Shown here piece after piece: positions 1-64,000 of a stretch of DNA of 64,000 nt. The stretch covers positions 17,312,013-17,376,012 of the forward strand of contig NC_092577.1 in assembly GCF_037975245.1 (NCBI RefSeq), written 5' to 3'. The notes beneath the pieces were generated by a model that was not told the DNA's origin, searched no databases, and was given only the letters and a program-made list of their open reading frames with translations. A program made the position numbers and the translations under genes. The stretch comes from Apostichopus japonicus (Eukaryota; Echinodermata; Holothuroidea; Aspidochirotida; Stichopodidae). Every line of letters starts with the position of its first letter. Positions within the stretch are counted from its first letter, which is position 1.

Positions 1-77
1 ACCGAAGTCAAGCAACGTAGAGCGCAGTCAGTACTTGGATGGGTGACCGCCTGGGGGAATACTGGGTGCCGCAGGCT
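1..77 (+). rRNA. 5S rRNA gene, 5' part outside window (T114C, +GG)
   Basis: The window opens at nucleotide 45 of a 5S gene. The remaining part has the five-G run (+GG) and the GCAGGC 3' end. A long spacer follows. Confidence 0.9.
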
Positions 78-360
78 TTTATTTTCATAATTGATAACAC
101 TATGTTGCCACGACGATGAGAAATTGAAATGGCCTTCATTGTCTTTCCACAAGGAAAGTGTCTTGCCACGAGGAAAGCGATTTGAAAATCGAATATATTA
201 ATAAATACCTCGTTTGTTTTTATATATTAGAATTTTCTAGATATATATGTCAAATATAGATTAACATAATATATATTAAATCCATTCATGTATAATATAT
301 ATATTAAATCCACTGATCATAACCTACCAGACAAGTAGCCTACATTTCACCTCTTGGAAT

Positions 361-481
361 GTCTACGGCCATATCACGTTGACTATACCGGTTCTCGTCC
401 GATCACCGAAGTCAAGCAACGTAGAGCGCAGTCAGTACTTGGATGGGTGACCGCCTGGGGGAATACTGGGTGCCGCAGGCT
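361..481 (+). rRNA. 5S rRNA gene (C12T, T114C, +GG)
   Basis: First complete gene. Helix I is GTCTACGGC against GCCGCAGGC, so T114C gives an A5-C114 mismatch. Helix II ACGTTG/CAACGT is fully paired. Box A begins at A50 (AGTCAAGCAACG), and the box C segment GGATGGGTGACC starts at nucleotide 81. Two extra G follow G99, just before the loop E strand GAATAC. The T-run after the gene should end transcription. Whether the RNA from this form is stable cannot be told from sequence. Next gene 197 bp on. Confidence 0.93.
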
Positions 482-557
482 TTTATTTTCATAATTGATA
501 ACACTATGTTGCCACGACGATGAGAAATTGAAATGGCCTACATTGACCTCTTGTTAT

Positions 558-676
558 GTCTACGGCCACATCACGTTGACTATACCGGTTCTCGTCCGAT
601 CACCGAAGTCAAGCAACGTAGAGCGCAGTCAGTACTTGGATGGGTGACCGCCTGGGAATACTGGGTGCCGTAGGCT
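558..676 (+). rRNA. 5S rRNA gene (canonical)
   Basis: Helices I and II fully paired, three-G form, GTAGGC end. Upstream bases CCTCTTGTTAT. Next gene 187 bp on. Best reference for the functional form in this array. Confidence 0.96.
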
Positions 677-744
677 TTTATTTTCATAATTGATAACACG
701 ACGATGATGAGAAATTGAAATGGCCTTCATTGACCGGTTTTTAT

Positions 745-865
745 GTCTACGGCCACATCACGTTGACTATACCGGTTCTCGTCCGATCACCGAAGTCAAG
801 CAACGTAGAGCGCAGTCAGTACTTGGATGGGTGACCGCCTGGGGGAATACTGGGTGCCGCAGGCT
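745..865 (+). rRNA. 5S rRNA gene (T114C, +GG)
   Basis: Upstream bases CCGGTTTTTAT rather than CCTCTTGTTAT. Long spacer follows (402 bp to next gene). Confidence 0.93.
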
Positions 866-1146
866 TTTATTTTCATAATTGATAACACTATGTTGCCACG
901 ACGATGAGAAATTGAAATGGCCTTCATCGTCTTTCCACAAGGAAAGTGTCTTGCCACGAGGAAAGCGATTTGAAAATCGAATATATTAATAAATAACTCG
1001 TTTGTTTTTATATATTAGAATTGTCTACATATATATGTAAAATATAGATTAACATAATATATATTAAATCCATTCATGTATAATATATATTAAATCCACT
1101 GATCATAACCTACCAGACAACTAGCCTACATTTCGCCTCTTGGAAT

Positions 1147-1265
1147 GTCTACGGCCACATCACGTTGACTATACCGGTTCTCGTCCGATCACCGAAGTCA
1201 AGCAACGTAGAGCGCAGTCAGTACTTGGATGGGTGACCGCCTGGGAATACTGGGTGCCGCAGGCT
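1147..1265 (+). rRNA. 5S rRNA gene (T114C)
   Basis: C12 and T19 retained although preceded by a long spacer, an uncommon combination. Next gene 400 bp on. Confidence 0.95.
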
Positions 1266-1546
1266 TTTATTTTCATAATTGATAACACTATGTTGCCACG
1301 ACGATGACAAATTGAAATGGCCTTCAATGTCTTTCCACAAGGAAAGTGTCTTGCCACGAGGAAAGCGATTTGAAAATCGAATATATTAATAAATACCTCG
1401 TTTGTTTTTATATATTAGAATTTTCTAGATATATATGTAAAATATAGATTAACATAATATATATTAAATCCATTCATGTATAATATATATTAAATCCACT
1501 GATCATAACCTACCAGACAACTAGCCTACATTTCGCCTCTTGGAAT

Positions 1547-1667
1547 GTCTACGGCCACATCACGATGACTATACCGGTTCTCGTCCGATCACCGAAGTCA
1601 AGCAACGTAGAGCGCAGTCAGTACTTGGATGGGTGACCGCCTGGGGGAATACTGGGTGCCGCAGGCT
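1547..1667 (+). rRNA. 5S rRNA gene (T19A, T114C, +GG)
   Basis: Carries the helix II mismatch, the helix I mismatch and the GG insertion together; only this gene and the one at 3137 do so. Long spacer follows. Confidence 0.9.
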
Positions 1668-1950
1668 TTTATTTTCATAATTGATAACACTATGTTGCCA
1701 CGACGATGAGAAATTGAAATGGCCTTCATTGTCTTTCCACAAGGAAAGTGTCTTGCCACGAGGAAAGCGATTTGAAAATCGAATATATTAATAAATACCT
1801 CGTTTGTTTTTATATATTAGAATTTTCTAGATATATATGTCAAATATAGATTAACATAATATATATTAAATCCATTCATGTATAATATATATATTAAATC
1901 CACTGATCATAACCTACCAGACAAGTAGCCTACATTTCACCTCTTGGAAT

Positions 1951-2071
1951 GTCTACGGCCATATCACGTTGACTATACCGGTTCTCGTCCGATCACCGAA
2001 GTCAAGCAACGTAGAGCGCAGTCAGTACTTGGATGGGTGACCGCCTGGGGGAATACTGGGTGCCGCAGGCT
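1951..2071 (+). rRNA. 5S rRNA gene (C12T, T114C, +GG)
   Basis: Higher-order partner of the gene at 361. Next gene 197 bp on. Confidence 0.93.
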
Positions 2072-2147
2072 TTTATTTTCATAATTGATAACACTATGTT
2101 GCCACGACGATGAGAAATTGAAATGGCCTACATTGACCTCTTGTTAT

Positions 2148-2266
2148 GTCTACGGCCACATCACGTTGACTATACCGGTTCTCGTCCGATCACCGAAGTC
2201 AAGCAACGTAGAGCGCAGTCAGTACTTGGATGGGTGACCGCCTGGGAATACTGGGTGCCGTAGGCT
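2148..2266 (+). rRNA. 5S rRNA gene (canonical)
   Basis: Partner of the gene at 558. Next gene 187 bp on. Confidence 0.96.
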
Positions 2267-2334
2267 TTTATTTTCATAATTGATAACACGACGATGATGA
2301 GAAATTGAAATGGCCTACATTGACCGGTTTTTAT

Positions 2335-2455
2335 GTCTACGGCCACATCACGTTGACTATACCGGTTCTCGTCCGATCACCGAAGTCAAGCAACGTAGAG
2401 CGCAGTCAGTACTTGGATGGGTGACCGCCTGGGGGAATACTGGGTGCCGCAGGCT
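2335..2455 (+). rRNA. 5S rRNA gene (T114C, +GG)
   Basis: Partner of the gene at 745. Long spacer follows (402 bp). Confidence 0.93.
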
Positions 2456-2736
2456 TTTATTTTCATAATTGATAACACTATGTTGCCACGACGATGACAA
2501 ATTGAAATGGCCTTCATCGTCTTTCCACAAGGAAAGTGTCTTGCCACGAGGAAAGCGATTTGAAAATCGAATATATTAATAAATAACTCGTTTGTTTTTA
2601 TATATTAGAATTGTCTACATATATATGTAAAATATAGATTAACATAATATATATTAAATCCATTCATGTATAATATATATTAAATCCACTGATCATAACC
2701 TACCAGACAACTAGCCTACATTTCGCCTCTTGGAAT

Positions 2737-2855
2737 GTCTACGGCCATATCACGTTGACTATACCGGTTCTCGTCCGATCACCGAAGTCAAGCAACGTAG
2801 AGCGCAGTCAGTACTTGGATGGGTGACCGCCTGGGAATACTGGGTGCCGCAGGCT
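2737..2855 (+). rRNA. 5S rRNA gene (C12T, T114C)
   Basis: Partner of the gene at 1147 but with T12. Long spacer follows (400 bp). Confidence 0.95.
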
Positions 2856-3136
2856 TTTATTTTCATAATTGATAACACTATGTTGCCACGACGATGACAA
2901 ATTGAAATGGCCTTCAATGTCTTTCCACAAGGAAAGTGTCTTGCCACGAGGAAAGCGATTTGAAAATCGAATATATTAATAAATACCTCGTTTGTTTTTA
3001 TATATTAGAATTTTCTAGATATATATGTTAAATATAGATTAACATAATATATATTAAATCCATTCATGTATAATATATATTAAATCCACTGATCATAACC
3101 TACCAGACAACTAGCCTACATTTCGCCTCTTGGAAT

Positions 3137-3257
3137 GTCTACGGCCACATCACGATGACTATACCGGTTCTCGTCCGATCACCGAAGTCAAGCAACGTAG
3201 AGCGCAGTCAGTACTTGGATGGGTGACCGCCTGGGGGAATACTGGGTGCCGCAGGCT
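3137..3257 (+). rRNA. 5S rRNA gene (T19A, T114C, +GG)
   Basis: Partner of the gene at 1547, but followed by a short spacer (197 bp). Confidence 0.9.
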
Positions 3258-3333
3258 TTTATTTTCATAATTGATAACACTATGTTGCCACGACGATGAC
3301 AAATTGAAATGGCCTACATTGACCTCTTGTTAT

Positions 3334-3452
3334 GTCTACGGCCACATCACGTTGACTATACCGGTTCTCGTCCGATCACCGAAGTCAAGCAACGTAGAGC
3401 GCAGTCAGTACTTGGATGGGTGACCGCCTGGGAATACTGGGTGCCGTAGGCT
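3334..3452 (+). rRNA. 5S rRNA gene (canonical)
   Basis: Canonical gene followed by a long spacer (403 bp), less usual than canonical plus short spacer. The T-rich tail reads TTTTATTTTTTATAA. Confidence 0.96.
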
Positions 3453-3736
3453 TTTATTTTTTATAATTGATAACACTATGTTGCCACGACGATGAGAAAT
3501 TGAAATGGCCTGCATTGTCTTTCCACAAGGAAAGTGTCTTGCCACGAGGAAAGCGATTTGAAAATCGAATATATTAATAAATACCTCGTTTGTTTTTATA
3601 TATTAGAATTTTCTACATATATATGTCAAATATAGATTAACATAATATATATTAAATCCATTCATGTATAATATATATATTAAATCCACTGATCATAACC
3701 TACCAGACAAGTAGCCTACATTTCACCTCTTGGAAT

Positions 3737-3855
3737 GTCTACGGCCACATCACGTTGACTATACCGGTTCTCGTCCGATCACCGAAGTCAAGCAACGTAG
3801 AGCGCAGTCAGTACTTGGATGGGTGACCGCCTGGGAATACTGGGTGCCGCAGGCT
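3737..3855 (+). rRNA. 5S rRNA gene (T114C)
   Basis: First gene of the 595-bp repeat. Long spacer follows (400 bp). Confidence 0.95.
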
Positions 3856-4136
3856 TTTATTTTCATAATTGATAACACTATGTTGCCACGACGATGAGAA
3901 ATTGAAATGGCCTTCAATGTCTTTCCACAAGGAAAGTGTCTTGCCACGAGGAAAGCGATTTGAAAATCGAATATATTAATAAATACCTCGTTTGTTTTTA
4001 TATATTAGAATTTTGTAGATATATATGTAAAATATAGATTAACATAATATATATTAAATCCATTCATGTATAATATATATTAAATCCACTGATCATAACC
4101 TACCAGACAACTAGCCTACATTTCGCCTCTTGGAAT

Positions 4137-4255
4137 GTCTACGGCCACATCACGATGACTATACCGGTTCTCGTCCGATCACCGAAGTCAAGCAACGTAG
4201 AGCGCAGTCAGTACTTGGATGGGTGACCGCCTGGGAATACTGGGTGCCGTAGGCT
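4137..4255 (+). rRNA. 5S rRNA gene (T19A)
   Basis: Helix II A19-A59 mismatch; helix I intact. Short spacer follows (195 bp). Confidence 0.93.
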
Positions 4256-4331
4256 TTTATTTTCATAATTGATAACACTATGTTGCCACGACGATGAGAA
4301 ATTGAAATGGCCTACATTGACCTCTTGTTAT

Positions 4332-4450
4332 GTCTACGGCCACATCACGTTGACTATACCGGTTCTCGTCCGATCACCGAAGTCAAGCAACGTAGAGCGC
4401 AGTCAGTACTTGGATGGGTGACCGCCTGGGAATACTGGGTGCCGCAGGCT
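4332..4450 (+). rRNA. 5S rRNA gene (T114C)
   Basis: Second copy of the gene at 3737. Long spacer follows (400 bp). Confidence 0.95.
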
Positions 4451-4731
4451 TTTATTTTCATAATTGATAACACTATGTTGCCACGACGATGAGAAATTGA
4501 AATGGCCTTCAATGTCTTTCCACAAGGAAAGTGTCTTGCCACGAGGAAAGCGATTTGAAAATCGAATATATTAATAAATACCTCGTTTGTTTTTATATAT
4601 TAGAATTTTGTAGATATATATGTAAAATATAGATTAACATAATATATATTAAATCCATTCATGTATAATATATATTAAATCCACTGATCATAACCTACCA
4701 GACAACTAGCCTACATTTCGCCTCTTGGAAT

Positions 4732-4850
4732 GTCTACGGCCACATCACGATGACTATACCGGTTCTCGTCCGATCACCGAAGTCAAGCAACGTAGAGCGC
4801 AGTCAGTACTTGGATGGGTGACCGCCTGGGAATACTGGGTGCCGTAGGCT
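4732..4850 (+). rRNA. 5S rRNA gene (T19A)
   Basis: Second copy of the gene at 4137. Short spacer follows (195 bp). Confidence 0.93.
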
Positions 4851-4926
4851 TTTATTTTCATAATTGATAACACTATGTTGCCACGACGATGAGAAATTGA
4901 AATGGCCTACATTGACCTCTTGTTAT

Positions 4927-5045
4927 GTCTACGGCCACATCACGTTGACTATACCGGTTCTCGTCCGATCACCGAAGTCAAGCAACGTAGAGCGCAGTCA
5001 GTACTTGGATGGGTGACCGCCTGGGAATACTGGGTGCCGTAGGCT
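4927..5045 (+). rRNA. 5S rRNA gene (canonical)
   Basis: Followed by a long spacer (401 bp). Confidence 0.96.
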
Positions 5046-5327
5046 TTTATTTTTTATAATTGATAACACTATGTTGCCACGACGATGAGAAATTGAAATG
5101 GCCTTCATTGTCTTTCCACAAGGAAAGTGTCTTGCCACGAGGAAAGCGATTTGAAAATCGAATATATTAATAAATACCTCGTTTGTTTTTATATATTAGA
5201 ATTTTCTACATATATATGTCAAATATAGATTAACATAATATATATTAAATCCATTCATGTATAATATATATTAAATCCACTGATCATAACCTACCAGACA
5301 ACTAGCCTACATTTCGCCTCTTGGAAT

Positions 5328-5446
5328 GTCTACGGCCACATCACGATGACTATACCGGTTCTCGTCCGATCACCGAAGTCAAGCAACGTAGAGCGCAGTC
5401 AGTACTTGGATGGGTGACCGCCTGGGAATACTGGGTGCCGTAGGCT
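5328..5446 (+). rRNA. 5S rRNA gene (T19A)
   Basis: Long spacer on both sides (402 bp to next gene). Confidence 0.93.
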
Positions 5447-5729
5447 TTTATTTTCATAATTGATAACACTATGTTGCCACGACGATGAGAAATTGAAATG
5501 GCCTTCATTGTCTTTCCACAAGGAAAGTGTCTTGCCACGAGGAAAGCGATTTGAAAATCGAATATATTAATAAATACCTCGTTTGTTTTTATATATTAGA
5601 ATTTTCTACATATATATGTCAAATATAGATTAACATAATATATATTAAATCCATTCATGTATAATATATATATTAAATCCACTGATCATAACCTACCAGA
5701 CAAGTAGCCTACATTTCACCTCTTGGAAT

Positions 5730-5850
5730 GTCTACGGCCATATCACGTTGACTATACCGGTTCTCGTCCGATCACCGAAGTCAAGCAACGTAGAGCGCAG
5801 TCAGTACTTGGATGGGTGACCGCCTGGGGGAATACTGGGTGCCGCAGGCT
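5730..5850 (+). rRNA. 5S rRNA gene (C12T, T114C, +GG)
   Basis: Next gene 189 bp on: the only +GG gene followed by the shortest spacer type (CACGACGATGATGAG). Confidence 0.93.
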
Positions 5851-5918
5851 TTTATTTTCATAATTGATAACACGACGATGATGAGAAATTGAAATGGCCT
5901 ACATTGACCTCTTGTTAT

Positions 5919-6037
5919 GTCTACGGCCACATCACGTTGACTATACCGGTTCTCGTCCGATCACCGAAGTCAAGCAACGTAGAGCGCAGTCAGTACTTGG
6001 ATGGGTGACCGCCTGGGAATACTGGGTGCCGTAGGCT
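5919..6037 (+). rRNA. 5S rRNA gene (canonical)
   Basis: Next gene 196 bp on. Confidence 0.96.
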
Positions 6038-6114
6038 TTTATTTTTTATAATTGATAACACTATGTTGCCACGACGATGAGAAATTGAAATGGCCTACAT
6101 TGACCGGTTTTTAT

Positions 6115-6233
6115 GTCTACGGCCACATCACGTTGACTATACCGGTTCTCGTGTGATCACCGAAGTCAAGCAACGTAGAGCGCAGTCAGTACTTGGATGG
6201 GTGACCGCCTGGGAATACTGGGTGCCGTAGGCT
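6115..6233 (+). rRNA. 5S rRNA gene (C39G, C40T)
   Basis: Two adjacent substitutions at 6153-6154 change CGTCCGATC to CGTGTGATC in the helix III/loop C region; private to this gene. Next gene 187 bp on. Confidence 0.9.
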
Positions 6234-6301
6234 TTTATTTTCATAATTGATAACACGACGATGATGAGAAATTGAAATGGTCTACATTGACCTCTTGTTA
6301 T

Positions 6302-6420
6302 GTCTACGGCCACATCACGTTGACTATACCGGTTCTCGTCCGATCACCGATGTCAAGCAACGTAGAGCGCAGTCAGTACTTGGATGGGTGACCGCCTGGG
6401 AATACTGGGTGCCGTAGGCT
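6302..6420 (+). rRNA. 5S rRNA gene (A50T)
   Basis: ACCGATGTC replaces ACCGAAGTC at the first base of box A. The spacer upstream has the linked variant TGGTCTACATT. Next gene 187 bp on. Confidence 0.91.
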
Positions 6421-6488
6421 TTTATTTTCATAATTGATAACACGACGATGATGAGAAATTGAAATGGCCTACATTGACCTCTTTTTAT

Positions 6489-6607
6489 GTCTACGGCCAC
6501 ATCACGTTGACTATACCGGTTCTCGTCCGATCACCGAAGTCAAGCAACGTAGAGCGCAGTCAGTACTTGGATGGGTGACCGCCTGGGAATACTGGGTGCC
6601 GCAGGCT
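6489..6607 (+). rRNA. 5S rRNA gene (T114C)
   Basis: Upstream bases CCTCTTTTTAT. Long spacer follows (402 bp). Confidence 0.95.
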
Positions 6608-6890
6608 TTTATTTTCATAATTGATAACACTATGTTGCCACGACGATGAGAAATTGAAATGGCCTTCATTGTCTTTCCACAAGGAAAGTGTCTTGCCACG
6701 AGGAAAGCGATTTGAAAATCGAATATATTAATAAATAACTCGTTTGTTTTTATATATTCGAATTTTCTACATATAGATGTAAAATATAGATTAACATAAT
6801 ATATATTAAATCCATTCATGTATAATATATATATTAAATCCACTAATCATAACCTACCAGACAACTAGCCTACATTTCGCCTCTTGGAAT

Positions 6891-7009
6891 GTCTACGGCC
6901 ACATCACGATGACTATACCGGTTCTCGTCCGATCACCGAAGTCAAGCAACGTAGAGCGCAGTCAGTACTTGGATGGGTGACCGCCTGGGAATACTGGGTG
7001 CCGTAGGCT
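6891..7009 (+). rRNA. 5S rRNA gene (T19A)
   Basis: Second gene before LINE copy 1. Long spacer follows. Confidence 0.93.
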
Positions 7010-7292
7010 TTTATTTTCATAATTGATAACACTATGTTGCCACGACGATGAGAAATTGAAATGGCCTTCATTGTCTTTCCACAAGGAAAGTGTCTTGCCA
7101 CGAGGAAAGCGATTTGAAAATCGAATATATTAATAAATACCTCGTTTGTTTTTATATATTAGAATTTTCTAGATATATATGTCAAATATAGATTAACATA
7201 ATATATATTAAATCCATTCATGTATAATATATATATTAAATCCACTGATCATAACCTACCAGACAAGTAGCCTACATTTCACCTCTTGGAAT

Positions 7293-7411
7293 GTCTACGG
7301 CCATATCACGTTGACTATACCGGTTCTCGTCCGATCACCGAAGTCAAGCAACGTAGAGCGCAGTCAGTACTTGGATGGGTGACCGCCTGGGAATACTGGG
7401 TGCCGCAGGCT
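7293..7411 (+). rRNA. 5S rRNA gene (C12T, T114C), LINE host unit
   Basis: LINE copy 1 begins in this unit's long spacer, 342 bp from the gene start. Confidence 0.95.
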
Positions 7412-7634
7412 TTTATTTTCATAATTGATAACACTATGTTGCCACGACGATGAGAAATTGAAATGGCCTTCATTGTCTTTCCACAAGGAAAGTGTCTTGC
7501 CACGAGGAAAGCGATTTGAAAATCGAATATATTAATAAATAACTCGTTTGTTTTTATATATTAGAATTTTCTACATATAGATGTAAAATATAGATTAACA
7601 TAATATATATTAAATCCATTCATGTATAATATAT

Positions 7635-7903
7635 GTCGTGGTGTGATACAGTGTGATACAGTGGATACAGTGTGATACAGTCGTGGCGCGGTTGGTTGTG
7701 CTCTTTGTTAGCTGTTTTCTTTGTTACTTTTTTCGAACTTACTTGTTCCACGTTTTCTTCAACCTGCAACATCCAAGTTCTTGGATGCTAGCGGGTTTTT
7801 ATTACTGTGTTTCATTTTGGACCGTTAAACTGTAGGAGTTTTGTAGGTAATTTTTGAAGTCGCCAAGGCGACGAAGGCCGCCAAGGCGTGTGCTAGTGCG
7901 AAC
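7635..7903 (+). promoter_or_regulatory. LINE copy 1 5' UTR / likely internal promoter
   Basis: The 269 nt before ORF1 hold about four GTGTGATACA-type repeats (7642-7680) between two GTCGTGG motifs. A perfect inverted repeat GTCGCCAAGGCGAC lies at 7859-7872, close to the ORF1 start. Non-LTR elements usually carry an internal promoter here; that is known for the group and not shown by this sequence. Confidence 0.6.
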
Positions 7904-9145
7904 ATGGGTTCCGCGAAACCATCAATACAACGTTTGAAAACTAACAGTGTTAGGGTATTTGACAATGGACATAGCTATGGAGACATACTGAAATCGATAT
8001 CTGAGGATCTTGGGAATAATAGAATTGTGGGATGTGTTAAGACGTCAGGGCACTGGATTGTGACATTGAAGAATGAATCTGATGCGGAACTTATCCAGGA
8101 AACCGGCCTTAATATTAAAGGCGACCATTGTAATGTTACCGGAGTGGAAAAATTTATACTAACGGTGAGTCTTTTTGGGGTACCCTGTTACATTTCTGAC
8201 GAAGAACTTTCGGCTAAGCTAGAGGAATACGGATGCTCAATTAAATCCAAATGGACGCGAAAATACTATTCCGACTATCCAGACGTGGAAAACGGTATTC
8301 GATTCGTAAGAGTACAGTTGCCAAATAATGCCAAAAGCCTGCCCTACGCAATTACGATTGCTGGTGTACATCTAAGACTTAAACACAACAGCCAATCTAA
8401 AGTCTGTAACAACTGCTTGAGCGACACCCATGTCATGAAAGAATGTCCCCAGTACGTATGTAGAGAATGTAATAACCAGGGCCACACGGAGAGCCGTTGC
8501 CCTAGGATAAAGTGCTTTAGATGCCAAAACTTTGGTCATAAAAGTTTCCTATGCACGGAGCAACCACCTGAGGAAGATAACGATGTCGAACCAGAGAAGC
8601 CTTCAGACAATGGTGAGATGGACACAGAAACTGAACCTTCTAACGTCACTGAGAGCGCCAACAAGGAAACAGTTCCCGGGGGCCCACCAGCTCAACCCAC
8701 AGTGCAACCTCCTGACACGGTAGATCAAGCCAACCGGAACAAGGACCAAATTGAGGAGACTCTGCCTACCAACACCCAGCCACAGCAGAAACAACCGAAA
8801 TCTCCCAAGAAAGCGAAGGCTACGACCACAGCGACCAAGAAAAATCCCACCGACGAAGCACAGAAATCCCGACTACAAAGAAAACCCGACTACAAACCAG
8901 GAAGTAATGGAGACACCACTGAAACTGTAAATGACTCTATGGCACACCTTAAAAGGCAGATGTCTTTGGATGAGGACAACTTCATTTTTGTAAGACACAA
9001 GAAGAAAATACCAACACCAAACCTTAGCAAGGCAAGAACCGTAACAAGCAAAAACAATCAAACCTCACTTCTATATCGTCATCGTCATCATACTCTTTCT
9101 TGTTTTAATGGATCCAACAAAAAACAAAATAGAAACAAGGGATAA
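7904..9145 (+). CDS. LINE ORF1, CCHC zinc-knuckle nucleic-acid-binding protein (copy 1)
   Basis: 413 aa. Three consecutive CX2CX4HX4C zinc knuckles occupy residues 168-181, 186-199 and 204-217. The part before them (about 80-165) may form an RRM-like fold as in other LINE ORF1 proteins; this is inference. After the knuckles comes a long acidic, Pro/Gln/Thr- and Lys-rich region (about 218-330), probably disordered, and a basic C-terminus. ORF1 proteins of this kind bind the element RNA and form the RNP that ORF2 protein works in. The ATG at 7904 is in good context (AACATGG); the frame upstream is open only back to a TAG and has no ATG. The end overlaps ORF2 by 38 nt. Confidence 0.93.
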   Translation: MGSAKPSIQRLKTNSVRVFDNGHSYGDILKSISEDLGNNRIVGCVKTSGHWIVTLKNESDAELIQETGLNIKGDHCNVTGVEKFILTVSLFGVPCYISDEELSAKLEEYGCSIKSKWTRKYYSDYPDVENGIRFVRVQLPNNAKSLPYAITIAGVHLRLKHNSQSKVCNNCLSDTHVMKECPQYVCRECNNQGHTESRCPRIKCFRCQNFGHKSFLCTEQPPEEDNDVEPEKPSDNGEMDTETEPSNVTESANKETVPGGPPAQPTVQPPDTVDQANRNKDQIEETLPTNTQPQQKQPKSPKKAKATTTATKKNPTDEAQKSRLQRKPDYKPGSNGDTTETVNDSMAHLKRQMSLDEDNFIFVRHKKKIPTPNLSKARTVTSKNNQTSLLYRHRHHTLSCFNGSNKKQNRNKG

Positions 9146-12047
9146 TATTTCCTGTGAGTATTATAACATCGATAAGTATAATAATTTACCCCCTAGTAAT
9201 GGTCTTACCATTTTCAATATGAACAGTAGGAGTCTTAACAAAAATTTTGATAATATTACCACTTTCATCTCATTACTTAATAACGAATTCTCGATCATGG
9301 GCTTTACGGAAACTTGGTTGAATGACAATAATAATACATCCATCATCAATATTAATAATTATCGACTTGTAGAAAAACACCGCCATAAAAGAAGGGGAGG
9401 TGGGGTTTGTTTATACATTAAAAAGAACTATAATTACAAATGCAGAGACGATCTCTCTGTATTTAATGACTCAATTGAGTCTCTTTTCATAGAGATCACA
9501 CCCCAAAATGGCAGTAAGCATTACGTTATTGGTATTATTTATAGACCACCGACGGGTTCTTATGACGACTTTTATTTTCATGTGCAAAACATTTATGGCA
9601 AATTAACAGAATCACGTAGTAATTCTTATATCATGGGTGATTTCAACATTAACTTACTTGACGACCACTTATCTACAGATTTCCTCAACTTAGCTTTCTC
9701 GAATAATTTTTATCCAGCAATAACAAATCCTACCCGTGTTGCAAGTACATCGTCTACTTTAATTGATAACATATTTACTAATGATAATTCTGCAATTAAC
9801 TCAGGCATATTTGTAACCGATATTACCGACCACTTTCCCATCTTCCTTGACAATAATTCAAGACTTAGAATCTATAATAGAGATAGTAAACGTATTCGTA
9901 ATTACAATATAAATAATATCAGTAATTTTATTTCCCAATTAGAATGTAAGCAATGGGATGATGTTCTTAATGAAAAGGATGCTAATGTATCCTATAATGT
10001 ATTTTTTCATCATTTTAGTGATATGTACAATGACTGTTTTCCAGTGCAGGTTATTAATGTAAGGAAGAAACGTAAAAAGAGACATCCTTGGATTACTAGT
10101 GGTATATTAAAATCAATAAAAAAGAAAAATCAATTGTATAGACGCCAATTAAAGGATCCAACATCGAATAACAAGAAGGTATACCTTATTTATCGAAATA
10201 AATTAACAAATATTATCAGAACATCAAAGAAACTATACTTTCACAGTAAATTTATCGAGAGCAATAATAACATTAATGGTACCTGGAAAACAGTCAATGA
10301 ACTCTTACATAAAAATGCCAGTCAATCGTCATATCCTACGGCCTTTCACCATAACCAAAACGTTGTCACAGACAACCAGGAAATTGCTAATGGTTTTAAC
10401 AATTACTTTGTAAATGTAGGCCCTTCACTGGCCAGCAAGATTAAACCCCTTGAAAAAGCTGAGATTTTTTTGCATAAAAGCAGAAATCCCAACCCAAACT
10501 CTGTGTTCATATTCCCCGTGACAGAAGAAGAATTACTGAAAACGATCAACACTGCAATTAAACCCAAAAAGGCTGCAGGATATGACGATTTCAGTCCTGA
10601 TATTATCAAACAGGCCGCTAAGTATATTGTCACACCACTTGCCCATATTTGTAACCTATCATTTAATACAGGTGTCTTTCCAGACAAGTTAAAAATTGCT
10701 AAAGTCTTACCAATTTACAAAAATGGCCAGAACAATGCATATGAAAATTACCGGCCAATATCGTTACTCTCTTGTTTTGCGAAACTTATAGAAAGACTAT
10801 TGTTTAATCGTATTTGTAGATTCTTGGACAAACACAACATTCTTAATAAACAACAGTACGGATTTCGATACAATCACTCCACTGAGCTCGCCCTGGCAGA
10901 TGCAATTGATAATCTCTACAGTAAACTTGATCAACGTAAGACTTGCATTGGTGTATTCCTAGACTTAAGTAAAGCGTTTGATACCATTAATCATTCTATT
11001 TTACTGAATAAGATGCACTTTAATGGTATAAGAGGTACTACTCTGAATTGGTTCGACAGCTACCTATCTCACCGTCACCAATTTACTGCGTATAAGTCAC
11101 ATAACTCTGATCTTGCCCAAGTCCCTTGTGGTGTACCACAGGGATCTATCCTGGGACCTCTGTTATTCATTATTTATGTAAACGACATATGTCAAGTGTC
11201 CAATATTGCAAAAGTTACTTTGTTTGCTGATGACACCACTATTTTTTTTGACTCTGACAACATTAGCATCCTACCTATTACTGTATCTAATGAACTAGAA
11301 AAGTTTAGTAACTGGTTTCGGTCAAACAAGCTTTCTATCAATGTCAACAAGACACACTACATTGTTTTTAATTCATCCAACAACCCTCCTCAAGTTCACA
11401 ACATTAATATGAATGGTACACCAATTAACAATGTTGACTACATAAAATTTTTAGGTGTATATATTGATTCAAAACTAAGTTGGCAACAACATATTTCAGC
11501 AATCTGTTCTAAGGTCGCAAGGAACATTGGTATACTCGCTATAATAAAACATTTCCTACCGACACACATTCTAAGAATGATTTATAATACGCTCATTCTA
11601 CCTCATCTGTCCTACTGTTCTATTATTTGGTCTGGTGCTAACATAACTTGTCTTGACCGTCTCAATAAACTACAAAAAGGCGCAATACGTAACATAACAC
11701 ATGCTGCATTTCGTCAGCATACTAGTCCATTGTTTAAAGGTCAAAACCTGCTGAAATTAAATGATATTATAAGGCTACAACTTGCTGTATTTACGTATAA
11801 AGCATGGCATGGGCTACTTCCGGGTTCCTTTCATAATTTCTATACAATTAATGTAGAATTATACAATTATAATACCCGAAATAGACAAAATGCTCATTGC
11901 AACTTCTATCATACGAAATTAGGTACACGCAGCTTTCGCAACCGTGCAACTAAGTTATGGAACTCATTAAGCAATACCGTTAAATCTAAGGCTACAAAGA
12001 ATTCATTTAAGAAATGTTTAAAAAAAGAATTGATATCATCATATTAA
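9108..12047 (+). CDS. LINE ORF2, AP endonuclease-reverse transcriptase (copy 1)
   Basis: 979 aa. The N-terminal part is an AP-type (exonuclease-endonuclease-phosphatase fold) endonuclease: NMNSRSL at 37-43, catalytic Glu in TETW (E68), GDFN at 177-180, and the terminal TDH motif (D241, H242). The reverse transcriptase follows at about 525-790: NYRPISLLS, the first catalytic Asp in FLDLSKAFD (D619), PQGSILGPLLF at 677-687, and FADD (D708, D709). The C-terminal 180 aa, ending in a basic LWNSL...FKK segment, is typical of CR1/L2/Jockey-like ORF2. The protein nicks target DNA and primes cDNA from the nick. No RNase H domain seen. The ATG lies inside the ORF1 end in the +1 frame, so translation needs reinitiation or frameshifting. 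Confidence 0.95.
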   Translation: MDPTKNKIETRDNISCEYYNIDKYNNLPPSNGLTIFNMNSRSLNKNFDNITTFISLLNNEFSIMGFTETWLNDNNNTSIININNYRLVEKHRHKRRGGGVCLYIKKNYNYKCRDDLSVFNDSIESLFIEITPQNGSKHYVIGIIYRPPTGSYDDFYFHVQNIYGKLTESRSNSYIMGDFNINLLDDHLSTDFLNLAFSNNFYPAITNPTRVASTSSTLIDNIFTNDNSAINSGIFVTDITDHFPIFLDNNSRLRIYNRDSKRIRNYNINNISNFISQLECKQWDDVLNEKDANVSYNVFFHHFSDMYNDCFPVQVINVRKKRKKRHPWITSGILKSIKKKNQLYRRQLKDPTSNNKKVYLIYRNKLTNIIRTSKKLYFHSKFIESNNNINGTWKTVNELLHKNASQSSYPTAFHHNQNVVTDNQEIANGFNNYFVNVGPSLASKIKPLEKAEIFLHKSRNPNPNSVFIFPVTEEELLKTINTAIKPKKAAGYDDFSPDIIKQAAKYIVTPLAHICNLSFNTGVFPDKLKIAKVLPIYKNGQNNAYENYRPISLLSCFAKLIERLLFNRICRFLDKHNILNKQQYGFRYNHSTELALADAIDNLYSKLDQRKTCIGVFLDLSKAFDTINHSILLNKMHFNGIRGTTLNWFDSYLSHRHQFTAYKSHNSDLAQVPCGVPQGSILGPLLFIIYVNDICQVSNIAKVTLFADDTTIFFDSDNISILPITVSNELEKFSNWFRSNKLSINVNKTHYIVFNSSNNPPQVHNINMNGTPINNVDYIKFLGVYIDSKLSWQQHISAICSKVARNIGILAIIKHFLPTHILRMIYNTLILPHLSYCSIIWSGANITCLDRLNKLQKGAIRNITHAAFRQHTSPLFKGQNLLKLNDIIRLQLAVFTYKAWHGLLPGSFHNFYTINVELYNYNTRNRQNAHCNFYHTKLGTRSFRNRATKLWNSLSNTVKSKATKNSFKKCLKKELISSY

Positions 12048-12137
12048 ATTATGTAAATGAGTTATTTACTTCAGCAGTTTCTGTTCATTATGTAACAAAC
12101 ATTCAATTTGTATTTATTCATTTTTTTTTTTTCTTTA

Positions 12138-12185
12138 GGGAGTCTTCCACTTTGTTAAGCTTTTAAGCTTTATGGAAGACTTCCC
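12138..12185 (+). other. LINE copy 1 3' UTR hairpin
   Basis: GGGAGTCTTCCA at the left pairs with TGGAAGACTTCCC at the right (one bulged base). The loop contains two AAGCTT palindromes that can pair with each other. It follows a run of 12 T and lies about 46 nt before the tail end. In several LINEs a 3' stem-loop is what the RT recognises; that role is inferred here. Confidence 0.75.
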
Positions 12186-12295
12186 TCCGCTTTGTACTTC
12201 TGTGGAAAAACAAATAAATAAATAAATAAATATATATATTAAATCCACTAATCATAACCTACCAGACAACTAGCCTACATTTCGCCTCTTGGAAT

Positions 12296-12414
12296 GTCTA
12301 CGGCCACATCACGATGACTATACCGGTTCTCGTCCGATCACCGAAGTCAAGCAACGTAGAGCGCAGTCAGTACTTGGATGGGTGACCGCCTGGGAATACT
12401 GGGTGCCGTAGGCT
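12296..12414 (+). rRNA. 5S rRNA gene (T19A)
   Basis: First gene after LINE copy 1. Long spacer follows (402 bp). Confidence 0.93.
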
Positions 12415-12697
12415 TTTATTTTCATAATTGATAACACTATGTTGCCACGACGATGAGAAATTGAAATGGCCTTCATTGTCTTTCCACAAGGAAAGTGTCT
12501 TGCCACAAGGAAAGCGATTTGAAAATCGAATATATTAATAAATACCTCGTTTGTTTTTATATATTAGAATTTTCTAGATATATATGTCAAATATAGATTA
12601 ACATAATATATATTAAATCCATTCATGTATAATTTATATATTAAATCCACTGATCATAACCTACCAGACAAGTAGCCTACATTTCACCTCTTGGAAT

Positions 12698-12818
12698 GTC
12701 TACGGCCATATCACGTTGACTATACCGGTTCTCGTCCGATCACCGAAGTCAAGCAACGTAGAGCGCAGTCAGTACTTGGATGGGTGACCGCCTGGGGGAA
12801 TACTGGGTGCCGCAGGCT
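12698..12818 (+). rRNA. 5S rRNA gene (C12T, T114C, +GG)
   Basis: Next gene 197 bp on. Confidence 0.93.
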
Positions 12819-12894
12819 TTTATTTTCATAATTGATAACACTATGTTGCCACGACGATGAGAAATTGAAATGGCCTACATTGACCTCTTGTTAT

Positions 12895-13013
12895 GTCTAC
12901 GGCCACATCACGTTGACTATACCGGTTCTCGTCCGATCACCGAAGTCAAGCAACGTAGAGCGCAGTCAGTACTTGGATGGGTGACCGCCTGGGAATACTG
13001 GGTGCCGTAGGCT
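12895..13013 (+). rRNA. 5S rRNA gene (canonical)
   Basis: Next gene 187 bp on. Confidence 0.96.
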
Positions 13014-13081
13014 TTTATTTTCATAATTGATAACACGACGATGATGAGAAATTGAAATGGCCTACATTGACCTCTTGTTAT

Positions 13082-13200
13082 GTCTACGGCCACATCACGT
13101 TGACTATACCGGTTCTCGTCCGATCACCGAAGTCAAGCAACGTAGAGCGCAGTCAGTACTTGGATGGGTGACCGCCTGGGAATACTGGGTGCCGTAGGCT
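13082..13200 (+). rRNA. 5S rRNA gene (canonical)
   Basis: Next gene 196 bp on; downstream run TTTTATTTTTTATAA. Confidence 0.96.
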
Positions 13201-13277
13201 TTTATTTTTTATAATTGATAACACTATGTTGCCACGACGATGAGAAATTGAAATGGCCTACATTGACCGGTTTTTAT

Positions 13278-13396
13278 GTCTACGGCCACATCACGTTGAC
13301 TATACCGGTTCTCGTCCGATCACCGAAGTCAAGCAACGTAGAGCGCAGTCAGTACTTGGATGGGTGACCGCCTGGGAATACTGGGTGCCGTAGGCT
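13278..13396 (+). rRNA. 5S rRNA gene (canonical)
   Basis: Upstream bases CCGGTTTTTAT. Next gene 187 bp on. Confidence 0.96.
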
Positions 13397-13464
13397 TTTA
13401 TTTTCATAATTGATAACACGACGATGATGAGAAATTGAAATGGCCTACATTGACCGGTTTTTAT

Positions 13465-13585
13465 GTCTACGGCCACATCACGTTGACTATACCGGTTCTC
13501 GTCCGATCACCGAAGTCAAGCAACGTAGAGCGCAGTCAGTACTTGGATGGGTGACCGCCTGGGGGAATACTGGGTGCCGCAGGCT
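13465..13585 (+). rRNA. 5S rRNA gene (T114C, +GG)
   Basis: Upstream bases CCGGTTTTTAT. Long spacer follows (404 bp). Confidence 0.93.
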
Positions 13586-13868
13586 TTTATTTTCATAATT
13601 GATAACACTATGTTGCCACGACGATGAGAAATTGAAATGGCCTTCATTGTCTTTCCACAAGGAAAGTGTCTTGCCACGAGGAAAGCGATTTGAAAATCGA
13701 ATATATTAATAAATAACTCGTTTGTTTTTATATATTCGAATTTTCTACATATAGATGTAAAATATAGATTAACATAATATATATTAAATCCATTCATGTA
13801 TAATATATATATTAAATCCACTAATCATAACCTACCAGACAACTAGCCTACATTTCGCCTCTTGGAAT

Positions 13869-13987
13869 GTCTACGGCCACATCACGATGACTATACCGGT
13901 TCTCGTCCGATCACCGAAGTCAAGCAACGTAGAGCGCAGTCAGTACTTGGATGGGTGACCGCCTGGGAATACTGGGTGCCGTAGGCT
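13869..13987 (+). rRNA. 5S rRNA gene (T19A)
   Basis: Second gene before LINE copy 2. Long spacer follows. Confidence 0.93.
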
Positions 13988-14270
13988 TTTATTTTCATAA
14001 TTGATAACACTATGTTGCCACGACGATGAGAAATTGAAATGGCCTTCATTGTCTTTCCACAAGGAAAGTGTCTTGCCACGAGGAAAGCGATTTGAAAATC
14101 GAATATATTAATAAATACCTCGTTTGTTTTTATATATTAGAATTTTCTAGATATATATGTAAAATATAGATTAACATAATATATATTAAATCCATTCATG
14201 TATAATATATATATTAAATCCACTGATCATAACCTACCAGACAAGTAGCCTACATTTCACCTCTTGGAAT

Positions 14271-14389
14271 GTCTACGGCCATATCACGTTGACTATACCG
14301 GTTCTCGTCCGATCACCGAAGTCAAGCAACGTAGAGCGCAGTCAGTACTTGGATGGGTGACCGCCTGGGAATACTGGGTGCCGCAGGCT
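14271..14389 (+). rRNA. 5S rRNA gene (C12T, T114C), LINE host unit
   Basis: LINE copy 2 begins 342 bp from the gene start. This unit's spacer has TATATTCGAATTT where the other four host units have TATATTAGAATTT, and ATTGATGAC for ATTGATAAC. Confidence 0.95.
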
Positions 14390-14881
14390 TTTATTTTCAT
14401 AATTGATGACACTATGTTGCCACGACGATGAGAAATTGAAATGGCCTTCATTGTCTTTCCACAAGGAAAGTGTCTTGCCACGAGGAAAGCGATTTGAAAA
14501 TCGAATATATTAATAAATAACTCGTTTGTTTTTATATATTCGAATTTTCTACATATAGATGTAAAATATAGATTAACATAATATATATTAAATCCATTCA
14601 TGTATAATATATGTCGTGGTGTGATACAGTGTGATACAGTGGATACAGTGTGATACAGTCGTGGCGCGGTTGGTTGTGCTCTTTGTTAGCTGTTTTCTTT
14701 GTTACTTTTTTCGAACTTACTTGTTCCACGTTTTCTTCAACCTGCAACATCCAAGTTCTTGGATGCTAGCGGGTTTTTATTACTGTGTTTCATTTTGGAC
14801 CGTTAAACTGTAGGAGTTTTGTAGGTAATTTTTGAAGTCGCCAAGGCGACGAAGGCCGCCAAGGCGTGTGCTAGTGCGAAC

Positions 14882-16123
14882 ATGGGTTCCGCGAAACCAT
14901 CAATACAACGTTTGAAAACTAACAGTGTTAGGGTATTTGACAATGGACATAGCTATGGAGACATACTGAAATCGATATCTGAGGATCTTGGGAATAATAG
15001 AATTGTGTGATGTGTTAAGACGTCAGGGCACTGGATTGTGACATTGAAGAATGAATCTGATGCGGAACTTATCCAGGAAACCGGCCTTAATATTAAAGGC
15101 GACCATTGTAATGTTACCGGAGTGGAAAAATTTATACTAACGGTGAGTCTTTTTGGGGTACCCTGTTACATTTCTGACGAAGAACTTTCGGCTAAGCTAG
15201 AGGAATACGGATGCTCAATTAAATCCAAATGGACGCGAAAATACTATTCCGACTATCCAGACGTGGAAAACGGTATTCGATTCGTAAGAGTACAGTTGCC
15301 AAATAATGCCAAAAGCCTGCCCTACGCAATTACGATTGCTGGTGTACATCTAAGACTTAAACACAACAGCCAATCTAAAGTCTGTAACAACTGCTTGAGC
15401 GACACCCATGTCATGAAAGAATGTCCCCAGTACGTATGTAGAGAATGTAATAACCAGGGCCACACGGAGAGCCGTTGCCCTAGGATAAAGTGCTTTAGAT
15501 GCCAAAACTTTGGTCATAAAAGTTTCCTATGCACGGAGCAACCACCTGAGGAAGATAACGATGTCGAACCAGAGAAGCCTTCAGACAATGGTGAGATGGA
15601 CACAGAAACTGAACCTTCTAACGTCACTGAGAGCGCCAACAAGGAAACAGTTCCCGGGGGCCCACCAGCTCAACCCACAGTGCAACCTCCTGACACGGTA
15701 GATCAAGCCAACCGGAACAAGGACCAAATTGAGGAGACTCTGCCTACCAACACCCAGCCACAGCAGAAACAACCGAAATCTCCCAAGAAAGCGAAGGCTA
15801 CGACCACAGCGACCAAGAAAAATCCCACCGACGAAGCACAGAAATCCCGACTACAAAGAAAACCCGACTACAAACCAGGAAGTAATGGAGACACCACTGA
15901 AACTGTAAATGACTCTATGGCACACCTTAAAAGGCAGATGTCTTTGGATGAGGACAACTTCATTTTTGTAAGACACAAGAAGAAAATACCAACACCAAAC
16001 CTTAGCAAGGCAAGAACCGTAACAAGCAAAAACAATCAAACCTCACTTCTATATCGTCATCGTCATCATACTCTTTCTTGTTTTAATGGATCCAACAAAA
16101 AACAAAATAGAAACAAGGGATAA
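14882..16123 (+). pseudogene. LINE ORF1 with premature stop (copy 2)
   Basis: Otherwise the same as copy 1 ORF1, but codon 43 (Gly, GGA) is TGA at 15008-15010, leaving 42 aa and removing all three zinc knuckles. The rest of the frame stays open to 16123, so the mutation is recent. Confidence 0.93.
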
Positions 16124-19026
16124 TATTTCCTGTGAGTATTATAACATCGATAAGTATAATAATTTACCCCCTAGTAATGGTCTTACCATTTTCAATATGA
16201 ACAGTAGGAGTCTTAACAAAAATTTTGATAATATTACCACTTTCATCTCATTACTTAATAACGAATTCTCGATCATGGGCTTTACGGAAACTTGGTTGAA
16301 TGACAATAATAATACATCCATCATCAATATTAATAATTATCGACTTGTAGAAAAACACCGCCATAAAAGAAGGGGAGGTGGGGTTTGTTTATACATTAAA
16401 AAGAACTATAATTACAAATGCAGAGACGATCTCTCTGTATTTAATGACTCAATTGAGTCTCTTTTCATAGAGATCACACCCCAAAATGGCAGTAAGCATT
16501 ACGTTATTGGTATTATTTATAGACCACCGACGGGTTCTTATGACGACTTTTATTTTCATGTGCAAAACATTTATGGCAAATTAACAGAATCACGTAGTAA
16601 TTCTTATATCATGGGTGATTTCAACATTAACTTACTTGACGACCACTTATCTACAGATTTCCTCAACTTAGCTTTCTCGAATAATTTTTATCCAGCAATA
16701 ACAAATCCTACCCGTGTTGCAAGTACATCGTCTACTTTAATTGATAACATATTTACTAATGATAATTCTGCAATTAACTCAGGCATATTTGTAACCGATA
16801 TTACCGACCACTTTCCCATCTTCCTTGACAATAATTCAAGACTTAGAATCTATAATAGAGATAGTAAACGTATTCGTAATTACAATATAAATAATATCAG
16901 TAATTTTATTTCCCAATTAGAATGTAAGCAATGGGATGATGTTCTTAATGAAAAGGATGCTAATGTATCCTATAATGTATTTTTTCATCATTTTAGTGAT
17001 ATGTACAATGACTGTTTTCCAGTGCAGGTTATTAATGTAAGGAAGAAACGTAAAAAGAGACATCCTTGGATTACTAGTGGTATATTAAAATCAATAAAAA
17101 AGAAAAATCAATTGTATAGACGCCAATTAAAGGATCCAACATCGAATAACAAGAAGGTATACCTTATTTATCGAAATAAATTAACAAATATTATCAGAAC
17201 ATCAAAGAAACTATACTTTCACAGTAAATTTATCGAGAGCAATAATAACATTAATGGTACCTGGAAAACAGTCAATGAACTCTTACATAAAAATGCCAGT
17301 CAATCGTCATATCCTACGGCCTTTCACCATAACCAAAACGTTGTCACAGACAACCAGGAAATTGCTAATGGTTTTAACAATTACTTTGTAAATGTAGGCC
17401 CTTCACTGGCCAGCAAGATTAAACCCCTTGAAAAAGCTGAGATTTTTTTGCATAAAAGCAGAAATCCCAACCCAAACTCTGTGTTCATATTCCCCGTGAC
17501 AGAAGAAGAATTACTGAAAACGATCAACACTGCAATTAAACCCAAAAAGGCTGCAGGATATGACGATTTCAGTCCTGATATTATCAAACAGGCCGCTAAG
17601 TATATTGTCACACCACTTGCCCATATTTGTAACCTATCATTTAATACAGGTGTCTTTCCAGACAAGTTAAAAATTGCTAAAGTCTTACCAATTTACAAAA
17701 ATGGCCAGAACAATGCATATGAAAATTACCGGCCAATATCGTTACTCTCTTGTTTTGCGAAACTTATAGAAAGACTATTGTTTAATCGTATTTGTAGATT
17801 CTTGGACAAACACAACATTCTTAATAAACAACAGTACGGATTTCGATACAATCACTCCACTGAGCTCGCCCTGGCAGATGCAATTGATAATCTCTACAGT
17901 AAACTTGATCAACGTAAGACTTGCATTGGTGTATTCCTAGACTTAAGTAAAGCGTTTGATACCATTAATCATTCTATTTTACTGAATAAGATGCACTTTA
18001 ATGGTATAAGAGGTACTACTCTGAATTGGTTCGACAGCTACCTATCTCACCGTCACCAATTTACTGCGTATAAGTCACATAACTCTGATCTTGCCCAAGT
18101 CCCTTGTGGTGTACCACAGGGATCTATCCTGGGACCTCTGTTATTCATTATTTATGTAAACGACATATGTCAAGTGTCCAATATTGCAAAAGTTACTTTG
18201 TTTGCTGATGACACCACTATTTTTTTTTGACTCTGACAACATTAGCATCCTACCTATTACTGTATCTAATGAACTAGAAAAGTTTAGTAACTGGTTTCGG
18301 TCAAACAAGCTTTCTATCAATGTCAACAAGACACACTACATTGTTTTTAATTCATCCAACAACCCTCCTCAAGTTCACAACATTAATATGAATGGTACAC
18401 CAATTAACAATGTTGACTACATAAAATTTTTAGGTGTATATATTGATTCAAAACTAAGTTGGCAACAACATATTTCAGCAATCTGTTCTAAGGTCGCAAG
18501 GAACATTGGTATACTCGCTATAATAAAACATTTCCTACCGACACACATTCTAAGAATGATTTATAATACGCTCATTCTACCTCATCTGTCCTACTGTTCT
18601 ATTATTTGGTCTGGTGCTAACATAACTTGTCTTGACCGTCTCAATAAACTACAAAAAGGCGCAATACGTAACATAACACATGCTGCATTTCGTCAGCATA
18701 CTAGTCCATTGTTTAAAGGTCAAAACCTGCTGAAATTAAATGATATTATAAGGCTACAACTTGCTGTATTTACGTATAAAGCATGGCATGGGCTACTTCC
18801 GGGTTCCTTTCATAATTTCTATACAATTAATGTAGAATTATACAATTATAATACCCGAAATAGACAAAATGCTCATTGCAACTTCTATCATACGAAATTA
18901 GGTACACGCAGCTTTCGCAACCGTGCAACTAAGTTATGGAACTCATTAAGCAATACCGTTAAATCTAAGGCTACAAAGAATTCATTTAAGAAATGTTTAA
19001 AAAAAGAATTGATATCATCATATTAA
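16086..19026 (+). pseudogene. LINE ORF2 with frameshift (copy 2)
   Basis: The T-run after the FADD motif (18220-18228) has nine T instead of eight. The reading frame breaks after residue 714, five residues past the catalytic Asp pair, losing the thumb-like and C-terminal region (about 265 aa). The rest continues in another frame to 19026 without further damage. A homopolymer indel can also be a sequencing error, but the independent stop in ORF1 supports a dead copy. Confidence 0.9.
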
Positions 19027-19115
19027 ATTATGTAAATGAGTTATTTACTTCAGCAGTTTCTGTTCATTATGTAACAAACATTCAATTTGTATTTATTCAT
19101 TTTTTTTTTTCTTTA

Positions 19116-19163
19116 GGGAGTCTTCCACTTTGTTAAGCTTTTAAGCTTTATGGAAGACTTCCC
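19116..19163 (+). other. LINE copy 2 3' UTR hairpin
   Basis: Same stem-loop as in copy 1, unchanged despite the broken ORFs. Confidence 0.75.
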
Positions 19164-19273
19164 TCCGCTTTGTACTTCTGTGGAAAAACAAATAAATAAA
19201 TAAATAAATATATATATTAAATCCACTAATCATAACCTACCAGACAACTAGCCTACATTTCGCCTCTTGGAAT

Positions 19274-19392
19274 GTCTACGGCCACATCACGATGACTATA
19301 CCGGTTCTCGTCCGATCACCGAAGTCAAGCAACGTAGAGCGCAGTCAGTACTTGGATGGGTCACCGCCTGGGAATACTGGGTGCCGTAGGCT
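19274..19392 (+). rRNA. 5S rRNA gene (T19A, G89C)
   Basis: First gene after LINE copy 2. GGATGGGTCACC at 19362 changes a base inside the box C segment; private to this gene. Long spacer follows. Confidence 0.9.
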
Positions 19393-19675
19393 TTTATTTT
19401 CATAATTGATAACACTATGTTGCCACGACGATGAGAAATTGAAATGGCCTTCATTGTCTTTCCACAAGGAAAGTGTCTTGCCACAAGGAAAGCGATTTGA
19501 AAATCGAATATATTAATAAATACCTCGTTTGTTTTTATATATTAGAATTTTCTAGATATATATGTCAAATATAGATTAACATAATATATATTAAATCCAT
19601 TCATGTATAATTTATATATTAAATCCACTGATCATAACCTACCAGACAAGTAGCCTACATTTCACCTCTTGGAAT

Positions 19676-19796
19676 GTCTACGGCCATATCACGTTGACTA
19701 TACCGGTTCTCGTCCGATCACCGAAGTCAAGCAACGTAGAGCGCAGTCAGTACTTGGATGGGTGACCGCCTGGGGGAATACTGGGTGCCGCAGGCT
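19676..19796 (+). rRNA. 5S rRNA gene (C12T, T114C, +GG)
   Basis: Next gene 197 bp on. Confidence 0.93.
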
Positions 19797-19872
19797 TTTA
19801 TTTTCATAATTGATAACACTATGTTGCCACGACGATGAGAAATTGAAATGGCCTACATTGACCTCTTGTTAT

Positions 19873-19991
19873 GTCTACGGCCACATCACGTTGACTATAC
19901 CGGTTCTCGTCCGATCACCGAAGTCAAGCAACGTAGAGCGCAGTCAGTACTTGGATGGGTGACCGCCTGGGAATACTGGGTGCCGTAGGCT
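19873..19991 (+). rRNA. 5S rRNA gene (canonical)
   Basis: Next gene 196 bp on. Compared with block 2, one canonical unit is missing here. Confidence 0.96.
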
Positions 19992-20068
19992 TTTATTTTT
20001 TATAATTGATAACACTATGTTGCCACGACGATGAGAAATTGAAATGGCCTACATTGACCGGTTTTTAT

Positions 20069-20187
20069 GTCTACGGCCACATCACGTTGACTATACCGGT
20101 TCTCGTCCGATCACCGAAGTCAAGCAACGTAGAGCGCAGTCAGTACTTGGATGGGTGACCGCCTGGGAATACTGGGTGCCGTAGGCT
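20069..20187 (+). rRNA. 5S rRNA gene (canonical)
   Basis: Upstream bases CCGGTTTTTAT. Next gene 187 bp on. Confidence 0.96.
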
Positions 20188-20255
20188 TTTATTTTCATAA
20201 TTGATAACACGACGATGATGAGAAATTGAAATGGCCTACATTGACCGGTTTTTAT

Positions 20256-20376
20256 GTCTACGGCCACATCACGTTGACTATACCGGTTCTCGTCCGATCA
20301 CCGAAGTCAAGCAACGTAGAGCGCAGTCAGTACTTGGATGGGTGACCGCCTGGGGGAATACTGGGTGCCGCAGGCT
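20256..20376 (+). rRNA. 5S rRNA gene (T114C, +GG)
   Basis: Long spacer follows (404 bp). Confidence 0.93.
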
Positions 20377-20659
20377 TTTATTTTCATAATTGATAACACT
20401 ATGTTGCCACGACGATGAGAAATTGAAATGGCCTTCATTGTCTTTCCACAAGGAAAGTGTCTTGCCACGAGGAAAGCGATTTGAAAATCGAATATATTAA
20501 TAAATAACTCGTTTGTTTTTATATATTAGAATTGTCTACATATATATGTAAAATACAGATTAACATAATATATATTAAATCCATTCATGTATAATATATA
20601 TATTAAATCCACTAATCATAACCTACCAGACAACTAGCCTACATTTCGCCTCTTGGAAT

Positions 20660-20778
20660 GTCTACGGCCACATCACGATGACTATACCGGTTCTCGTCCG
20701 ATCACCGAAGTCAAGCAACGTAGAGCGCAGTCAGTACTTGGATGGGTGACCGCCTGGGAATACTGGGTGCCGTAGGCT
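20660..20778 (+). rRNA. 5S rRNA gene (T19A)
   Basis: Short spacer with TGGTCTACATT follows (187 bp). Confidence 0.93.
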
Positions 20779-20846
20779 TTTATTTTCATAATTGATAACA
20801 CGACGATGATGAGAAATTGAAATGGTCTACATTGACCTCTTGTTAT

Positions 20847-20965
20847 GTCTACGGCCACATCACGTTGACTATACCGGTTCTCGTCCGATCACCGATGTCA
20901 AGCAACGTAGAGCGCAGTCAGTACTTGGATGGGTGACCGCCTGGGAATACTGGGTGCCGTAGGCT
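20847..20965 (+). rRNA. 5S rRNA gene (A50T)
   Basis: Box A first-base change. Next gene 187 bp on. Confidence 0.91.
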
Positions 20966-21033
20966 TTTATTTTCATAATTGATAACACGACGATGATGAG
21001 AAATTGAAATGGCCTACATTGACCTCTTGTTAT

Positions 21034-21154
21034 GTCTACGGCCACATCACGTTGACTATACCGGTTCTCGTCCGATCACCGAAGTCAAGCAACGTAGAGC
21101 GCAGTCAGTACTTGGATGGGTGACCGCCTGGGGGAATACTGGGTGCCGCAGGCT
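21034..21154 (+). rRNA. 5S rRNA gene (T114C, +GG)
   Basis: The long spacer that follows lacks 19 bp near 21229 (385 bp to next gene). Confidence 0.93.
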
Positions 21155-21418
21155 TTTATTTTCATAATTGATAACACTATGTTGCCACGACGATGAGAAA
21201 TTGAAATGGCCTTCATTGTCTTTCCACGAGGAAAGCGATTTGAAAATCGAATATATTAATAAATAACTCGTTTGTTTTTATATATTAGAATTTTCTACAT
21301 ATAGATGTAAAATATAGATTAACATAATATATATTAAATCCATTCATGTATAATATATATATTAAATCCACTAATCATAACCTACCAGACAACTAGCCTA
21401 CATTTCGCCTCTTGGAAT

Positions 21419-21537
21419 GTCTACGGCCACATCACGATGACTATACCGGTTCTCGTCCGATCACCGAAGTCAAGCAACGTAGAGCGCAGTCAGTACTTGG
21501 ATGGGTGACCGCCTGGGAATACTGGGTGCCGTAGGCT
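21419..21537 (+). rRNA. 5S rRNA gene (T19A)
   Basis: Long spacer follows (402 bp). Confidence 0.93.
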
Positions 21538-21820
21538 TTTATTTTCATAATTGATAACACTATGTTGCCACGACGATGAGAAATTGAAATGGCCTTCATT
21601 GTCTTTCCACAAGGAAAGTGTCTTGCCACGAGGAAAGCGATTTGAAAATCGAATATATTAATAAATACCTCGTTTGTTTTTATATATTAGAATTTTCTAG
21701 ATATATATGTAAAATATAGATTAACATAATATATATTAAATCCATTCATGTATAATATATATATTAAATCCACTGATCATAACCTACCAGACAAGTAGCC
21801 TACATTTCACCTCTTGGAAT

Positions 21821-21939
21821 GTCTACGGCCATATCACGTTGACTATACCGGTTCTCGTCCGATCACCGAAGTCAAGCAACGTAGAGCGCAGTCAGTACTT
21901 GGATGGGTGACCGCCTGGGAATACTGGGTGCCGCAGGCT
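21821..21939 (+). rRNA. 5S rRNA gene (C12T, T114C)
   Basis: First gene of a block (this gene to about 22912) that recurs at 41682, 45813 and 54601. Long spacer follows. Confidence 0.95.
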
Positions 21940-22222
21940 TTTATTTTCATAATTGATAACACTATGTTGCCACGACGATGAGAAATTGAAATGGCCTTCA
22001 TTGTCTTTCCACAAGGAAAGTGTCTTGCCACGAGGAAAGCGATTTGAAAATCGAATATATTAATAAATACCTCGTTTGTTTTTATATATTAGAATTTTCT
22101 AGATATATATGTAAAATATAGATTAACATAATATATATTAAATCCATTCATGTATAATATATATATTAAATCCACTGATTATAACCTACCAGACAAGTAG
22201 CCTACATTTCACCTCTTGGAAT

Positions 22223-22343
22223 GTCTACGGCCATATCACGTTGACTATACCGGTTCTCGTCCGATCACCGAAGTCAAGCAACGTAGAGCGCAGTCAGTAC
22301 TTGGATGGGTGACCGCCTGGGGGAATACTGGGTGCCGCAGGCT
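22223..22343 (+). rRNA. 5S rRNA gene (C12T, T114C, +GG)
   Basis: Next gene 197 bp on. Confidence 0.93.
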
Positions 22344-22419
22344 TTTATTTTCATAATTGATAACACTATGTTGCCACGACGATGAGAAATTGAAATGGCC
22401 TACATTGACCTCTTGTTAT

Positions 22420-22538
22420 GTCTACGGCCACATCACGTTGACTATACCGGTTCTCGTCCGATCACCGAAGTCAAGCAACGTAGAGCGCAGTCAGTACTTG
22501 GATGGGTGACCGCCTGGGAATACTGGGTGCCGTAGGCT
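22420..22538 (+). rRNA. 5S rRNA gene (canonical)
   Basis: Followed by TTTTACTTTC instead of TTTTATTTTC, a marker shared with 42281, 46412 and 55200. Confidence 0.96.
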
Positions 22539-22606
22539 TTTACTTTCATAATTGATAACACGACGATGATGAGAAATTGAAATGGCCTACATTGACCTCT
22601 TGTTAT

Positions 22607-22725
22607 GTCTACGGCCACATCACGTTGACTATACCGGTTCTCGTCCGATCACCGAAGTCAAGCAACGTAGAGCGCAGTCAGTACTTGGATGGGTGACCGC
22701 CTGGGAATACTGGGTGCCGTAGGCT
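22607..22725 (+). rRNA. 5S rRNA gene (canonical)
   Basis: Next gene 187 bp on. Confidence 0.96.
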
Positions 22726-22793
22726 TTTATTTTCATAATTGATAACACGACGATGATGAGAAATTGAAATGGCCTACATTGACCTCTTTTTAT

Positions 22794-22912
22794 GTCTACG
22801 GCCACATCACGATGACTATACCCGTTCTCGTCCGATCACCGAAGTCAAGCAACGTAGAGCGCAGTCAGTACTTGGATGGGTGACCGCCTGGGAATACTGG
22901 GTGCCGCAGGCT
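22794..22912 (+). rRNA. 5S rRNA gene (T19A, G30C, T114C)
   Basis: ATACCCGTT replaces ATACCGGTT at 22823, which should break a helix III pair, on top of mismatches in helices I and II. Likely non-functional. Long spacer follows. Confidence 0.87.
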
Positions 22913-23195
22913 TTTATTTTCATAATTGATAACACTATGTTGCCACGACGATGAGAAATTGAAATGGCCTTCATTGTCTTTCCACAAGGAAAGTGTCTTG
23001 CCACGAGGAAAGCGATTTGAAAATCGAATATATTAATAAATAACTCGTTTGTTTTTATATATTAGAATTTTCTACATATAGATGTAAAATATAGATTAAC
23101 ATAATATATATTAAATCCATTCATGTATAATATATATATTAAATCCACTAATCATAACCTACCAGACAACTAGCCTACATTTCGCCTCTTGGAAT

Positions 23196-23314
23196 GTCTA
23201 CGGCCACATCACGATGACTATACCGGTTCTCGTCTGATCACCGAAGTCAAGCAACGTAGAGCGCAGTCAGTACTTGGATGGGTGACCGCCTGGGAATACT
23301 GGGTGCCGTAGGCT
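23196..23314 (+). rRNA. 5S rRNA gene (T19A, C40T)
   Basis: CGTCTGATC at 23235 (the base also found in vertebrate 5S). Next gene 187 bp on. Confidence 0.91.
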
Positions 23315-23382
23315 TTTATTTTCATAATTGATAACACGACGATGATGAGAAATTGAAATGGTCTACATTGACCTCTTGTTAT

Positions 23383-23501
23383 GTCTACGGCCACATCACG
23401 TTGACTATACCGGTTCTCGTCCGATCACCGATGTCAAGCAACGTAGAGCGCAGTCAGTACTTGGATGGGTGACCGCCTGGGAATACTGGGTGCCGTAGGC
23501 T
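23383..23501 (+). rRNA. 5S rRNA gene (A50T)
   Basis: Next gene 187 bp on. Confidence 0.91.
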
Positions 23502-23569
23502 TTTATTTTCATAATTGATAACACGACGATGATGAGAAATTGAAATGGCCTACATTGACCGGTTTTTAT

Positions 23570-23690
23570 GTCTACGGCCACATCACGTTGACTATACCGG
23601 TTCTCGTCCGATCACCGAAGTCAAGCAACGTAGAGCGCAGTCAGTACTTGGATGGGTGACCGCCTGGGGGAATACTGGGTGCCGCAGGCT
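23570..23690 (+). rRNA. 5S rRNA gene (T114C, +GG)
   Basis: Upstream bases CCGGTTTTTAT. Long spacer follows (404 bp). Confidence 0.93.
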
Positions 23691-23973
23691 TTTATTTTCA
23701 TAATTGATAACACTATGTTGCCACGACGATGAGAAATTGAAATGGCCTTCATTGTCTTTCCACAAGGAAAGTGTCTTGCCACGAGGAAAGCGATTTGAAA
23801 ATCGAATATATTAATAAATAACTCGTTTGTTTTTATATATTCGAATTTTCTACATATAGATGTAAAATATAGATTAACATAATATATATTAAATCCATTC
23901 ATGTATAATATATATATTAAATCCACTAATCATAACCTACCAGACAACTAGCCTACATTTCGCCTCTTGGAAT

Positions 23974-24092
23974 GTCTACGGCCACATCACGATGACTATA
24001 CCGGTTCTCGTCCGATCACCGAAGTCAAGCAACGTAGAGCGCAGTCAGTACTTGGATGGGTGACCGCCTGGGAATACTGGGTGCCGTAGGCT
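23974..24092 (+). rRNA. 5S rRNA gene (T19A)
   Basis: Long spacer follows (402 bp). Confidence 0.93.
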
Positions 24093-24375
24093 TTTATTTT
24101 CATAATTGATAACACTATGTTGCCACGACGATGAGAAATTGAAATGGCCTTCATTGTCTTTCCACAAGGAAAGTGTCTTGCCACGAGGAAAGCGATTTGA
24201 AAATCGAATATATTAATAAATAACTCGTTTGTTTTTATATATTAGAATTTTCTACATATAGATGTAAAATATAGATTAACATAATATATATTAAATCCAT
24301 TCATGTATAATATATATATTAAATCCACTAATCATAACCTACCAGACAACTAGCCTACATTTCGCCTCTTGGAAT

Positions 24376-24494
24376 GTCTACGGCCACATCACGATGACTA
24401 TACCGGTTCTCGTCCGATCACCGAAGTCAAGCAACGTAGAGCGCAGTCAGTACTTGGATGGGTGACCGCCTGGGAATACTGGGTGCCGTAGGCT
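24376..24494 (+). rRNA. 5S rRNA gene (T19A)
   Basis: Second T19A gene in a row; second before LINE copy 3. Confidence 0.93.
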
Positions 24495-24777
24495 TTTATT
24501 TTCATAATTGATAACACTATGTTGCCACGACGATGAGAAATTGAAATGGCCTTCATTGTCTTTCCACAAGGAAAGTGTCTTGCCACGAGGAAAGCGATTT
24601 GAAAATCGAATATATTAATAAATACCTCGTTTGTTTTTATATATTAGAATTTTCTAGATATATATGTAAAATATAGATTAACATAATATATATTAAATCC
24701 ATTCATGTATAATATATATATTAAATCCACTGATCATAACCTACCAGACAAGTAGCCTACATTTCACCTCTTGGAAT

Positions 24778-24896
24778 GTCTACGGCCATATCACGTTGAC
24801 TATACCGGTTCTCGTCCGATCACCGAAGTCAAGCAACGTAGAGCGCAGTCAGTACTTGGATGGGTGACCGCCTGGGAATACTGGGTGCCGCAGGCT
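24778..24896 (+). rRNA. 5S rRNA gene (C12T, T114C), LINE host unit
   Basis: LINE copy 3 begins 342 bp from the gene start. Confidence 0.95.
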
Positions 24897-25388
24897 TTTA
24901 TTTTCATAATTGATAACACTATGTTGCCACGACGATGAGAAATTGAAATGGCCTTCATTGTCTTTCCACAAGGAAAGTGTCTTGCCACGAGGAAAGCGAT
25001 TTGAAAATCGAATATATTAATAAATAACTCGTTTGTTTTTATATATTAGAATTTTCTACATATAGATGTAAAATATAGATTAACATAATATATATTAAAT
25101 CCATTCATGTATAATATATGTCGTGGTGTGATACAGTGTGATACAGTGGATACAGTGTGATACAGTCGTGGCGCGGTTGGTTGTGCTCTTTGTTAGCTGT
25201 TTTCTTTGTTACTTTTTTCGAACTTACTTGTTCCACGTTTTCTTCAACCTGCAACATCCAAGTTCTTGGATGCTAGCGGGTTTTTATTACTGTGTTTCAT
25301 TTTGGACCGTTAAACTGTAGGAGTTTTGTAGGTAATTTTTGAAGTCGCCAAGGCGACGAAGGCCGCCAAGGCGTGTGCTAGTGCGAAC

Positions 25389-26630
25389 ATGGGTTCCGCG
25401 AAACCATCAATACAACGTTTGAAAACTAACAGTGTTAGGGTATTTGACAATGGACATAGCTATGGAGACATACTGAAATCGATATCTGAGGATCTTGGGA
25501 ATAATAGAATTGTGGGATGTGTTAAGACGTCAGGGCACTGGATTGTGACATTGAAGAATGAATCTGATGCGGAACTTATCCAGGAAACCGGCCTTAATAT
25601 TAAAGGCGACCATTGTAATGTTACCGGAGTGGAAAAATTTATACTAACGGTGAGTCTTTTTGGGGTACCCTGTTACATTTCTGACGAAGAACTTTCGGCT
25701 AAGCTAGAGGAATACGGATGCTCAATTAAATCCAAATGGACGCGAAAATACTATTCCGACTATCCAGACGTGGAAAACGGTATTCGATTCGTAAGAGTAC
25801 AGTTGCCAAATAATGCCAAAAGCCTGCCCTACGCAATTACGATTGCTGGTGTACATCTAAGACTTAAACACAACAGCCAATCTAAAGTCTGTAACAACTG
25901 CTTGAGCGACACCCATGTCATGAAAGAATGTCCCCAGTACGTATGTAGAGAATGTAATAACCAGGGCCACACGGAGAGCCGTTGCCCTAGGATAAAGTGC
26001 TTTAGATGCCAAAACTTTGGTCATAAAAGTTTCCTATGCACGGAGCAACCACCTGAGGAAGATAACGATGTCGAACCAGAGAAGCCTTCAGACAATGGTG
26101 AGATGGACACAGAAACTGAACCTTCTAACGTCACTGAGAGCGCCAACAAGGAAACAGTTCCCGGGGGCCCACCAGCTCAACCCACAGTGCAACCTCCTGA
26201 CACGGTAGATCAAGCCAACCGGAACAAGGACCAAATTGAGGAGACTCTGCCTACCAACACCCAGCCACAGCAGAAACAACCGAAATCTCCCAAGAAAGCG
26301 AAGGCTACGACCACAGCGACCAAGAAAAATCCCACCGACGAAGCACAGAAATCCCGACTACAAAGAAAACCCGACTACAAACCAGGAAGTAATGGAGACA
26401 CCACTGAAACTGTAAATGACTCTATGGCACACCTTAAAAGGCAGATGTCTTTGGATGAGGACAACTTCATTTTTGTAAGACACAAGAAGAAAATACCAAC
26501 ACCAAACCTTAGCAAGGCAAGAACCGTAACAAGCAAAAACAATCAAACCTCACTTCTATATCGTCATCGTCATCATACTCTTTCTTGTTTTAATGGATCC
26601 AACAAAAAACAAAATAGAAACAAGGGATAA
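25389..26630 (+). CDS. LINE ORF1, CCHC zinc-knuckle protein (copy 3)
   Basis: 413 aa, same protein as copy 1: three CCHC knuckles at residues 168-217 and a disordered, charged C-terminal half. Overlaps ORF2 by 38 nt. Confidence 0.93.
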   Translation: MGSAKPSIQRLKTNSVRVFDNGHSYGDILKSISEDLGNNRIVGCVKTSGHWIVTLKNESDAELIQETGLNIKGDHCNVTGVEKFILTVSLFGVPCYISDEELSAKLEEYGCSIKSKWTRKYYSDYPDVENGIRFVRVQLPNNAKSLPYAITIAGVHLRLKHNSQSKVCNNCLSDTHVMKECPQYVCRECNNQGHTESRCPRIKCFRCQNFGHKSFLCTEQPPEEDNDVEPEKPSDNGEMDTETEPSNVTESANKETVPGGPPAQPTVQPPDTVDQANRNKDQIEETLPTNTQPQQKQPKSPKKAKATTTATKKNPTDEAQKSRLQRKPDYKPGSNGDTTETVNDSMAHLKRQMSLDEDNFIFVRHKKKIPTPNLSKARTVTSKNNQTSLLYRHRHHTLSCFNGSNKKQNRNKG

Positions 26631-29532
26631 TATTTCCTGTGAGTATTATAACATCGATAAGTATAATAATTTACCCCCTAGTAATGGTCTTACCATTTTC
26701 AATATGAACAGTAGGAGTCTTAACAAAAATTTTGATAATATTACCACTTTCATCTCATTACTTAATAACGAATTCTCGATCATGGGCTTTACGGAAACTT
26801 GGTTGAATGACAATAATAATACATCCATCATCAATATTAATAATTATCGACTTGTAGAAAAACACCGCCATAAAAGAAGGGGAGGTGGGGTTTGTTTATA
26901 CATTAAAAAGAACTATAATTACAAATGCAGAGACGATCTCTCTGTATTTAATGACTCAATTGAGTCTCTTTTCATAGAGATCACACCCCAAAATGGCAGT
27001 AAGCATTACGTTATTGGTATTATTTATAGACCACCGACGGGTTCTTATGACGACTTTTATTTTCATGTGCAAAACATTTATGGCAAATTAACAGAATCAC
27101 GTAGTAATTCTTATATCATGGGTGATTTCAACATTAACTTACTTGACGACCACTTATCTACAGATTTCCTCAACTTAGCTTTCTCGAATAATTTTTATCC
27201 AGCAATAACAAATCCTACCCGTGTTGCAAGTACATCGTCTACTTTAATTGATAACATATTTACTAATGATAATTCTGCAATTAACTCAGGCATATTTGTA
27301 ACCGATATTACCGACCACTTTCCCATCTTCCTTGACAATAATTCAAGACTTAGAATCTATAATAGAGATAGTAAACGTATTCGTAATTACAATATAAATA
27401 ATATCAGTAATTTTATTTCCCAATTAGAATGTAAGCAATGGGATGATGTTCTTAATGAAAAGGATGCTAATGTATCCTATAATGTATTTTTTCATCATTT
27501 TAGTGATATGTACAATGACTGTTTTCCAGTGCAGGTTATTAATGTAAGGAAGAAACGTAAAAAGAGACATCCTTGGATTACTAGTGGTATATTAAAATCA
27601 ATAAAAAAGAAAAATCAATTGTATAGACGCCAATTAAAGGATCCAACATCGAATAACAAGAAGGTATACCTTATTTATCGAAATAAATTAACAAATATTA
27701 TCAGAACATCAAAGAAACTATACTTTCACAGTAAATTTATCGAGAGCAATAATAACATTAATGGTACCTGGAAAACAGTCAATGAACTCTTACATAAAAA
27801 TGCCAGTCAATCGTCATATCCTACGGCCTTTCACCATAACCAAAACGTTGTCACAGACAACCAGGAAATTGCTAATGGTTTTAACAATTACTTTGTAAAT
27901 GTAGGCCCTTCACTGGCCAGCAAGATTAAACCCCTTGAAAAAGCTGAGATTTTTTTGCATAAAAGCAGAAATCCCAACCCAAACTCTGTGTTCATATTCC
28001 CCGTGACAGAAGAAGAATTACTGAAAACGATCAACACTGCAATTAAACCCAAAAAGGCTGCAGGATATGACGATTTCAGTCCTGATATTATCAAACAGGC
28101 CGCTAAGTATATTGTCACACCACTTGCCCATATTTGTAACCTATCATTTAATACAGGTGTCTTTCCAGACAAGTTAAAAATTGCTAAAGTCTTACCAATT
28201 TACAAAAATGGCCAGAACAATGCATATGAAAATTACCGGCCAATATCGTTACTCTCTTGTTTTGCGAAACTTATAGAAAGACTATTGTTTAATCGTATTT
28301 GTAGATTCTTGGACAAACACAACATTCTTAATAAACAACAGTACGGATTTCGATACAATCACTCCACTGAGCTCGCCCTGGCAGATGCAATTGATAATCT
28401 CTACAGTAAACTTGATCAACGTAAGACTTGCATTGGTGTATTCCTAGACTTAAGTAAAGCGTTTGATACCATTAATCATTCTATTTTACTGAATAAGATG
28501 CACTTTAATGGTATAAGAGGTACTACTCTGAATTGGTTCGACAGCTACCTATCTCACCGTCACCAATTTACTGCGTATAAGTCACATAACTCTGATCTTG
28601 CCCAAGTCCCTTGTGGTGTACCACAGGGATCTATCCTGGGACCTCTGTTATTCATTATTTATGTAAACGACATATGTCAAGTGTCCAATATTGCAAAAGT
28701 TACTTTGTTTGCTGATGACACCACTATTTTTTTGGACTCTGACAACATTAGCATCCTACCTATTACTGTATCTAATGAACTAGAAAAGTTTAGTAACTGG
28801 TTTCGGTCAAACAAGCTTTCTATCAATGTCAACAAGACACACTACATTGTTTTTAATTCATCCAACAACCCTCCTCAAGTTCACAACATTAATATGAATG
28901 GTACACCAATTAACAATGTTGACTACATAAAATTTTTAGGTGTATATATTGATTCAAAACTAAGTTGGCAACAACATATTTCAGCAATCTGTTCTAAGGT
29001 CGCAAGGAACATTGGTATACTCGCTATAATAAAACATTTCCTACCGACACACATTCTAAGAATGATTTATAATACGCTCATTCTACCTCATCTGTCCTAC
29101 TGTTCTATTATTTGGTCTGGTGCTAACATAACTTGTCTTGACCGTCTCAATAAACTACAAAAAGGCGCAATACGTAACATAACACATGCTGCATTTCGTC
29201 AGCATACTAGTCCATTGTTTAAAGGTCAAAACCTGCTGAAATTAAATGATATTATAAGGCTACAACTTGCTGTATTTACGTATAAAGCATGGCATGGGCT
29301 ACTTCCGGGTTCCTTTCATAATTTCTATACAATTAATGTAGAATTATACAATTATAATACCCGAAATAGACAAAATGCTCATTGCAACTTCTATCATACG
29401 AAATTAGGTACACGCAGCTTTCGCAACCGTGCAACTAAGTTATGGAACTCATTAAGCAATACCGTTAAATCTAAGGCTACAAAGAATTCATTTAAGAAAT
29501 GTTTAAAAAAAGAATTGATATCATCATATTAA
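26593..29532 (+). CDS. LINE ORF2, endonuclease-reverse transcriptase (copy 3, F714L)
   Basis: 979 aa with all endonuclease and RT motifs. A T-to-G change at the end of the T-run (28735) makes residue 714 Leu instead of Phe, five residues after FADD. The change shortens the homopolymer that is frameshifted in copy 2. Conservative, so probably still active if the family is. Confidence 0.94.
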   Translation: MDPTKNKIETRDNISCEYYNIDKYNNLPPSNGLTIFNMNSRSLNKNFDNITTFISLLNNEFSIMGFTETWLNDNNNTSIININNYRLVEKHRHKRRGGGVCLYIKKNYNYKCRDDLSVFNDSIESLFIEITPQNGSKHYVIGIIYRPPTGSYDDFYFHVQNIYGKLTESRSNSYIMGDFNINLLDDHLSTDFLNLAFSNNFYPAITNPTRVASTSSTLIDNIFTNDNSAINSGIFVTDITDHFPIFLDNNSRLRIYNRDSKRIRNYNINNISNFISQLECKQWDDVLNEKDANVSYNVFFHHFSDMYNDCFPVQVINVRKKRKKRHPWITSGILKSIKKKNQLYRRQLKDPTSNNKKVYLIYRNKLTNIIRTSKKLYFHSKFIESNNNINGTWKTVNELLHKNASQSSYPTAFHHNQNVVTDNQEIANGFNNYFVNVGPSLASKIKPLEKAEIFLHKSRNPNPNSVFIFPVTEEELLKTINTAIKPKKAAGYDDFSPDIIKQAAKYIVTPLAHICNLSFNTGVFPDKLKIAKVLPIYKNGQNNAYENYRPISLLSCFAKLIERLLFNRICRFLDKHNILNKQQYGFRYNHSTELALADAIDNLYSKLDQRKTCIGVFLDLSKAFDTINHSILLNKMHFNGIRGTTLNWFDSYLSHRHQFTAYKSHNSDLAQVPCGVPQGSILGPLLFIIYVNDICQVSNIAKVTLFADDTTIFLDSDNISILPITVSNELEKFSNWFRSNKLSINVNKTHYIVFNSSNNPPQVHNINMNGTPINNVDYIKFLGVYIDSKLSWQQHISAICSKVARNIGILAIIKHFLPTHILRMIYNTLILPHLSYCSIIWSGANITCLDRLNKLQKGAIRNITHAAFRQHTSPLFKGQNLLKLNDIIRLQLAVFTYKAWHGLLPGSFHNFYTINVELYNYNTRNRQNAHCNFYHTKLGTRSFRNRATKLWNSLSNTVKSKATKNSFKKCLKKELISSY

Positions 29533-29622
29533 ATTATGTAAATGAGTTATTTACTTCAGCAGTTTCTGTTCATTATGTAACAAACATTCAATTTGTATTT
29601 ATTCATTTTTTTTTTTTCTTTA

Positions 29623-29670
29623 GGGAGTCTTCCACTTTGTTAAGCTTTTAAGCTTTATGGAAGACTTCCC
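29623..29670 (+). other. LINE copy 3 3' UTR hairpin
   Basis: Same 48-nt stem-loop as in copy 1, after 12 T. Confidence 0.75.
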
Positions 29671-29780
29671 TCCGCTTTGTACTTCTGTGGAAAAACAAAT
29701 AAATAAATAAATAAATATATATATTAAATCCACTAATCATAACCTACCAGACAACTAGCCTACATTTCGCCTCTTGGAAT

Positions 29781-29899
29781 GTCTACGGCCACATCACGAT
29801 GACTATACCGGTTCTCGTCCGATCACCGAAGTCAAGCAACGTAGAGCGCAGTCAGTACTTGGATGGGTGACCGCCTGGGAATACTGGGTGCCGTAGGCT
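29781..29899 (+). rRNA. 5S rRNA gene (T19A)
   Basis: First gene after LINE copy 3. The long spacer that follows has the TGCCACAAGG marker. Confidence 0.93.
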
Positions 29900-30182
29900 T
29901 TTATTTTCATAATTGATAACACTATGTTGCCACGACGATGAGAAATTGAAATGGCCTTCATTGTCTTTCCACAAGGAAAGTGTCTTGCCACAAGGAAAGC
30001 GATTTGAAAATCGAATATATTAATAAATACCTCGTTTGTTTTTATATATTAGAATTTTCTAGATATATATGTCAAATATAGATTAACATAATATATATTA
30101 AATCCATTCATGTATAATTTATATATTAAATCCACTGATCATAACCTACCAGACAAGTAGCCTACATTTCACCTCTTGGAAT

Positions 30183-30303
30183 GTCTACGGCCATATCACG
30201 TTGACTATACCGGTTCTCGTCCGATCACCGAAGTCAAGCAACGTAGAGCGCAGTCAGTACTTGGATGGGTGACCGCCTGGGGGAATACTGGGTGCCGCAG
30301 GCT
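30183..30303 (+). rRNA. 5S rRNA gene (C12T, T114C, +GG)
   Basis: Next gene 197 bp on. Confidence 0.93.
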
Positions 30304-30379
30304 TTTATTTTCATAATTGATAACACTATGTTGCCACGACGATGAGAAATTGAAATGGCCTACATTGACCTCTTGTTAT

Positions 30380-30498
30380 GTCTACGGCCACATCACGTTG
30401 ACTATACCGGTTCTCGTCCGATCACCGAAGTCAAGCAACGTAGAGCGCAGTCAGTACTTGGATGGGTGACCGCCTGGGAATACTGGGTGCCGTAGGCT
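30380..30498 (+). rRNA. 5S rRNA gene (canonical)
   Basis: Next gene 187 bp on. Confidence 0.96.
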
Positions 30499-30566
30499 TT
30501 TATTTTCATAATTGATAACACGACGATGATGAGAAATTGAAATGGCCTACATTGACCTCTTGTTAT

Positions 30567-30685
30567 GTCTACGGCCACATCACGTTGACTATACCGGTTC
30601 TCGTCCGATCACCGAAGTCAAGCAACGTAGAGCGCAGTCAGTACTTGGATGGGTGACCGCCTGGGAATACTGGGTGCCGTAGGCT
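30567..30685 (+). rRNA. 5S rRNA gene (canonical)
   Basis: Next gene 196 bp on. Confidence 0.96.
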
Positions 30686-30762
30686 TTTATTTTTTATAAT
30701 TGATAACACTATGTTGCCACGACGATGAGAAATTGAAATGGCCTACATTGACCGGTTTTTAT

Positions 30763-30881
30763 GTCTACGGCCACATCACGTTGACTATACCGGTTCTCGT
30801 CCGATCACCGAAGTCAAGCAACGTAGAGCGCAGTCAGTACTTGGATGGGTGACCGCCTGGGAATACTGGGTGCCGTAGGCT
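30763..30881 (+). rRNA. 5S rRNA gene (canonical)
   Basis: Upstream bases CCGGTTTTTAT. Next gene 187 bp on. Confidence 0.96.
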
Positions 30882-30949
30882 TTTATTTTCATAATTGATA
30901 ACACGACGATGATGAGAAATTGAAATGGCCTACATTGACCGGTTTTTAT

Positions 30950-31070
30950 GTCTACGGCCACATCACGTTGACTATACCGGTTCTCGTCCGATCACCGAAG
31001 TCAAGCAACGTAGAGCGCAGTCAGTACTTGGATGGGTGACCGCCTGGGGGAATACTGGGTGCCGCAGGCT
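30950..31070 (+). rRNA. 5S rRNA gene (T114C, +GG)
   Basis: Long spacer follows (404 bp). Confidence 0.93.
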
Positions 31071-31353
31071 TTTATTTTCATAATTGATAACACTATGTTG
31101 CCACGACGATGAGAAATTGAAATGGCCTTCATTGTCTTTCCACAAGGAAAGTGTCTTGCCACGAGGAAAGCGATTTGAAAATCGAATATATTAATAAATA
31201 ACTCGTTTGTTTTTATATATTAGAATTGTCTACATATATATGTAAAATACAGATTAACATAATATATATTAAATCCATTCATGTATAATATATATATTAA
31301 ATCCACTAATCATAACCTACCAGACAACTAGCCTACATTTCGCCTCTTGGAAT

Positions 31354-31472
31354 GTCTACGGCCACATCACGATGACTATACCGGTTCTCGTCCGATCACC
31401 GAAGTCAAGCAACGTAGAGCGCAGTCAGTACTTGGATGGGTGACCGCCTGGGAATACTGGGTGCCGTAGGCT
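31354..31472 (+). rRNA. 5S rRNA gene (T19A)
   Basis: Next gene 187 bp on, spacer with TGGTCTACATT. Confidence 0.93.
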
Positions 31473-31540
31473 TTTATTTTCATAATTGATAACACGACGA
31501 TGATGAGAAATTGAAATGGTCTACATTGACCTCTTGTTAT

Positions 31541-31659
31541 GTCTACGGCCACATCACGTTGACTATACCGGTTCTCGTCCGATCACCGATGTCAAGCAAC
31601 GTAGAGCGCAGTCAGTACTTGGATGGGTGACCGCCTGGGAATACTGGGTGCCGTAGGCT
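31541..31659 (+). rRNA. 5S rRNA gene (A50T)
   Basis: Next gene 187 bp on. Confidence 0.91.
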
Positions 31660-31727
31660 TTTATTTTCATAATTGATAACACGACGATGATGAGAAATTG
31701 AAATGGCCTACATTGACCTCTTGTTAT

Positions 31728-31848
31728 GTCTACGGCCACATCACGTTGACTATACCGGTTCTCGTCCGATCACCGAAGTCAAGCAACGTAGAGCGCAGTC
31801 AGTACTTGGATGGGTGACCGCCTGGGGGAATACTGGGTGCCGCAGGCT
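31728..31848 (+). rRNA. 5S rRNA gene (T114C, +GG)
   Basis: Long spacer follows (404 bp), without the 19-bp deletion of its partner at 21034. Confidence 0.93.
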
Positions 31849-32131
31849 TTTATTTTCATAATTGATAACACTATGTTGCCACGACGATGAGAAATTGAAA
31901 TGGCCTTCATTGTCTTTCCACAAGGAAAGTGTCTTGCCACGAGGAAAGCGATTTGAAAATCGAATATATTAATAAATAACTCGTTTGTTTTTATATATTC
32001 GAATTTTCTACATATAGATGTAAAATATAGATTAACATAATATATATTAAATCCATTCATGTATAATATATATATTAAATCCACTAATCATAACCTACCA
32101 GACAACTAGCCTACATTTCGCCTCTTGGAAT

Positions 32132-32250
32132 GTCTACGGCCACATCACGATGACTATACCGGTTCTCGTCCGATCACCGAAGTCAAGCAACGTAGAGCGC
32201 AGTCAGTACTTGGATGGGTGACCGCCTGGGAATACTGGGTGCCGTAGGCT
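32132..32250 (+). rRNA. 5S rRNA gene (T19A)
   Basis: Unit 1 of the 1,778-bp repeat, round 1. Confidence 0.93.
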
Positions 32251-32533
32251 TTTATTTTCATAATTGATAACACTATGTTGCCACGACGATGAGAAATTGA
32301 AATGGCCTTCATTGTCTTTCCACAAGGAAAGTGTCTTGCCACGAGGAAAGCGATTTGAAAATCGAATATATTAATAAATACCTCGTTTGTTTTTATATAT
32401 TAGAATTTTCTAGATATATATGTCAAATATAGATTAACATAATATATATTAAATCCATTCATGTATAATATATATATTAAATCCACTGATCATAACCTAC
32501 CAGACAAGTAGCCTACATTTCACCTCTTGGAAT

Positions 32534-32652
32534 GTCTACGGCCATATCACGTTGACTATACCGGTTCTCGTCCGATCACCGAAGTCAAGCAACGTAGAGC
32601 GCAGTCAGTACTTGGATGGGTGACCGCCTGGGAATACTGGGTGCCGCAGGCT
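32534..32652 (+). rRNA. 5S rRNA gene (C12T, T114C)
   Basis: Unit 2, round 1: an empty version of the LINE host unit. Confidence 0.95.
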
Positions 32653-32935
32653 TTTATTTTCATAATTGATAACACTATGTTGCCACGACGATGAGAAATT
32701 GAAATGGCCTTCATTGTCTTTCCACAAGGAAAGTGTCTTGCCACGAGGAAAGCGATTTGAAAATCGAATATATTAATAAATACCTCGTTTGTTTTTATAT
32801 ATTAGAATTTTCTAGATATATATGTAAAATATAGATTAACATAATATATATTAAATCCATTCATGTATAATATATATATTAAATCCACTGATTATAACCT
32901 ACCAGACAAGTAGCCTACATTTCACCTCTTGGAAT

Positions 32936-33054
32936 GTCTACGGCCATATCACGTTGACTATACCGGTTCTCGTCCGATCACCGAAGTCAAGCAACGTAGA
33001 GCGCAGTCAGTACTTGGATGGGTGACCGCCTGGGAATACTGGGTGCCGTAGGCT
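32936..33054 (+). rRNA. 5S rRNA gene (C12T)
   Basis: Unit 3, round 1. T12 with the GTAGGC end, so helices I and II are fully paired. Next gene 196 bp on. Confidence 0.96.
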
Positions 33055-33131
33055 TTTATTTTTTATAATTGATAACACTATGTTGCCACGACGATGAGAA
33101 ATTGAAATGGCCTACATTGACCGGTTTTTAT

Positions 33132-33250
33132 GTCTACGGCCACATCACGTTGACTATACCGGTTCTCGTCCGATCACCGAAGTCAAGCAACGTAGAGCGC
33201 AGTCAGTACTTGGATGGGTGACCGCCTGGGAATACTGGGTGCCGTAGGCT
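33132..33250 (+). rRNA. 5S rRNA gene (canonical)
   Basis: Unit 4, round 1. Next gene 187 bp on. Confidence 0.96.
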
Positions 33251-33318
33251 TTTATTTTCATAATTGATAACACGACGATGATGAGAAATTGAAATGGCCT
33301 ACATTGACCGGTTTTTAT

Positions 33319-33437
33319 GTCTACGGCCACATCACGTTGACTATACCGGTTCTCGTCCGATCACCGAAGTCAAGCAACGTAGAGCGCAGTCAGTACTTGG
33401 ATGGGTGACCGCCTGGGAATACTGGGTGCCGTAGGCT
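33319..33437 (+). rRNA. 5S rRNA gene (canonical)
   Basis: Unit 5, round 1. Next gene 187 bp on. Confidence 0.96.
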
Positions 33438-33505
33438 TTTATTTTCATAATTGATAACACGACGATGATGAGAAATTGAAATGGCCTACATTGACCGGTT
33501 TTTAT

Positions 33506-33626
33506 GTCTACGGCCACATCACGTTGACTATACCGGTTCTCGTCCGATCACCGAAGTCAAGCAACGTAGAGCGCAGTCAGTACTTGGATGGGTGACCGCC
33601 TGGGGGAATACTGGGTGCCGCAGGCT
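33506..33626 (+). rRNA. 5S rRNA gene (T114C, +GG)
   Basis: Unit 6, round 1. Long spacer follows (404 bp). Confidence 0.93.
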
Positions 33627-33909
33627 TTTATTTTCATAATTGATAACACTATGTTGCCACGACGATGAGAAATTGAAATGGCCTTCATTGTCTTTCCACA
33701 AGGAAAGTGTCTTGCCACGAGGAAAGCGATTTGAAAATCGAATATATTAATAAATAACTCGTTTGTTTTTATATATTCGAATTTTCTACATATAGATGTA
33801 AAATATAGATTAACATAATATATATTAAATCCATTCATGTATAATATATATATTAAATCCACTAATCATAACCTACCAGACAACTAGCCTACATTTCGCC
33901 TCTTGGAAT

Positions 33910-34028
33910 GTCTACGGCCACATCACGATGACTATACCGGTTCTCGTCCGATCACCGAAGTCAAGCAACGTAGAGCGCAGTCAGTACTTGGATGGGTGAC
34001 CGCCTGGGAATACTGGGTGCCGTAGGCT
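33910..34028 (+). rRNA. 5S rRNA gene (T19A)
   Basis: Unit 1, round 2. Confidence 0.93.
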
Positions 34029-34311
34029 TTTATTTTCATAATTGATAACACTATGTTGCCACGACGATGAGAAATTGAAATGGCCTTCATTGTCTTTCCA
34101 CAAGGAAAGTGTCTTGCCACGAGGAAAGCGATTTGAAAATCGAATATATTAATAAATACCTCGTTTGTTTTTATATATTAGAATTTTCTAGATATATATG
34201 TAAAATATAGATTAACATAATATATATTAAATCCATTCATGTATAATATATATATTAAATCCACTGATCATAACCTACCAGACAAGTAGCCTACATTTCA
34301 CCTCTTGGAAT

Positions 34312-34430
34312 GTCTACGGCCATATCACGTTGACTATACCGGTTCTCGTCCGATCACCGAAGTCAAGCAACGTAGAGCGCAGTCAGTACTTGGATGGGTG
34401 ACCGCCTGGGAATACTGGGTGCCGCAGGCT
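34312..34430 (+). rRNA. 5S rRNA gene (C12T, T114C)
   Basis: Unit 2, round 2. Confidence 0.95.
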
Positions 34431-34713
34431 TTTATTTTCATAATTGATAACACTATGTTGCCACGACGATGAGAAATTGAAATGGCCTTCATTGTCTTTC
34501 CACAAGGAAAGTGTCTTGCCACGAGGAAAGCGATTTGAAAATCGAATATATTAATAAATACCTCGTTTGTTTTTATATATTAGAATTTTCTAGATATATA
34601 TGTAAAATATAGATTAACATAATATATATTAAATCCATTCATGTATAATATATATATTAAATCCACTGATTATAACCTACCAGACAAGTAGCCTACATTT
34701 CACCTCTTGGAAT

Positions 34714-34832
34714 GTCTACGGCCATATCACGTTGACTATACCGGTTCTCGTCCGATCACCGAAGTCAAGCAACGTAGAGCGCAGTCAGTACTTGGATGGG
34801 TGACCGCCTGGGAATACTGGGTGCCGTAGGCT
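34714..34832 (+). rRNA. 5S rRNA gene (C12T)
   Basis: Unit 3, round 2; fully paired helices I and II. Confidence 0.96.
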
Positions 34833-34909
34833 TTTATTTTTTATAATTGATAACACTATGTTGCCACGACGATGAGAAATTGAAATGGCCTACATTGACC
34901 GGTTTTTAT

Positions 34910-35028
34910 GTCTACGGCCACATCACGTTGACTATACCGGTTCTCGTCCGATCACCGAAGTCAAGCAACGTAGAGCGCAGTCAGTACTTGGATGGGTGAC
35001 CGCCTGGGAATACTGGGTGCCGTAGGCT
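34910..35028 (+). rRNA. 5S rRNA gene (canonical)
   Basis: Unit 4, round 2. Confidence 0.96.
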
Positions 35029-35096
35029 TTTATTTTCATAATTGATAACACGACGATGATGAGAAATTGAAATGGCCTACATTGACCGGTTTTTAT

Positions 35097-35215
35097 GTCT
35101 ACGGCCACATCACGTTGACTATACCGGTTCTCGTCCGATCACCGAAGTCAAGCAACGTAGAGCGCAGTCAGTACTTGGATGGGTGACCGCCTGGGAATAC
35201 TGGGTGCCGTAGGCT
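35097..35215 (+). rRNA. 5S rRNA gene (canonical)
   Basis: Unit 5, round 2. Confidence 0.96.
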
Positions 35216-35283
35216 TTTATTTTCATAATTGATAACACGACGATGATGAGAAATTGAAATGGCCTACATTGACCGGTTTTTAT

Positions 35284-35404
35284 GTCTACGGCCACATCAC
35301 GTTGACTATACCGGTTCTCGTCCGATCACCGAAGTCAAGCAACGTAGAGCGCAGTCAGTACTTGGATGGGTGACCGCCTGGGGGAATACTGGGTGCCGCA
35401 GGCT
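35284..35404 (+). rRNA. 5S rRNA gene (T114C, +GG)
   Basis: Unit 6, round 2. Confidence 0.93.
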
Positions 35405-35687
35405 TTTATTTTCATAATTGATAACACTATGTTGCCACGACGATGAGAAATTGAAATGGCCTTCATTGTCTTTCCACAAGGAAAGTGTCTTGCCACGAGG
35501 AAAGCGATTTGAAAATCGAATATATTAATAAATAACTCGTTTGTTTTTATATATTCGAATTTTCTACATATAGATGTAAAATATAGATTAACATAATATA
35601 TATTAAATCCATTCATGTATAATATATATATTAAATCCACTAATCATAACCTACCAGACAACTAGCCTACATTTCGCCTCTTGGAAT

Positions 35688-35806
35688 GTCTACGGCCACA
35701 TCACGATGACTATACCGGTTCTCGTCCGATCACCGAAGTCAAGCAACGTAGAGCGCAGTCAGTACTTGGATGGGTGACCGCCTGGGAATACTGGGTGCCG
35801 TAGGCT
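35688..35806 (+). rRNA. 5S rRNA gene (T19A)
   Basis: Unit 1, round 3; second gene before LINE copy 4. Confidence 0.93.
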
Positions 35807-36089
35807 TTTATTTTCATAATTGATAACACTATGTTGCCACGACGATGAGAAATTGAAATGGCCTTCATTGTCTTTCCACAAGGAAAGTGTCTTGCCACGA
35901 GGAAAGCGATTTGAAAATCGAATATATTAATAAATACCTCGTTTGTTTTTATATATTAGAATTTTCTAGATATATATGTAAAATATAGATTAACATAATA
36001 TATATTAAATCCATTCATGTATAATATATATATTAAATCCACTGATCATAACCTACCAGACAAGTAGCCTACATTTCACCTCTTGGAAT

Positions 36090-36208
36090 GTCTACGGCCA
36101 TATCACGTTGACTATACCGGTTCTCGTCCGATCACCGAAGTCAAGCAACGTAGAGCGCAGTCAGTACTTGGATGGGTGACCGCCTGGGAATACTGGGTGC
36201 CGCAGGCT
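36090..36208 (+). rRNA. 5S rRNA gene (C12T, T114C), LINE host unit
   Basis: Unit 2, round 3. LINE copy 4 begins 342 bp from the gene start, whereas the same unit in rounds 1 and 2 is empty. Confidence 0.95.
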
Positions 36209-36700
36209 TTTATTTTCATAATTGATAACACTATGTTGCCACGACGATGAGAAATTGAAATGGCCTTCATTGTCTTTCCACAAGGAAAGTGTCTTGCCAC
36301 GAGGAAAGCGATTTGAAAATCGAATATATTAATAAATAACTCGTTTGTTTTTATATATTAGAATTTTCTACATATAGATGTAAAATATAGATTAACATAA
36401 TATATATTAAATCCATTCATGTATAATATATGTCGTGGTGTGATACAGTGTGATACAGTGGATACAGTGTGATACAGTCGTGGCGCGGTTGGTTGTGCTC
36501 TTTGTTAGCTGTTTTCTTTGTTACTTTTTTCGAACTTACTTGTTCCACGTTTTCTTCAACCTGCAACATCCAAGTTCTTGGATGCTAGCGGGTTTTTATT
36601 ACTGTGTTTCATTTTGGACCGTTAAACTGTAGGAGTTTTGTAGGTAATTTTGGAAGTCGCCAAGGCGACGAAGGCCGCCAAGGCGTGTGCTAGTGCGAAC

Positions 36701-37942
36701 ATGGGTTCCGCGAAACCATCAATACAACGTTTGAAAACTAACAGTGTTAGGGTATTTGACAATGGACATAGCTATGGAGACATACTGAAATCGATATCTG
36801 AGGATCTTGGGAATAATAGAATTGTGGGATGTGTTAAGACGTCAGGGCACTGGATTGTGACATTGAAGAATGAATCTGATGCGGAACTTATCCAGGAAAC
36901 CGGCCTTAATATTAAAGGCGACCATTGTAATGTTACCGGAGTGGAAAAATTTATACTAACGGTGAGTCTTTTTGGGGTACCCTGTTACATTTCTGACGAA
37001 GAACTTTCGGCTAAGCTAGAGGAATACGGATGCTCAATTAAATCCAAATGGACGCGAAAATACTATTCCGACTATCCAGACGTGGAAAACGGTATTCGAT
37101 TCGTAAGAGTACAGTTGCCAAATAATGCCAAAAGCCTGCCCTACGCAATTACGATTGCTGGTGTACATCTAAGACTTAAACACAACAGCCAATCTAAAGT
37201 CTGTAACAACTGCTTGAGCGACACCCATGTCATGAAAGAATGTCCCCAGTACGTATGTAGAGAATGTAATAACCAGGGCCACACGGAGAGCCGTTGCCCT
37301 AGGATAAAGTGCTTTAGATGCCAAAACTTTGGTCATAAAAGTTTCCTATGCACGGAGCAACCACCTGAGGAAGATAACGATGTCGAACCAGAGAAGCCTT
37401 CAGACAATGGTGAGATGGACACAGAAACTGAACCTTCTAACGTCACTGAGAGCGCCAACAAGGAAACAGTTCCCGGGGGCCCACCAGCTCAACCCACAGT
37501 GCAACCTCCTGACACGGTAGATCAAGCCAACCGGAACAAGGACCAAATTGAGGAGACTCTGCCTACCAACACCCAGCCACAGCAGAAACAACCGAAATCT
37601 CCCAAGAAAGCGAAGGCTACGACCACAGCGACCAAGAAAAATCCCACCGACGAAGCACAGAAATCCCGACTACAAAGAAAACCCGACTACAAACCAGGAA
37701 GTAATGGAGACACCACTGAAACTGTAAATGACTCTATGGCACACCTTAAAAGGCAGATGTCTTTGGATGAGGACAACTTCATTTTTGTAAGACACAAGAA
37801 GAAAATACCAACACCAAACCTTAGCAAGGCAAGAACCGTAACAAGCAAAAACAATCAAACCTCACTTCTATATCGTCATCGTCATCATACTCTTTCTTGT
37901 TTTAATGGATCCAACAAAAAACAAAATAGAAACAAGGGATAA
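36701..37942 (+). CDS. LINE ORF1, CCHC zinc-knuckle protein (copy 4)
   Basis: 413 aa from the ATG at 36701, same protein as copy 1. A T-to-G change at 36652 creates an in-frame TTG 17 codons upstream; I do not use it, since the AACATGG context is shared by all copies. Three CCHC knuckles at 168-217. Confidence 0.93.
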   Translation: MGSAKPSIQRLKTNSVRVFDNGHSYGDILKSISEDLGNNRIVGCVKTSGHWIVTLKNESDAELIQETGLNIKGDHCNVTGVEKFILTVSLFGVPCYISDEELSAKLEEYGCSIKSKWTRKYYSDYPDVENGIRFVRVQLPNNAKSLPYAITIAGVHLRLKHNSQSKVCNNCLSDTHVMKECPQYVCRECNNQGHTESRCPRIKCFRCQNFGHKSFLCTEQPPEEDNDVEPEKPSDNGEMDTETEPSNVTESANKETVPGGPPAQPTVQPPDTVDQANRNKDQIEETLPTNTQPQQKQPKSPKKAKATTTATKKNPTDEAQKSRLQRKPDYKPGSNGDTTETVNDSMAHLKRQMSLDEDNFIFVRHKKKIPTPNLSKARTVTSKNNQTSLLYRHRHHTLSCFNGSNKKQNRNKG

Positions 37943-40844
37943 TATTTCCTGTGAGTATTATAACATCGATAAGTATAATAATTTACCCCCTAGTAATGGT
38001 CTTACCATTTTCAATATGAACAGTAGGAGTCTTAACAAAAATTTTGATAATATTACCACTTTCATCTCATTACTTAATAACGAATTCTCGATCATGGGCT
38101 TTACGGAAACTTGGTTGAATGACAATAATAATACATCCATCATCAATATTAATAATTATCGACTTGTAGAAAAACACCGCCATAAAAGAAGGGGAGGTGG
38201 GGTTTGTTTATACATTAAAAAGAACTATAATTACAAATGCAGAGACGATCTCTCTGTATTTAATGACTCAATTGAGTCTCTTTTCATAGAGATCACACCC
38301 CAAAATGGCAGTAAGCATTACGTTATTGGTATTATTTATAGACCACCGACGGGTTCTTATGACGACTTTTATTTTCATGTGCAAAACATTTATGGCAAAT
38401 TAACAGAATCACGTAGTAATTCTTATATCATGGGTGATTTCAACATTAACTTACTTGACGACCACTTATCTACAGATTTCCTCAACTTAGCTTTCTCGAA
38501 TAATTTTTATCCAGCAATAACAAATCCTACCCGTGTTGCAAGTACATCGTCTACTTTAATTGATAACATATTTACTAATGATAATTCTGCAATTAACTCA
38601 GGCATATTTGTAACCGATATTACCGACCACTTTCCCATCTTCCTTGACAATAATTCAAGACTTAGAATCTATAATAGAGATAGTAAACGTATTCGTAATT
38701 ACAATATAAATAATATCAGTAATTTTATTTCCCAATTAGAATGTAAGCAATGGGATGATGTTCTTAATGAAAAGGATGCTAATGTATCCTATAATGTATT
38801 TTTTCATCATTTTAGTGATATGTACAATGACTGTTTTCCAGTGCAGGTTATTAATGTAAGGAAGAAACGTAAAAAGAGACATCCTTGGATTACTAGTGGT
38901 ATATTAAAATCAATAAAAAAGAAAAATCAATTGTATAGACGCCAATTAAAGGATCCAACATCGAATAACAAGAAGGTATACCTTATTTATCGAAATAAAT
39001 TAACAAATATTATCAGAACATCAAAGAAACTATACTTTCACAGTAAATTTATCGAGAGCAATAATAACATTAATGGTACCTGGAAAACAGTCAATGAACT
39101 CTTACATAAAAATGCCAGTCAATCGTCATATCCTACGGCCTTTCACCATAACCAAAACGTTGTCACAGACAACCAGGAAATTGCTAATGGTTTTAACAAT
39201 TACTTTGTAAATGTAGGCCCTTCACTGGCCAGCAAGATTAAACCCCTTGAAAAAGCTGAGATTTTTTTGCATAAAAGCAGAAATCCCAACCCAAACTCTG
39301 TGTTCATATTCCCCGTGACAGAAGAAGAATTACTGAAAACGATCAACACTGCAATTAAACCCAAAAAGGCTGCAGGATATGACGATTTCAGTCCTGATAT
39401 TATCAAACAGGCCGCTAAGTATATTGTCACACCACTTGCCCATATTTGTAACCTATCATTTAATACAGGTGTCTTTCCAGACAAGTTAAAAATTGCTAAA
39501 GTCTTACCAATTTACAAAAATGGCCAGAACAATGCATATGAAAATTACCGGCCAATATCGTTACTCTCTTGTTTTGCGAAACTTATAGAAAGACTATTGT
39601 TTAATCGTATTTGTAGATTCTTGGACAAACACAACATTCTTAATAAACAACAGTACGGATTTCGATACAATCACTCCACTGAGCTCGCCCTGGCAGATGC
39701 AATTGATAATCTCTACAGTAAACTTGATCAACGTAAGACTTGCATTGGTGTATTCCTAGACTTAAGTAAAGCGTTTGATACCATTAATCATTCTATTTTA
39801 CTGAATAAGATGCACTTTAATGGTATAAGAGGTACTACTCTGAATTGGTTCGACAGCTACCTATCTCACCGTCACCAATTTACTGCGTATAAGTCACATA
39901 ACTCTGATCTTGCCCAAGTCCCTTGTGGTGTACCACAGGGATCTATCCTGGGACCTCTGTTATTCATTATTTATGTAAACGACATATGTCAAGTGTCCAA
40001 TATTGCAAAAGTTACTTTGTTTGCTGATGACACCACTATTTTTTTTGACTCTGACAACATTAGCATCCTACCTATTACTGTATCTAATGAACTAGAAAAG
40101 TTTAGTAACTGGTTTCGGTCAAACAAGCTTTCTATCAATGTCAACAAGACACACTACATTGTTTTTAATTCATCCAACAACCCTCCTCAAGTTCACAACA
40201 TTAATATGAATGGTACACCAATTAACAATGTTGACTACATAAAATTTTTAGGTGTATATATTGATTCAAAACTAAGTTGGCAACAACATATTTCAGCAAT
40301 CTGTTCTAAGGTCGCAAGGAACATTGGTATACTCGCTATAATAAAACATTTCCTACCGACACACATTCTAAGAATGATTTATAATACGCTCATTCTACCT
40401 CATCTGTCCTACTGTTCTATTATTTGGTCTGGTGCTAACATAACTTGTCTTGACCGTCTCAATAAACTACAAAAAGGCGCAATACGTAACATAACACATG
40501 CTGCATTTCGTCAGCATACTAGTCCATTGTTTAAAGGTCAAAACCTGCTGAAATTAAATGATATTATAAGGCTACAACTTGCTGTATTTACGTATAAAGC
40601 ATGGCATGGGCTACTTCCGGGTTCCTTTCATAATTTCTATACAATTAATGTAGAATTATACAATTATAATACCCGAAATAGACAAAATGCTCATTGCAAC
40701 TTCTATCATACGAAATTAGGTACACGCAGCTTTCGCAACCGTGCAACTAAGTTATGGAACTCATTAAGCAATACCGTTAAATCTAAGGCTACAAAGAATT
40801 CATTTAAGAAATGTTTAAAAAAAGAATTGATATCATCATATTAA
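37905..40844 (+). CDS. LINE ORF2, endonuclease-reverse transcriptase (copy 4)
   Basis: 979 aa, identical in protein sequence to copies 1 and 5, with E68, D178, D241/H242 in the endonuclease and D619, D708, D709 in the RT. The eight-T run after FADD is intact. Confidence 0.95.
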   Translation: MDPTKNKIETRDNISCEYYNIDKYNNLPPSNGLTIFNMNSRSLNKNFDNITTFISLLNNEFSIMGFTETWLNDNNNTSIININNYRLVEKHRHKRRGGGVCLYIKKNYNYKCRDDLSVFNDSIESLFIEITPQNGSKHYVIGIIYRPPTGSYDDFYFHVQNIYGKLTESRSNSYIMGDFNINLLDDHLSTDFLNLAFSNNFYPAITNPTRVASTSSTLIDNIFTNDNSAINSGIFVTDITDHFPIFLDNNSRLRIYNRDSKRIRNYNINNISNFISQLECKQWDDVLNEKDANVSYNVFFHHFSDMYNDCFPVQVINVRKKRKKRHPWITSGILKSIKKKNQLYRRQLKDPTSNNKKVYLIYRNKLTNIIRTSKKLYFHSKFIESNNNINGTWKTVNELLHKNASQSSYPTAFHHNQNVVTDNQEIANGFNNYFVNVGPSLASKIKPLEKAEIFLHKSRNPNPNSVFIFPVTEEELLKTINTAIKPKKAAGYDDFSPDIIKQAAKYIVTPLAHICNLSFNTGVFPDKLKIAKVLPIYKNGQNNAYENYRPISLLSCFAKLIERLLFNRICRFLDKHNILNKQQYGFRYNHSTELALADAIDNLYSKLDQRKTCIGVFLDLSKAFDTINHSILLNKMHFNGIRGTTLNWFDSYLSHRHQFTAYKSHNSDLAQVPCGVPQGSILGPLLFIIYVNDICQVSNIAKVTLFADDTTIFFDSDNISILPITVSNELEKFSNWFRSNKLSINVNKTHYIVFNSSNNPPQVHNINMNGTPINNVDYIKFLGVYIDSKLSWQQHISAICSKVARNIGILAIIKHFLPTHILRMIYNTLILPHLSYCSIIWSGANITCLDRLNKLQKGAIRNITHAAFRQHTSPLFKGQNLLKLNDIIRLQLAVFTYKAWHGLLPGSFHNFYTINVELYNYNTRNRQNAHCNFYHTKLGTRSFRNRATKLWNSLSNTVKSKATKNSFKKCLKKELISSY

Positions 40845-40934
40845 ATTATGTAAATGAGTTATTTACTTCAGCAGTTTCTGTTCATTATGTAACAAACATT
40901 CAATTTGTATTTATTCATTTTTTTTTTTTCTTTA

Positions 40935-40982
40935 GGGAGTCTTCCACTTTGTTAAGCTTTTAAGCTTTATGGAAGACTTCCC
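40935..40982 (+). other. LINE copy 4 3' UTR hairpin
   Basis: Same 48-nt stem-loop as in copy 1, after 12 T. Confidence 0.75.
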
Positions 40983-41084
40983 TCCGCTTTGTACTTCTGT
41001 GGAAAAACAAATAAATAAATATATATATTAAATCCACTAATCATAACCTACCAGACAACTAGCCTACATTTCGCCTCTTGGAAT

Positions 41085-41203
41085 GTCTACGGCCACATCA
41101 CGATGACTATACCGGTTCTCGTCCGATCACCGAAGTCAAGCAACGTAGAGCGCAGTCAGTACTTGGATGGGTGACCGCCTGGGAATACTGGGTGCCGTAG
41201 GCT
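41085..41203 (+). rRNA. 5S rRNA gene (T19A)
   Basis: First gene after LINE copy 4, followed by a short spacer (195 bp), unlike the first gene after the other LINE copies. Confidence 0.93.
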
Positions 41204-41279
41204 TTTATTTTCATAATTGATAACACTATGTTGCCACGACGATGAGAAATTGAAATGGCCTACATTGACCTCTTGTTAT

Positions 41280-41398
41280 GTCTACGGCCACATCACGTTG
41301 ACTATACCGGTTCTCGTCCGATCACCGAAGTCAAGCAACGTAGAGCGCAGTCAGTACTTGGATGGGTGACCGCCTGGGAATACTGGGTGCCGTAGGCT
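41280..41398 (+). rRNA. 5S rRNA gene (canonical)
   Basis: Followed by a long spacer (402 bp). Confidence 0.96.
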
Positions 41399-41681
41399 TT
41401 TATTTTCATAATTGATAACACTATGTTGCCACGACGATGAGAAATTGAAATGGCCTTCATTGTCTTTCCACAAGGAAAGTGTCTTGCCACGAGGAAAGCG
41501 ATTTGAAAATCGAATATATTAATAAATACCTCGTTTGTTTTTATATATTAGAATTTTCTAGATATATATGTAAAATATAGATTAACATAATATATATTAA
41601 ATCCATTCATGTATAATATATATATTAAATCCACTGATCATAACCTACCAGACAAGTAGCCTACATTTCACCTCTTGGAAT

Positions 41682-41800
41682 GTCTACGGCCATATCACGT
41701 TGACTATACCGGTTCTCGTCCGATCACCGAAGTCAAGCAACGTAGAGCGCAGTCAGTACTTGGATGGGTGACCGCCTGGGAATACTGGGTGCCGCAGGCT
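41682..41800 (+). rRNA. 5S rRNA gene (C12T, T114C)
   Basis: Start of the second copy of the block first seen at 21821. Confidence 0.95.
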
Positions 41801-42083
41801 TTTATTTTCATAATTGATAACACTATGTTGCCACGACGATGAGAAATTGAAATGGCCTTCATTGTCTTTCCACAAGGAAAGTGTCTTGCCACGAGGAAAG
41901 CGATTTGAAAATCGAATATATTAATAAATACCTCGTTTGTTTTTATATATTAGAATTTTCTAGATATATATGTAAAATATAGATTAACATAATATATATT
42001 AAATCCATTCATGTATAATATATATATTAAATCCACTGATTATAACCTACCAGACAAGTAGCCTACATTTCACCTCTTGGAAT

Positions 42084-42204
42084 GTCTACGGCCATATCAC
42101 GTTGACTATACCGGTTCTCGTCCGATCACCGAAGTCAAGCAACGTAGAGCGCAGTCAGTACTTGGATGGGTGACCGCCTGGGGGAATACTGGGTGCCGCA
42201 GGCT
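42084..42204 (+). rRNA. 5S rRNA gene (C12T, T114C, +GG)
   Basis: Next gene 197 bp on. Confidence 0.93.
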
Positions 42205-42280
42205 TTTATTTTCATAATTGATAACACTATGTTGCCACGACGATGAGAAATTGAAATGGCCTACATTGACCTCTTGTTAT

Positions 42281-42399
42281 GTCTACGGCCACATCACGTT
42301 GACTATACCGGTTCTCGTCCGATCACCGAAGTCAAGCAACGTAGAGCGCAGTCAGTACTTGGATGGGTGACCGCCTGGGAATACTGGGTGCCGTAGGCT
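42281..42399 (+). rRNA. 5S rRNA gene (canonical)
   Basis: Followed by the TTTTACTTTC marker; next gene 187 bp on. Confidence 0.96.
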
Positions 42400-42467
42400 T
42401 TTACTTTCATAATTGATAACACGACGATGATGAGAAATTGAAATGGCCTACATTGACCTCTTGTTAT
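42400..42467 (+). other. Representative short 5S spacer
   Basis: The 68 bp between two genes hold the T-run, ATAATTGATAACACGACG, GAGAAATTGAAATGGCCTA and then the upstream segment CCTACATTGACCTCTTGTTAT (one base more than quoted elsewhere). Relative to the 195-bp unit it lacks eight bases around CTATGTTGC. No TATA box at -25 is obvious. Confidence 0.7.
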
Positions 42468-42586
42468 GTCTACGGCCACATCACGTTGACTATACCGGTT
42501 CTCGTCCGATCACCGAAGTCAAGCAACGTAGAGCGCAGTCAGTACTTGGATGGGTGACCGCCTGGGAATACTGGGTGCCGTAGGCT
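42468..42586 (+). rRNA. 5S rRNA gene (canonical)
   Basis: Next gene 187 bp on. Confidence 0.96.
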
Positions 42587-42654
42587 TTTATTTTCATAAT
42601 TGATAACACGACGATGATGAGAAATTGAAATGGCCTACATTGACCTCTTTTTAT

Positions 42655-42773
42655 GTCTACGGCCACATCACGATGACTATACCGGTTCTCGTCCGATCAC
42701 CGAAGTCAAGCAACGTAGAGCGCAGTCAGTACTTGGATGGGTGACCGCCTGGGAATACTGGGTGCCGCAGGCT
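42655..42773 (+). rRNA. 5S rRNA gene (T19A, T114C)
   Basis: T19A gene behind a short spacer (CCTCTTTTTAT), with mismatches in both helices I and II; lacks the G30C of its partner at 22794. Long spacer follows. Confidence 0.92.
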
Positions 42774-43056
42774 TTTATTTTCATAATTGATAACACTATG
42801 TTGCCACGACGATGAGAAATTGAAATGGCCTTCATTGTCTTTCCACAAGGAAAGTGTCTTGCCACGAGGAAAGCGATTTGAAAATCGAATATATTAATAA
42901 ATAACTCGTTTGTTTTTATATATTAGAATTTTCTACATATAGATGTAAAATATAGATTAACATAATATATATTAAATCCATTCATGTATAATATATATAT
43001 TAAATCCACTAATCATAACCTACCAGACAACTAGCCTACATTTCGCCTCTTGGAAT

Positions 43057-43175
43057 GTCTACGGCCACATCACGATGACTATACCGGTTCTCGTCCGATC
43101 ACCGAAGTCAAGCAACGTAGAGCGCAGTCAGTACTTGGATGGGTGACCGCCTGGGAATACTGGGTGCCGTAGGCT
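43057..43175 (+). rRNA. 5S rRNA gene (T19A)
   Basis: Next gene 187 bp on. Confidence 0.93.
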
Positions 43176-43243
43176 TTTATTTTCATAATTGATAACACGA
43201 CGATGATGAGAAATTGAAATGGTCTACATTGACCTCTTGTTAT

Positions 43244-43362
43244 GTCTACGGCCACATCACGTTGACTATACCGGTTCTCGTCCGATCACCGATGTCAAGC
43301 AACGTAGAGCGCAGTCAGTACTTGGATGGGTGACCGCCTGGGAATACTGGGTGCCGTAGGCT
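43244..43362 (+). rRNA. 5S rRNA gene (A50T)
   Basis: Next gene 187 bp on. Confidence 0.91.
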
Positions 43363-43430
43363 TTTATTTTCATAATTGATAACACGACGATGATGAGAAA
43401 TTGAAATGGCCTACATTGACCTCTTTTTAT

Positions 43431-43549
43431 GTCTACGGCCACATCACGTTGACTATACCGGTTCTCGTCCGATCACCGAAGTCAAGCAACGTAGAGCGCA
43501 GTCAGTACTTGGATGGGTGACCGCCTGGGAATACTGGGTGCCGCAGGCT
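43431..43549 (+). rRNA. 5S rRNA gene (T114C)
   Basis: Long spacer follows (400 bp); that spacer has the CAGATTGACATAA variant. Confidence 0.95.
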
Positions 43550-43830
43550 TTTATTTTCATAATTGATAACACTATGTTGCCACGACGATGACAAATTGAA
43601 ATGGCCTTCATTGTCTTTCCACAAGGAAAGTGTCTTGCCACGAGGAAAGCGATTTGAAAATCGAATATATTAATAAATAACTCGTTTGTTTTTATATATT
43701 AGAATTGTCTACATATATATGTAAAATACAGATTGACATAATATATATTAAATCCATTCATGTATAATATATATTAAATCCACTGATCATAACCTACCAG
43801 ACAACTAGCCTACATTTCGCCTCTTGGAAT

Positions 43831-43949
43831 GTCTACGGCCACATCACGATGACTATACCGGTTCTCGTCCGATCACCGAAGTCAAGCAACGTAGAGCGCA
43901 GTCAGTACTTGGATGGGTGACCGCCTGGGAATACTGGGTGCCGTAGGCT
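43831..43949 (+). rRNA. 5S rRNA gene (T19A)
   Basis: Next gene 187 bp on. Confidence 0.93.
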
Positions 43950-44017
43950 TTTATTTTCATAATTGATAACACGACGATGATGAGAAATTGAAATGGTCTA
44001 CATTGACCTCTTGTTAT

Positions 44018-44136
44018 GTCTACGGCCACATCACGTTGACTATACCGGTTCTCGTCCGATCACCGATGTCAAGCAACGTAGAGCGCTGTCAGTACTTGGA
44101 TGGGTGACCGCCTGGGAATACTGGGTGCCGTAGGCT
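44018..44136 (+). rRNA. 5S rRNA gene (A50T, A70T)
   Basis: GAGCGCTGTC replaces GAGCGCAGTC in the helix V strand, a marker shared only with the gene at 59779. Next gene 187 bp on. Confidence 0.9.
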
Positions 44137-44204
44137 TTTATTTTCATAATTGATAACACGACGATGATGAGAAATTGAAATGGCCTACATTGACCTCTTT
44201 TTAT

Positions 44205-44323
44205 GTCTACGGCCACATCACGTTGACTATACCGGTTCTCGTCCGATCACCGAAGTCAAGCAACGTAGAGCGCAGTCAGTACTTGGATGGGTGACCGCCT
44301 GGGAATACTGGGTGCCGCAGGCT
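44205..44323 (+). rRNA. 5S rRNA gene (T114C)
   Basis: Upstream bases CCTCTTTTTAT. Long spacer follows (402 bp). Confidence 0.95.
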
Positions 44324-44606
44324 TTTATTTTCATAATTGATAACACTATGTTGCCACGACGATGACAAATTGAAATGGCCTTCATTGTCTTTCCACAAGG
44401 AAAGTGTCTTGCCACGAGGAAAGCGATTTGAAAATCGAATATATTAATAAATAACTCGTTTGTTTTTATATATTCGAATTTTCTACATATAGATGTAAAA
44501 TATAGATTAACATAATATATATTAAATCCATTCATGTATAATATATATATTAAATCCACTAATCATAACCTACCAGACAACTAGCCTACATTTCGCCTCT
44601 TGGAAT

Positions 44607-44725
44607 GTCTACGGCCACATCACGATGACTATACCGGTTCTCGTCCGATCACCGAAGTCAAGCAACGTAGAGCGCAGTCAGTACTTGGATGGGTGACCGC
44701 CTGGGAATACTGGGTGCCGTAGGCT
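44607..44725 (+). rRNA. 5S rRNA gene (T19A)
   Basis: Long spacer follows. Confidence 0.93.
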
Positions 44726-45008
44726 TTTATTTTCATAATTGATAACACTATGTTGCCACGACGATGAGAAATTGAAATGGCCTTCATTGTCTTTCCACAA
44801 GGAAAGTGTCTTGCCACGAGGAAAGCGATTTGAAAATCGAATATATTAATAAATACCTCGTTTGTTTTTATATATTAGAATTTTCTAGATATATATGTAA
44901 AATATAGATTAACATAATATATATTAAATCCATTCATGTATAATATATATATTAAATCCACTGATCATAACCTACCAGACAAGTAGCCTACATTTCGCCT
45001 CTTGGAAT

Positions 45009-45127
45009 GTCTACGGCCATATCACGTTGACTATACCGGTTCTCGTCCGATCACCGAAGTCAAGCAACGTAGAGCGCAGTCAGTACTTGGATGGGTGACC
45101 GCCTGGGAATACTGGGTGCCGCAGGCT
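45009..45127 (+). rRNA. 5S rRNA gene (C12T, T114C)
   Basis: Upstream TTTCGCCTCTTG where other C12T genes mostly have TTTCACCTCTTG. Long spacer follows. Confidence 0.95.
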
Positions 45128-45410
45128 TTTATTTTCATAATTGATAACACTATGTTGCCACGACGATGAGAAATTGAAATGGCCTTCATTGTCTTTCCAC
45201 AAGGAAAGTGTCTTGCCACGAGGAAAGCGATTTGAAAATCGAATATATTAATAAATAACTCGTTTGTTTTTATATATTCGAATTTTCTACATATAGATGT
45301 AAAATATAGATTAACATAATATATATTAAATCCATTCATGTATAATATATATATTAAATCCACTAATCATAACCTACCAGACAACTAGCCTACATTTCGC
45401 CTCTTGGAAT

Positions 45411-45529
45411 GTCTACGGCCACATCACGATGACTATACCGGTTCTCGTCCGATCACCGAAGTCAAGCAACGTAGAGCGCAGTCAGTACTTGGATGGGTGA
45501 CCGCCTGGGAATACTGGGTGCCGTAGGCT
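45411..45529 (+). rRNA. 5S rRNA gene (T19A)
   Basis: Long spacer follows. Confidence 0.93.
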
Positions 45530-45812
45530 TTTATTTTCATAATTGATAACACTATGTTGCCACGACGATGAGAAATTGAAATGGCCTTCATTGTCTTTCC
45601 ACAAGGAAAGTGTCTTGCCACGAGGAAAGCGATTTGAAAATCGAATATATTAATAAATACCTCGTTTGTTTTTATATATTAGAATTTTCTAGATATATAT
45701 GTAAAATATAGATTAACATAATATATATTAAATCCATTCATGTATAATATATATATTAAATCCACTGATCATAACCTACCAGACAAGTAGCCTACATTTC
45801 ACCTCTTGGAAT

Positions 45813-45931
45813 GTCTACGGCCATATCACGTTGACTATACCGGTTCTCGTCCGATCACCGAAGTCAAGCAACGTAGAGCGCAGTCAGTACTTGGATGGGT
45901 GACCGCCTGGGAATACTGGGTGCCGCAGGCT
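45813..45931 (+). rRNA. 5S rRNA gene (C12T, T114C)
   Basis: Start of the third copy of the block first seen at 21821. Confidence 0.95.
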
Positions 45932-46214
45932 TTTATTTTCATAATTGATAACACTATGTTGCCACGACGATGAGAAATTGAAATGGCCTTCATTGTCTTT
46001 CCACAAGGAAAGTGTCTTGCCACGAGGAAAGCGATTTGAAAATCGAATATATTAATAAATACCTCGTTTGTTTTTATATATTAGAATTTTCTAGATATAT
46101 ATGTAAAATATAGATTAACATAATATATATTAAATCCATTCATGTATAATATATATATTAAATCCACTGATTATAACCTACCAGACAAGTAGCCTACATT
46201 TCACCTCTTGGAAT

Positions 46215-46335
46215 GTCTACGGCCATATCACGTTGACTATACCGGTTCTCGTCCGATCACCGAAGTCAAGCAACGTAGAGCGCAGTCAGTACTTGGATGG
46301 GTGACCGCCTGGGGGAATACTGGGTGCCGCAGGCT
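46215..46335 (+). rRNA. 5S rRNA gene (C12T, T114C, +GG)
   Basis: Next gene 197 bp on. Confidence 0.93.
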
Positions 46336-46411
46336 TTTATTTTCATAATTGATAACACTATGTTGCCACGACGATGAGAAATTGAAATGGCCTACATTGA
46401 CCTCTTGTTAT

Positions 46412-46530
46412 GTCTACGGCCACATCACGTTGACTATACCGGTTCTCGTCCGATCACCGAAGTCAAGCAACGTAGAGCGCAGTCAGTACTTGGATGGGTG
46501 ACCGCCTGGGAATACTGGGTGCCGTAGGCT
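46412..46530 (+). rRNA. 5S rRNA gene (canonical)
   Basis: Followed by the TTTTACTTTC marker. Confidence 0.96.
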
Positions 46531-46598
46531 TTTACTTTCATAATTGATAACACGACGATGATGAGAAATTGAAATGGCCTACATTGACCTCTTGTTAT

Positions 46599-46717
46599 GT
46601 CTACGGCCACATCACGTTGACTATACCGGTTCTCGTCCGATCACCGAAGTCAAGCAACGTAGAGCGCAGTCAGTACTTGGATGGGTGACCGCCTGGGAAT
46701 ACTGGGTGCCGTAGGCT
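46599..46717 (+). rRNA. 5S rRNA gene (canonical)
   Basis: Next gene 187 bp on. Confidence 0.96.
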
Positions 46718-46785
46718 TTTATTTTCATAATTGATAACACGACGATGATGAGAAATTGAAATGGCCTACATTGACCTCTTTTTAT

Positions 46786-46904
46786 GTCTACGGCCACATC
46801 ACGATGACTATACCGGTTCTCGTCCGATCACCGAAGTCAAGCAACGTAGAGCGCAGTCAGTACTTGGATGGGTGACCGCCTGGGAATACTGGGTGCCGTA
46901 GGCT
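46786..46904 (+). rRNA. 5S rRNA gene (T19A)
   Basis: T19A behind a short spacer; keeps GTAGGC where its partners at 22794, 42655 and 55574 have GCAGGC, which looks like a conversion or crossover in the gene. Confidence 0.93.
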
Positions 46905-47187
46905 TTTATTTTCATAATTGATAACACTATGTTGCCACGACGATGAGAAATTGAAATGGCCTTCATTGTCTTTCCACAAGGAAAGTGTCTTGCCACGAGG
47001 AAAGCGATTTGAAAATCGAATATATTAATAAATACCTCGTTTGTTTTTATATATTAGAATTTTCTAGATATATATGTAAAATATAGATTAACATAATATA
47101 TATTAAATCCATTCATGTATAATATATATATTAAATCCACTGATCATAACCTACCAGACAACTAGCCTACATTTCGCCTCTTGGAAT

Positions 47188-47306
47188 GTCTACGGCCACA
47201 TCACGATGACTATACCGGTTCTCGTCCGATCACCGAAGTCAAGCAACGTAGAGCGCAGTCAGTACTTGGATGGGTGACCGCCTGGGAATACTGGGTGCCG
47301 TAGGCT
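47188..47306 (+). rRNA. 5S rRNA gene (T19A)
   Basis: Second of three successive T19A genes; 402-bp unit. Confidence 0.93.
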
Positions 47307-47589
47307 TTTATTTTCATAATTGATAACACTATGTTGCCACGACGATGAGAAATTGAAATGGCCTTCATTGTCTTTCCACAAGGAAAGTGTCTTGCCACGA
47401 GGAAAGCGATTTGAAAATCGAATATATTAATAAATACCTCGTTTGTTTTTATATATTAGAATTTTCTAGATATATATGTAAAATATAGATTAACATAATA
47501 TATATTAAATCCATTCATGTATAATATATATATTAAATCCACTGATCATAACCTACCAGACAACTAGCCTACATTTCGCCTCTTGGAAT

Positions 47590-47708
47590 GTCTACGGCCA
47601 CATCACGATGACTATACCGGTTCTCGTCCGATCACCGAAGTCAAGCAACGTAGAGCGCAGTCAGTACTTGGATGGGTGACCGCCTGGGAATACTGGGTGC
47701 CGTAGGCT
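47590..47708 (+). rRNA. 5S rRNA gene (T19A)
   Basis: Third of three successive T19A genes; 402-bp unit. Confidence 0.93.
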
Positions 47709-47991
47709 TTTATTTTCATAATTGATAACACTATGTTGCCACGACGATGAGAAATTGAAATGGCCTTCATTGTCTTTCCACAAGGAAAGTGTCTTGCCAC
47801 GAGGAAAGCGATTTGAAAATCGAATATATTAATAAATACCTCGTTTGTTTTTATATATTAGAATTTTCTAGATATATATGTAAAATATAGATTAACATAA
47901 TATATATTAAATCCATTCATGTATAATATATATATTAAATCCACTGATCATAACCTACCAGACAAGTAGCCTACATTTCACCTCTTGGAAT
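47709..47991 (+). other. Representative long 5S spacer
   Basis: No gene. Direct repeats GGCCTTCATT (47762-47771) and AGCCTACATT (47968-47977) bracket the 206 bp absent from short spacers. Inside are CCACAAGGAAAG/CCACGAGGAAAG imperfect repeats, an inverted repeat CGATTTGAAAATCG (47809-47822), and an AT-rich tract with two direct copies of ATAATATATATTAAATCCA (47897-47915 and 47923-47943, the second two bases longer). The LINE insertion point in host units corresponds to 47931/47932, inside the second AT copy. Confidence 0.8.
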
Positions 47992-48110
47992 GTCTACGGC
48001 CATATCACGTTGACTATACCGGTTCTCGTCCGATCACCGAAGTCAAGCAACGTAGAGCGCAGTCAGTACTTGGATGGGTGACCGCCTGGGAATACTGGGT
48101 GCCGCAGGCT
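47992..48110 (+). rRNA. 5S rRNA gene (C12T, T114C)
   Basis: 402-bp unit. Confidence 0.95.
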
Positions 48111-48393
48111 TTTATTTTCATAATTGATAACACTATGTTGCCACGACGATGAGAAATTGAAATGGCCTTCATTGTCTTTCCACAAGGAAAGTGTCTTGCC
48201 ACGAGGAAAGCGATTTGAAAATCGAATATATTAATAAATAACTCGTTTGTTTTTATATATTCGAATTTTCTACATATAGATGTAAAATATAGATTAACAT
48301 AATATATATTAAATCCATTCATGTATAATATATATATTAAATCCACTAATCATAACCTACCAGACAACTAGCCTACATTTCGCCTCTTGGAAT

Positions 48394-48512
48394 GTCTACG
48401 GCCACATCACGATGACTATACCGGTTCTCGTCCGATCACCGAAGTCAAGCAACGTAGAGCGCAGTCAGTACTTGGATGGGTGACCGCCTGGGAATACTGG
48501 GTGCCGTAGGCT
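48394..48512 (+). rRNA. 5S rRNA gene (T19A)
   Basis: 402-bp unit; the spacer has TATATTCGAATTT. Confidence 0.93.
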
Positions 48513-48795
48513 TTTATTTTCATAATTGATAACACTATGTTGCCACGACGATGAGAAATTGAAATGGCCTTCATTGTCTTTCCACAAGGAAAGTGTCTTG
48601 CCACGAGGAAAGCGATTTGAAAATCGAATATATTAATAAATAACTCGTTTGTTTTTATATATTCGAATTTTCTACATATAGATGTAAAATATAGATTAAC
48701 ATAATATATATTAAATCCATTCATGTATAATATATATATTAAATCCACTAATCATAACCTACCAGACAACTAGCCTACATTTCGCCTCTTGGAAT

Positions 48796-48914
48796 GTCTA
48801 CGGCCACATCACGATGACTATACCGGTTCTCGTCCGATCACCGAAGTCAAGCAACGTAGAGCGCAGTCAGTACTTGGATGGGTGACCGCCTGGGAATACT
48901 GGGTGCCGTAGGCT
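48796..48914 (+). rRNA. 5S rRNA gene (T19A)
   Basis: Second gene before LINE copy 5. Confidence 0.93.
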
Positions 48915-49197
48915 TTTATTTTCATAATTGATAACACTATGTTGCCACGACGATGAGAAATTGAAATGGCCTTCATTGTCTTTCCACAAGGAAAGTGTCT
49001 TGCCACGAGGAAAGCGATTTGAAAATCGAATATATTAATAAATACCTCGTTTGTTTTTATATATTAGAATTTTCTACATATATATGTAAAATATAGATTA
49101 ACATAATATATATTAAATCCATTCATGTATAATATATATATTAAATCCACTGATCATAACCTACCAGACAAGTAGCCTACATTTCACCTCTTGGAAT

Positions 49198-49316
49198 GTC
49201 TACGGCCATATCACGTTGACTATACCGGTTCTCGTCCGATCACCGAAGTCAAGCAACGTAGAGCGCAGTCAGTACTTGGATGGGTGACCGCCTGGGAATA
49301 CTGGGTGCCGCAGGCT
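49198..49316 (+). rRNA. 5S rRNA gene (C12T, T114C), LINE host unit
   Basis: LINE copy 5 begins 342 bp from the gene start. Confidence 0.95.
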
Positions 49317-49808
49317 TTTATTTTCATAATTGATAACACTATGTTGCCACGACGATGAGAAATTGAAATGGCCTTCATTGTCTTTCCACAAGGAAAGTGT
49401 CTTGCCACGAGGAAAGCGATTTGAAAATCGAATATATTAATAAATAACTCGTTTGTTTTTATATATTAGAATTTTCTACATATAGATGTAAAATATAGAT
49501 TAACATAATATATATTAAATCCATTCATGTATAATATATGTCGTGGTGTGATACAGTGTGATACAGTGGATACAGTGTGATACAGTCGTGGCGCGGTTGG
49601 TTGTGCTCCTTGTTAGCTGTTTTCTTTGTTACTTTTTTCGAACTTACTTGTTCCACGTTTTCTTCAACCTGCAACATCCAAGTTCTTGGATGCTAGCGGG
49701 TTTTTATTACTGTGTTTCATTTTGGACCGTTAAACTGTAGGAGTTTTGTAGGTAATTTTTGAAGTCGCCAAGGCGACGAAGGCCGCCAAGGCGTGTGCTA
49801 GTGCGAAC

Positions 49809-51050
49809 ATGGGTTCCGCGAAACCATCAATACAACGTTTGAAAACTAACAGTGTTAGGGTATTTGACAATGGACATAGCTATGGAGACATACTGAAATC
49901 GATATCTGAGGATCTTGGGAATAATAGAATTGTGGGATGTGTTAAGACGTCAGGGCACTGGATTGTGACATTGAAGAATGAATCTGATGCGGAACTTATC
50001 CAGGAAACCGGCCTTAATATTAAAGGCGACCATTGTAATGTTACCGGAGTGGAAAAATTTATACTAACGGTGAGTCTTTTTGGGGTACCCTGTTACATTT
50101 CTGACGAAGAACTTTCGGCTAAGCTAGAGGAATACGGATGCTCAATTAAATCCAAATGGACGCGAAAATACTATTCCGACTATCCAGACGTGGAAAACGG
50201 TATTCGATTCGTAAGAGTACAGTTGCCAAATAATGCCAAAAGCCTGCCCTACGCAATTACGATTGCTGGTGTACATCTAAGACTTAAACACAACAGCCAA
50301 TCTAAAGTCTGTAACAACTGCTTGAGCGACACCCATGTCATGAAAGAATGTCCCCAGTACGTATGTAGAGAATGTAATAACCAGGGCCACACGGAGAGCC
50401 GTTGCCCTAGGATAAAGTGCTTTAGATGCCAAAACTTTGGTCATAAAAGTTTCCTATGCACGGAGCAACCACCTGAGGAAGATAACGATGTCGAACCAGA
50501 GAAGCCTTCAGACAATGGTGAGATGGACACAGAAACTGAACCTTCTAACGTCACTGAGAGCGCCAACAAGGAAACAGTTCCCGGGGGCCCACCAGCTCAA
50601 CCCACAGTGCAACCTCCTGACACGGTAGATCAAGCCAACCGGAACAAGGACCAAATTGAGGAGACTCTGCCTACCAACACCCAGCCACAGCAGAAACAAC
50701 CGAAATCTCCCAAGAAAGCGAAGGCTACGACCACAGCGACCAAGAAAAATCCCACCGACGAAGCACAGAAATCCCGACTACAAAGAAAACCCGACTACAA
50801 ACCAGGAAGTAATGGAGACACCACTGAAACTGTAAATGACTCTATGGCACACCTTAAAAGGCAGATGTCTTTGGATGAGGACAACTTCATTTTTGTAAGA
50901 CACAAGAAGAAAATACCAACACCAAACCTTAGCAAGGCAAGAACCGTAACAAGCAAAAACAATCAAACCTCACTTCTATATCGTCATCGTCATCATACTC
51001 TTTCTTGTTTTAATGGATCCAACAAAAAACAAAATAGAAACAAGGGATAA
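49809..51050 (+). CDS. LINE ORF1, CCHC zinc-knuckle protein (copy 5)
   Basis: 413 aa, same protein as copies 1, 3 and 4, with the three CCHC knuckles at residues 168-217. The last 38 nt overlap ORF2. Confidence 0.93.
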   Translation: MGSAKPSIQRLKTNSVRVFDNGHSYGDILKSISEDLGNNRIVGCVKTSGHWIVTLKNESDAELIQETGLNIKGDHCNVTGVEKFILTVSLFGVPCYISDEELSAKLEEYGCSIKSKWTRKYYSDYPDVENGIRFVRVQLPNNAKSLPYAITIAGVHLRLKHNSQSKVCNNCLSDTHVMKECPQYVCRECNNQGHTESRCPRIKCFRCQNFGHKSFLCTEQPPEEDNDVEPEKPSDNGEMDTETEPSNVTESANKETVPGGPPAQPTVQPPDTVDQANRNKDQIEETLPTNTQPQQKQPKSPKKAKATTTATKKNPTDEAQKSRLQRKPDYKPGSNGDTTETVNDSMAHLKRQMSLDEDNFIFVRHKKKIPTPNLSKARTVTSKNNQTSLLYRHRHHTLSCFNGSNKKQNRNKG

Positions 51051-53952
51051 TATTTCCTGTGAGTATTATAACATCGATAAGTATAATAATTTACCCCCTA
51101 GTAATGGTCTTACCATTTTCAATATGAACAGTAGGAGTCTTAACAAAAATTTTGATAATATTACCACTTTCATCTCATTACTTAATAACGAATTCTCGAT
51201 CATGGGCTTTACGGAAACTTGGTTGAATGACAATAATAATACATCCATCATCAATATTAATAATTATCGACTTGTAGAAAAACACCGCCATAAAAGAAGG
51301 GGAGGTGGGGTTTGTTTATACATTAAAAAGAACTATAATTACAAATGCAGAGACGATCTCTCTGTATTTAATGACTCAATTGAGTCTCTTTTCATAGAGA
51401 TCACACCCCAAAATGGCAGTAAGCATTACGTTATTGGTATTATTTATAGACCACCGACGGGTTCTTATGACGACTTTTATTTTCATGTGCAAAACATTTA
51501 TGGCAAATTAACAGAATCACGTAGTAATTCTTATATCATGGGTGATTTCAACATTAACTTACTTGACGACCACTTATCTACAGATTTCCTCAACTTAGCT
51601 TTCTCGAATAATTTTTATCCAGCAATAACAAATCCTACCCGTGTTGCAAGTACATCGTCTACTTTAATTGATAACATATTTACTAATGATAATTCTGCAA
51701 TTAACTCAGGCATATTTGTAACCGATATTACCGACCACTTTCCCATCTTCCTTGACAATAATTCAAGACTTAGAATCTATAATAGAGATAGTAAACGTAT
51801 TCGTAATTACAATATAAATAATATCAGTAATTTTATTTCCCAATTAGAATGTAAGCAATGGGATGATGTTCTTAATGAAAAGGATGCTAATGTATCCTAT
51901 AATGTATTTTTTCATCATTTTAGTGATATGTACAATGACTGTTTTCCAGTGCAGGTTATTAATGTAAGGAAGAAACGTAAAAAGAGACATCCTTGGATTA
52001 CTAGTGGTATATTAAAATCAATAAAAAAGAAAAATCAATTGTATAGACGCCAATTAAAGGATCCAACATCGAATAACAAGAAGGTATACCTTATTTATCG
52101 AAATAAATTAACAAATATTATCAGAACATCAAAGAAACTATACTTTCACAGTAAATTTATCGAGAGCAATAATAACATTAATGGTACCTGGAAAACAGTC
52201 AATGAACTCTTACATAAAAATGCCAGTCAATCGTCATATCCTACGGCCTTTCACCATAACCAAAACGTTGTCACAGACAACCAGGAAATTGCTAATGGTT
52301 TTAACAATTACTTTGTAAATGTAGGCCCTTCACTGGCCAGCAAGATTAAACCCCTTGAAAAAGCTGAGATTTTTTTGCATAAAAGCAGAAATCCCAACCC
52401 AAACTCTGTGTTCATATTCCCCGTGACAGAAGAAGAATTACTGAAAACGATCAACACTGCAATTAAACCCAAAAAGGCTGCAGGATATGACGATTTCAGT
52501 CCTGATATTATCAAACAGGCCGCTAAGTATATTGTCACACCACTTGCCCATATTTGTAACCTATCATTTAATACAGGTGTCTTTCCAGACAAGTTAAAAA
52601 TTGCTAAAGTCTTACCAATTTACAAAAATGGCCAGAACAATGCATATGAAAATTACCGGCCAATATCGTTACTCTCTTGTTTTGCGAAACTTATAGAAAG
52701 ACTATTGTTTAATCGTATTTGTAGATTCTTGGACAAACACAACATTCTTAATAAACAACAGTACGGATTTCGATACAATCACTCCACTGAGCTCGCCCTG
52801 GCAGATGCAATTGATAATCTCTACAGTAAACTTGATCAACGTAAGACTTGCATTGGTGTATTCCTAGACTTAAGTAAAGCGTTTGATACCATTAATCATT
52901 CTATTTTACTGAATAAGATGCACTTTAATGGTATAAGAGGTACTACTCTGAATTGGTTCGACAGCTACCTATCTCACCGTCACCAATTTACTGCGTATAA
53001 GTCACATAACTCTGATCTTGCCCAAGTCCCTTGTGGTGTACCACAGGGATCTATCCTGGGACCTCTGTTATTCATTATTTATGTAAACGACATATGTCAA
53101 GTGTCCAATATTGCAAAAGTTACTTTGTTTGCTGATGACACCACTATTTTTTTTGACTCTGACAACATTAGCATCCTACCTATTACTGTATCTAATGAAC
53201 TAGAAAAGTTTAGTAACTGGTTTCGGTCAAACAAGCTTTCTATCAATGTCAACAAGACACACTACATTGTTTTTAATTCATCCAACAACCCTCCTCAAGT
53301 TCACAACATTAATATGAATGGTACACCAATTAACAATGTTGACTACATAAAATTTTTAGGTGTATATATTGATTCAAAACTAAGTTGGCAACAACATATT
53401 TCAGCAATCTGTTCTAAGGTCGCAAGGAACATTGGTATACTCGCTATAATAAAACATTTCCTACCGACACACATTCTAAGAATGATTTATAATACGCTCA
53501 TTCTACCTCATCTGTCCTACTGTTCTATTATTTGGTCTGGTGCTAACATAACTTGTCTTGACCGTCTCAATAAACTACAAAAAGGCGCAATACGTAACAT
53601 AACACATGCTGCATTTCGTCAGCATACTAGTCCATTGTTTAAAGGTCAAAACCTGCTGAAATTAAATGATATTATAAGGCTACAACTTGCTGTATTTACG
53701 TATAAAGCATGGCATGGGCTACTTCCGGGTTCCTTTCATAATTTCTATACAATTAATGTAGAATTATACAATTATAATACCCGAAATAGACAAAATGCTC
53801 ATTGCAACTTCTATCATACGAAATTAGGTACACGCAGCTTTCGCAACCGTGCAACTAAGTTATGGAACTCATTAAGCAATACCGTTAAATCTAAGGCTAC
53901 AAAGAATTCATTTAAGAAATGTTTAAAAAAAGAATTGATATCATCATATTAA
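51013..53952 (+). CDS. LINE ORF2, endonuclease-reverse transcriptase (copy 5)
   Basis: 979 aa, identical in protein sequence to copies 1 and 4; all endonuclease and RT catalytic motifs are present and the eight-T run after FADD is intact. Confidence 0.95.
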   Translation: MDPTKNKIETRDNISCEYYNIDKYNNLPPSNGLTIFNMNSRSLNKNFDNITTFISLLNNEFSIMGFTETWLNDNNNTSIININNYRLVEKHRHKRRGGGVCLYIKKNYNYKCRDDLSVFNDSIESLFIEITPQNGSKHYVIGIIYRPPTGSYDDFYFHVQNIYGKLTESRSNSYIMGDFNINLLDDHLSTDFLNLAFSNNFYPAITNPTRVASTSSTLIDNIFTNDNSAINSGIFVTDITDHFPIFLDNNSRLRIYNRDSKRIRNYNINNISNFISQLECKQWDDVLNEKDANVSYNVFFHHFSDMYNDCFPVQVINVRKKRKKRHPWITSGILKSIKKKNQLYRRQLKDPTSNNKKVYLIYRNKLTNIIRTSKKLYFHSKFIESNNNINGTWKTVNELLHKNASQSSYPTAFHHNQNVVTDNQEIANGFNNYFVNVGPSLASKIKPLEKAEIFLHKSRNPNPNSVFIFPVTEEELLKTINTAIKPKKAAGYDDFSPDIIKQAAKYIVTPLAHICNLSFNTGVFPDKLKIAKVLPIYKNGQNNAYENYRPISLLSCFAKLIERLLFNRICRFLDKHNILNKQQYGFRYNHSTELALADAIDNLYSKLDQRKTCIGVFLDLSKAFDTINHSILLNKMHFNGIRGTTLNWFDSYLSHRHQFTAYKSHNSDLAQVPCGVPQGSILGPLLFIIYVNDICQVSNIAKVTLFADDTTIFFDSDNISILPITVSNELEKFSNWFRSNKLSINVNKTHYIVFNSSNNPPQVHNINMNGTPINNVDYIKFLGVYIDSKLSWQQHISAICSKVARNIGILAIIKHFLPTHILRMIYNTLILPHLSYCSIIWSGANITCLDRLNKLQKGAIRNITHAAFRQHTSPLFKGQNLLKLNDIIRLQLAVFTYKAWHGLLPGSFHNFYTINVELYNYNTRNRQNAHCNFYHTKLGTRSFRNRATKLWNSLSNTVKSKATKNSFKKCLKKELISSY

Positions 53953-54042
53953 ATTATGTAAATGAGTTATTTACTTCAGCAGTTTCTGTTCATTATGTAA
54001 CAAACATTCAATTTGTATTTATTCATATTTTTTTTTTCTTTA

Positions 54043-54090
54043 GGGAGTCTTCCACTTTGTTAAGCTTTTAAGCTTTATGGAAGACTTCCC
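54043..54090 (+). other. LINE copy 5 3' UTR hairpin
   Basis: Same 48-nt stem-loop; the T-run in front of it is interrupted by one A. Confidence 0.75.
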
Positions 54091-54200
54091 TCCGCTTTGT
54101 ACTTCTGTGGAAAAACAAATAAATAAATAAATAAATATATATATTAAATCCACTAATCATAACCTACCAGACAACTAGCCTACATTTCGCCTCTTGGAAT

Positions 54201-54319
54201 GTCTACGGCCACATCACGATGACTATACCGGTTCTCGTCCGATCACCGAAGTCAAGCAACGTAGAGCGCAGTCAGTACTTGGATGGGTGACCGCCTGGGA
54301 ATACTGGGTGCCGTAGGCT
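54201..54319 (+). rRNA. 5S rRNA gene (T19A)
   Basis: First gene after LINE copy 5. The spacer has the TGCCACAAGG and TATAATTTATA markers and one TA fewer (400 bp). Confidence 0.93.
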
Positions 54320-54600
54320 TTTATTTTCATAATTGATAACACTATGTTGCCACGACGATGAGAAATTGAAATGGCCTTCATTGTCTTTCCACAAGGAAAG
54401 TGTCTTGCCACAAGGAAAGCGATTTGAAAATCGAATATATTAATAAATACCTCGTTTGTTTTTATATATTAGAATTTTCTAGATATATGTCAAATATAGA
54501 TTAACATAATATATATTAAATCCATTCATGTATAATTTATATATTAAATCCACTGATCATAACCTACCAGACAAGTAGCCTACATTTCACCTCTTGGAAT

Positions 54601-54719
54601 GTCTACGGCCATATCACGTTGACTATACCGGTTCTCGTCCGATCACCGAAGTCAAGCAACGTAGAGCGCAGTCAGTACTTGGATGGGTGACCGCCTGGGA
54701 ATACTGGGTGCCGCAGGCT
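54601..54719 (+). rRNA. 5S rRNA gene (C12T, T114C)
   Basis: No GG insertion here, unlike the second gene after LINE copies 1-3. Start of the fourth copy of the block first seen at 21821. Confidence 0.95.
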
Positions 54720-55002
54720 TTTATTTTCATAATTGATAACACTATGTTGCCACGACGATGAGAAATTGAAATGGCCTTCATTGTCTTTCCACAAGGAAAG
54801 TGTCTTGCCACGAGGAAAGCGATTTGAAAATCGAATATATTAATAAATACCTCGTTTGTTTTTATATATTAGAATTTTCTAGATATATATGTAAAATATA
54901 GATTAACATAATATATATTAAATCCATTCATGTATAATATATATATTAAATCCACTGATTATAACCTACCAGACAAGTAGCCTACATTTCACCTCTTGGA
55001 AT

Positions 55003-55123
55003 GTCTACGGCCATATCACGTTGACTATACCGGTTCTCGTCCGATCACCGAAGTCAAGCAACGTAGAGCGCAGTCAGTACTTGGATGGGTGACCGCCTGG
55101 GGGAATACTGGGTGCCGCAGGCT
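55003..55123 (+). rRNA. 5S rRNA gene (C12T, T114C, +GG)
   Basis: Next gene 197 bp on. Confidence 0.93.
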
Positions 55124-55199
55124 TTTATTTTCATAATTGATAACACTATGTTGCCACGACGATGAGAAATTGAAATGGCCTACATTGACCTCTTGTTAT

Positions 55200-55318
55200 G
55201 TCTACGGCCACATCACGTTGACTATACCGGTTCTCGTCCGATCACCGAAGTCAAGCAACGTAGAGCGCAGTCAGTACTTGGATGGGTGACCGCCTGGGAA
55301 TACTGGGTGCCGTAGGCT
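55200..55318 (+). rRNA. 5S rRNA gene (canonical)
   Basis: Followed by the TTTTACTTTC marker. Confidence 0.96.
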
Positions 55319-55386
55319 TTTACTTTCATAATTGATAACACGACGATGATGAGAAATTGAAATGGCCTACATTGACCTCTTGTTAT

Positions 55387-55505
55387 GTCTACGGCCACAT
55401 CACGTTGACTATACCGGTTCTCGTCCGATCACCGAAGTCAAGCAACGTAGAGCGCAGTCAGTACTTGGATGGGTGACCGCCTGGGAATACTGGGTGCCGT
55501 AGGCT
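55387..55505 (+). rRNA. 5S rRNA gene (canonical)
   Basis: Next gene 187 bp on. Confidence 0.96.
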
Positions 55506-55573
55506 TTTATTTTCATAATTGATAACACGACGATGATGAGAAATTGAAATGGCCTACATTGACCTCTTTTTAT

Positions 55574-55692
55574 GTCTACGGCCACATCACGATGACTATA
55601 CCGGTTCTCGTCCGATCACCGAAGTCAAGCAACGTAGAGCGCAGTCAGTACTTGGATGGGTGACCGCCTGGGAATACTGGGTGCCGCAGGCT
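55574..55692 (+). rRNA. 5S rRNA gene (T19A, T114C)
   Basis: Behind a short spacer; long spacer follows. Confidence 0.92.
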
Positions 55693-55975
55693 TTTATTTT
55701 CATAATTGATAACACTATGTTGCCACGACGATGAGAAATTGAAATGGCCTTCATTGTCTTTCCACAAGGAAAGTGTCTTGCCACGAGGAAAGCGATTTGA
55801 AAATCGAATATATTAATAAATAACTCGTTTGTTTTTATATATTCGAATTTTCTACATATAGATGTAAAATATAGATTAACATAATATATATTAAATCCAT
55901 TCATGTATAATATATATATTAAATCCACTAATCATAACCTACCAGACAACTAGCCTACATTTCGCCTCTTGGAAT

Positions 55976-56094
55976 GTCTACGGCCACATCACGATGACTA
56001 TACCGGTTCTCGTCCGATCACCGAAGTCAAGCAACGTAGAGCGCAGTCAGTACTTGGATGGGTGACCGCCTGGGAATACTGGGTGCCGTAGGCT
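55976..56094 (+). rRNA. 5S rRNA gene (T19A)
   Basis: 402-bp unit. Confidence 0.93.
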
Positions 56095-56377
56095 TTTATT
56101 TTCATAATTGATAACACTATGTTGCCACGACGATGAGAAATTGAAATGGCCTTCATTGTCTTTCCACAAGGAAAGTGTCTTGCCACGAGGAAAGCGATTT
56201 GAAAATCGAATATATTAATAAATACCTCGTTTGTTTTTATATATTAGAATTTTCTAGATATATATGTAAAATATAGATTAACATAATATATATTAAATCC
56301 ATTCATGTATAATATATATATTAAATCCACTGATCATAACCTACCAGACAAGTAGCCTACATTTCACCTCTTGGAAT

Positions 56378-56496
56378 GTCTACGGCCATATCACGTTGAC
56401 TATACCGGTTCTCGTCCGATCACCGAAGTCAAGCAACGTAGAGCGCAGTCAGTACTTGGATGGGTGACCGCCTGGGAATACTGGGTGCCGCAGGCT
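56378..56496 (+). rRNA. 5S rRNA gene (C12T, T114C)
   Basis: 402-bp unit; spacer with GATGACAAATTG. Confidence 0.95.
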
Positions 56497-56779
56497 TTTA
56501 TTTTCATAATTGATAACACTATGTTGCCACGACGATGACAAATTGAAATGGCCTTCATTGTCTTTCCACAAGGAAAGTGTCTTGCCACGAGGAAAGCGAT
56601 TTGAAAATCGAATATATTAATAAATAACTCGTTTGTTTTTATATATTCGAATTTTCTACATATAGATGTAAAATATAGATTAACATAATATATATTAAAT
56701 CCATTCATGTATAATATATATATTAAATCCACTAATCATAACCTACCAGACAAGTAGCCTACATTTCACCTCTTGGAAT

Positions 56780-56898
56780 GTCTACGGCCATATCACGTTG
56801 ACTATACCGGTTCTCGTCCGATCACCGAAGTCAAGCAACGTAGAGCGCAGTCAGTACTTGGATGGGTGACCGCCTGGGAATACTGGGTGCCGCAGGCT
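56780..56898 (+). rRNA. 5S rRNA gene (C12T, T114C)
   Basis: 402-bp unit; spacer also with GATGACAAATTG. Confidence 0.95.
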
Positions 56899-57181
56899 TT
56901 TATTTTCATAATTGATAACACTATGTTGCCACGACGATGACAAATTGAAATGGCCTTCATTGTCTTTCCACAAGGAAAGTGTCTTGCCACGAGGAAAGCG
57001 ATTTGAAAATCGAATATATTAATAAATACCTCGTTTGTTTTTATATATTAGAATTTTCTAGATATATATGTAAAATATAGATTAACATAATATATATTAA
57101 ATCCATTCATGTATAATATATATATTAAATCCACTGATCATAACCTACCAGACAAGTAGCCTACATTTCACCTCTTGGAAT

Positions 57182-57300
57182 GTCTACGGCCATATCACGT
57201 TGACTATACCGGTTCTCGTCCGATCACCGAAGTCAAGCAACGTAGAGCGCAGTCAGTACTTGGATGGGTGACCGCCTGGGAATACTGGGTGCCGTAGGCT
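57182..57300 (+). rRNA. 5S rRNA gene (C12T)
   Basis: Helices I and II fully paired, with long spacers on both sides. Confidence 0.96.
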
Positions 57301-57583
57301 TTTATTTTCATAATTGATAACACTATGTTGCCACGACGATGAGAAATTGAAATGGCCTTCATTGTCTTTCCACAAGGAAAGTGTCTTGCCACGAGGAAAG
57401 CGATTTGAAAATCGAATATATTAATAAATACCTCGTTTGTTTTTATATATTCGAATTTTCTACATATATATGTAAAATATAGATTAACATAATATATATT
57501 AAATCCATTCATGTATAATATATATATTAAATCCACTGATCATAACCTACCAGACAAGTAGCCTACATTTCACCTCTTGGAAT

Positions 57584-57702
57584 GTCTACGGCCATATCAC
57601 GTTGACTATACCGGTTCTCGTCCGATCACCGAAGTCAAGCAACGTAGAGCGCAGTCAGTACTTGGATGGGTGACCGCCTGGGAATACTGGGTGCCGCAGG
57701 CT
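57584..57702 (+). rRNA. 5S rRNA gene (C12T, T114C)
   Basis: 402-bp unit. Confidence 0.95.
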
Positions 57703-57985
57703 TTTATTTTCATAATTGATAACACTATGTTGCCACGACGATGAGAAATTGAAATGGCCTTCATTGTCTTTCCACAAGGAAAGTGTCTTGCCACGAGGAA
57801 AGCGATTTGAAAATCGAATATATTAATAAATAACTCGTTTGTTTTTATATATTCGAATTTTCTACATATAGATGTAAAATATAGATTAACATAATATATA
57901 TTAAATCCATTCATGTATAATATATATATTAAATCCACTAATCATAACCTACCAGACAACTAGCCTACATTTCGCCTCTTGGAAT

Positions 57986-58104
57986 GTCTACGGCCACATC
58001 ACGATGACTATACCGGTTCTCGTCCGATCACCGAAGTCAAGCAACGTAGAGCGCAGTCAGTACTTGGATGGGTGACCGCCTGGGAATACTGGGTGCCGTA
58101 GGCT
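57986..58104 (+). rRNA. 5S rRNA gene (T19A)
   Basis: 402-bp unit. Confidence 0.93.
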
Positions 58105-58387
58105 TTTATTTTCATAATTGATAACACTATGTTGCCACGACGATGAGAAATTGAAATGGCCTTCATTGTCTTTCCACAAGGAAAGTGTCTTGCCACGAGG
58201 AAAGCGATTTGAAAATCGAATATATTAATAAATACCTCGTTTGTTTTTATATATTAGAATTTTCTAGATATATATGTAAAATATAGATTAACATAATATA
58301 TATTAAATCCATTCATGTATAATATATATATTAAATCCACTGATCATAACCTACCAGACAAGTAGCCTACATTTCACCTCTTGGAAT

Positions 58388-58506
58388 GTCTACGGCCATA
58401 TCACGTTGACTATACCGGTTCTCGTCCGATCACCGAAGTCAAGCAACGTAGAGCGCAGTCAGTACTTGGATGGGTGACCGCCTGGGAATACTGGGTGCCG
58501 CAGGCT
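58388..58506 (+). rRNA. 5S rRNA gene (C12T, T114C)
   Basis: 402-bp unit. Confidence 0.95.
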
Positions 58507-58789
58507 TTTATTTTCATAATTGATAACACTATGTTGCCACGACGATGAGAAATTGAAATGGCCTTCATTGTCTTTCCACAAGGAAAGTGTCTTGCCACGA
58601 GGAAAGCGATTTGAAAATCGAATATATTAATAAATAACTCGTTTGTTTTTATATATTAGAATTTTCTACATATAGATGTAAAATATAGATTAACATAATA
58701 TATATTAAATCCATTCATGTATAATATATATATTAAATCCACTAATCATAACCTACCAGACAACTAGCCTACATTTCGCCTCTTGGAAT

Positions 58790-58908
58790 GTCTACGGCCA
58801 CATCACGATGACTATACCGGTTCTCGTCCGATCACCGAAGTCAAGCAACGTAGAGCGCAGTCAGTACTTGGATGGGTGACCGCCTGGGAATACTGGGTGC
58901 CGTAGGCT
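58790..58908 (+). rRNA. 5S rRNA gene (T19A)
   Basis: 402-bp unit. Confidence 0.93.
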
Positions 58909-59191
58909 TTTATTTTCATAATTGATAACACTATGTTGCCACGACGATGAGAAATTGAAATGGCCTTCATTGTCTTTCCACAAGGAAAGTGTCTTGCCAC
59001 GAGGAAAGCGATTTGAAAATCGAATATATTAATAAATACCTCGTTTGTTTTTATATATTAGAATTTTCTAGATATATATGTAAAATATAGATTAACATAA
59101 TATATATTAAATCCATTCATGTATAATATATATATTAAATCCACTGATCATAACCTACCAGACAAGTAGCCTACATTTCACCTCTTGGAAT

Positions 59192-59310
59192 GTCTACGGC
59201 CATATCACGTTGACTATACCGGTTCTCGTCCGATCACCGAAGTCAAGCAACGTAGAGCGCAGTCAGTACTTGGATGGGTGACCGCCTGGGAATACTGGGT
59301 GCCGCAGGCT
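59192..59310 (+). rRNA. 5S rRNA gene (C12T, T114C)
   Basis: 400-bp unit; spacer with CTCGTTTCTTTT. Confidence 0.95.
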
Positions 59311-59591
59311 TTTATTTTCATAATTGATAACACTATGTTGCCACGACGATGAGAAATTGAAATGGCCTTCATTGTCTTTCCACAAGGAAAGTGTCTTGCC
59401 ACGAGGAAAGCGATTTGAAAATCGAATATATTAATAAATAACTCGTTTCTTTTTATATATTAGAATTGTCTACATATATATGTAAAATACAGATTAACAT
59501 AATATATATTAAATCCATTCATGTATAATATATATTAAATCCACTGATCATAACCTACCAGACAACTAGCCTACATTTCGCCTCTTGGAAT

Positions 59592-59710
59592 GTCTACGGC
59601 CACATCACGATGACTATACCGGTTCTCGTCCGATCACCGAAGTCAAGCAACGTAGAGCGCAGTCAGTACTTGGATGGGTGACCGCCTGGGAATACTGGGT
59701 GCCGTAGGCT
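59592..59710 (+). rRNA. 5S rRNA gene (T19A)
   Basis: Next gene 187 bp on. Confidence 0.93.
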
Positions 59711-59778
59711 TTTATTTTCATAATTGATAACACGACGATGATGAGAAATTGAAATGGTCTACATTGACCTCTTGTTAT

Positions 59779-59897
59779 GTCTACAACCACATCACGTTGA
59801 CTATACCGGTTCTCGTCCGATCACCGATGTCAAGCAACGTAGAGCGCTGTCAGTACTTGGATGGGTGACCGCCTGGGAATACTGGGTGCCGTAGGCT
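59779..59897 (+). rRNA. 5S rRNA gene, degenerate (G7A, G8A, A50T, A70T)
   Basis: GTCTACAACC replaces GTCTACGGCC, opening two adjacent pairs in helix I, on top of the box A and helix V changes. The most altered 5S copy here and probably a pseudogene. The tail reads TTTTCTTTTC. Next gene 187 bp on. Confidence 0.85.
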
Positions 59898-59965
59898 TTT
59901 CTTTTCATAATTGATAACACGACGATGATGAGAAATTGAAATGGCCTACATTGACCTCTTTTTAT

Positions 59966-60084
59966 GTCTACGGCCACATCACGTTGACTATACCGGTTCT
60001 CGTCCGATCACCGAAGTCAAGCAACGTAGAGCGCAGTCAGTACTTGGATGGGTGACCGCCTGGGAATACTGGGTGCCGCAGGCT
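59966..60084 (+). rRNA. 5S rRNA gene (T114C)
   Basis: 402-bp unit. Confidence 0.95.
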
Positions 60085-60367
60085 TTTATTTTCATAATTG
60101 ATAACACTATGTTGCCACGACGATGAGAAATTGAAATGGCCTTCATTGTCTTTCCACAAGGAAAGTGTCTTGCCACGAGGAAAGCGATTTGAAAATCGAA
60201 TATATTAATAAATAACTCGTTTGTTTTTATATATTCGAATTTTCTACATATAGATGTAAAATATAGATTAACATAATATATATTAAATCCATTCATGTAT
60301 AATATATATATTAAATCCACTAATCATAACCTACCAGACAACTAGCCTACATTTCGCCTCTTGGAAT

Positions 60368-60486
60368 GTCTACGGCCACATCACGATGACTATACCGGTT
60401 CTCGTCCGATCACCGAAGTCAAGCAACGTAGAGCGCAGTCAGTACTTGGATGGGTGACCGCCTGGGAATACTGGGTGCCGTAGGCT
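60368..60486 (+). rRNA. 5S rRNA gene (T19A)
   Basis: 402-bp unit. Confidence 0.93.
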
Positions 60487-60769
60487 TTTATTTTCATAAT
60501 TGATAACACTATGTTGCCACGACGATGAGAAATTGAAATGGCCTTCATTGTCTTTCCACAAGGAAAGTGTCTTGCCACGAGGAAAGCGATTTGAAAATCG
60601 AATATATTAATAAATACCTCGTTTGTTTTTATATATTAGAATTTTCTAGATATATATGTAAAATATAGATTAACATAATATATATTAAATCCATTCATGT
60701 ATAATATATATATTAAATCCACTGATCATAACCTACCAGACAAGTAGCCTACATTTCACCTCTTGGAAT

Positions 60770-60888
60770 GTCTACGGCCATATCACGTTGACTATACCGG
60801 TTCTCGTCCGATCACCGAAGTCAAGCAACGTAGAGCGCAGTCAGTACTTGGATGGGTGACCGCCTGGGAATACTGGGTGCCGCAGGCT
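60770..60888 (+). rRNA. 5S rRNA gene (C12T, T114C)
   Basis: 402-bp unit. Confidence 0.95.
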
Positions 60889-61171
60889 TTTATTTTCATA
60901 ATTGATAACACTATGTTGCCACGACGATGAGAAATTGAAATGGCCTTCATTGTCTTTCCACAAGGAAAGTGTCTTGCCACGAGGAAAGCGATTTGAAAAT
61001 CGAATATATTAATAAATAACTCGTTTGTTTTTATATATTCGAATTTTCTACATATAGATGTAAAATATAGATTAACATAATATATATTAAATCCATTCAT
61101 GTATAATATATATATTAAATCCACTAATCATAACCTACCAGACAACTAGCCTACATTTCGCCTCTTGGAAT

Positions 61172-61290
61172 GTCTACGGCCACATCACGATGACTATACC
61201 GGTTCTCGTCCGATCACCGAAGTCAAGCAACGTAGAGCGCAGTCAGTACTTGGATGGGTGACCGCCTGGGAATACTGGGTGCCGTAGGCT
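61172..61290 (+). rRNA. 5S rRNA gene (T19A)
   Basis: 402-bp unit. Confidence 0.93.
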
Positions 61291-61573
61291 TTTATTTTCA
61301 TAATTGATAACACTATGTTGCCACGACGATGAGAAATTGAAATGGCCTTCATTGTCTTTCCACAAGGAAAGTGTCTTGCCACGAGGAAAGCGATTTGAAA
61401 ATCGAATATATTAATAAATACCTCGTTTGTTTTTATATATTAGAATTTTCTAGATATATATGTAAAATATAGATTAACATAATATATATTAAATCCATTC
61501 ATGTATAATATATATATTAAATCCACTGATCATAACCTACCAGACAAGTAGCCTACATTTCACCTCTTGGAAT

Positions 61574-61692
61574 GTCTACGGCCATATCACGTTGACTATA
61601 CCGGTTCTCGTCCGATCACCGAAGTCAAGCAACGTAGAGCGCAGTCAGTACTTGGATGGGTGACCGCCTGGGAATACTGGGTGCCGTAGGCT
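61574..61692 (+). rRNA. 5S rRNA gene (C12T)
   Basis: Helices I and II fully paired. Next gene 187 bp on. Confidence 0.96.
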
Positions 61693-61760
61693 TTTATTTT
61701 CATAATTGATAACACGACGATGATGAGAAATTGAAATGGTCTACATTGACCTCTTGTTAT

Positions 61761-61879
61761 GTCTACGGCCACATCACGTTGACTATACCGGTTCTCGTCC
61801 GATCACCGATGTCAAGCAACGTAGAGCGCAGTCAGTACTTGGATGGGTGACCGCCTGGGAATACTGGGTGCCGTAGGCT
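61761..61879 (+). rRNA. 5S rRNA gene (A50T)
   Basis: Next gene 196 bp on; the only A50T gene followed by the longer short spacer. Confidence 0.91.
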
Positions 61880-61956
61880 TTTATTTTTTATAATTGATAA
61901 CACTATGTTGCCACGACGATGAGAAATTGAAATGGCCTACATTGACCGGTTTTTAT

Positions 61957-62075
61957 GTCTACGGCCACATCACGTTGACTATACCGGTTCTCGTCCGATC
62001 ACCGAAGTCAAGCAACGTAGAGCGCAGTCAGTACTTGGATGGGTGACCGCCTGGGAATACTGGGTGCCGTAGGCT
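61957..62075 (+). rRNA. 5S rRNA gene (canonical)
   Basis: Upstream bases CCGGTTTTTAT. Followed by a long spacer (402 bp). Confidence 0.96.
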
Positions 62076-62358
62076 TTTATTTTCATAATTGATAACACTA
62101 TGTTGCCACGACGATGAGAAATTGAAATGGCCTTCATTGTCTTTCCACAAGGAAAGTGTCTTGCCACGAGGAAAGCGATTTGAAAATCGAATATATTAAT
62201 AAATACCTCGTTTGTTTTTATATATTAGAATTTTCTAGATATATATGTAAAATATAGATTAACATAATATATATTAAATCCATTCATGTATAATATATAT
62301 ATTAAATCCACTGATCATAACCTACCAGACAAGTAGCCTACATTTCACCTCTTGGAAT

Positions 62359-62477
62359 GTCTACGGCCATATCACGTTGACTATACCGGTTCTCGTCCGA
62401 TCACCGAAGTCAAGCAACGTAGAGCGCAGTCAGTACTTGGATGGGTGACCGCCTGGGAATACTGGGTGCCGCAGGCT
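62359..62477 (+). rRNA. 5S rRNA gene (C12T, T114C)
   Basis: 402-bp unit. Confidence 0.95.
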
Positions 62478-62760
62478 TTTATTTTCATAATTGATAACAC
62501 TATGTTGCCACGACGATGAGAAATTGAAATGGCCTTCATTGTCTTTCCACAAGGAAAGTGTCTTGCCACGAGGAAAGCGATTTGAAAATCGAATATATTA
62601 ATAAATAACTCGTTTGTTTTTATATATTCGAATTTTCTACATATAGATGTAAAATATAGATTAACATAATATATATTAAATCCATTCATGTATAATATAT
62701 ATATTAAATCCACTAATCATAACCTACCAGACAACTAGCCTACATTTCGCCTCTTGGAAT

Positions 62761-62879
62761 GTCTACGGCCACATCACGATGACTATACCGGTTCTCGTCC
62801 GATCACCGAAGTCAAGCAACGTAGAGCGCAGTCAGTACTTGGATGGGTGACCGCCTGGGAATACTGGGTGCCGTAGGCT
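62761..62879 (+). rRNA. 5S rRNA gene (T19A)
   Basis: 402-bp unit. Confidence 0.93.
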
Positions 62880-63162
62880 TTTATTTTCATAATTGATAAC
62901 ACTATGTTGCCACGACGATGAGAAATTGAAATGGCCTTCATTGTCTTTCCACAAGGAAAGTGTCTTGCCACGAGGAAAGCGATTTGAAAATCGAATATAT
63001 TAATAAATACCTCGTTTGTTTTTATATATTAGAATTTTCTAGATATATATGTAAAATATAGATTAACATAATATATATTAAATCCATTCATGTATAATAT
63101 ATATATTAAATCCACTGATCATAACCTACCAGACAAGTAGCCTACATTTCACCTCTTGGAAT

Positions 63163-63283
63163 GTCTACGGCCATATCACGTTGACTATACCGGTTCTCGT
63201 CCGATCACCGAAGTCAAGCAACGTAGAGCGCAGTCAGTACTTGGATGGGTGACCGCCTGGGGGAATACTGGGTGCCGCAGGCT
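63163..63283 (+). rRNA. 5S rRNA gene (C12T, T114C, +GG)
   Basis: Next gene 197 bp on; spacer with ATGTGGCCACG for ATGTTGCCACG. Confidence 0.93.
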
Positions 63284-63359
63284 TTTATTTTCATAATTGA
63301 TAACACTATGTGGCCACGACGATGAGAAATTGAAATGGCCTACATTGACCTCTTGTTAT

Positions 63360-63478
63360 GTCTACGGCCACATCACGTTGACTATACCGGTTCTCGTCCG
63401 ATCACCGAAGTCAAGCAACGTAGAGCGCAGTCAGTACTTGGATGGGTGACCGCCTGGGAATACTGGGTGCCGTAGGCT
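63360..63478 (+). rRNA. 5S rRNA gene (canonical)
   Basis: Next gene 187 bp on. Confidence 0.96.
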
Positions 63479-63546
63479 TTTATTTTCATAATTGATAACA
63501 CGACGATGATGAGAAATTGAAATGGTCTACATTGACCTCTTGTTAT

Positions 63547-63664
63547 GTCTACGGCCACATCACGTTGACTATACCGTTCTCGTCCGATCACCGATGTCAA
63601 GCAACGTAGAGCGCAGTCAGTACTTGGATGGGTGACCGCCTGGGAATACTGGGTGCCGTAGGCT
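63547..63664 (+). rRNA. 5S rRNA gene (one G deleted at 30/31, A50T)
   Basis: ATACCGTTC replaces ATACCGGTTC near 63576, shortening the helix III strand by one base; box A is also changed. Probably non-functional. Next gene 186 bp on. Confidence 0.87.
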
Positions 63665-63732
63665 TTTATTTTCATAATTGATAACACGACGATGATGAGA
63701 AATTGAAATGGCCTACATTGACCTCTTTTTAT

Positions 63733-63851
63733 GTCTACGGCCACATCACGTTGACTATACCGGTTCTCGTCCGATCACCGAAGTCAAGCAACGTAGAGCG
63801 CAGTCAGTACTTGGATGGGTGACCGCCTGGGAATACTGGGTGCCGCAGGCT
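63733..63851 (+). rRNA. 5S rRNA gene (T114C)
   Basis: Last gene; its long spacer runs off the window at 64000. Confidence 0.95.
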
Positions 63852-64000
63852 TTTATTTTCATAATTGATAACACTATGTTGCCACGACGATGAGAAATTG
63901 AAATGGCCTTCATTGTCTTTCCACAAGGAAAGTGTCTTGCCACGAGGAAAGCGATTTGAAAATCGAATATATTAATAAATAACTCGTTTGTTTTTATATA

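Follow-up and report, generated by a model that had tools for sequence, protein, structure and literature searches.

LINE copies in a 5S rRNA gene array

The stretch of Apostichopus japonicus DNA analysed here, hereafter the window, comprises 64,000 nucleotides (C17:17312013–17376012 in the 672-Mb assembly) and consists of tandem 5S rRNA genes interrupted by five copies of a LINE.

1–64000, + strand: 5S rRNA gene array, from Rfam RF00001 matches, the unit table and a 5S motif
7635–12231, + strand: LINE copy 1, with an (AAAT)5 tail
7904–9145, + strand: ORF1 of copy 1, 413 aa, with three CCHC knuckles recognised by eye
9108–12047, + strand: ORF2 of copy 1, 979 aa, with endonuclease (PF03372) and reverse transcriptase (PF00078) domains
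14613–19209, + strand: LINE copy 2, with ORF1 and ORF2 both interrupted
25120–29716, + strand: LINE copy 3
36432–41020, + strand: LINE copy 4, with a tail two AAAT units shorter
49540–54136, + strand: LINE copy 5

Rfam RF00001 gave 132 matches on the + strand of the window, and the 5S motif was found 121 times on the + strand and 0 times on the – strand. The array units are mostly about 402, 197 and 187 bp in length. In many 5S genes (window 361, 745, 1547, 1951 and others), the two bases GG are inserted near position 96 (GGGGGAATAC); these genes are possibly pseudogenes retained in the array.

Four of the five LINE copies are 4597 bp long and copy 4 is 4589 bp. All five lie on the + strand. 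As the first-pass annotation had stated, they share one orientation, each begins 342 bp after the start of a 5S gene with the variants C12T and T114C, and the gene preceding the host unit is of the T19A type in all five cases. The latter is weak evidence by itself, since 11 of the 16 LINE-free C12T+T114C genes in the window, counted on the unit table, also follow a T19A gene.

The 5′-junction pattern matched the 672-Mb assembly 12 times in forward orientation, always on C17 in the interval 17.2758–17.5543 Mb; the reverse strand and the reversed control each gave 0 matches. Probes from the 5′ end, the reverse transcriptase region and the 3′ end each gave these same 12 array places. The 12 copies, five of them in the window, span 283 kb of one 5S array, a copy number that comes from a single assembly and could be inflated or collapsed by assembly. 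We examined all 12 with their flanks, in the window and in seven 10-kb stretches (L001–L007). The 5′ end of the LINE (window 7635–7680) reads GTCGTGG(TGTGATACAG)n followed by a second GTCGTGG. Searched alone, this 5′ stretch was found at 12 places in the assembly, all in the C17 5S array, and its first 27 bases, searched with a tolerance of up to 2 mismatches, matched nowhere outside the 12 array copies.

ORF1 of copy 1 matched no Pfam family. PF03372 and PF00078 are the only domains found in the array ORF2. An APE-type endonuclease plus a reverse transcriptase, with no RNase H, would be expected of a Jockey/CR1-type LINE, a type for which the array LINE is a candidate. Both ORFs are open in 10 of the 12 array copies, the exceptions being window copy 2 and L005. 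The array copies are mostly intact in this respect. By contrast, the two ORFs are not both open in any of three long copies examined from elsewhere in the lineage (two of which represent one duplicated locus).

Common origin of the array copies

The junctions and neighbouring units of the LINE comprise the following features.

7631–7634, + strand: left target duplication ATAT of copy 1, 4 bp
12232–12235, + strand: right target duplication ATAT of copy 1, 4 bp
12296–12697, + strand: marker unit after copy 1, with the variants TGCCACAAGG and TATAATTTATA
19274–19675, + strand: marker unit after copy 2, with G89C in the 5S gene
29781–30182, + strand: marker unit after copy 3
41085–41279, + strand: 195-bp unit after copy 4, without the marker variants
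54201–54600, + strand: marker unit after copy 5, a 400-bp form
58388–58789, + strand: exact empty-site unit, 402 bp, with 0 differences from the host unit minus the LINE and minus 4 bp

All 12 array copies share the same 5′ junction, the same 3′ junction and a 4-bp ATAT duplication on both sides. Target duplications differing from copy to copy had been named beforehand as a finding that would speak against a single insertion; the ATAT at 12 of 12 copies contradicts that case. Given the AT-rich insertion site, the true duplication could be somewhat longer than 4 bp. In the host unit, the 342 bp to the left of the LINE are identical in nine copies and carry 1–2 substitutions in the other three, and the 64 bp to its right are identical in all 12. 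Besides the exact empty site, another unit type with six copies is one base off the predicted empty-site sequence.

The flanking units share rare variants. TGCCACAAGG and TATAATTTATA were confirmed after window copies 1, 2, 3 and 5 and are absent after copy 4. Among the 239 LINE-free units of the window and the seven 10-kb stretches, 11 carry both variants, and each of these 11 directly follows a LINE; conversely, 11 of the 12 array LINEs are followed by a marker unit. The check proposed beforehand, to compare the flanks of the genomic copies, revealed common private variants in 11 of the 12 5S-flanked copies. The 195-bp unit type following copy 4 was also found twice away from LINEs, and the 400-bp marker unit type of copy 5 also follows all 7 copies outside the window. 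A string of six unit types [10,2,4,3,1,5] lies downstream of 7 of the 12 copies, whereas the unit strings on the left side vary, indicating that the exchange points differ between copies.

The LINE sequence itself points the same way. Set against the majority of 18 dispersed loci, the array LINE has C at position 3442 versus T in 7 of 7 dispersed copies scored, T at 4451 versus A in 17 of 17, and C at 4485 versus A in 13 and T in one of 14. At 2374 it also has its own state, on thin data; two further positions that came up in this comparison, 3570 and 3741, are not private to the array. By context match, the states at 2374, 3442 and 4451 are present in all 12 array copies; the match for 4485 fails in one copy, which has a change of its own four bases away. 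Since the founder variants are present in all array copies and absent from the dispersed ones scored, the array copies descend from one founder; likewise, the absence of 3442C and 4451T from the dispersed copies scored means that none of those descends from the array founder. A single origin is thus shown, as are the shared flanks, the empty site and, among the dispersed copies scored, the lack of any founder variant.

The mean pairwise substitution divergence among the 12 array copies is 0.035%, and the 18 dispersed loci differ by 0.19%–2.00% from their own majority. Differences among the array copies are mostly singletons: 7 of the 12 have private changes, one substitution (3616) is common to two copies, one T-run deletion is common to three, and the array copies W1 and L002 have zero differences from the majority. 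Judged from these sequences, the singleton pattern fits a recent expansion better than long homogenisation.

From the common junctions, the ATAT, the marker units, the unit strings and the founder variants, we consider it very probable that the LINE, a hybrid as described below, inserted once in the 5S spacer and was then multiplied within the array together with its neighbours, which upholds the single insertion and joint copying proposed in the first-pass annotation. Two further parts of that proposal stand in modified form. It had described the LINE as amplified and homogenised; amplification holds, and homogenisation is not evident from the differences, which are mostly singletons and fit recent expansion. 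It had also named unequal exchange as the route; copying within the array holds, and exchange is what we infer for the route, rather than, for example, reinsertion of circles. In this model, a young LINE of the dispersed lineage inserted once into the 5S spacer, in an AT-rich part that lies 64 bp before the following 5S gene. The insertion left a 4-bp duplication, and target-primed reverse transcription is its presumed chemistry. The unit and its neighbours were then multiplied to 12 copies over 283 kb, by unequal exchange or by some other mechanism at work in the array.

We weighed two other explanations of the array copies. A site-specific LINE that recognised the spacer site and inserted there independently several times would account for the same position and orientation of all copies, and the relatives of its 5′ part are indeed site-specific inside 5S genes. 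Against it, the unusual 5′ stretch is common to the 12 copies and found nowhere else in the assembly, the 12 copies share private LINE variants and 11 of them private flank variants, and the young dispersed copies occupy other sites and are truncated at varied points. Given the founder variants, the unique 5′ stretch and the sites of the dispersed copies, we reject repeated targeted insertion as scarcely credible. Alternatively, the assembler might have repeated a few real copies, as would suit near-identical copies in a hard region, two of which (W1 and L002) lack any difference from the majority. However, seven of the 12 copies are distinguished by one or more private changes, the left-side unit strings vary and the spacings differ, which makes such an assembly expansion very unlikely.

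The repetition of a LINE within a 5S array has a close precedent in Tribolium freemani, where Jockey-like LINE segments of ~5 kb are described as regularly interrupting the 5S array, with slightly more divergent copies outside the array and homogenisation by concerted evolution inferred (PMC11202950). The two systems are alike in having LINEs repeated in a 5S array; by the published description they differ in that a satellite is also part of the T. freemani array (PMC11202950), and the tests of junctions, duplication and empty site and the hybrid ORF1 belong to the A. japonicus array. In the A. japonicus array the founder, the empty site and the differing exchange contexts are all visible, which makes it a clean case of mobile-element multiplication in rDNA.

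Composition of the array LINE

Judged by sequence comparison, the array LINE is a hybrid of two LINE families, which is newly found here; the first-pass annotation correctly recognised one LINE family in five 5S units and missed the hybrid nature. In copy 1, the parts are as follows.

7635–8762, + strand: 5′ part of the hybrid, the first ~1.13 kb with the 5′UTR and most of ORF1
8753–8765, + strand: hybrid junction as found in the array lineage, where a deletion bordered by CTC spans an older junction, recognised by eye
8760–12231, + strand: 3′ part of the hybrid, LINE positions 1126–4597

Over LINE positions 46–1128, identity is 98.4% to the donor element at C11:67 kb, 95.8% to that at C17:23.10 Mb and 95.7% to that at C17:22.70 Mb. 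The donor elements carry a different ORF2 downstream; that of the C11 element is open for 1308 codons and has endonuclease, reverse transcriptase and zf-RVT domains. Positions 1126–4597, in turn, share 93% identity with the LINE at C7:850 kb, which has its own ORF1, and this 3′ part is about 99% identical to long dispersed copies. The 5′ part with the ORF1 DNA is 67% identical to the C7:850 kb LINE, and the 3′ part gave no DNA match to the C11 donor element. The ORF2 products of the array LINE and the donor family are 25% identical over 348 aa. In ORF1 of copy 1, about the first 286 aa are of the donor family and the remainder is native. The 5′ part is rare, with four dispersed places at ≥94% besides the array; the native ORF1 turned up on C7 and C9 and, in a more distant form, on C2.

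A hybrid junction is present at three independent loci, namely the array, C8 and a duplicated C14/C19 locus. L008 (C8), L012 and L013 have a common older junction, with ~108 bp more on the donor side and ~18 bp more on the native side, which the deletion removed from the array copy; L012 and L013 are the one duplicated locus (C14/C19), so the older junction represents two independent loci. Its presence at C8 and C14/C19 indicates that the hybrid predates the array insertion and had already moved by then. At the older junction, the 5′UTR and ORF1 N-terminus of the donor meet the native LINE, which contributes the C-terminus of ORF1, the whole of ORF2 and the 3′ end. The native parent is a LINE without a fixed site of this kind, and the donor parent a family residing in 5S, tRNA-Gly and tRNA-like repeats. 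The hybrid moved as a lineage of its own, and the array founder carries one further deletion across the junction.

We rejected two other readings. Splicing might cause the differences between hybrid junctions; by eye, the short microhomologies there fit simple deletions better. A native LINE might also have landed in a donor element resident at the 5S site. The right flank, however, consists of ordinary 5S spacer and matches the empty site exactly, which leaves no donor remainder at the array site. None of the donor loci examined holds a donor element split by a native LINE.

Exchange of ORF1 between LINE lineages has been reported, with a proposed route in which a 5′-truncated LINE lands inside another element (PMC4120745). 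The array LINE resembles the cases described there in that the ORF1 of one element is joined to the ORF2 of another, and the proposed route would fit. Unlike those cases as described, relatives of both parents are present here at 93%–98% and their ORF2 are about 25% identical. One genome thus holds the hybrid together with relatives of both its parents.

Target sites of the donor family

The donor family, presumably of the Tx1 type by the motifs we associate with that clade, has its sites within 5S genes, in tRNA-Gly genes arranged in tandem and in a 155-bp repeat that we take to be tRNA-like from A-box- and B-box-like strings noted by eye.

In the 5S genes, the left flanks of donor copies stop at 5S position 41 (C17:22.70 and 23.10 Mb) and the right flanks resume at position 27–28 (C17:22.67 and 23.10 Mb), corresponding to a duplication of about 14 bp; the copy at C17:23.10 Mb alone shows both sides, and the pieces at 22.67 and 22.70 Mb have one 5S side each. 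These two pieces seemingly come from one donor element that has been split (L039 and L010; positions 1–3538 and 3531 on, ~32 kb apart). The donor family accordingly has a fixed site in the 5S gene, as Mutsu does, with a counter-example at C17:17.15 Mb, where a copy has 5S flanks with different junctions. The stretch at C17:23.10 Mb belongs to a second, diverged 5S cluster (L011, L029, L030), the units of which are mostly 90%–98% identical to the main ones; it includes a change of orientation and the donor element within a 5S gene.

5S genes are not the only target of the donor family, as copies in tRNA-Gly genes and in the 155-bp repeat attest. Two copies on C15 (7.58 and 7.60 Mb; L038 and L043) lie inside tandem tRNA-Gly(TCC) genes, of which the stretches examined hold 33 and 12; one of these insertions has a duplication of about 13–14 bp, by eye. 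Donor copies on C11 and C19 lie within the 155-bp tandem repeat, which gave no tRNA match by Rfam or ARAGORN. This repeat was seen at C11:60–77 kb (L009, L032, L028) and also on C14, C19, C20, C21, C4 and C22; among the matches listed, several lie near contig ends. The repeat and the 5′ end of the donor have ~26–30 bp in common, as if the donor elements had picked up their 5′ end from it.

Target-specific non-LTR elements described in zebrafish include Mutsu in 5S genes, Dewa in the tRNA-Leu spacer and Keno in U2 (PMC3706591). The donor family is like Mutsu in lying inside 5S genes, in having two ORFs and in its length of about 5.5 kb (PMC11202950; PMC3706591). Compared by description rather than by sequence, it is unlike Mutsu in residing also in tRNA-Gly genes and the 155-bp repeat, and the array LINE is unlike Mutsu in its spacer site and its different ORF2.

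Dispersed copies and nearness to Pol III arrays

Dispersed copies of the array LINE lineage are 97%–99% identical to it and have AAAT tails and other flanks; most lack their 5′ end, with truncation points that vary. As 40 of 563 first-look candidates from a 3′ probe were scored, the dispersed copies number at least those examined. Going by the position of its copies, the array LINE does not qualify as a 5S-specific element as usually understood, with independent insertions at a fixed 5S-gene site; we found one founding insertion, in the spacer.

We compiled 19 young loci, that is, 18 dispersed loci and the 5S array. L013 (a duplicate of L012) and L022 and L050 (duplicates of L021; L050 is 99.0% identical to L021 over 1756 bp) were left out, as were the presumed duplicates C9:35584342, C21:447297 and C22:11952706 and the older copies L027, L047 and L049 (92%–95%), which have no such array. 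Flanks were covered for about 340–600 bp on most sides, and for L048 on the right side only. Four of the 19 loci are located in 5S, tRNA or 155-bp arrays or no more than 300 bp away from one: the C17 5S array; C3:17.766 Mb (L025), within tandem tRNA genes that ARAGORN assigns to Lys; C21:0.444 Mb, within an array of the 155-bp repeat; and C8:27.89 Mb, adjoining a 155-bp array. The other 15 have no such array in the flank examined; one of these, L017, has a tRNA-like match 130 bp away (41.9 bits) that looks like a dispersed repeat and was left out of the four.

For comparison, 40 random 1.2-kb windows from 16 contigs (494 of 672 Mb), scanned by Rfam and BLAST and not by ARAGORN, included 0 with a tRNA, 5S gene or 155-bp repeat; one (L069) has a weak 70-bp match of 76% to the 5S spacer. 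Nine distant-relative loci, seven of them covered on the 3′ side only, have no such array either. The difference between 4/19 and 0/40 gave a Fisher p of 0.0085, a post hoc value with small n, as the test was conceived after the hits had been seen. With the distant relatives added (4/19 versus 0/49), p is 0.0048; with L017 and one distant locus counted and L036 left out, 5/19 versus 1/49 gives p 0.0055.

The hybrid origin makes an old question testable, namely whether ORF1 chooses the locus and ORF2 only makes the nick. The grafted ORF1 might tether the hybrid to Pol III arrays, where the endonuclease of the other parent would cut the nearby AT-rich spacer. The donor sites in 5S genes, tRNA-Gly genes and the tRNA-like repeat are consistent with this idea, as is the enrichment among the young loci. 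A model for it is TRE5-A of Dictyostelium, a non-LTR element near tRNA and 5S genes the ORF1 of which is reported to contact TFIIIB; TRE5 integrates preferentially 40–54 bp upstream of tRNA genes (PMC5911963). Unlike TRE5 as described there, the A. japonicus lineage lies near arrays at a minority of loci and at varied distances, with no set-distance targeting among the 19 loci.

Several observations weigh against tethering by ORF1. Fifteen of the 19 young loci are without such an array in the flank, the idea preceded the control, and p rises to 0.019 with one array-near locus fewer. The copies on C3 and C21 are 5′ truncated, so that the mobilising ORF1 is not readable from them. The tRNA likeness of the 155-bp repeat was recognised by eye only, and in the control two of the nine distant loci have a tRNA-like match (L036, 41.9 bits; L054, 30.7 bits) and another, L055, has no LINE end. 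We therefore regard tethering as a tentative and rather unlikely explanation. Landing of the hybrid by chance in a large array is in our judgement probable, in keeping with most young insertions examined being away from such arrays; the enrichment near Pol III arrays, if upheld, would count against it. It is accordingly doubtful that the ORF1 swap gave the LINE a new address in 5S, tRNA and tRNA-like arrays, where exchange would then multiply mostly intact copies without retrotransposition. Were ORF1 retargeting true, the hybrid would be a natural experiment separating tethering (ORF1) from cutting (ORF2).

In the open-licence literature searched, we found no case in which an element specific for Pol III arrays had formed a hybrid with another LINE and the hybrid had been multiplied in a 5S array.

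In the tRNA array on C3 (17.761–17.777 Mb), the genes are spaced at about 170 bp and occur on both strands, and the young LINE copy sits between the two gene orientations. At this locus (L025) and at L020, the left flank and the 5′ end of the LINE are separated by AT-rich stretches in which pieces of the target recur, as if these stretches had arisen during 5′ joining.
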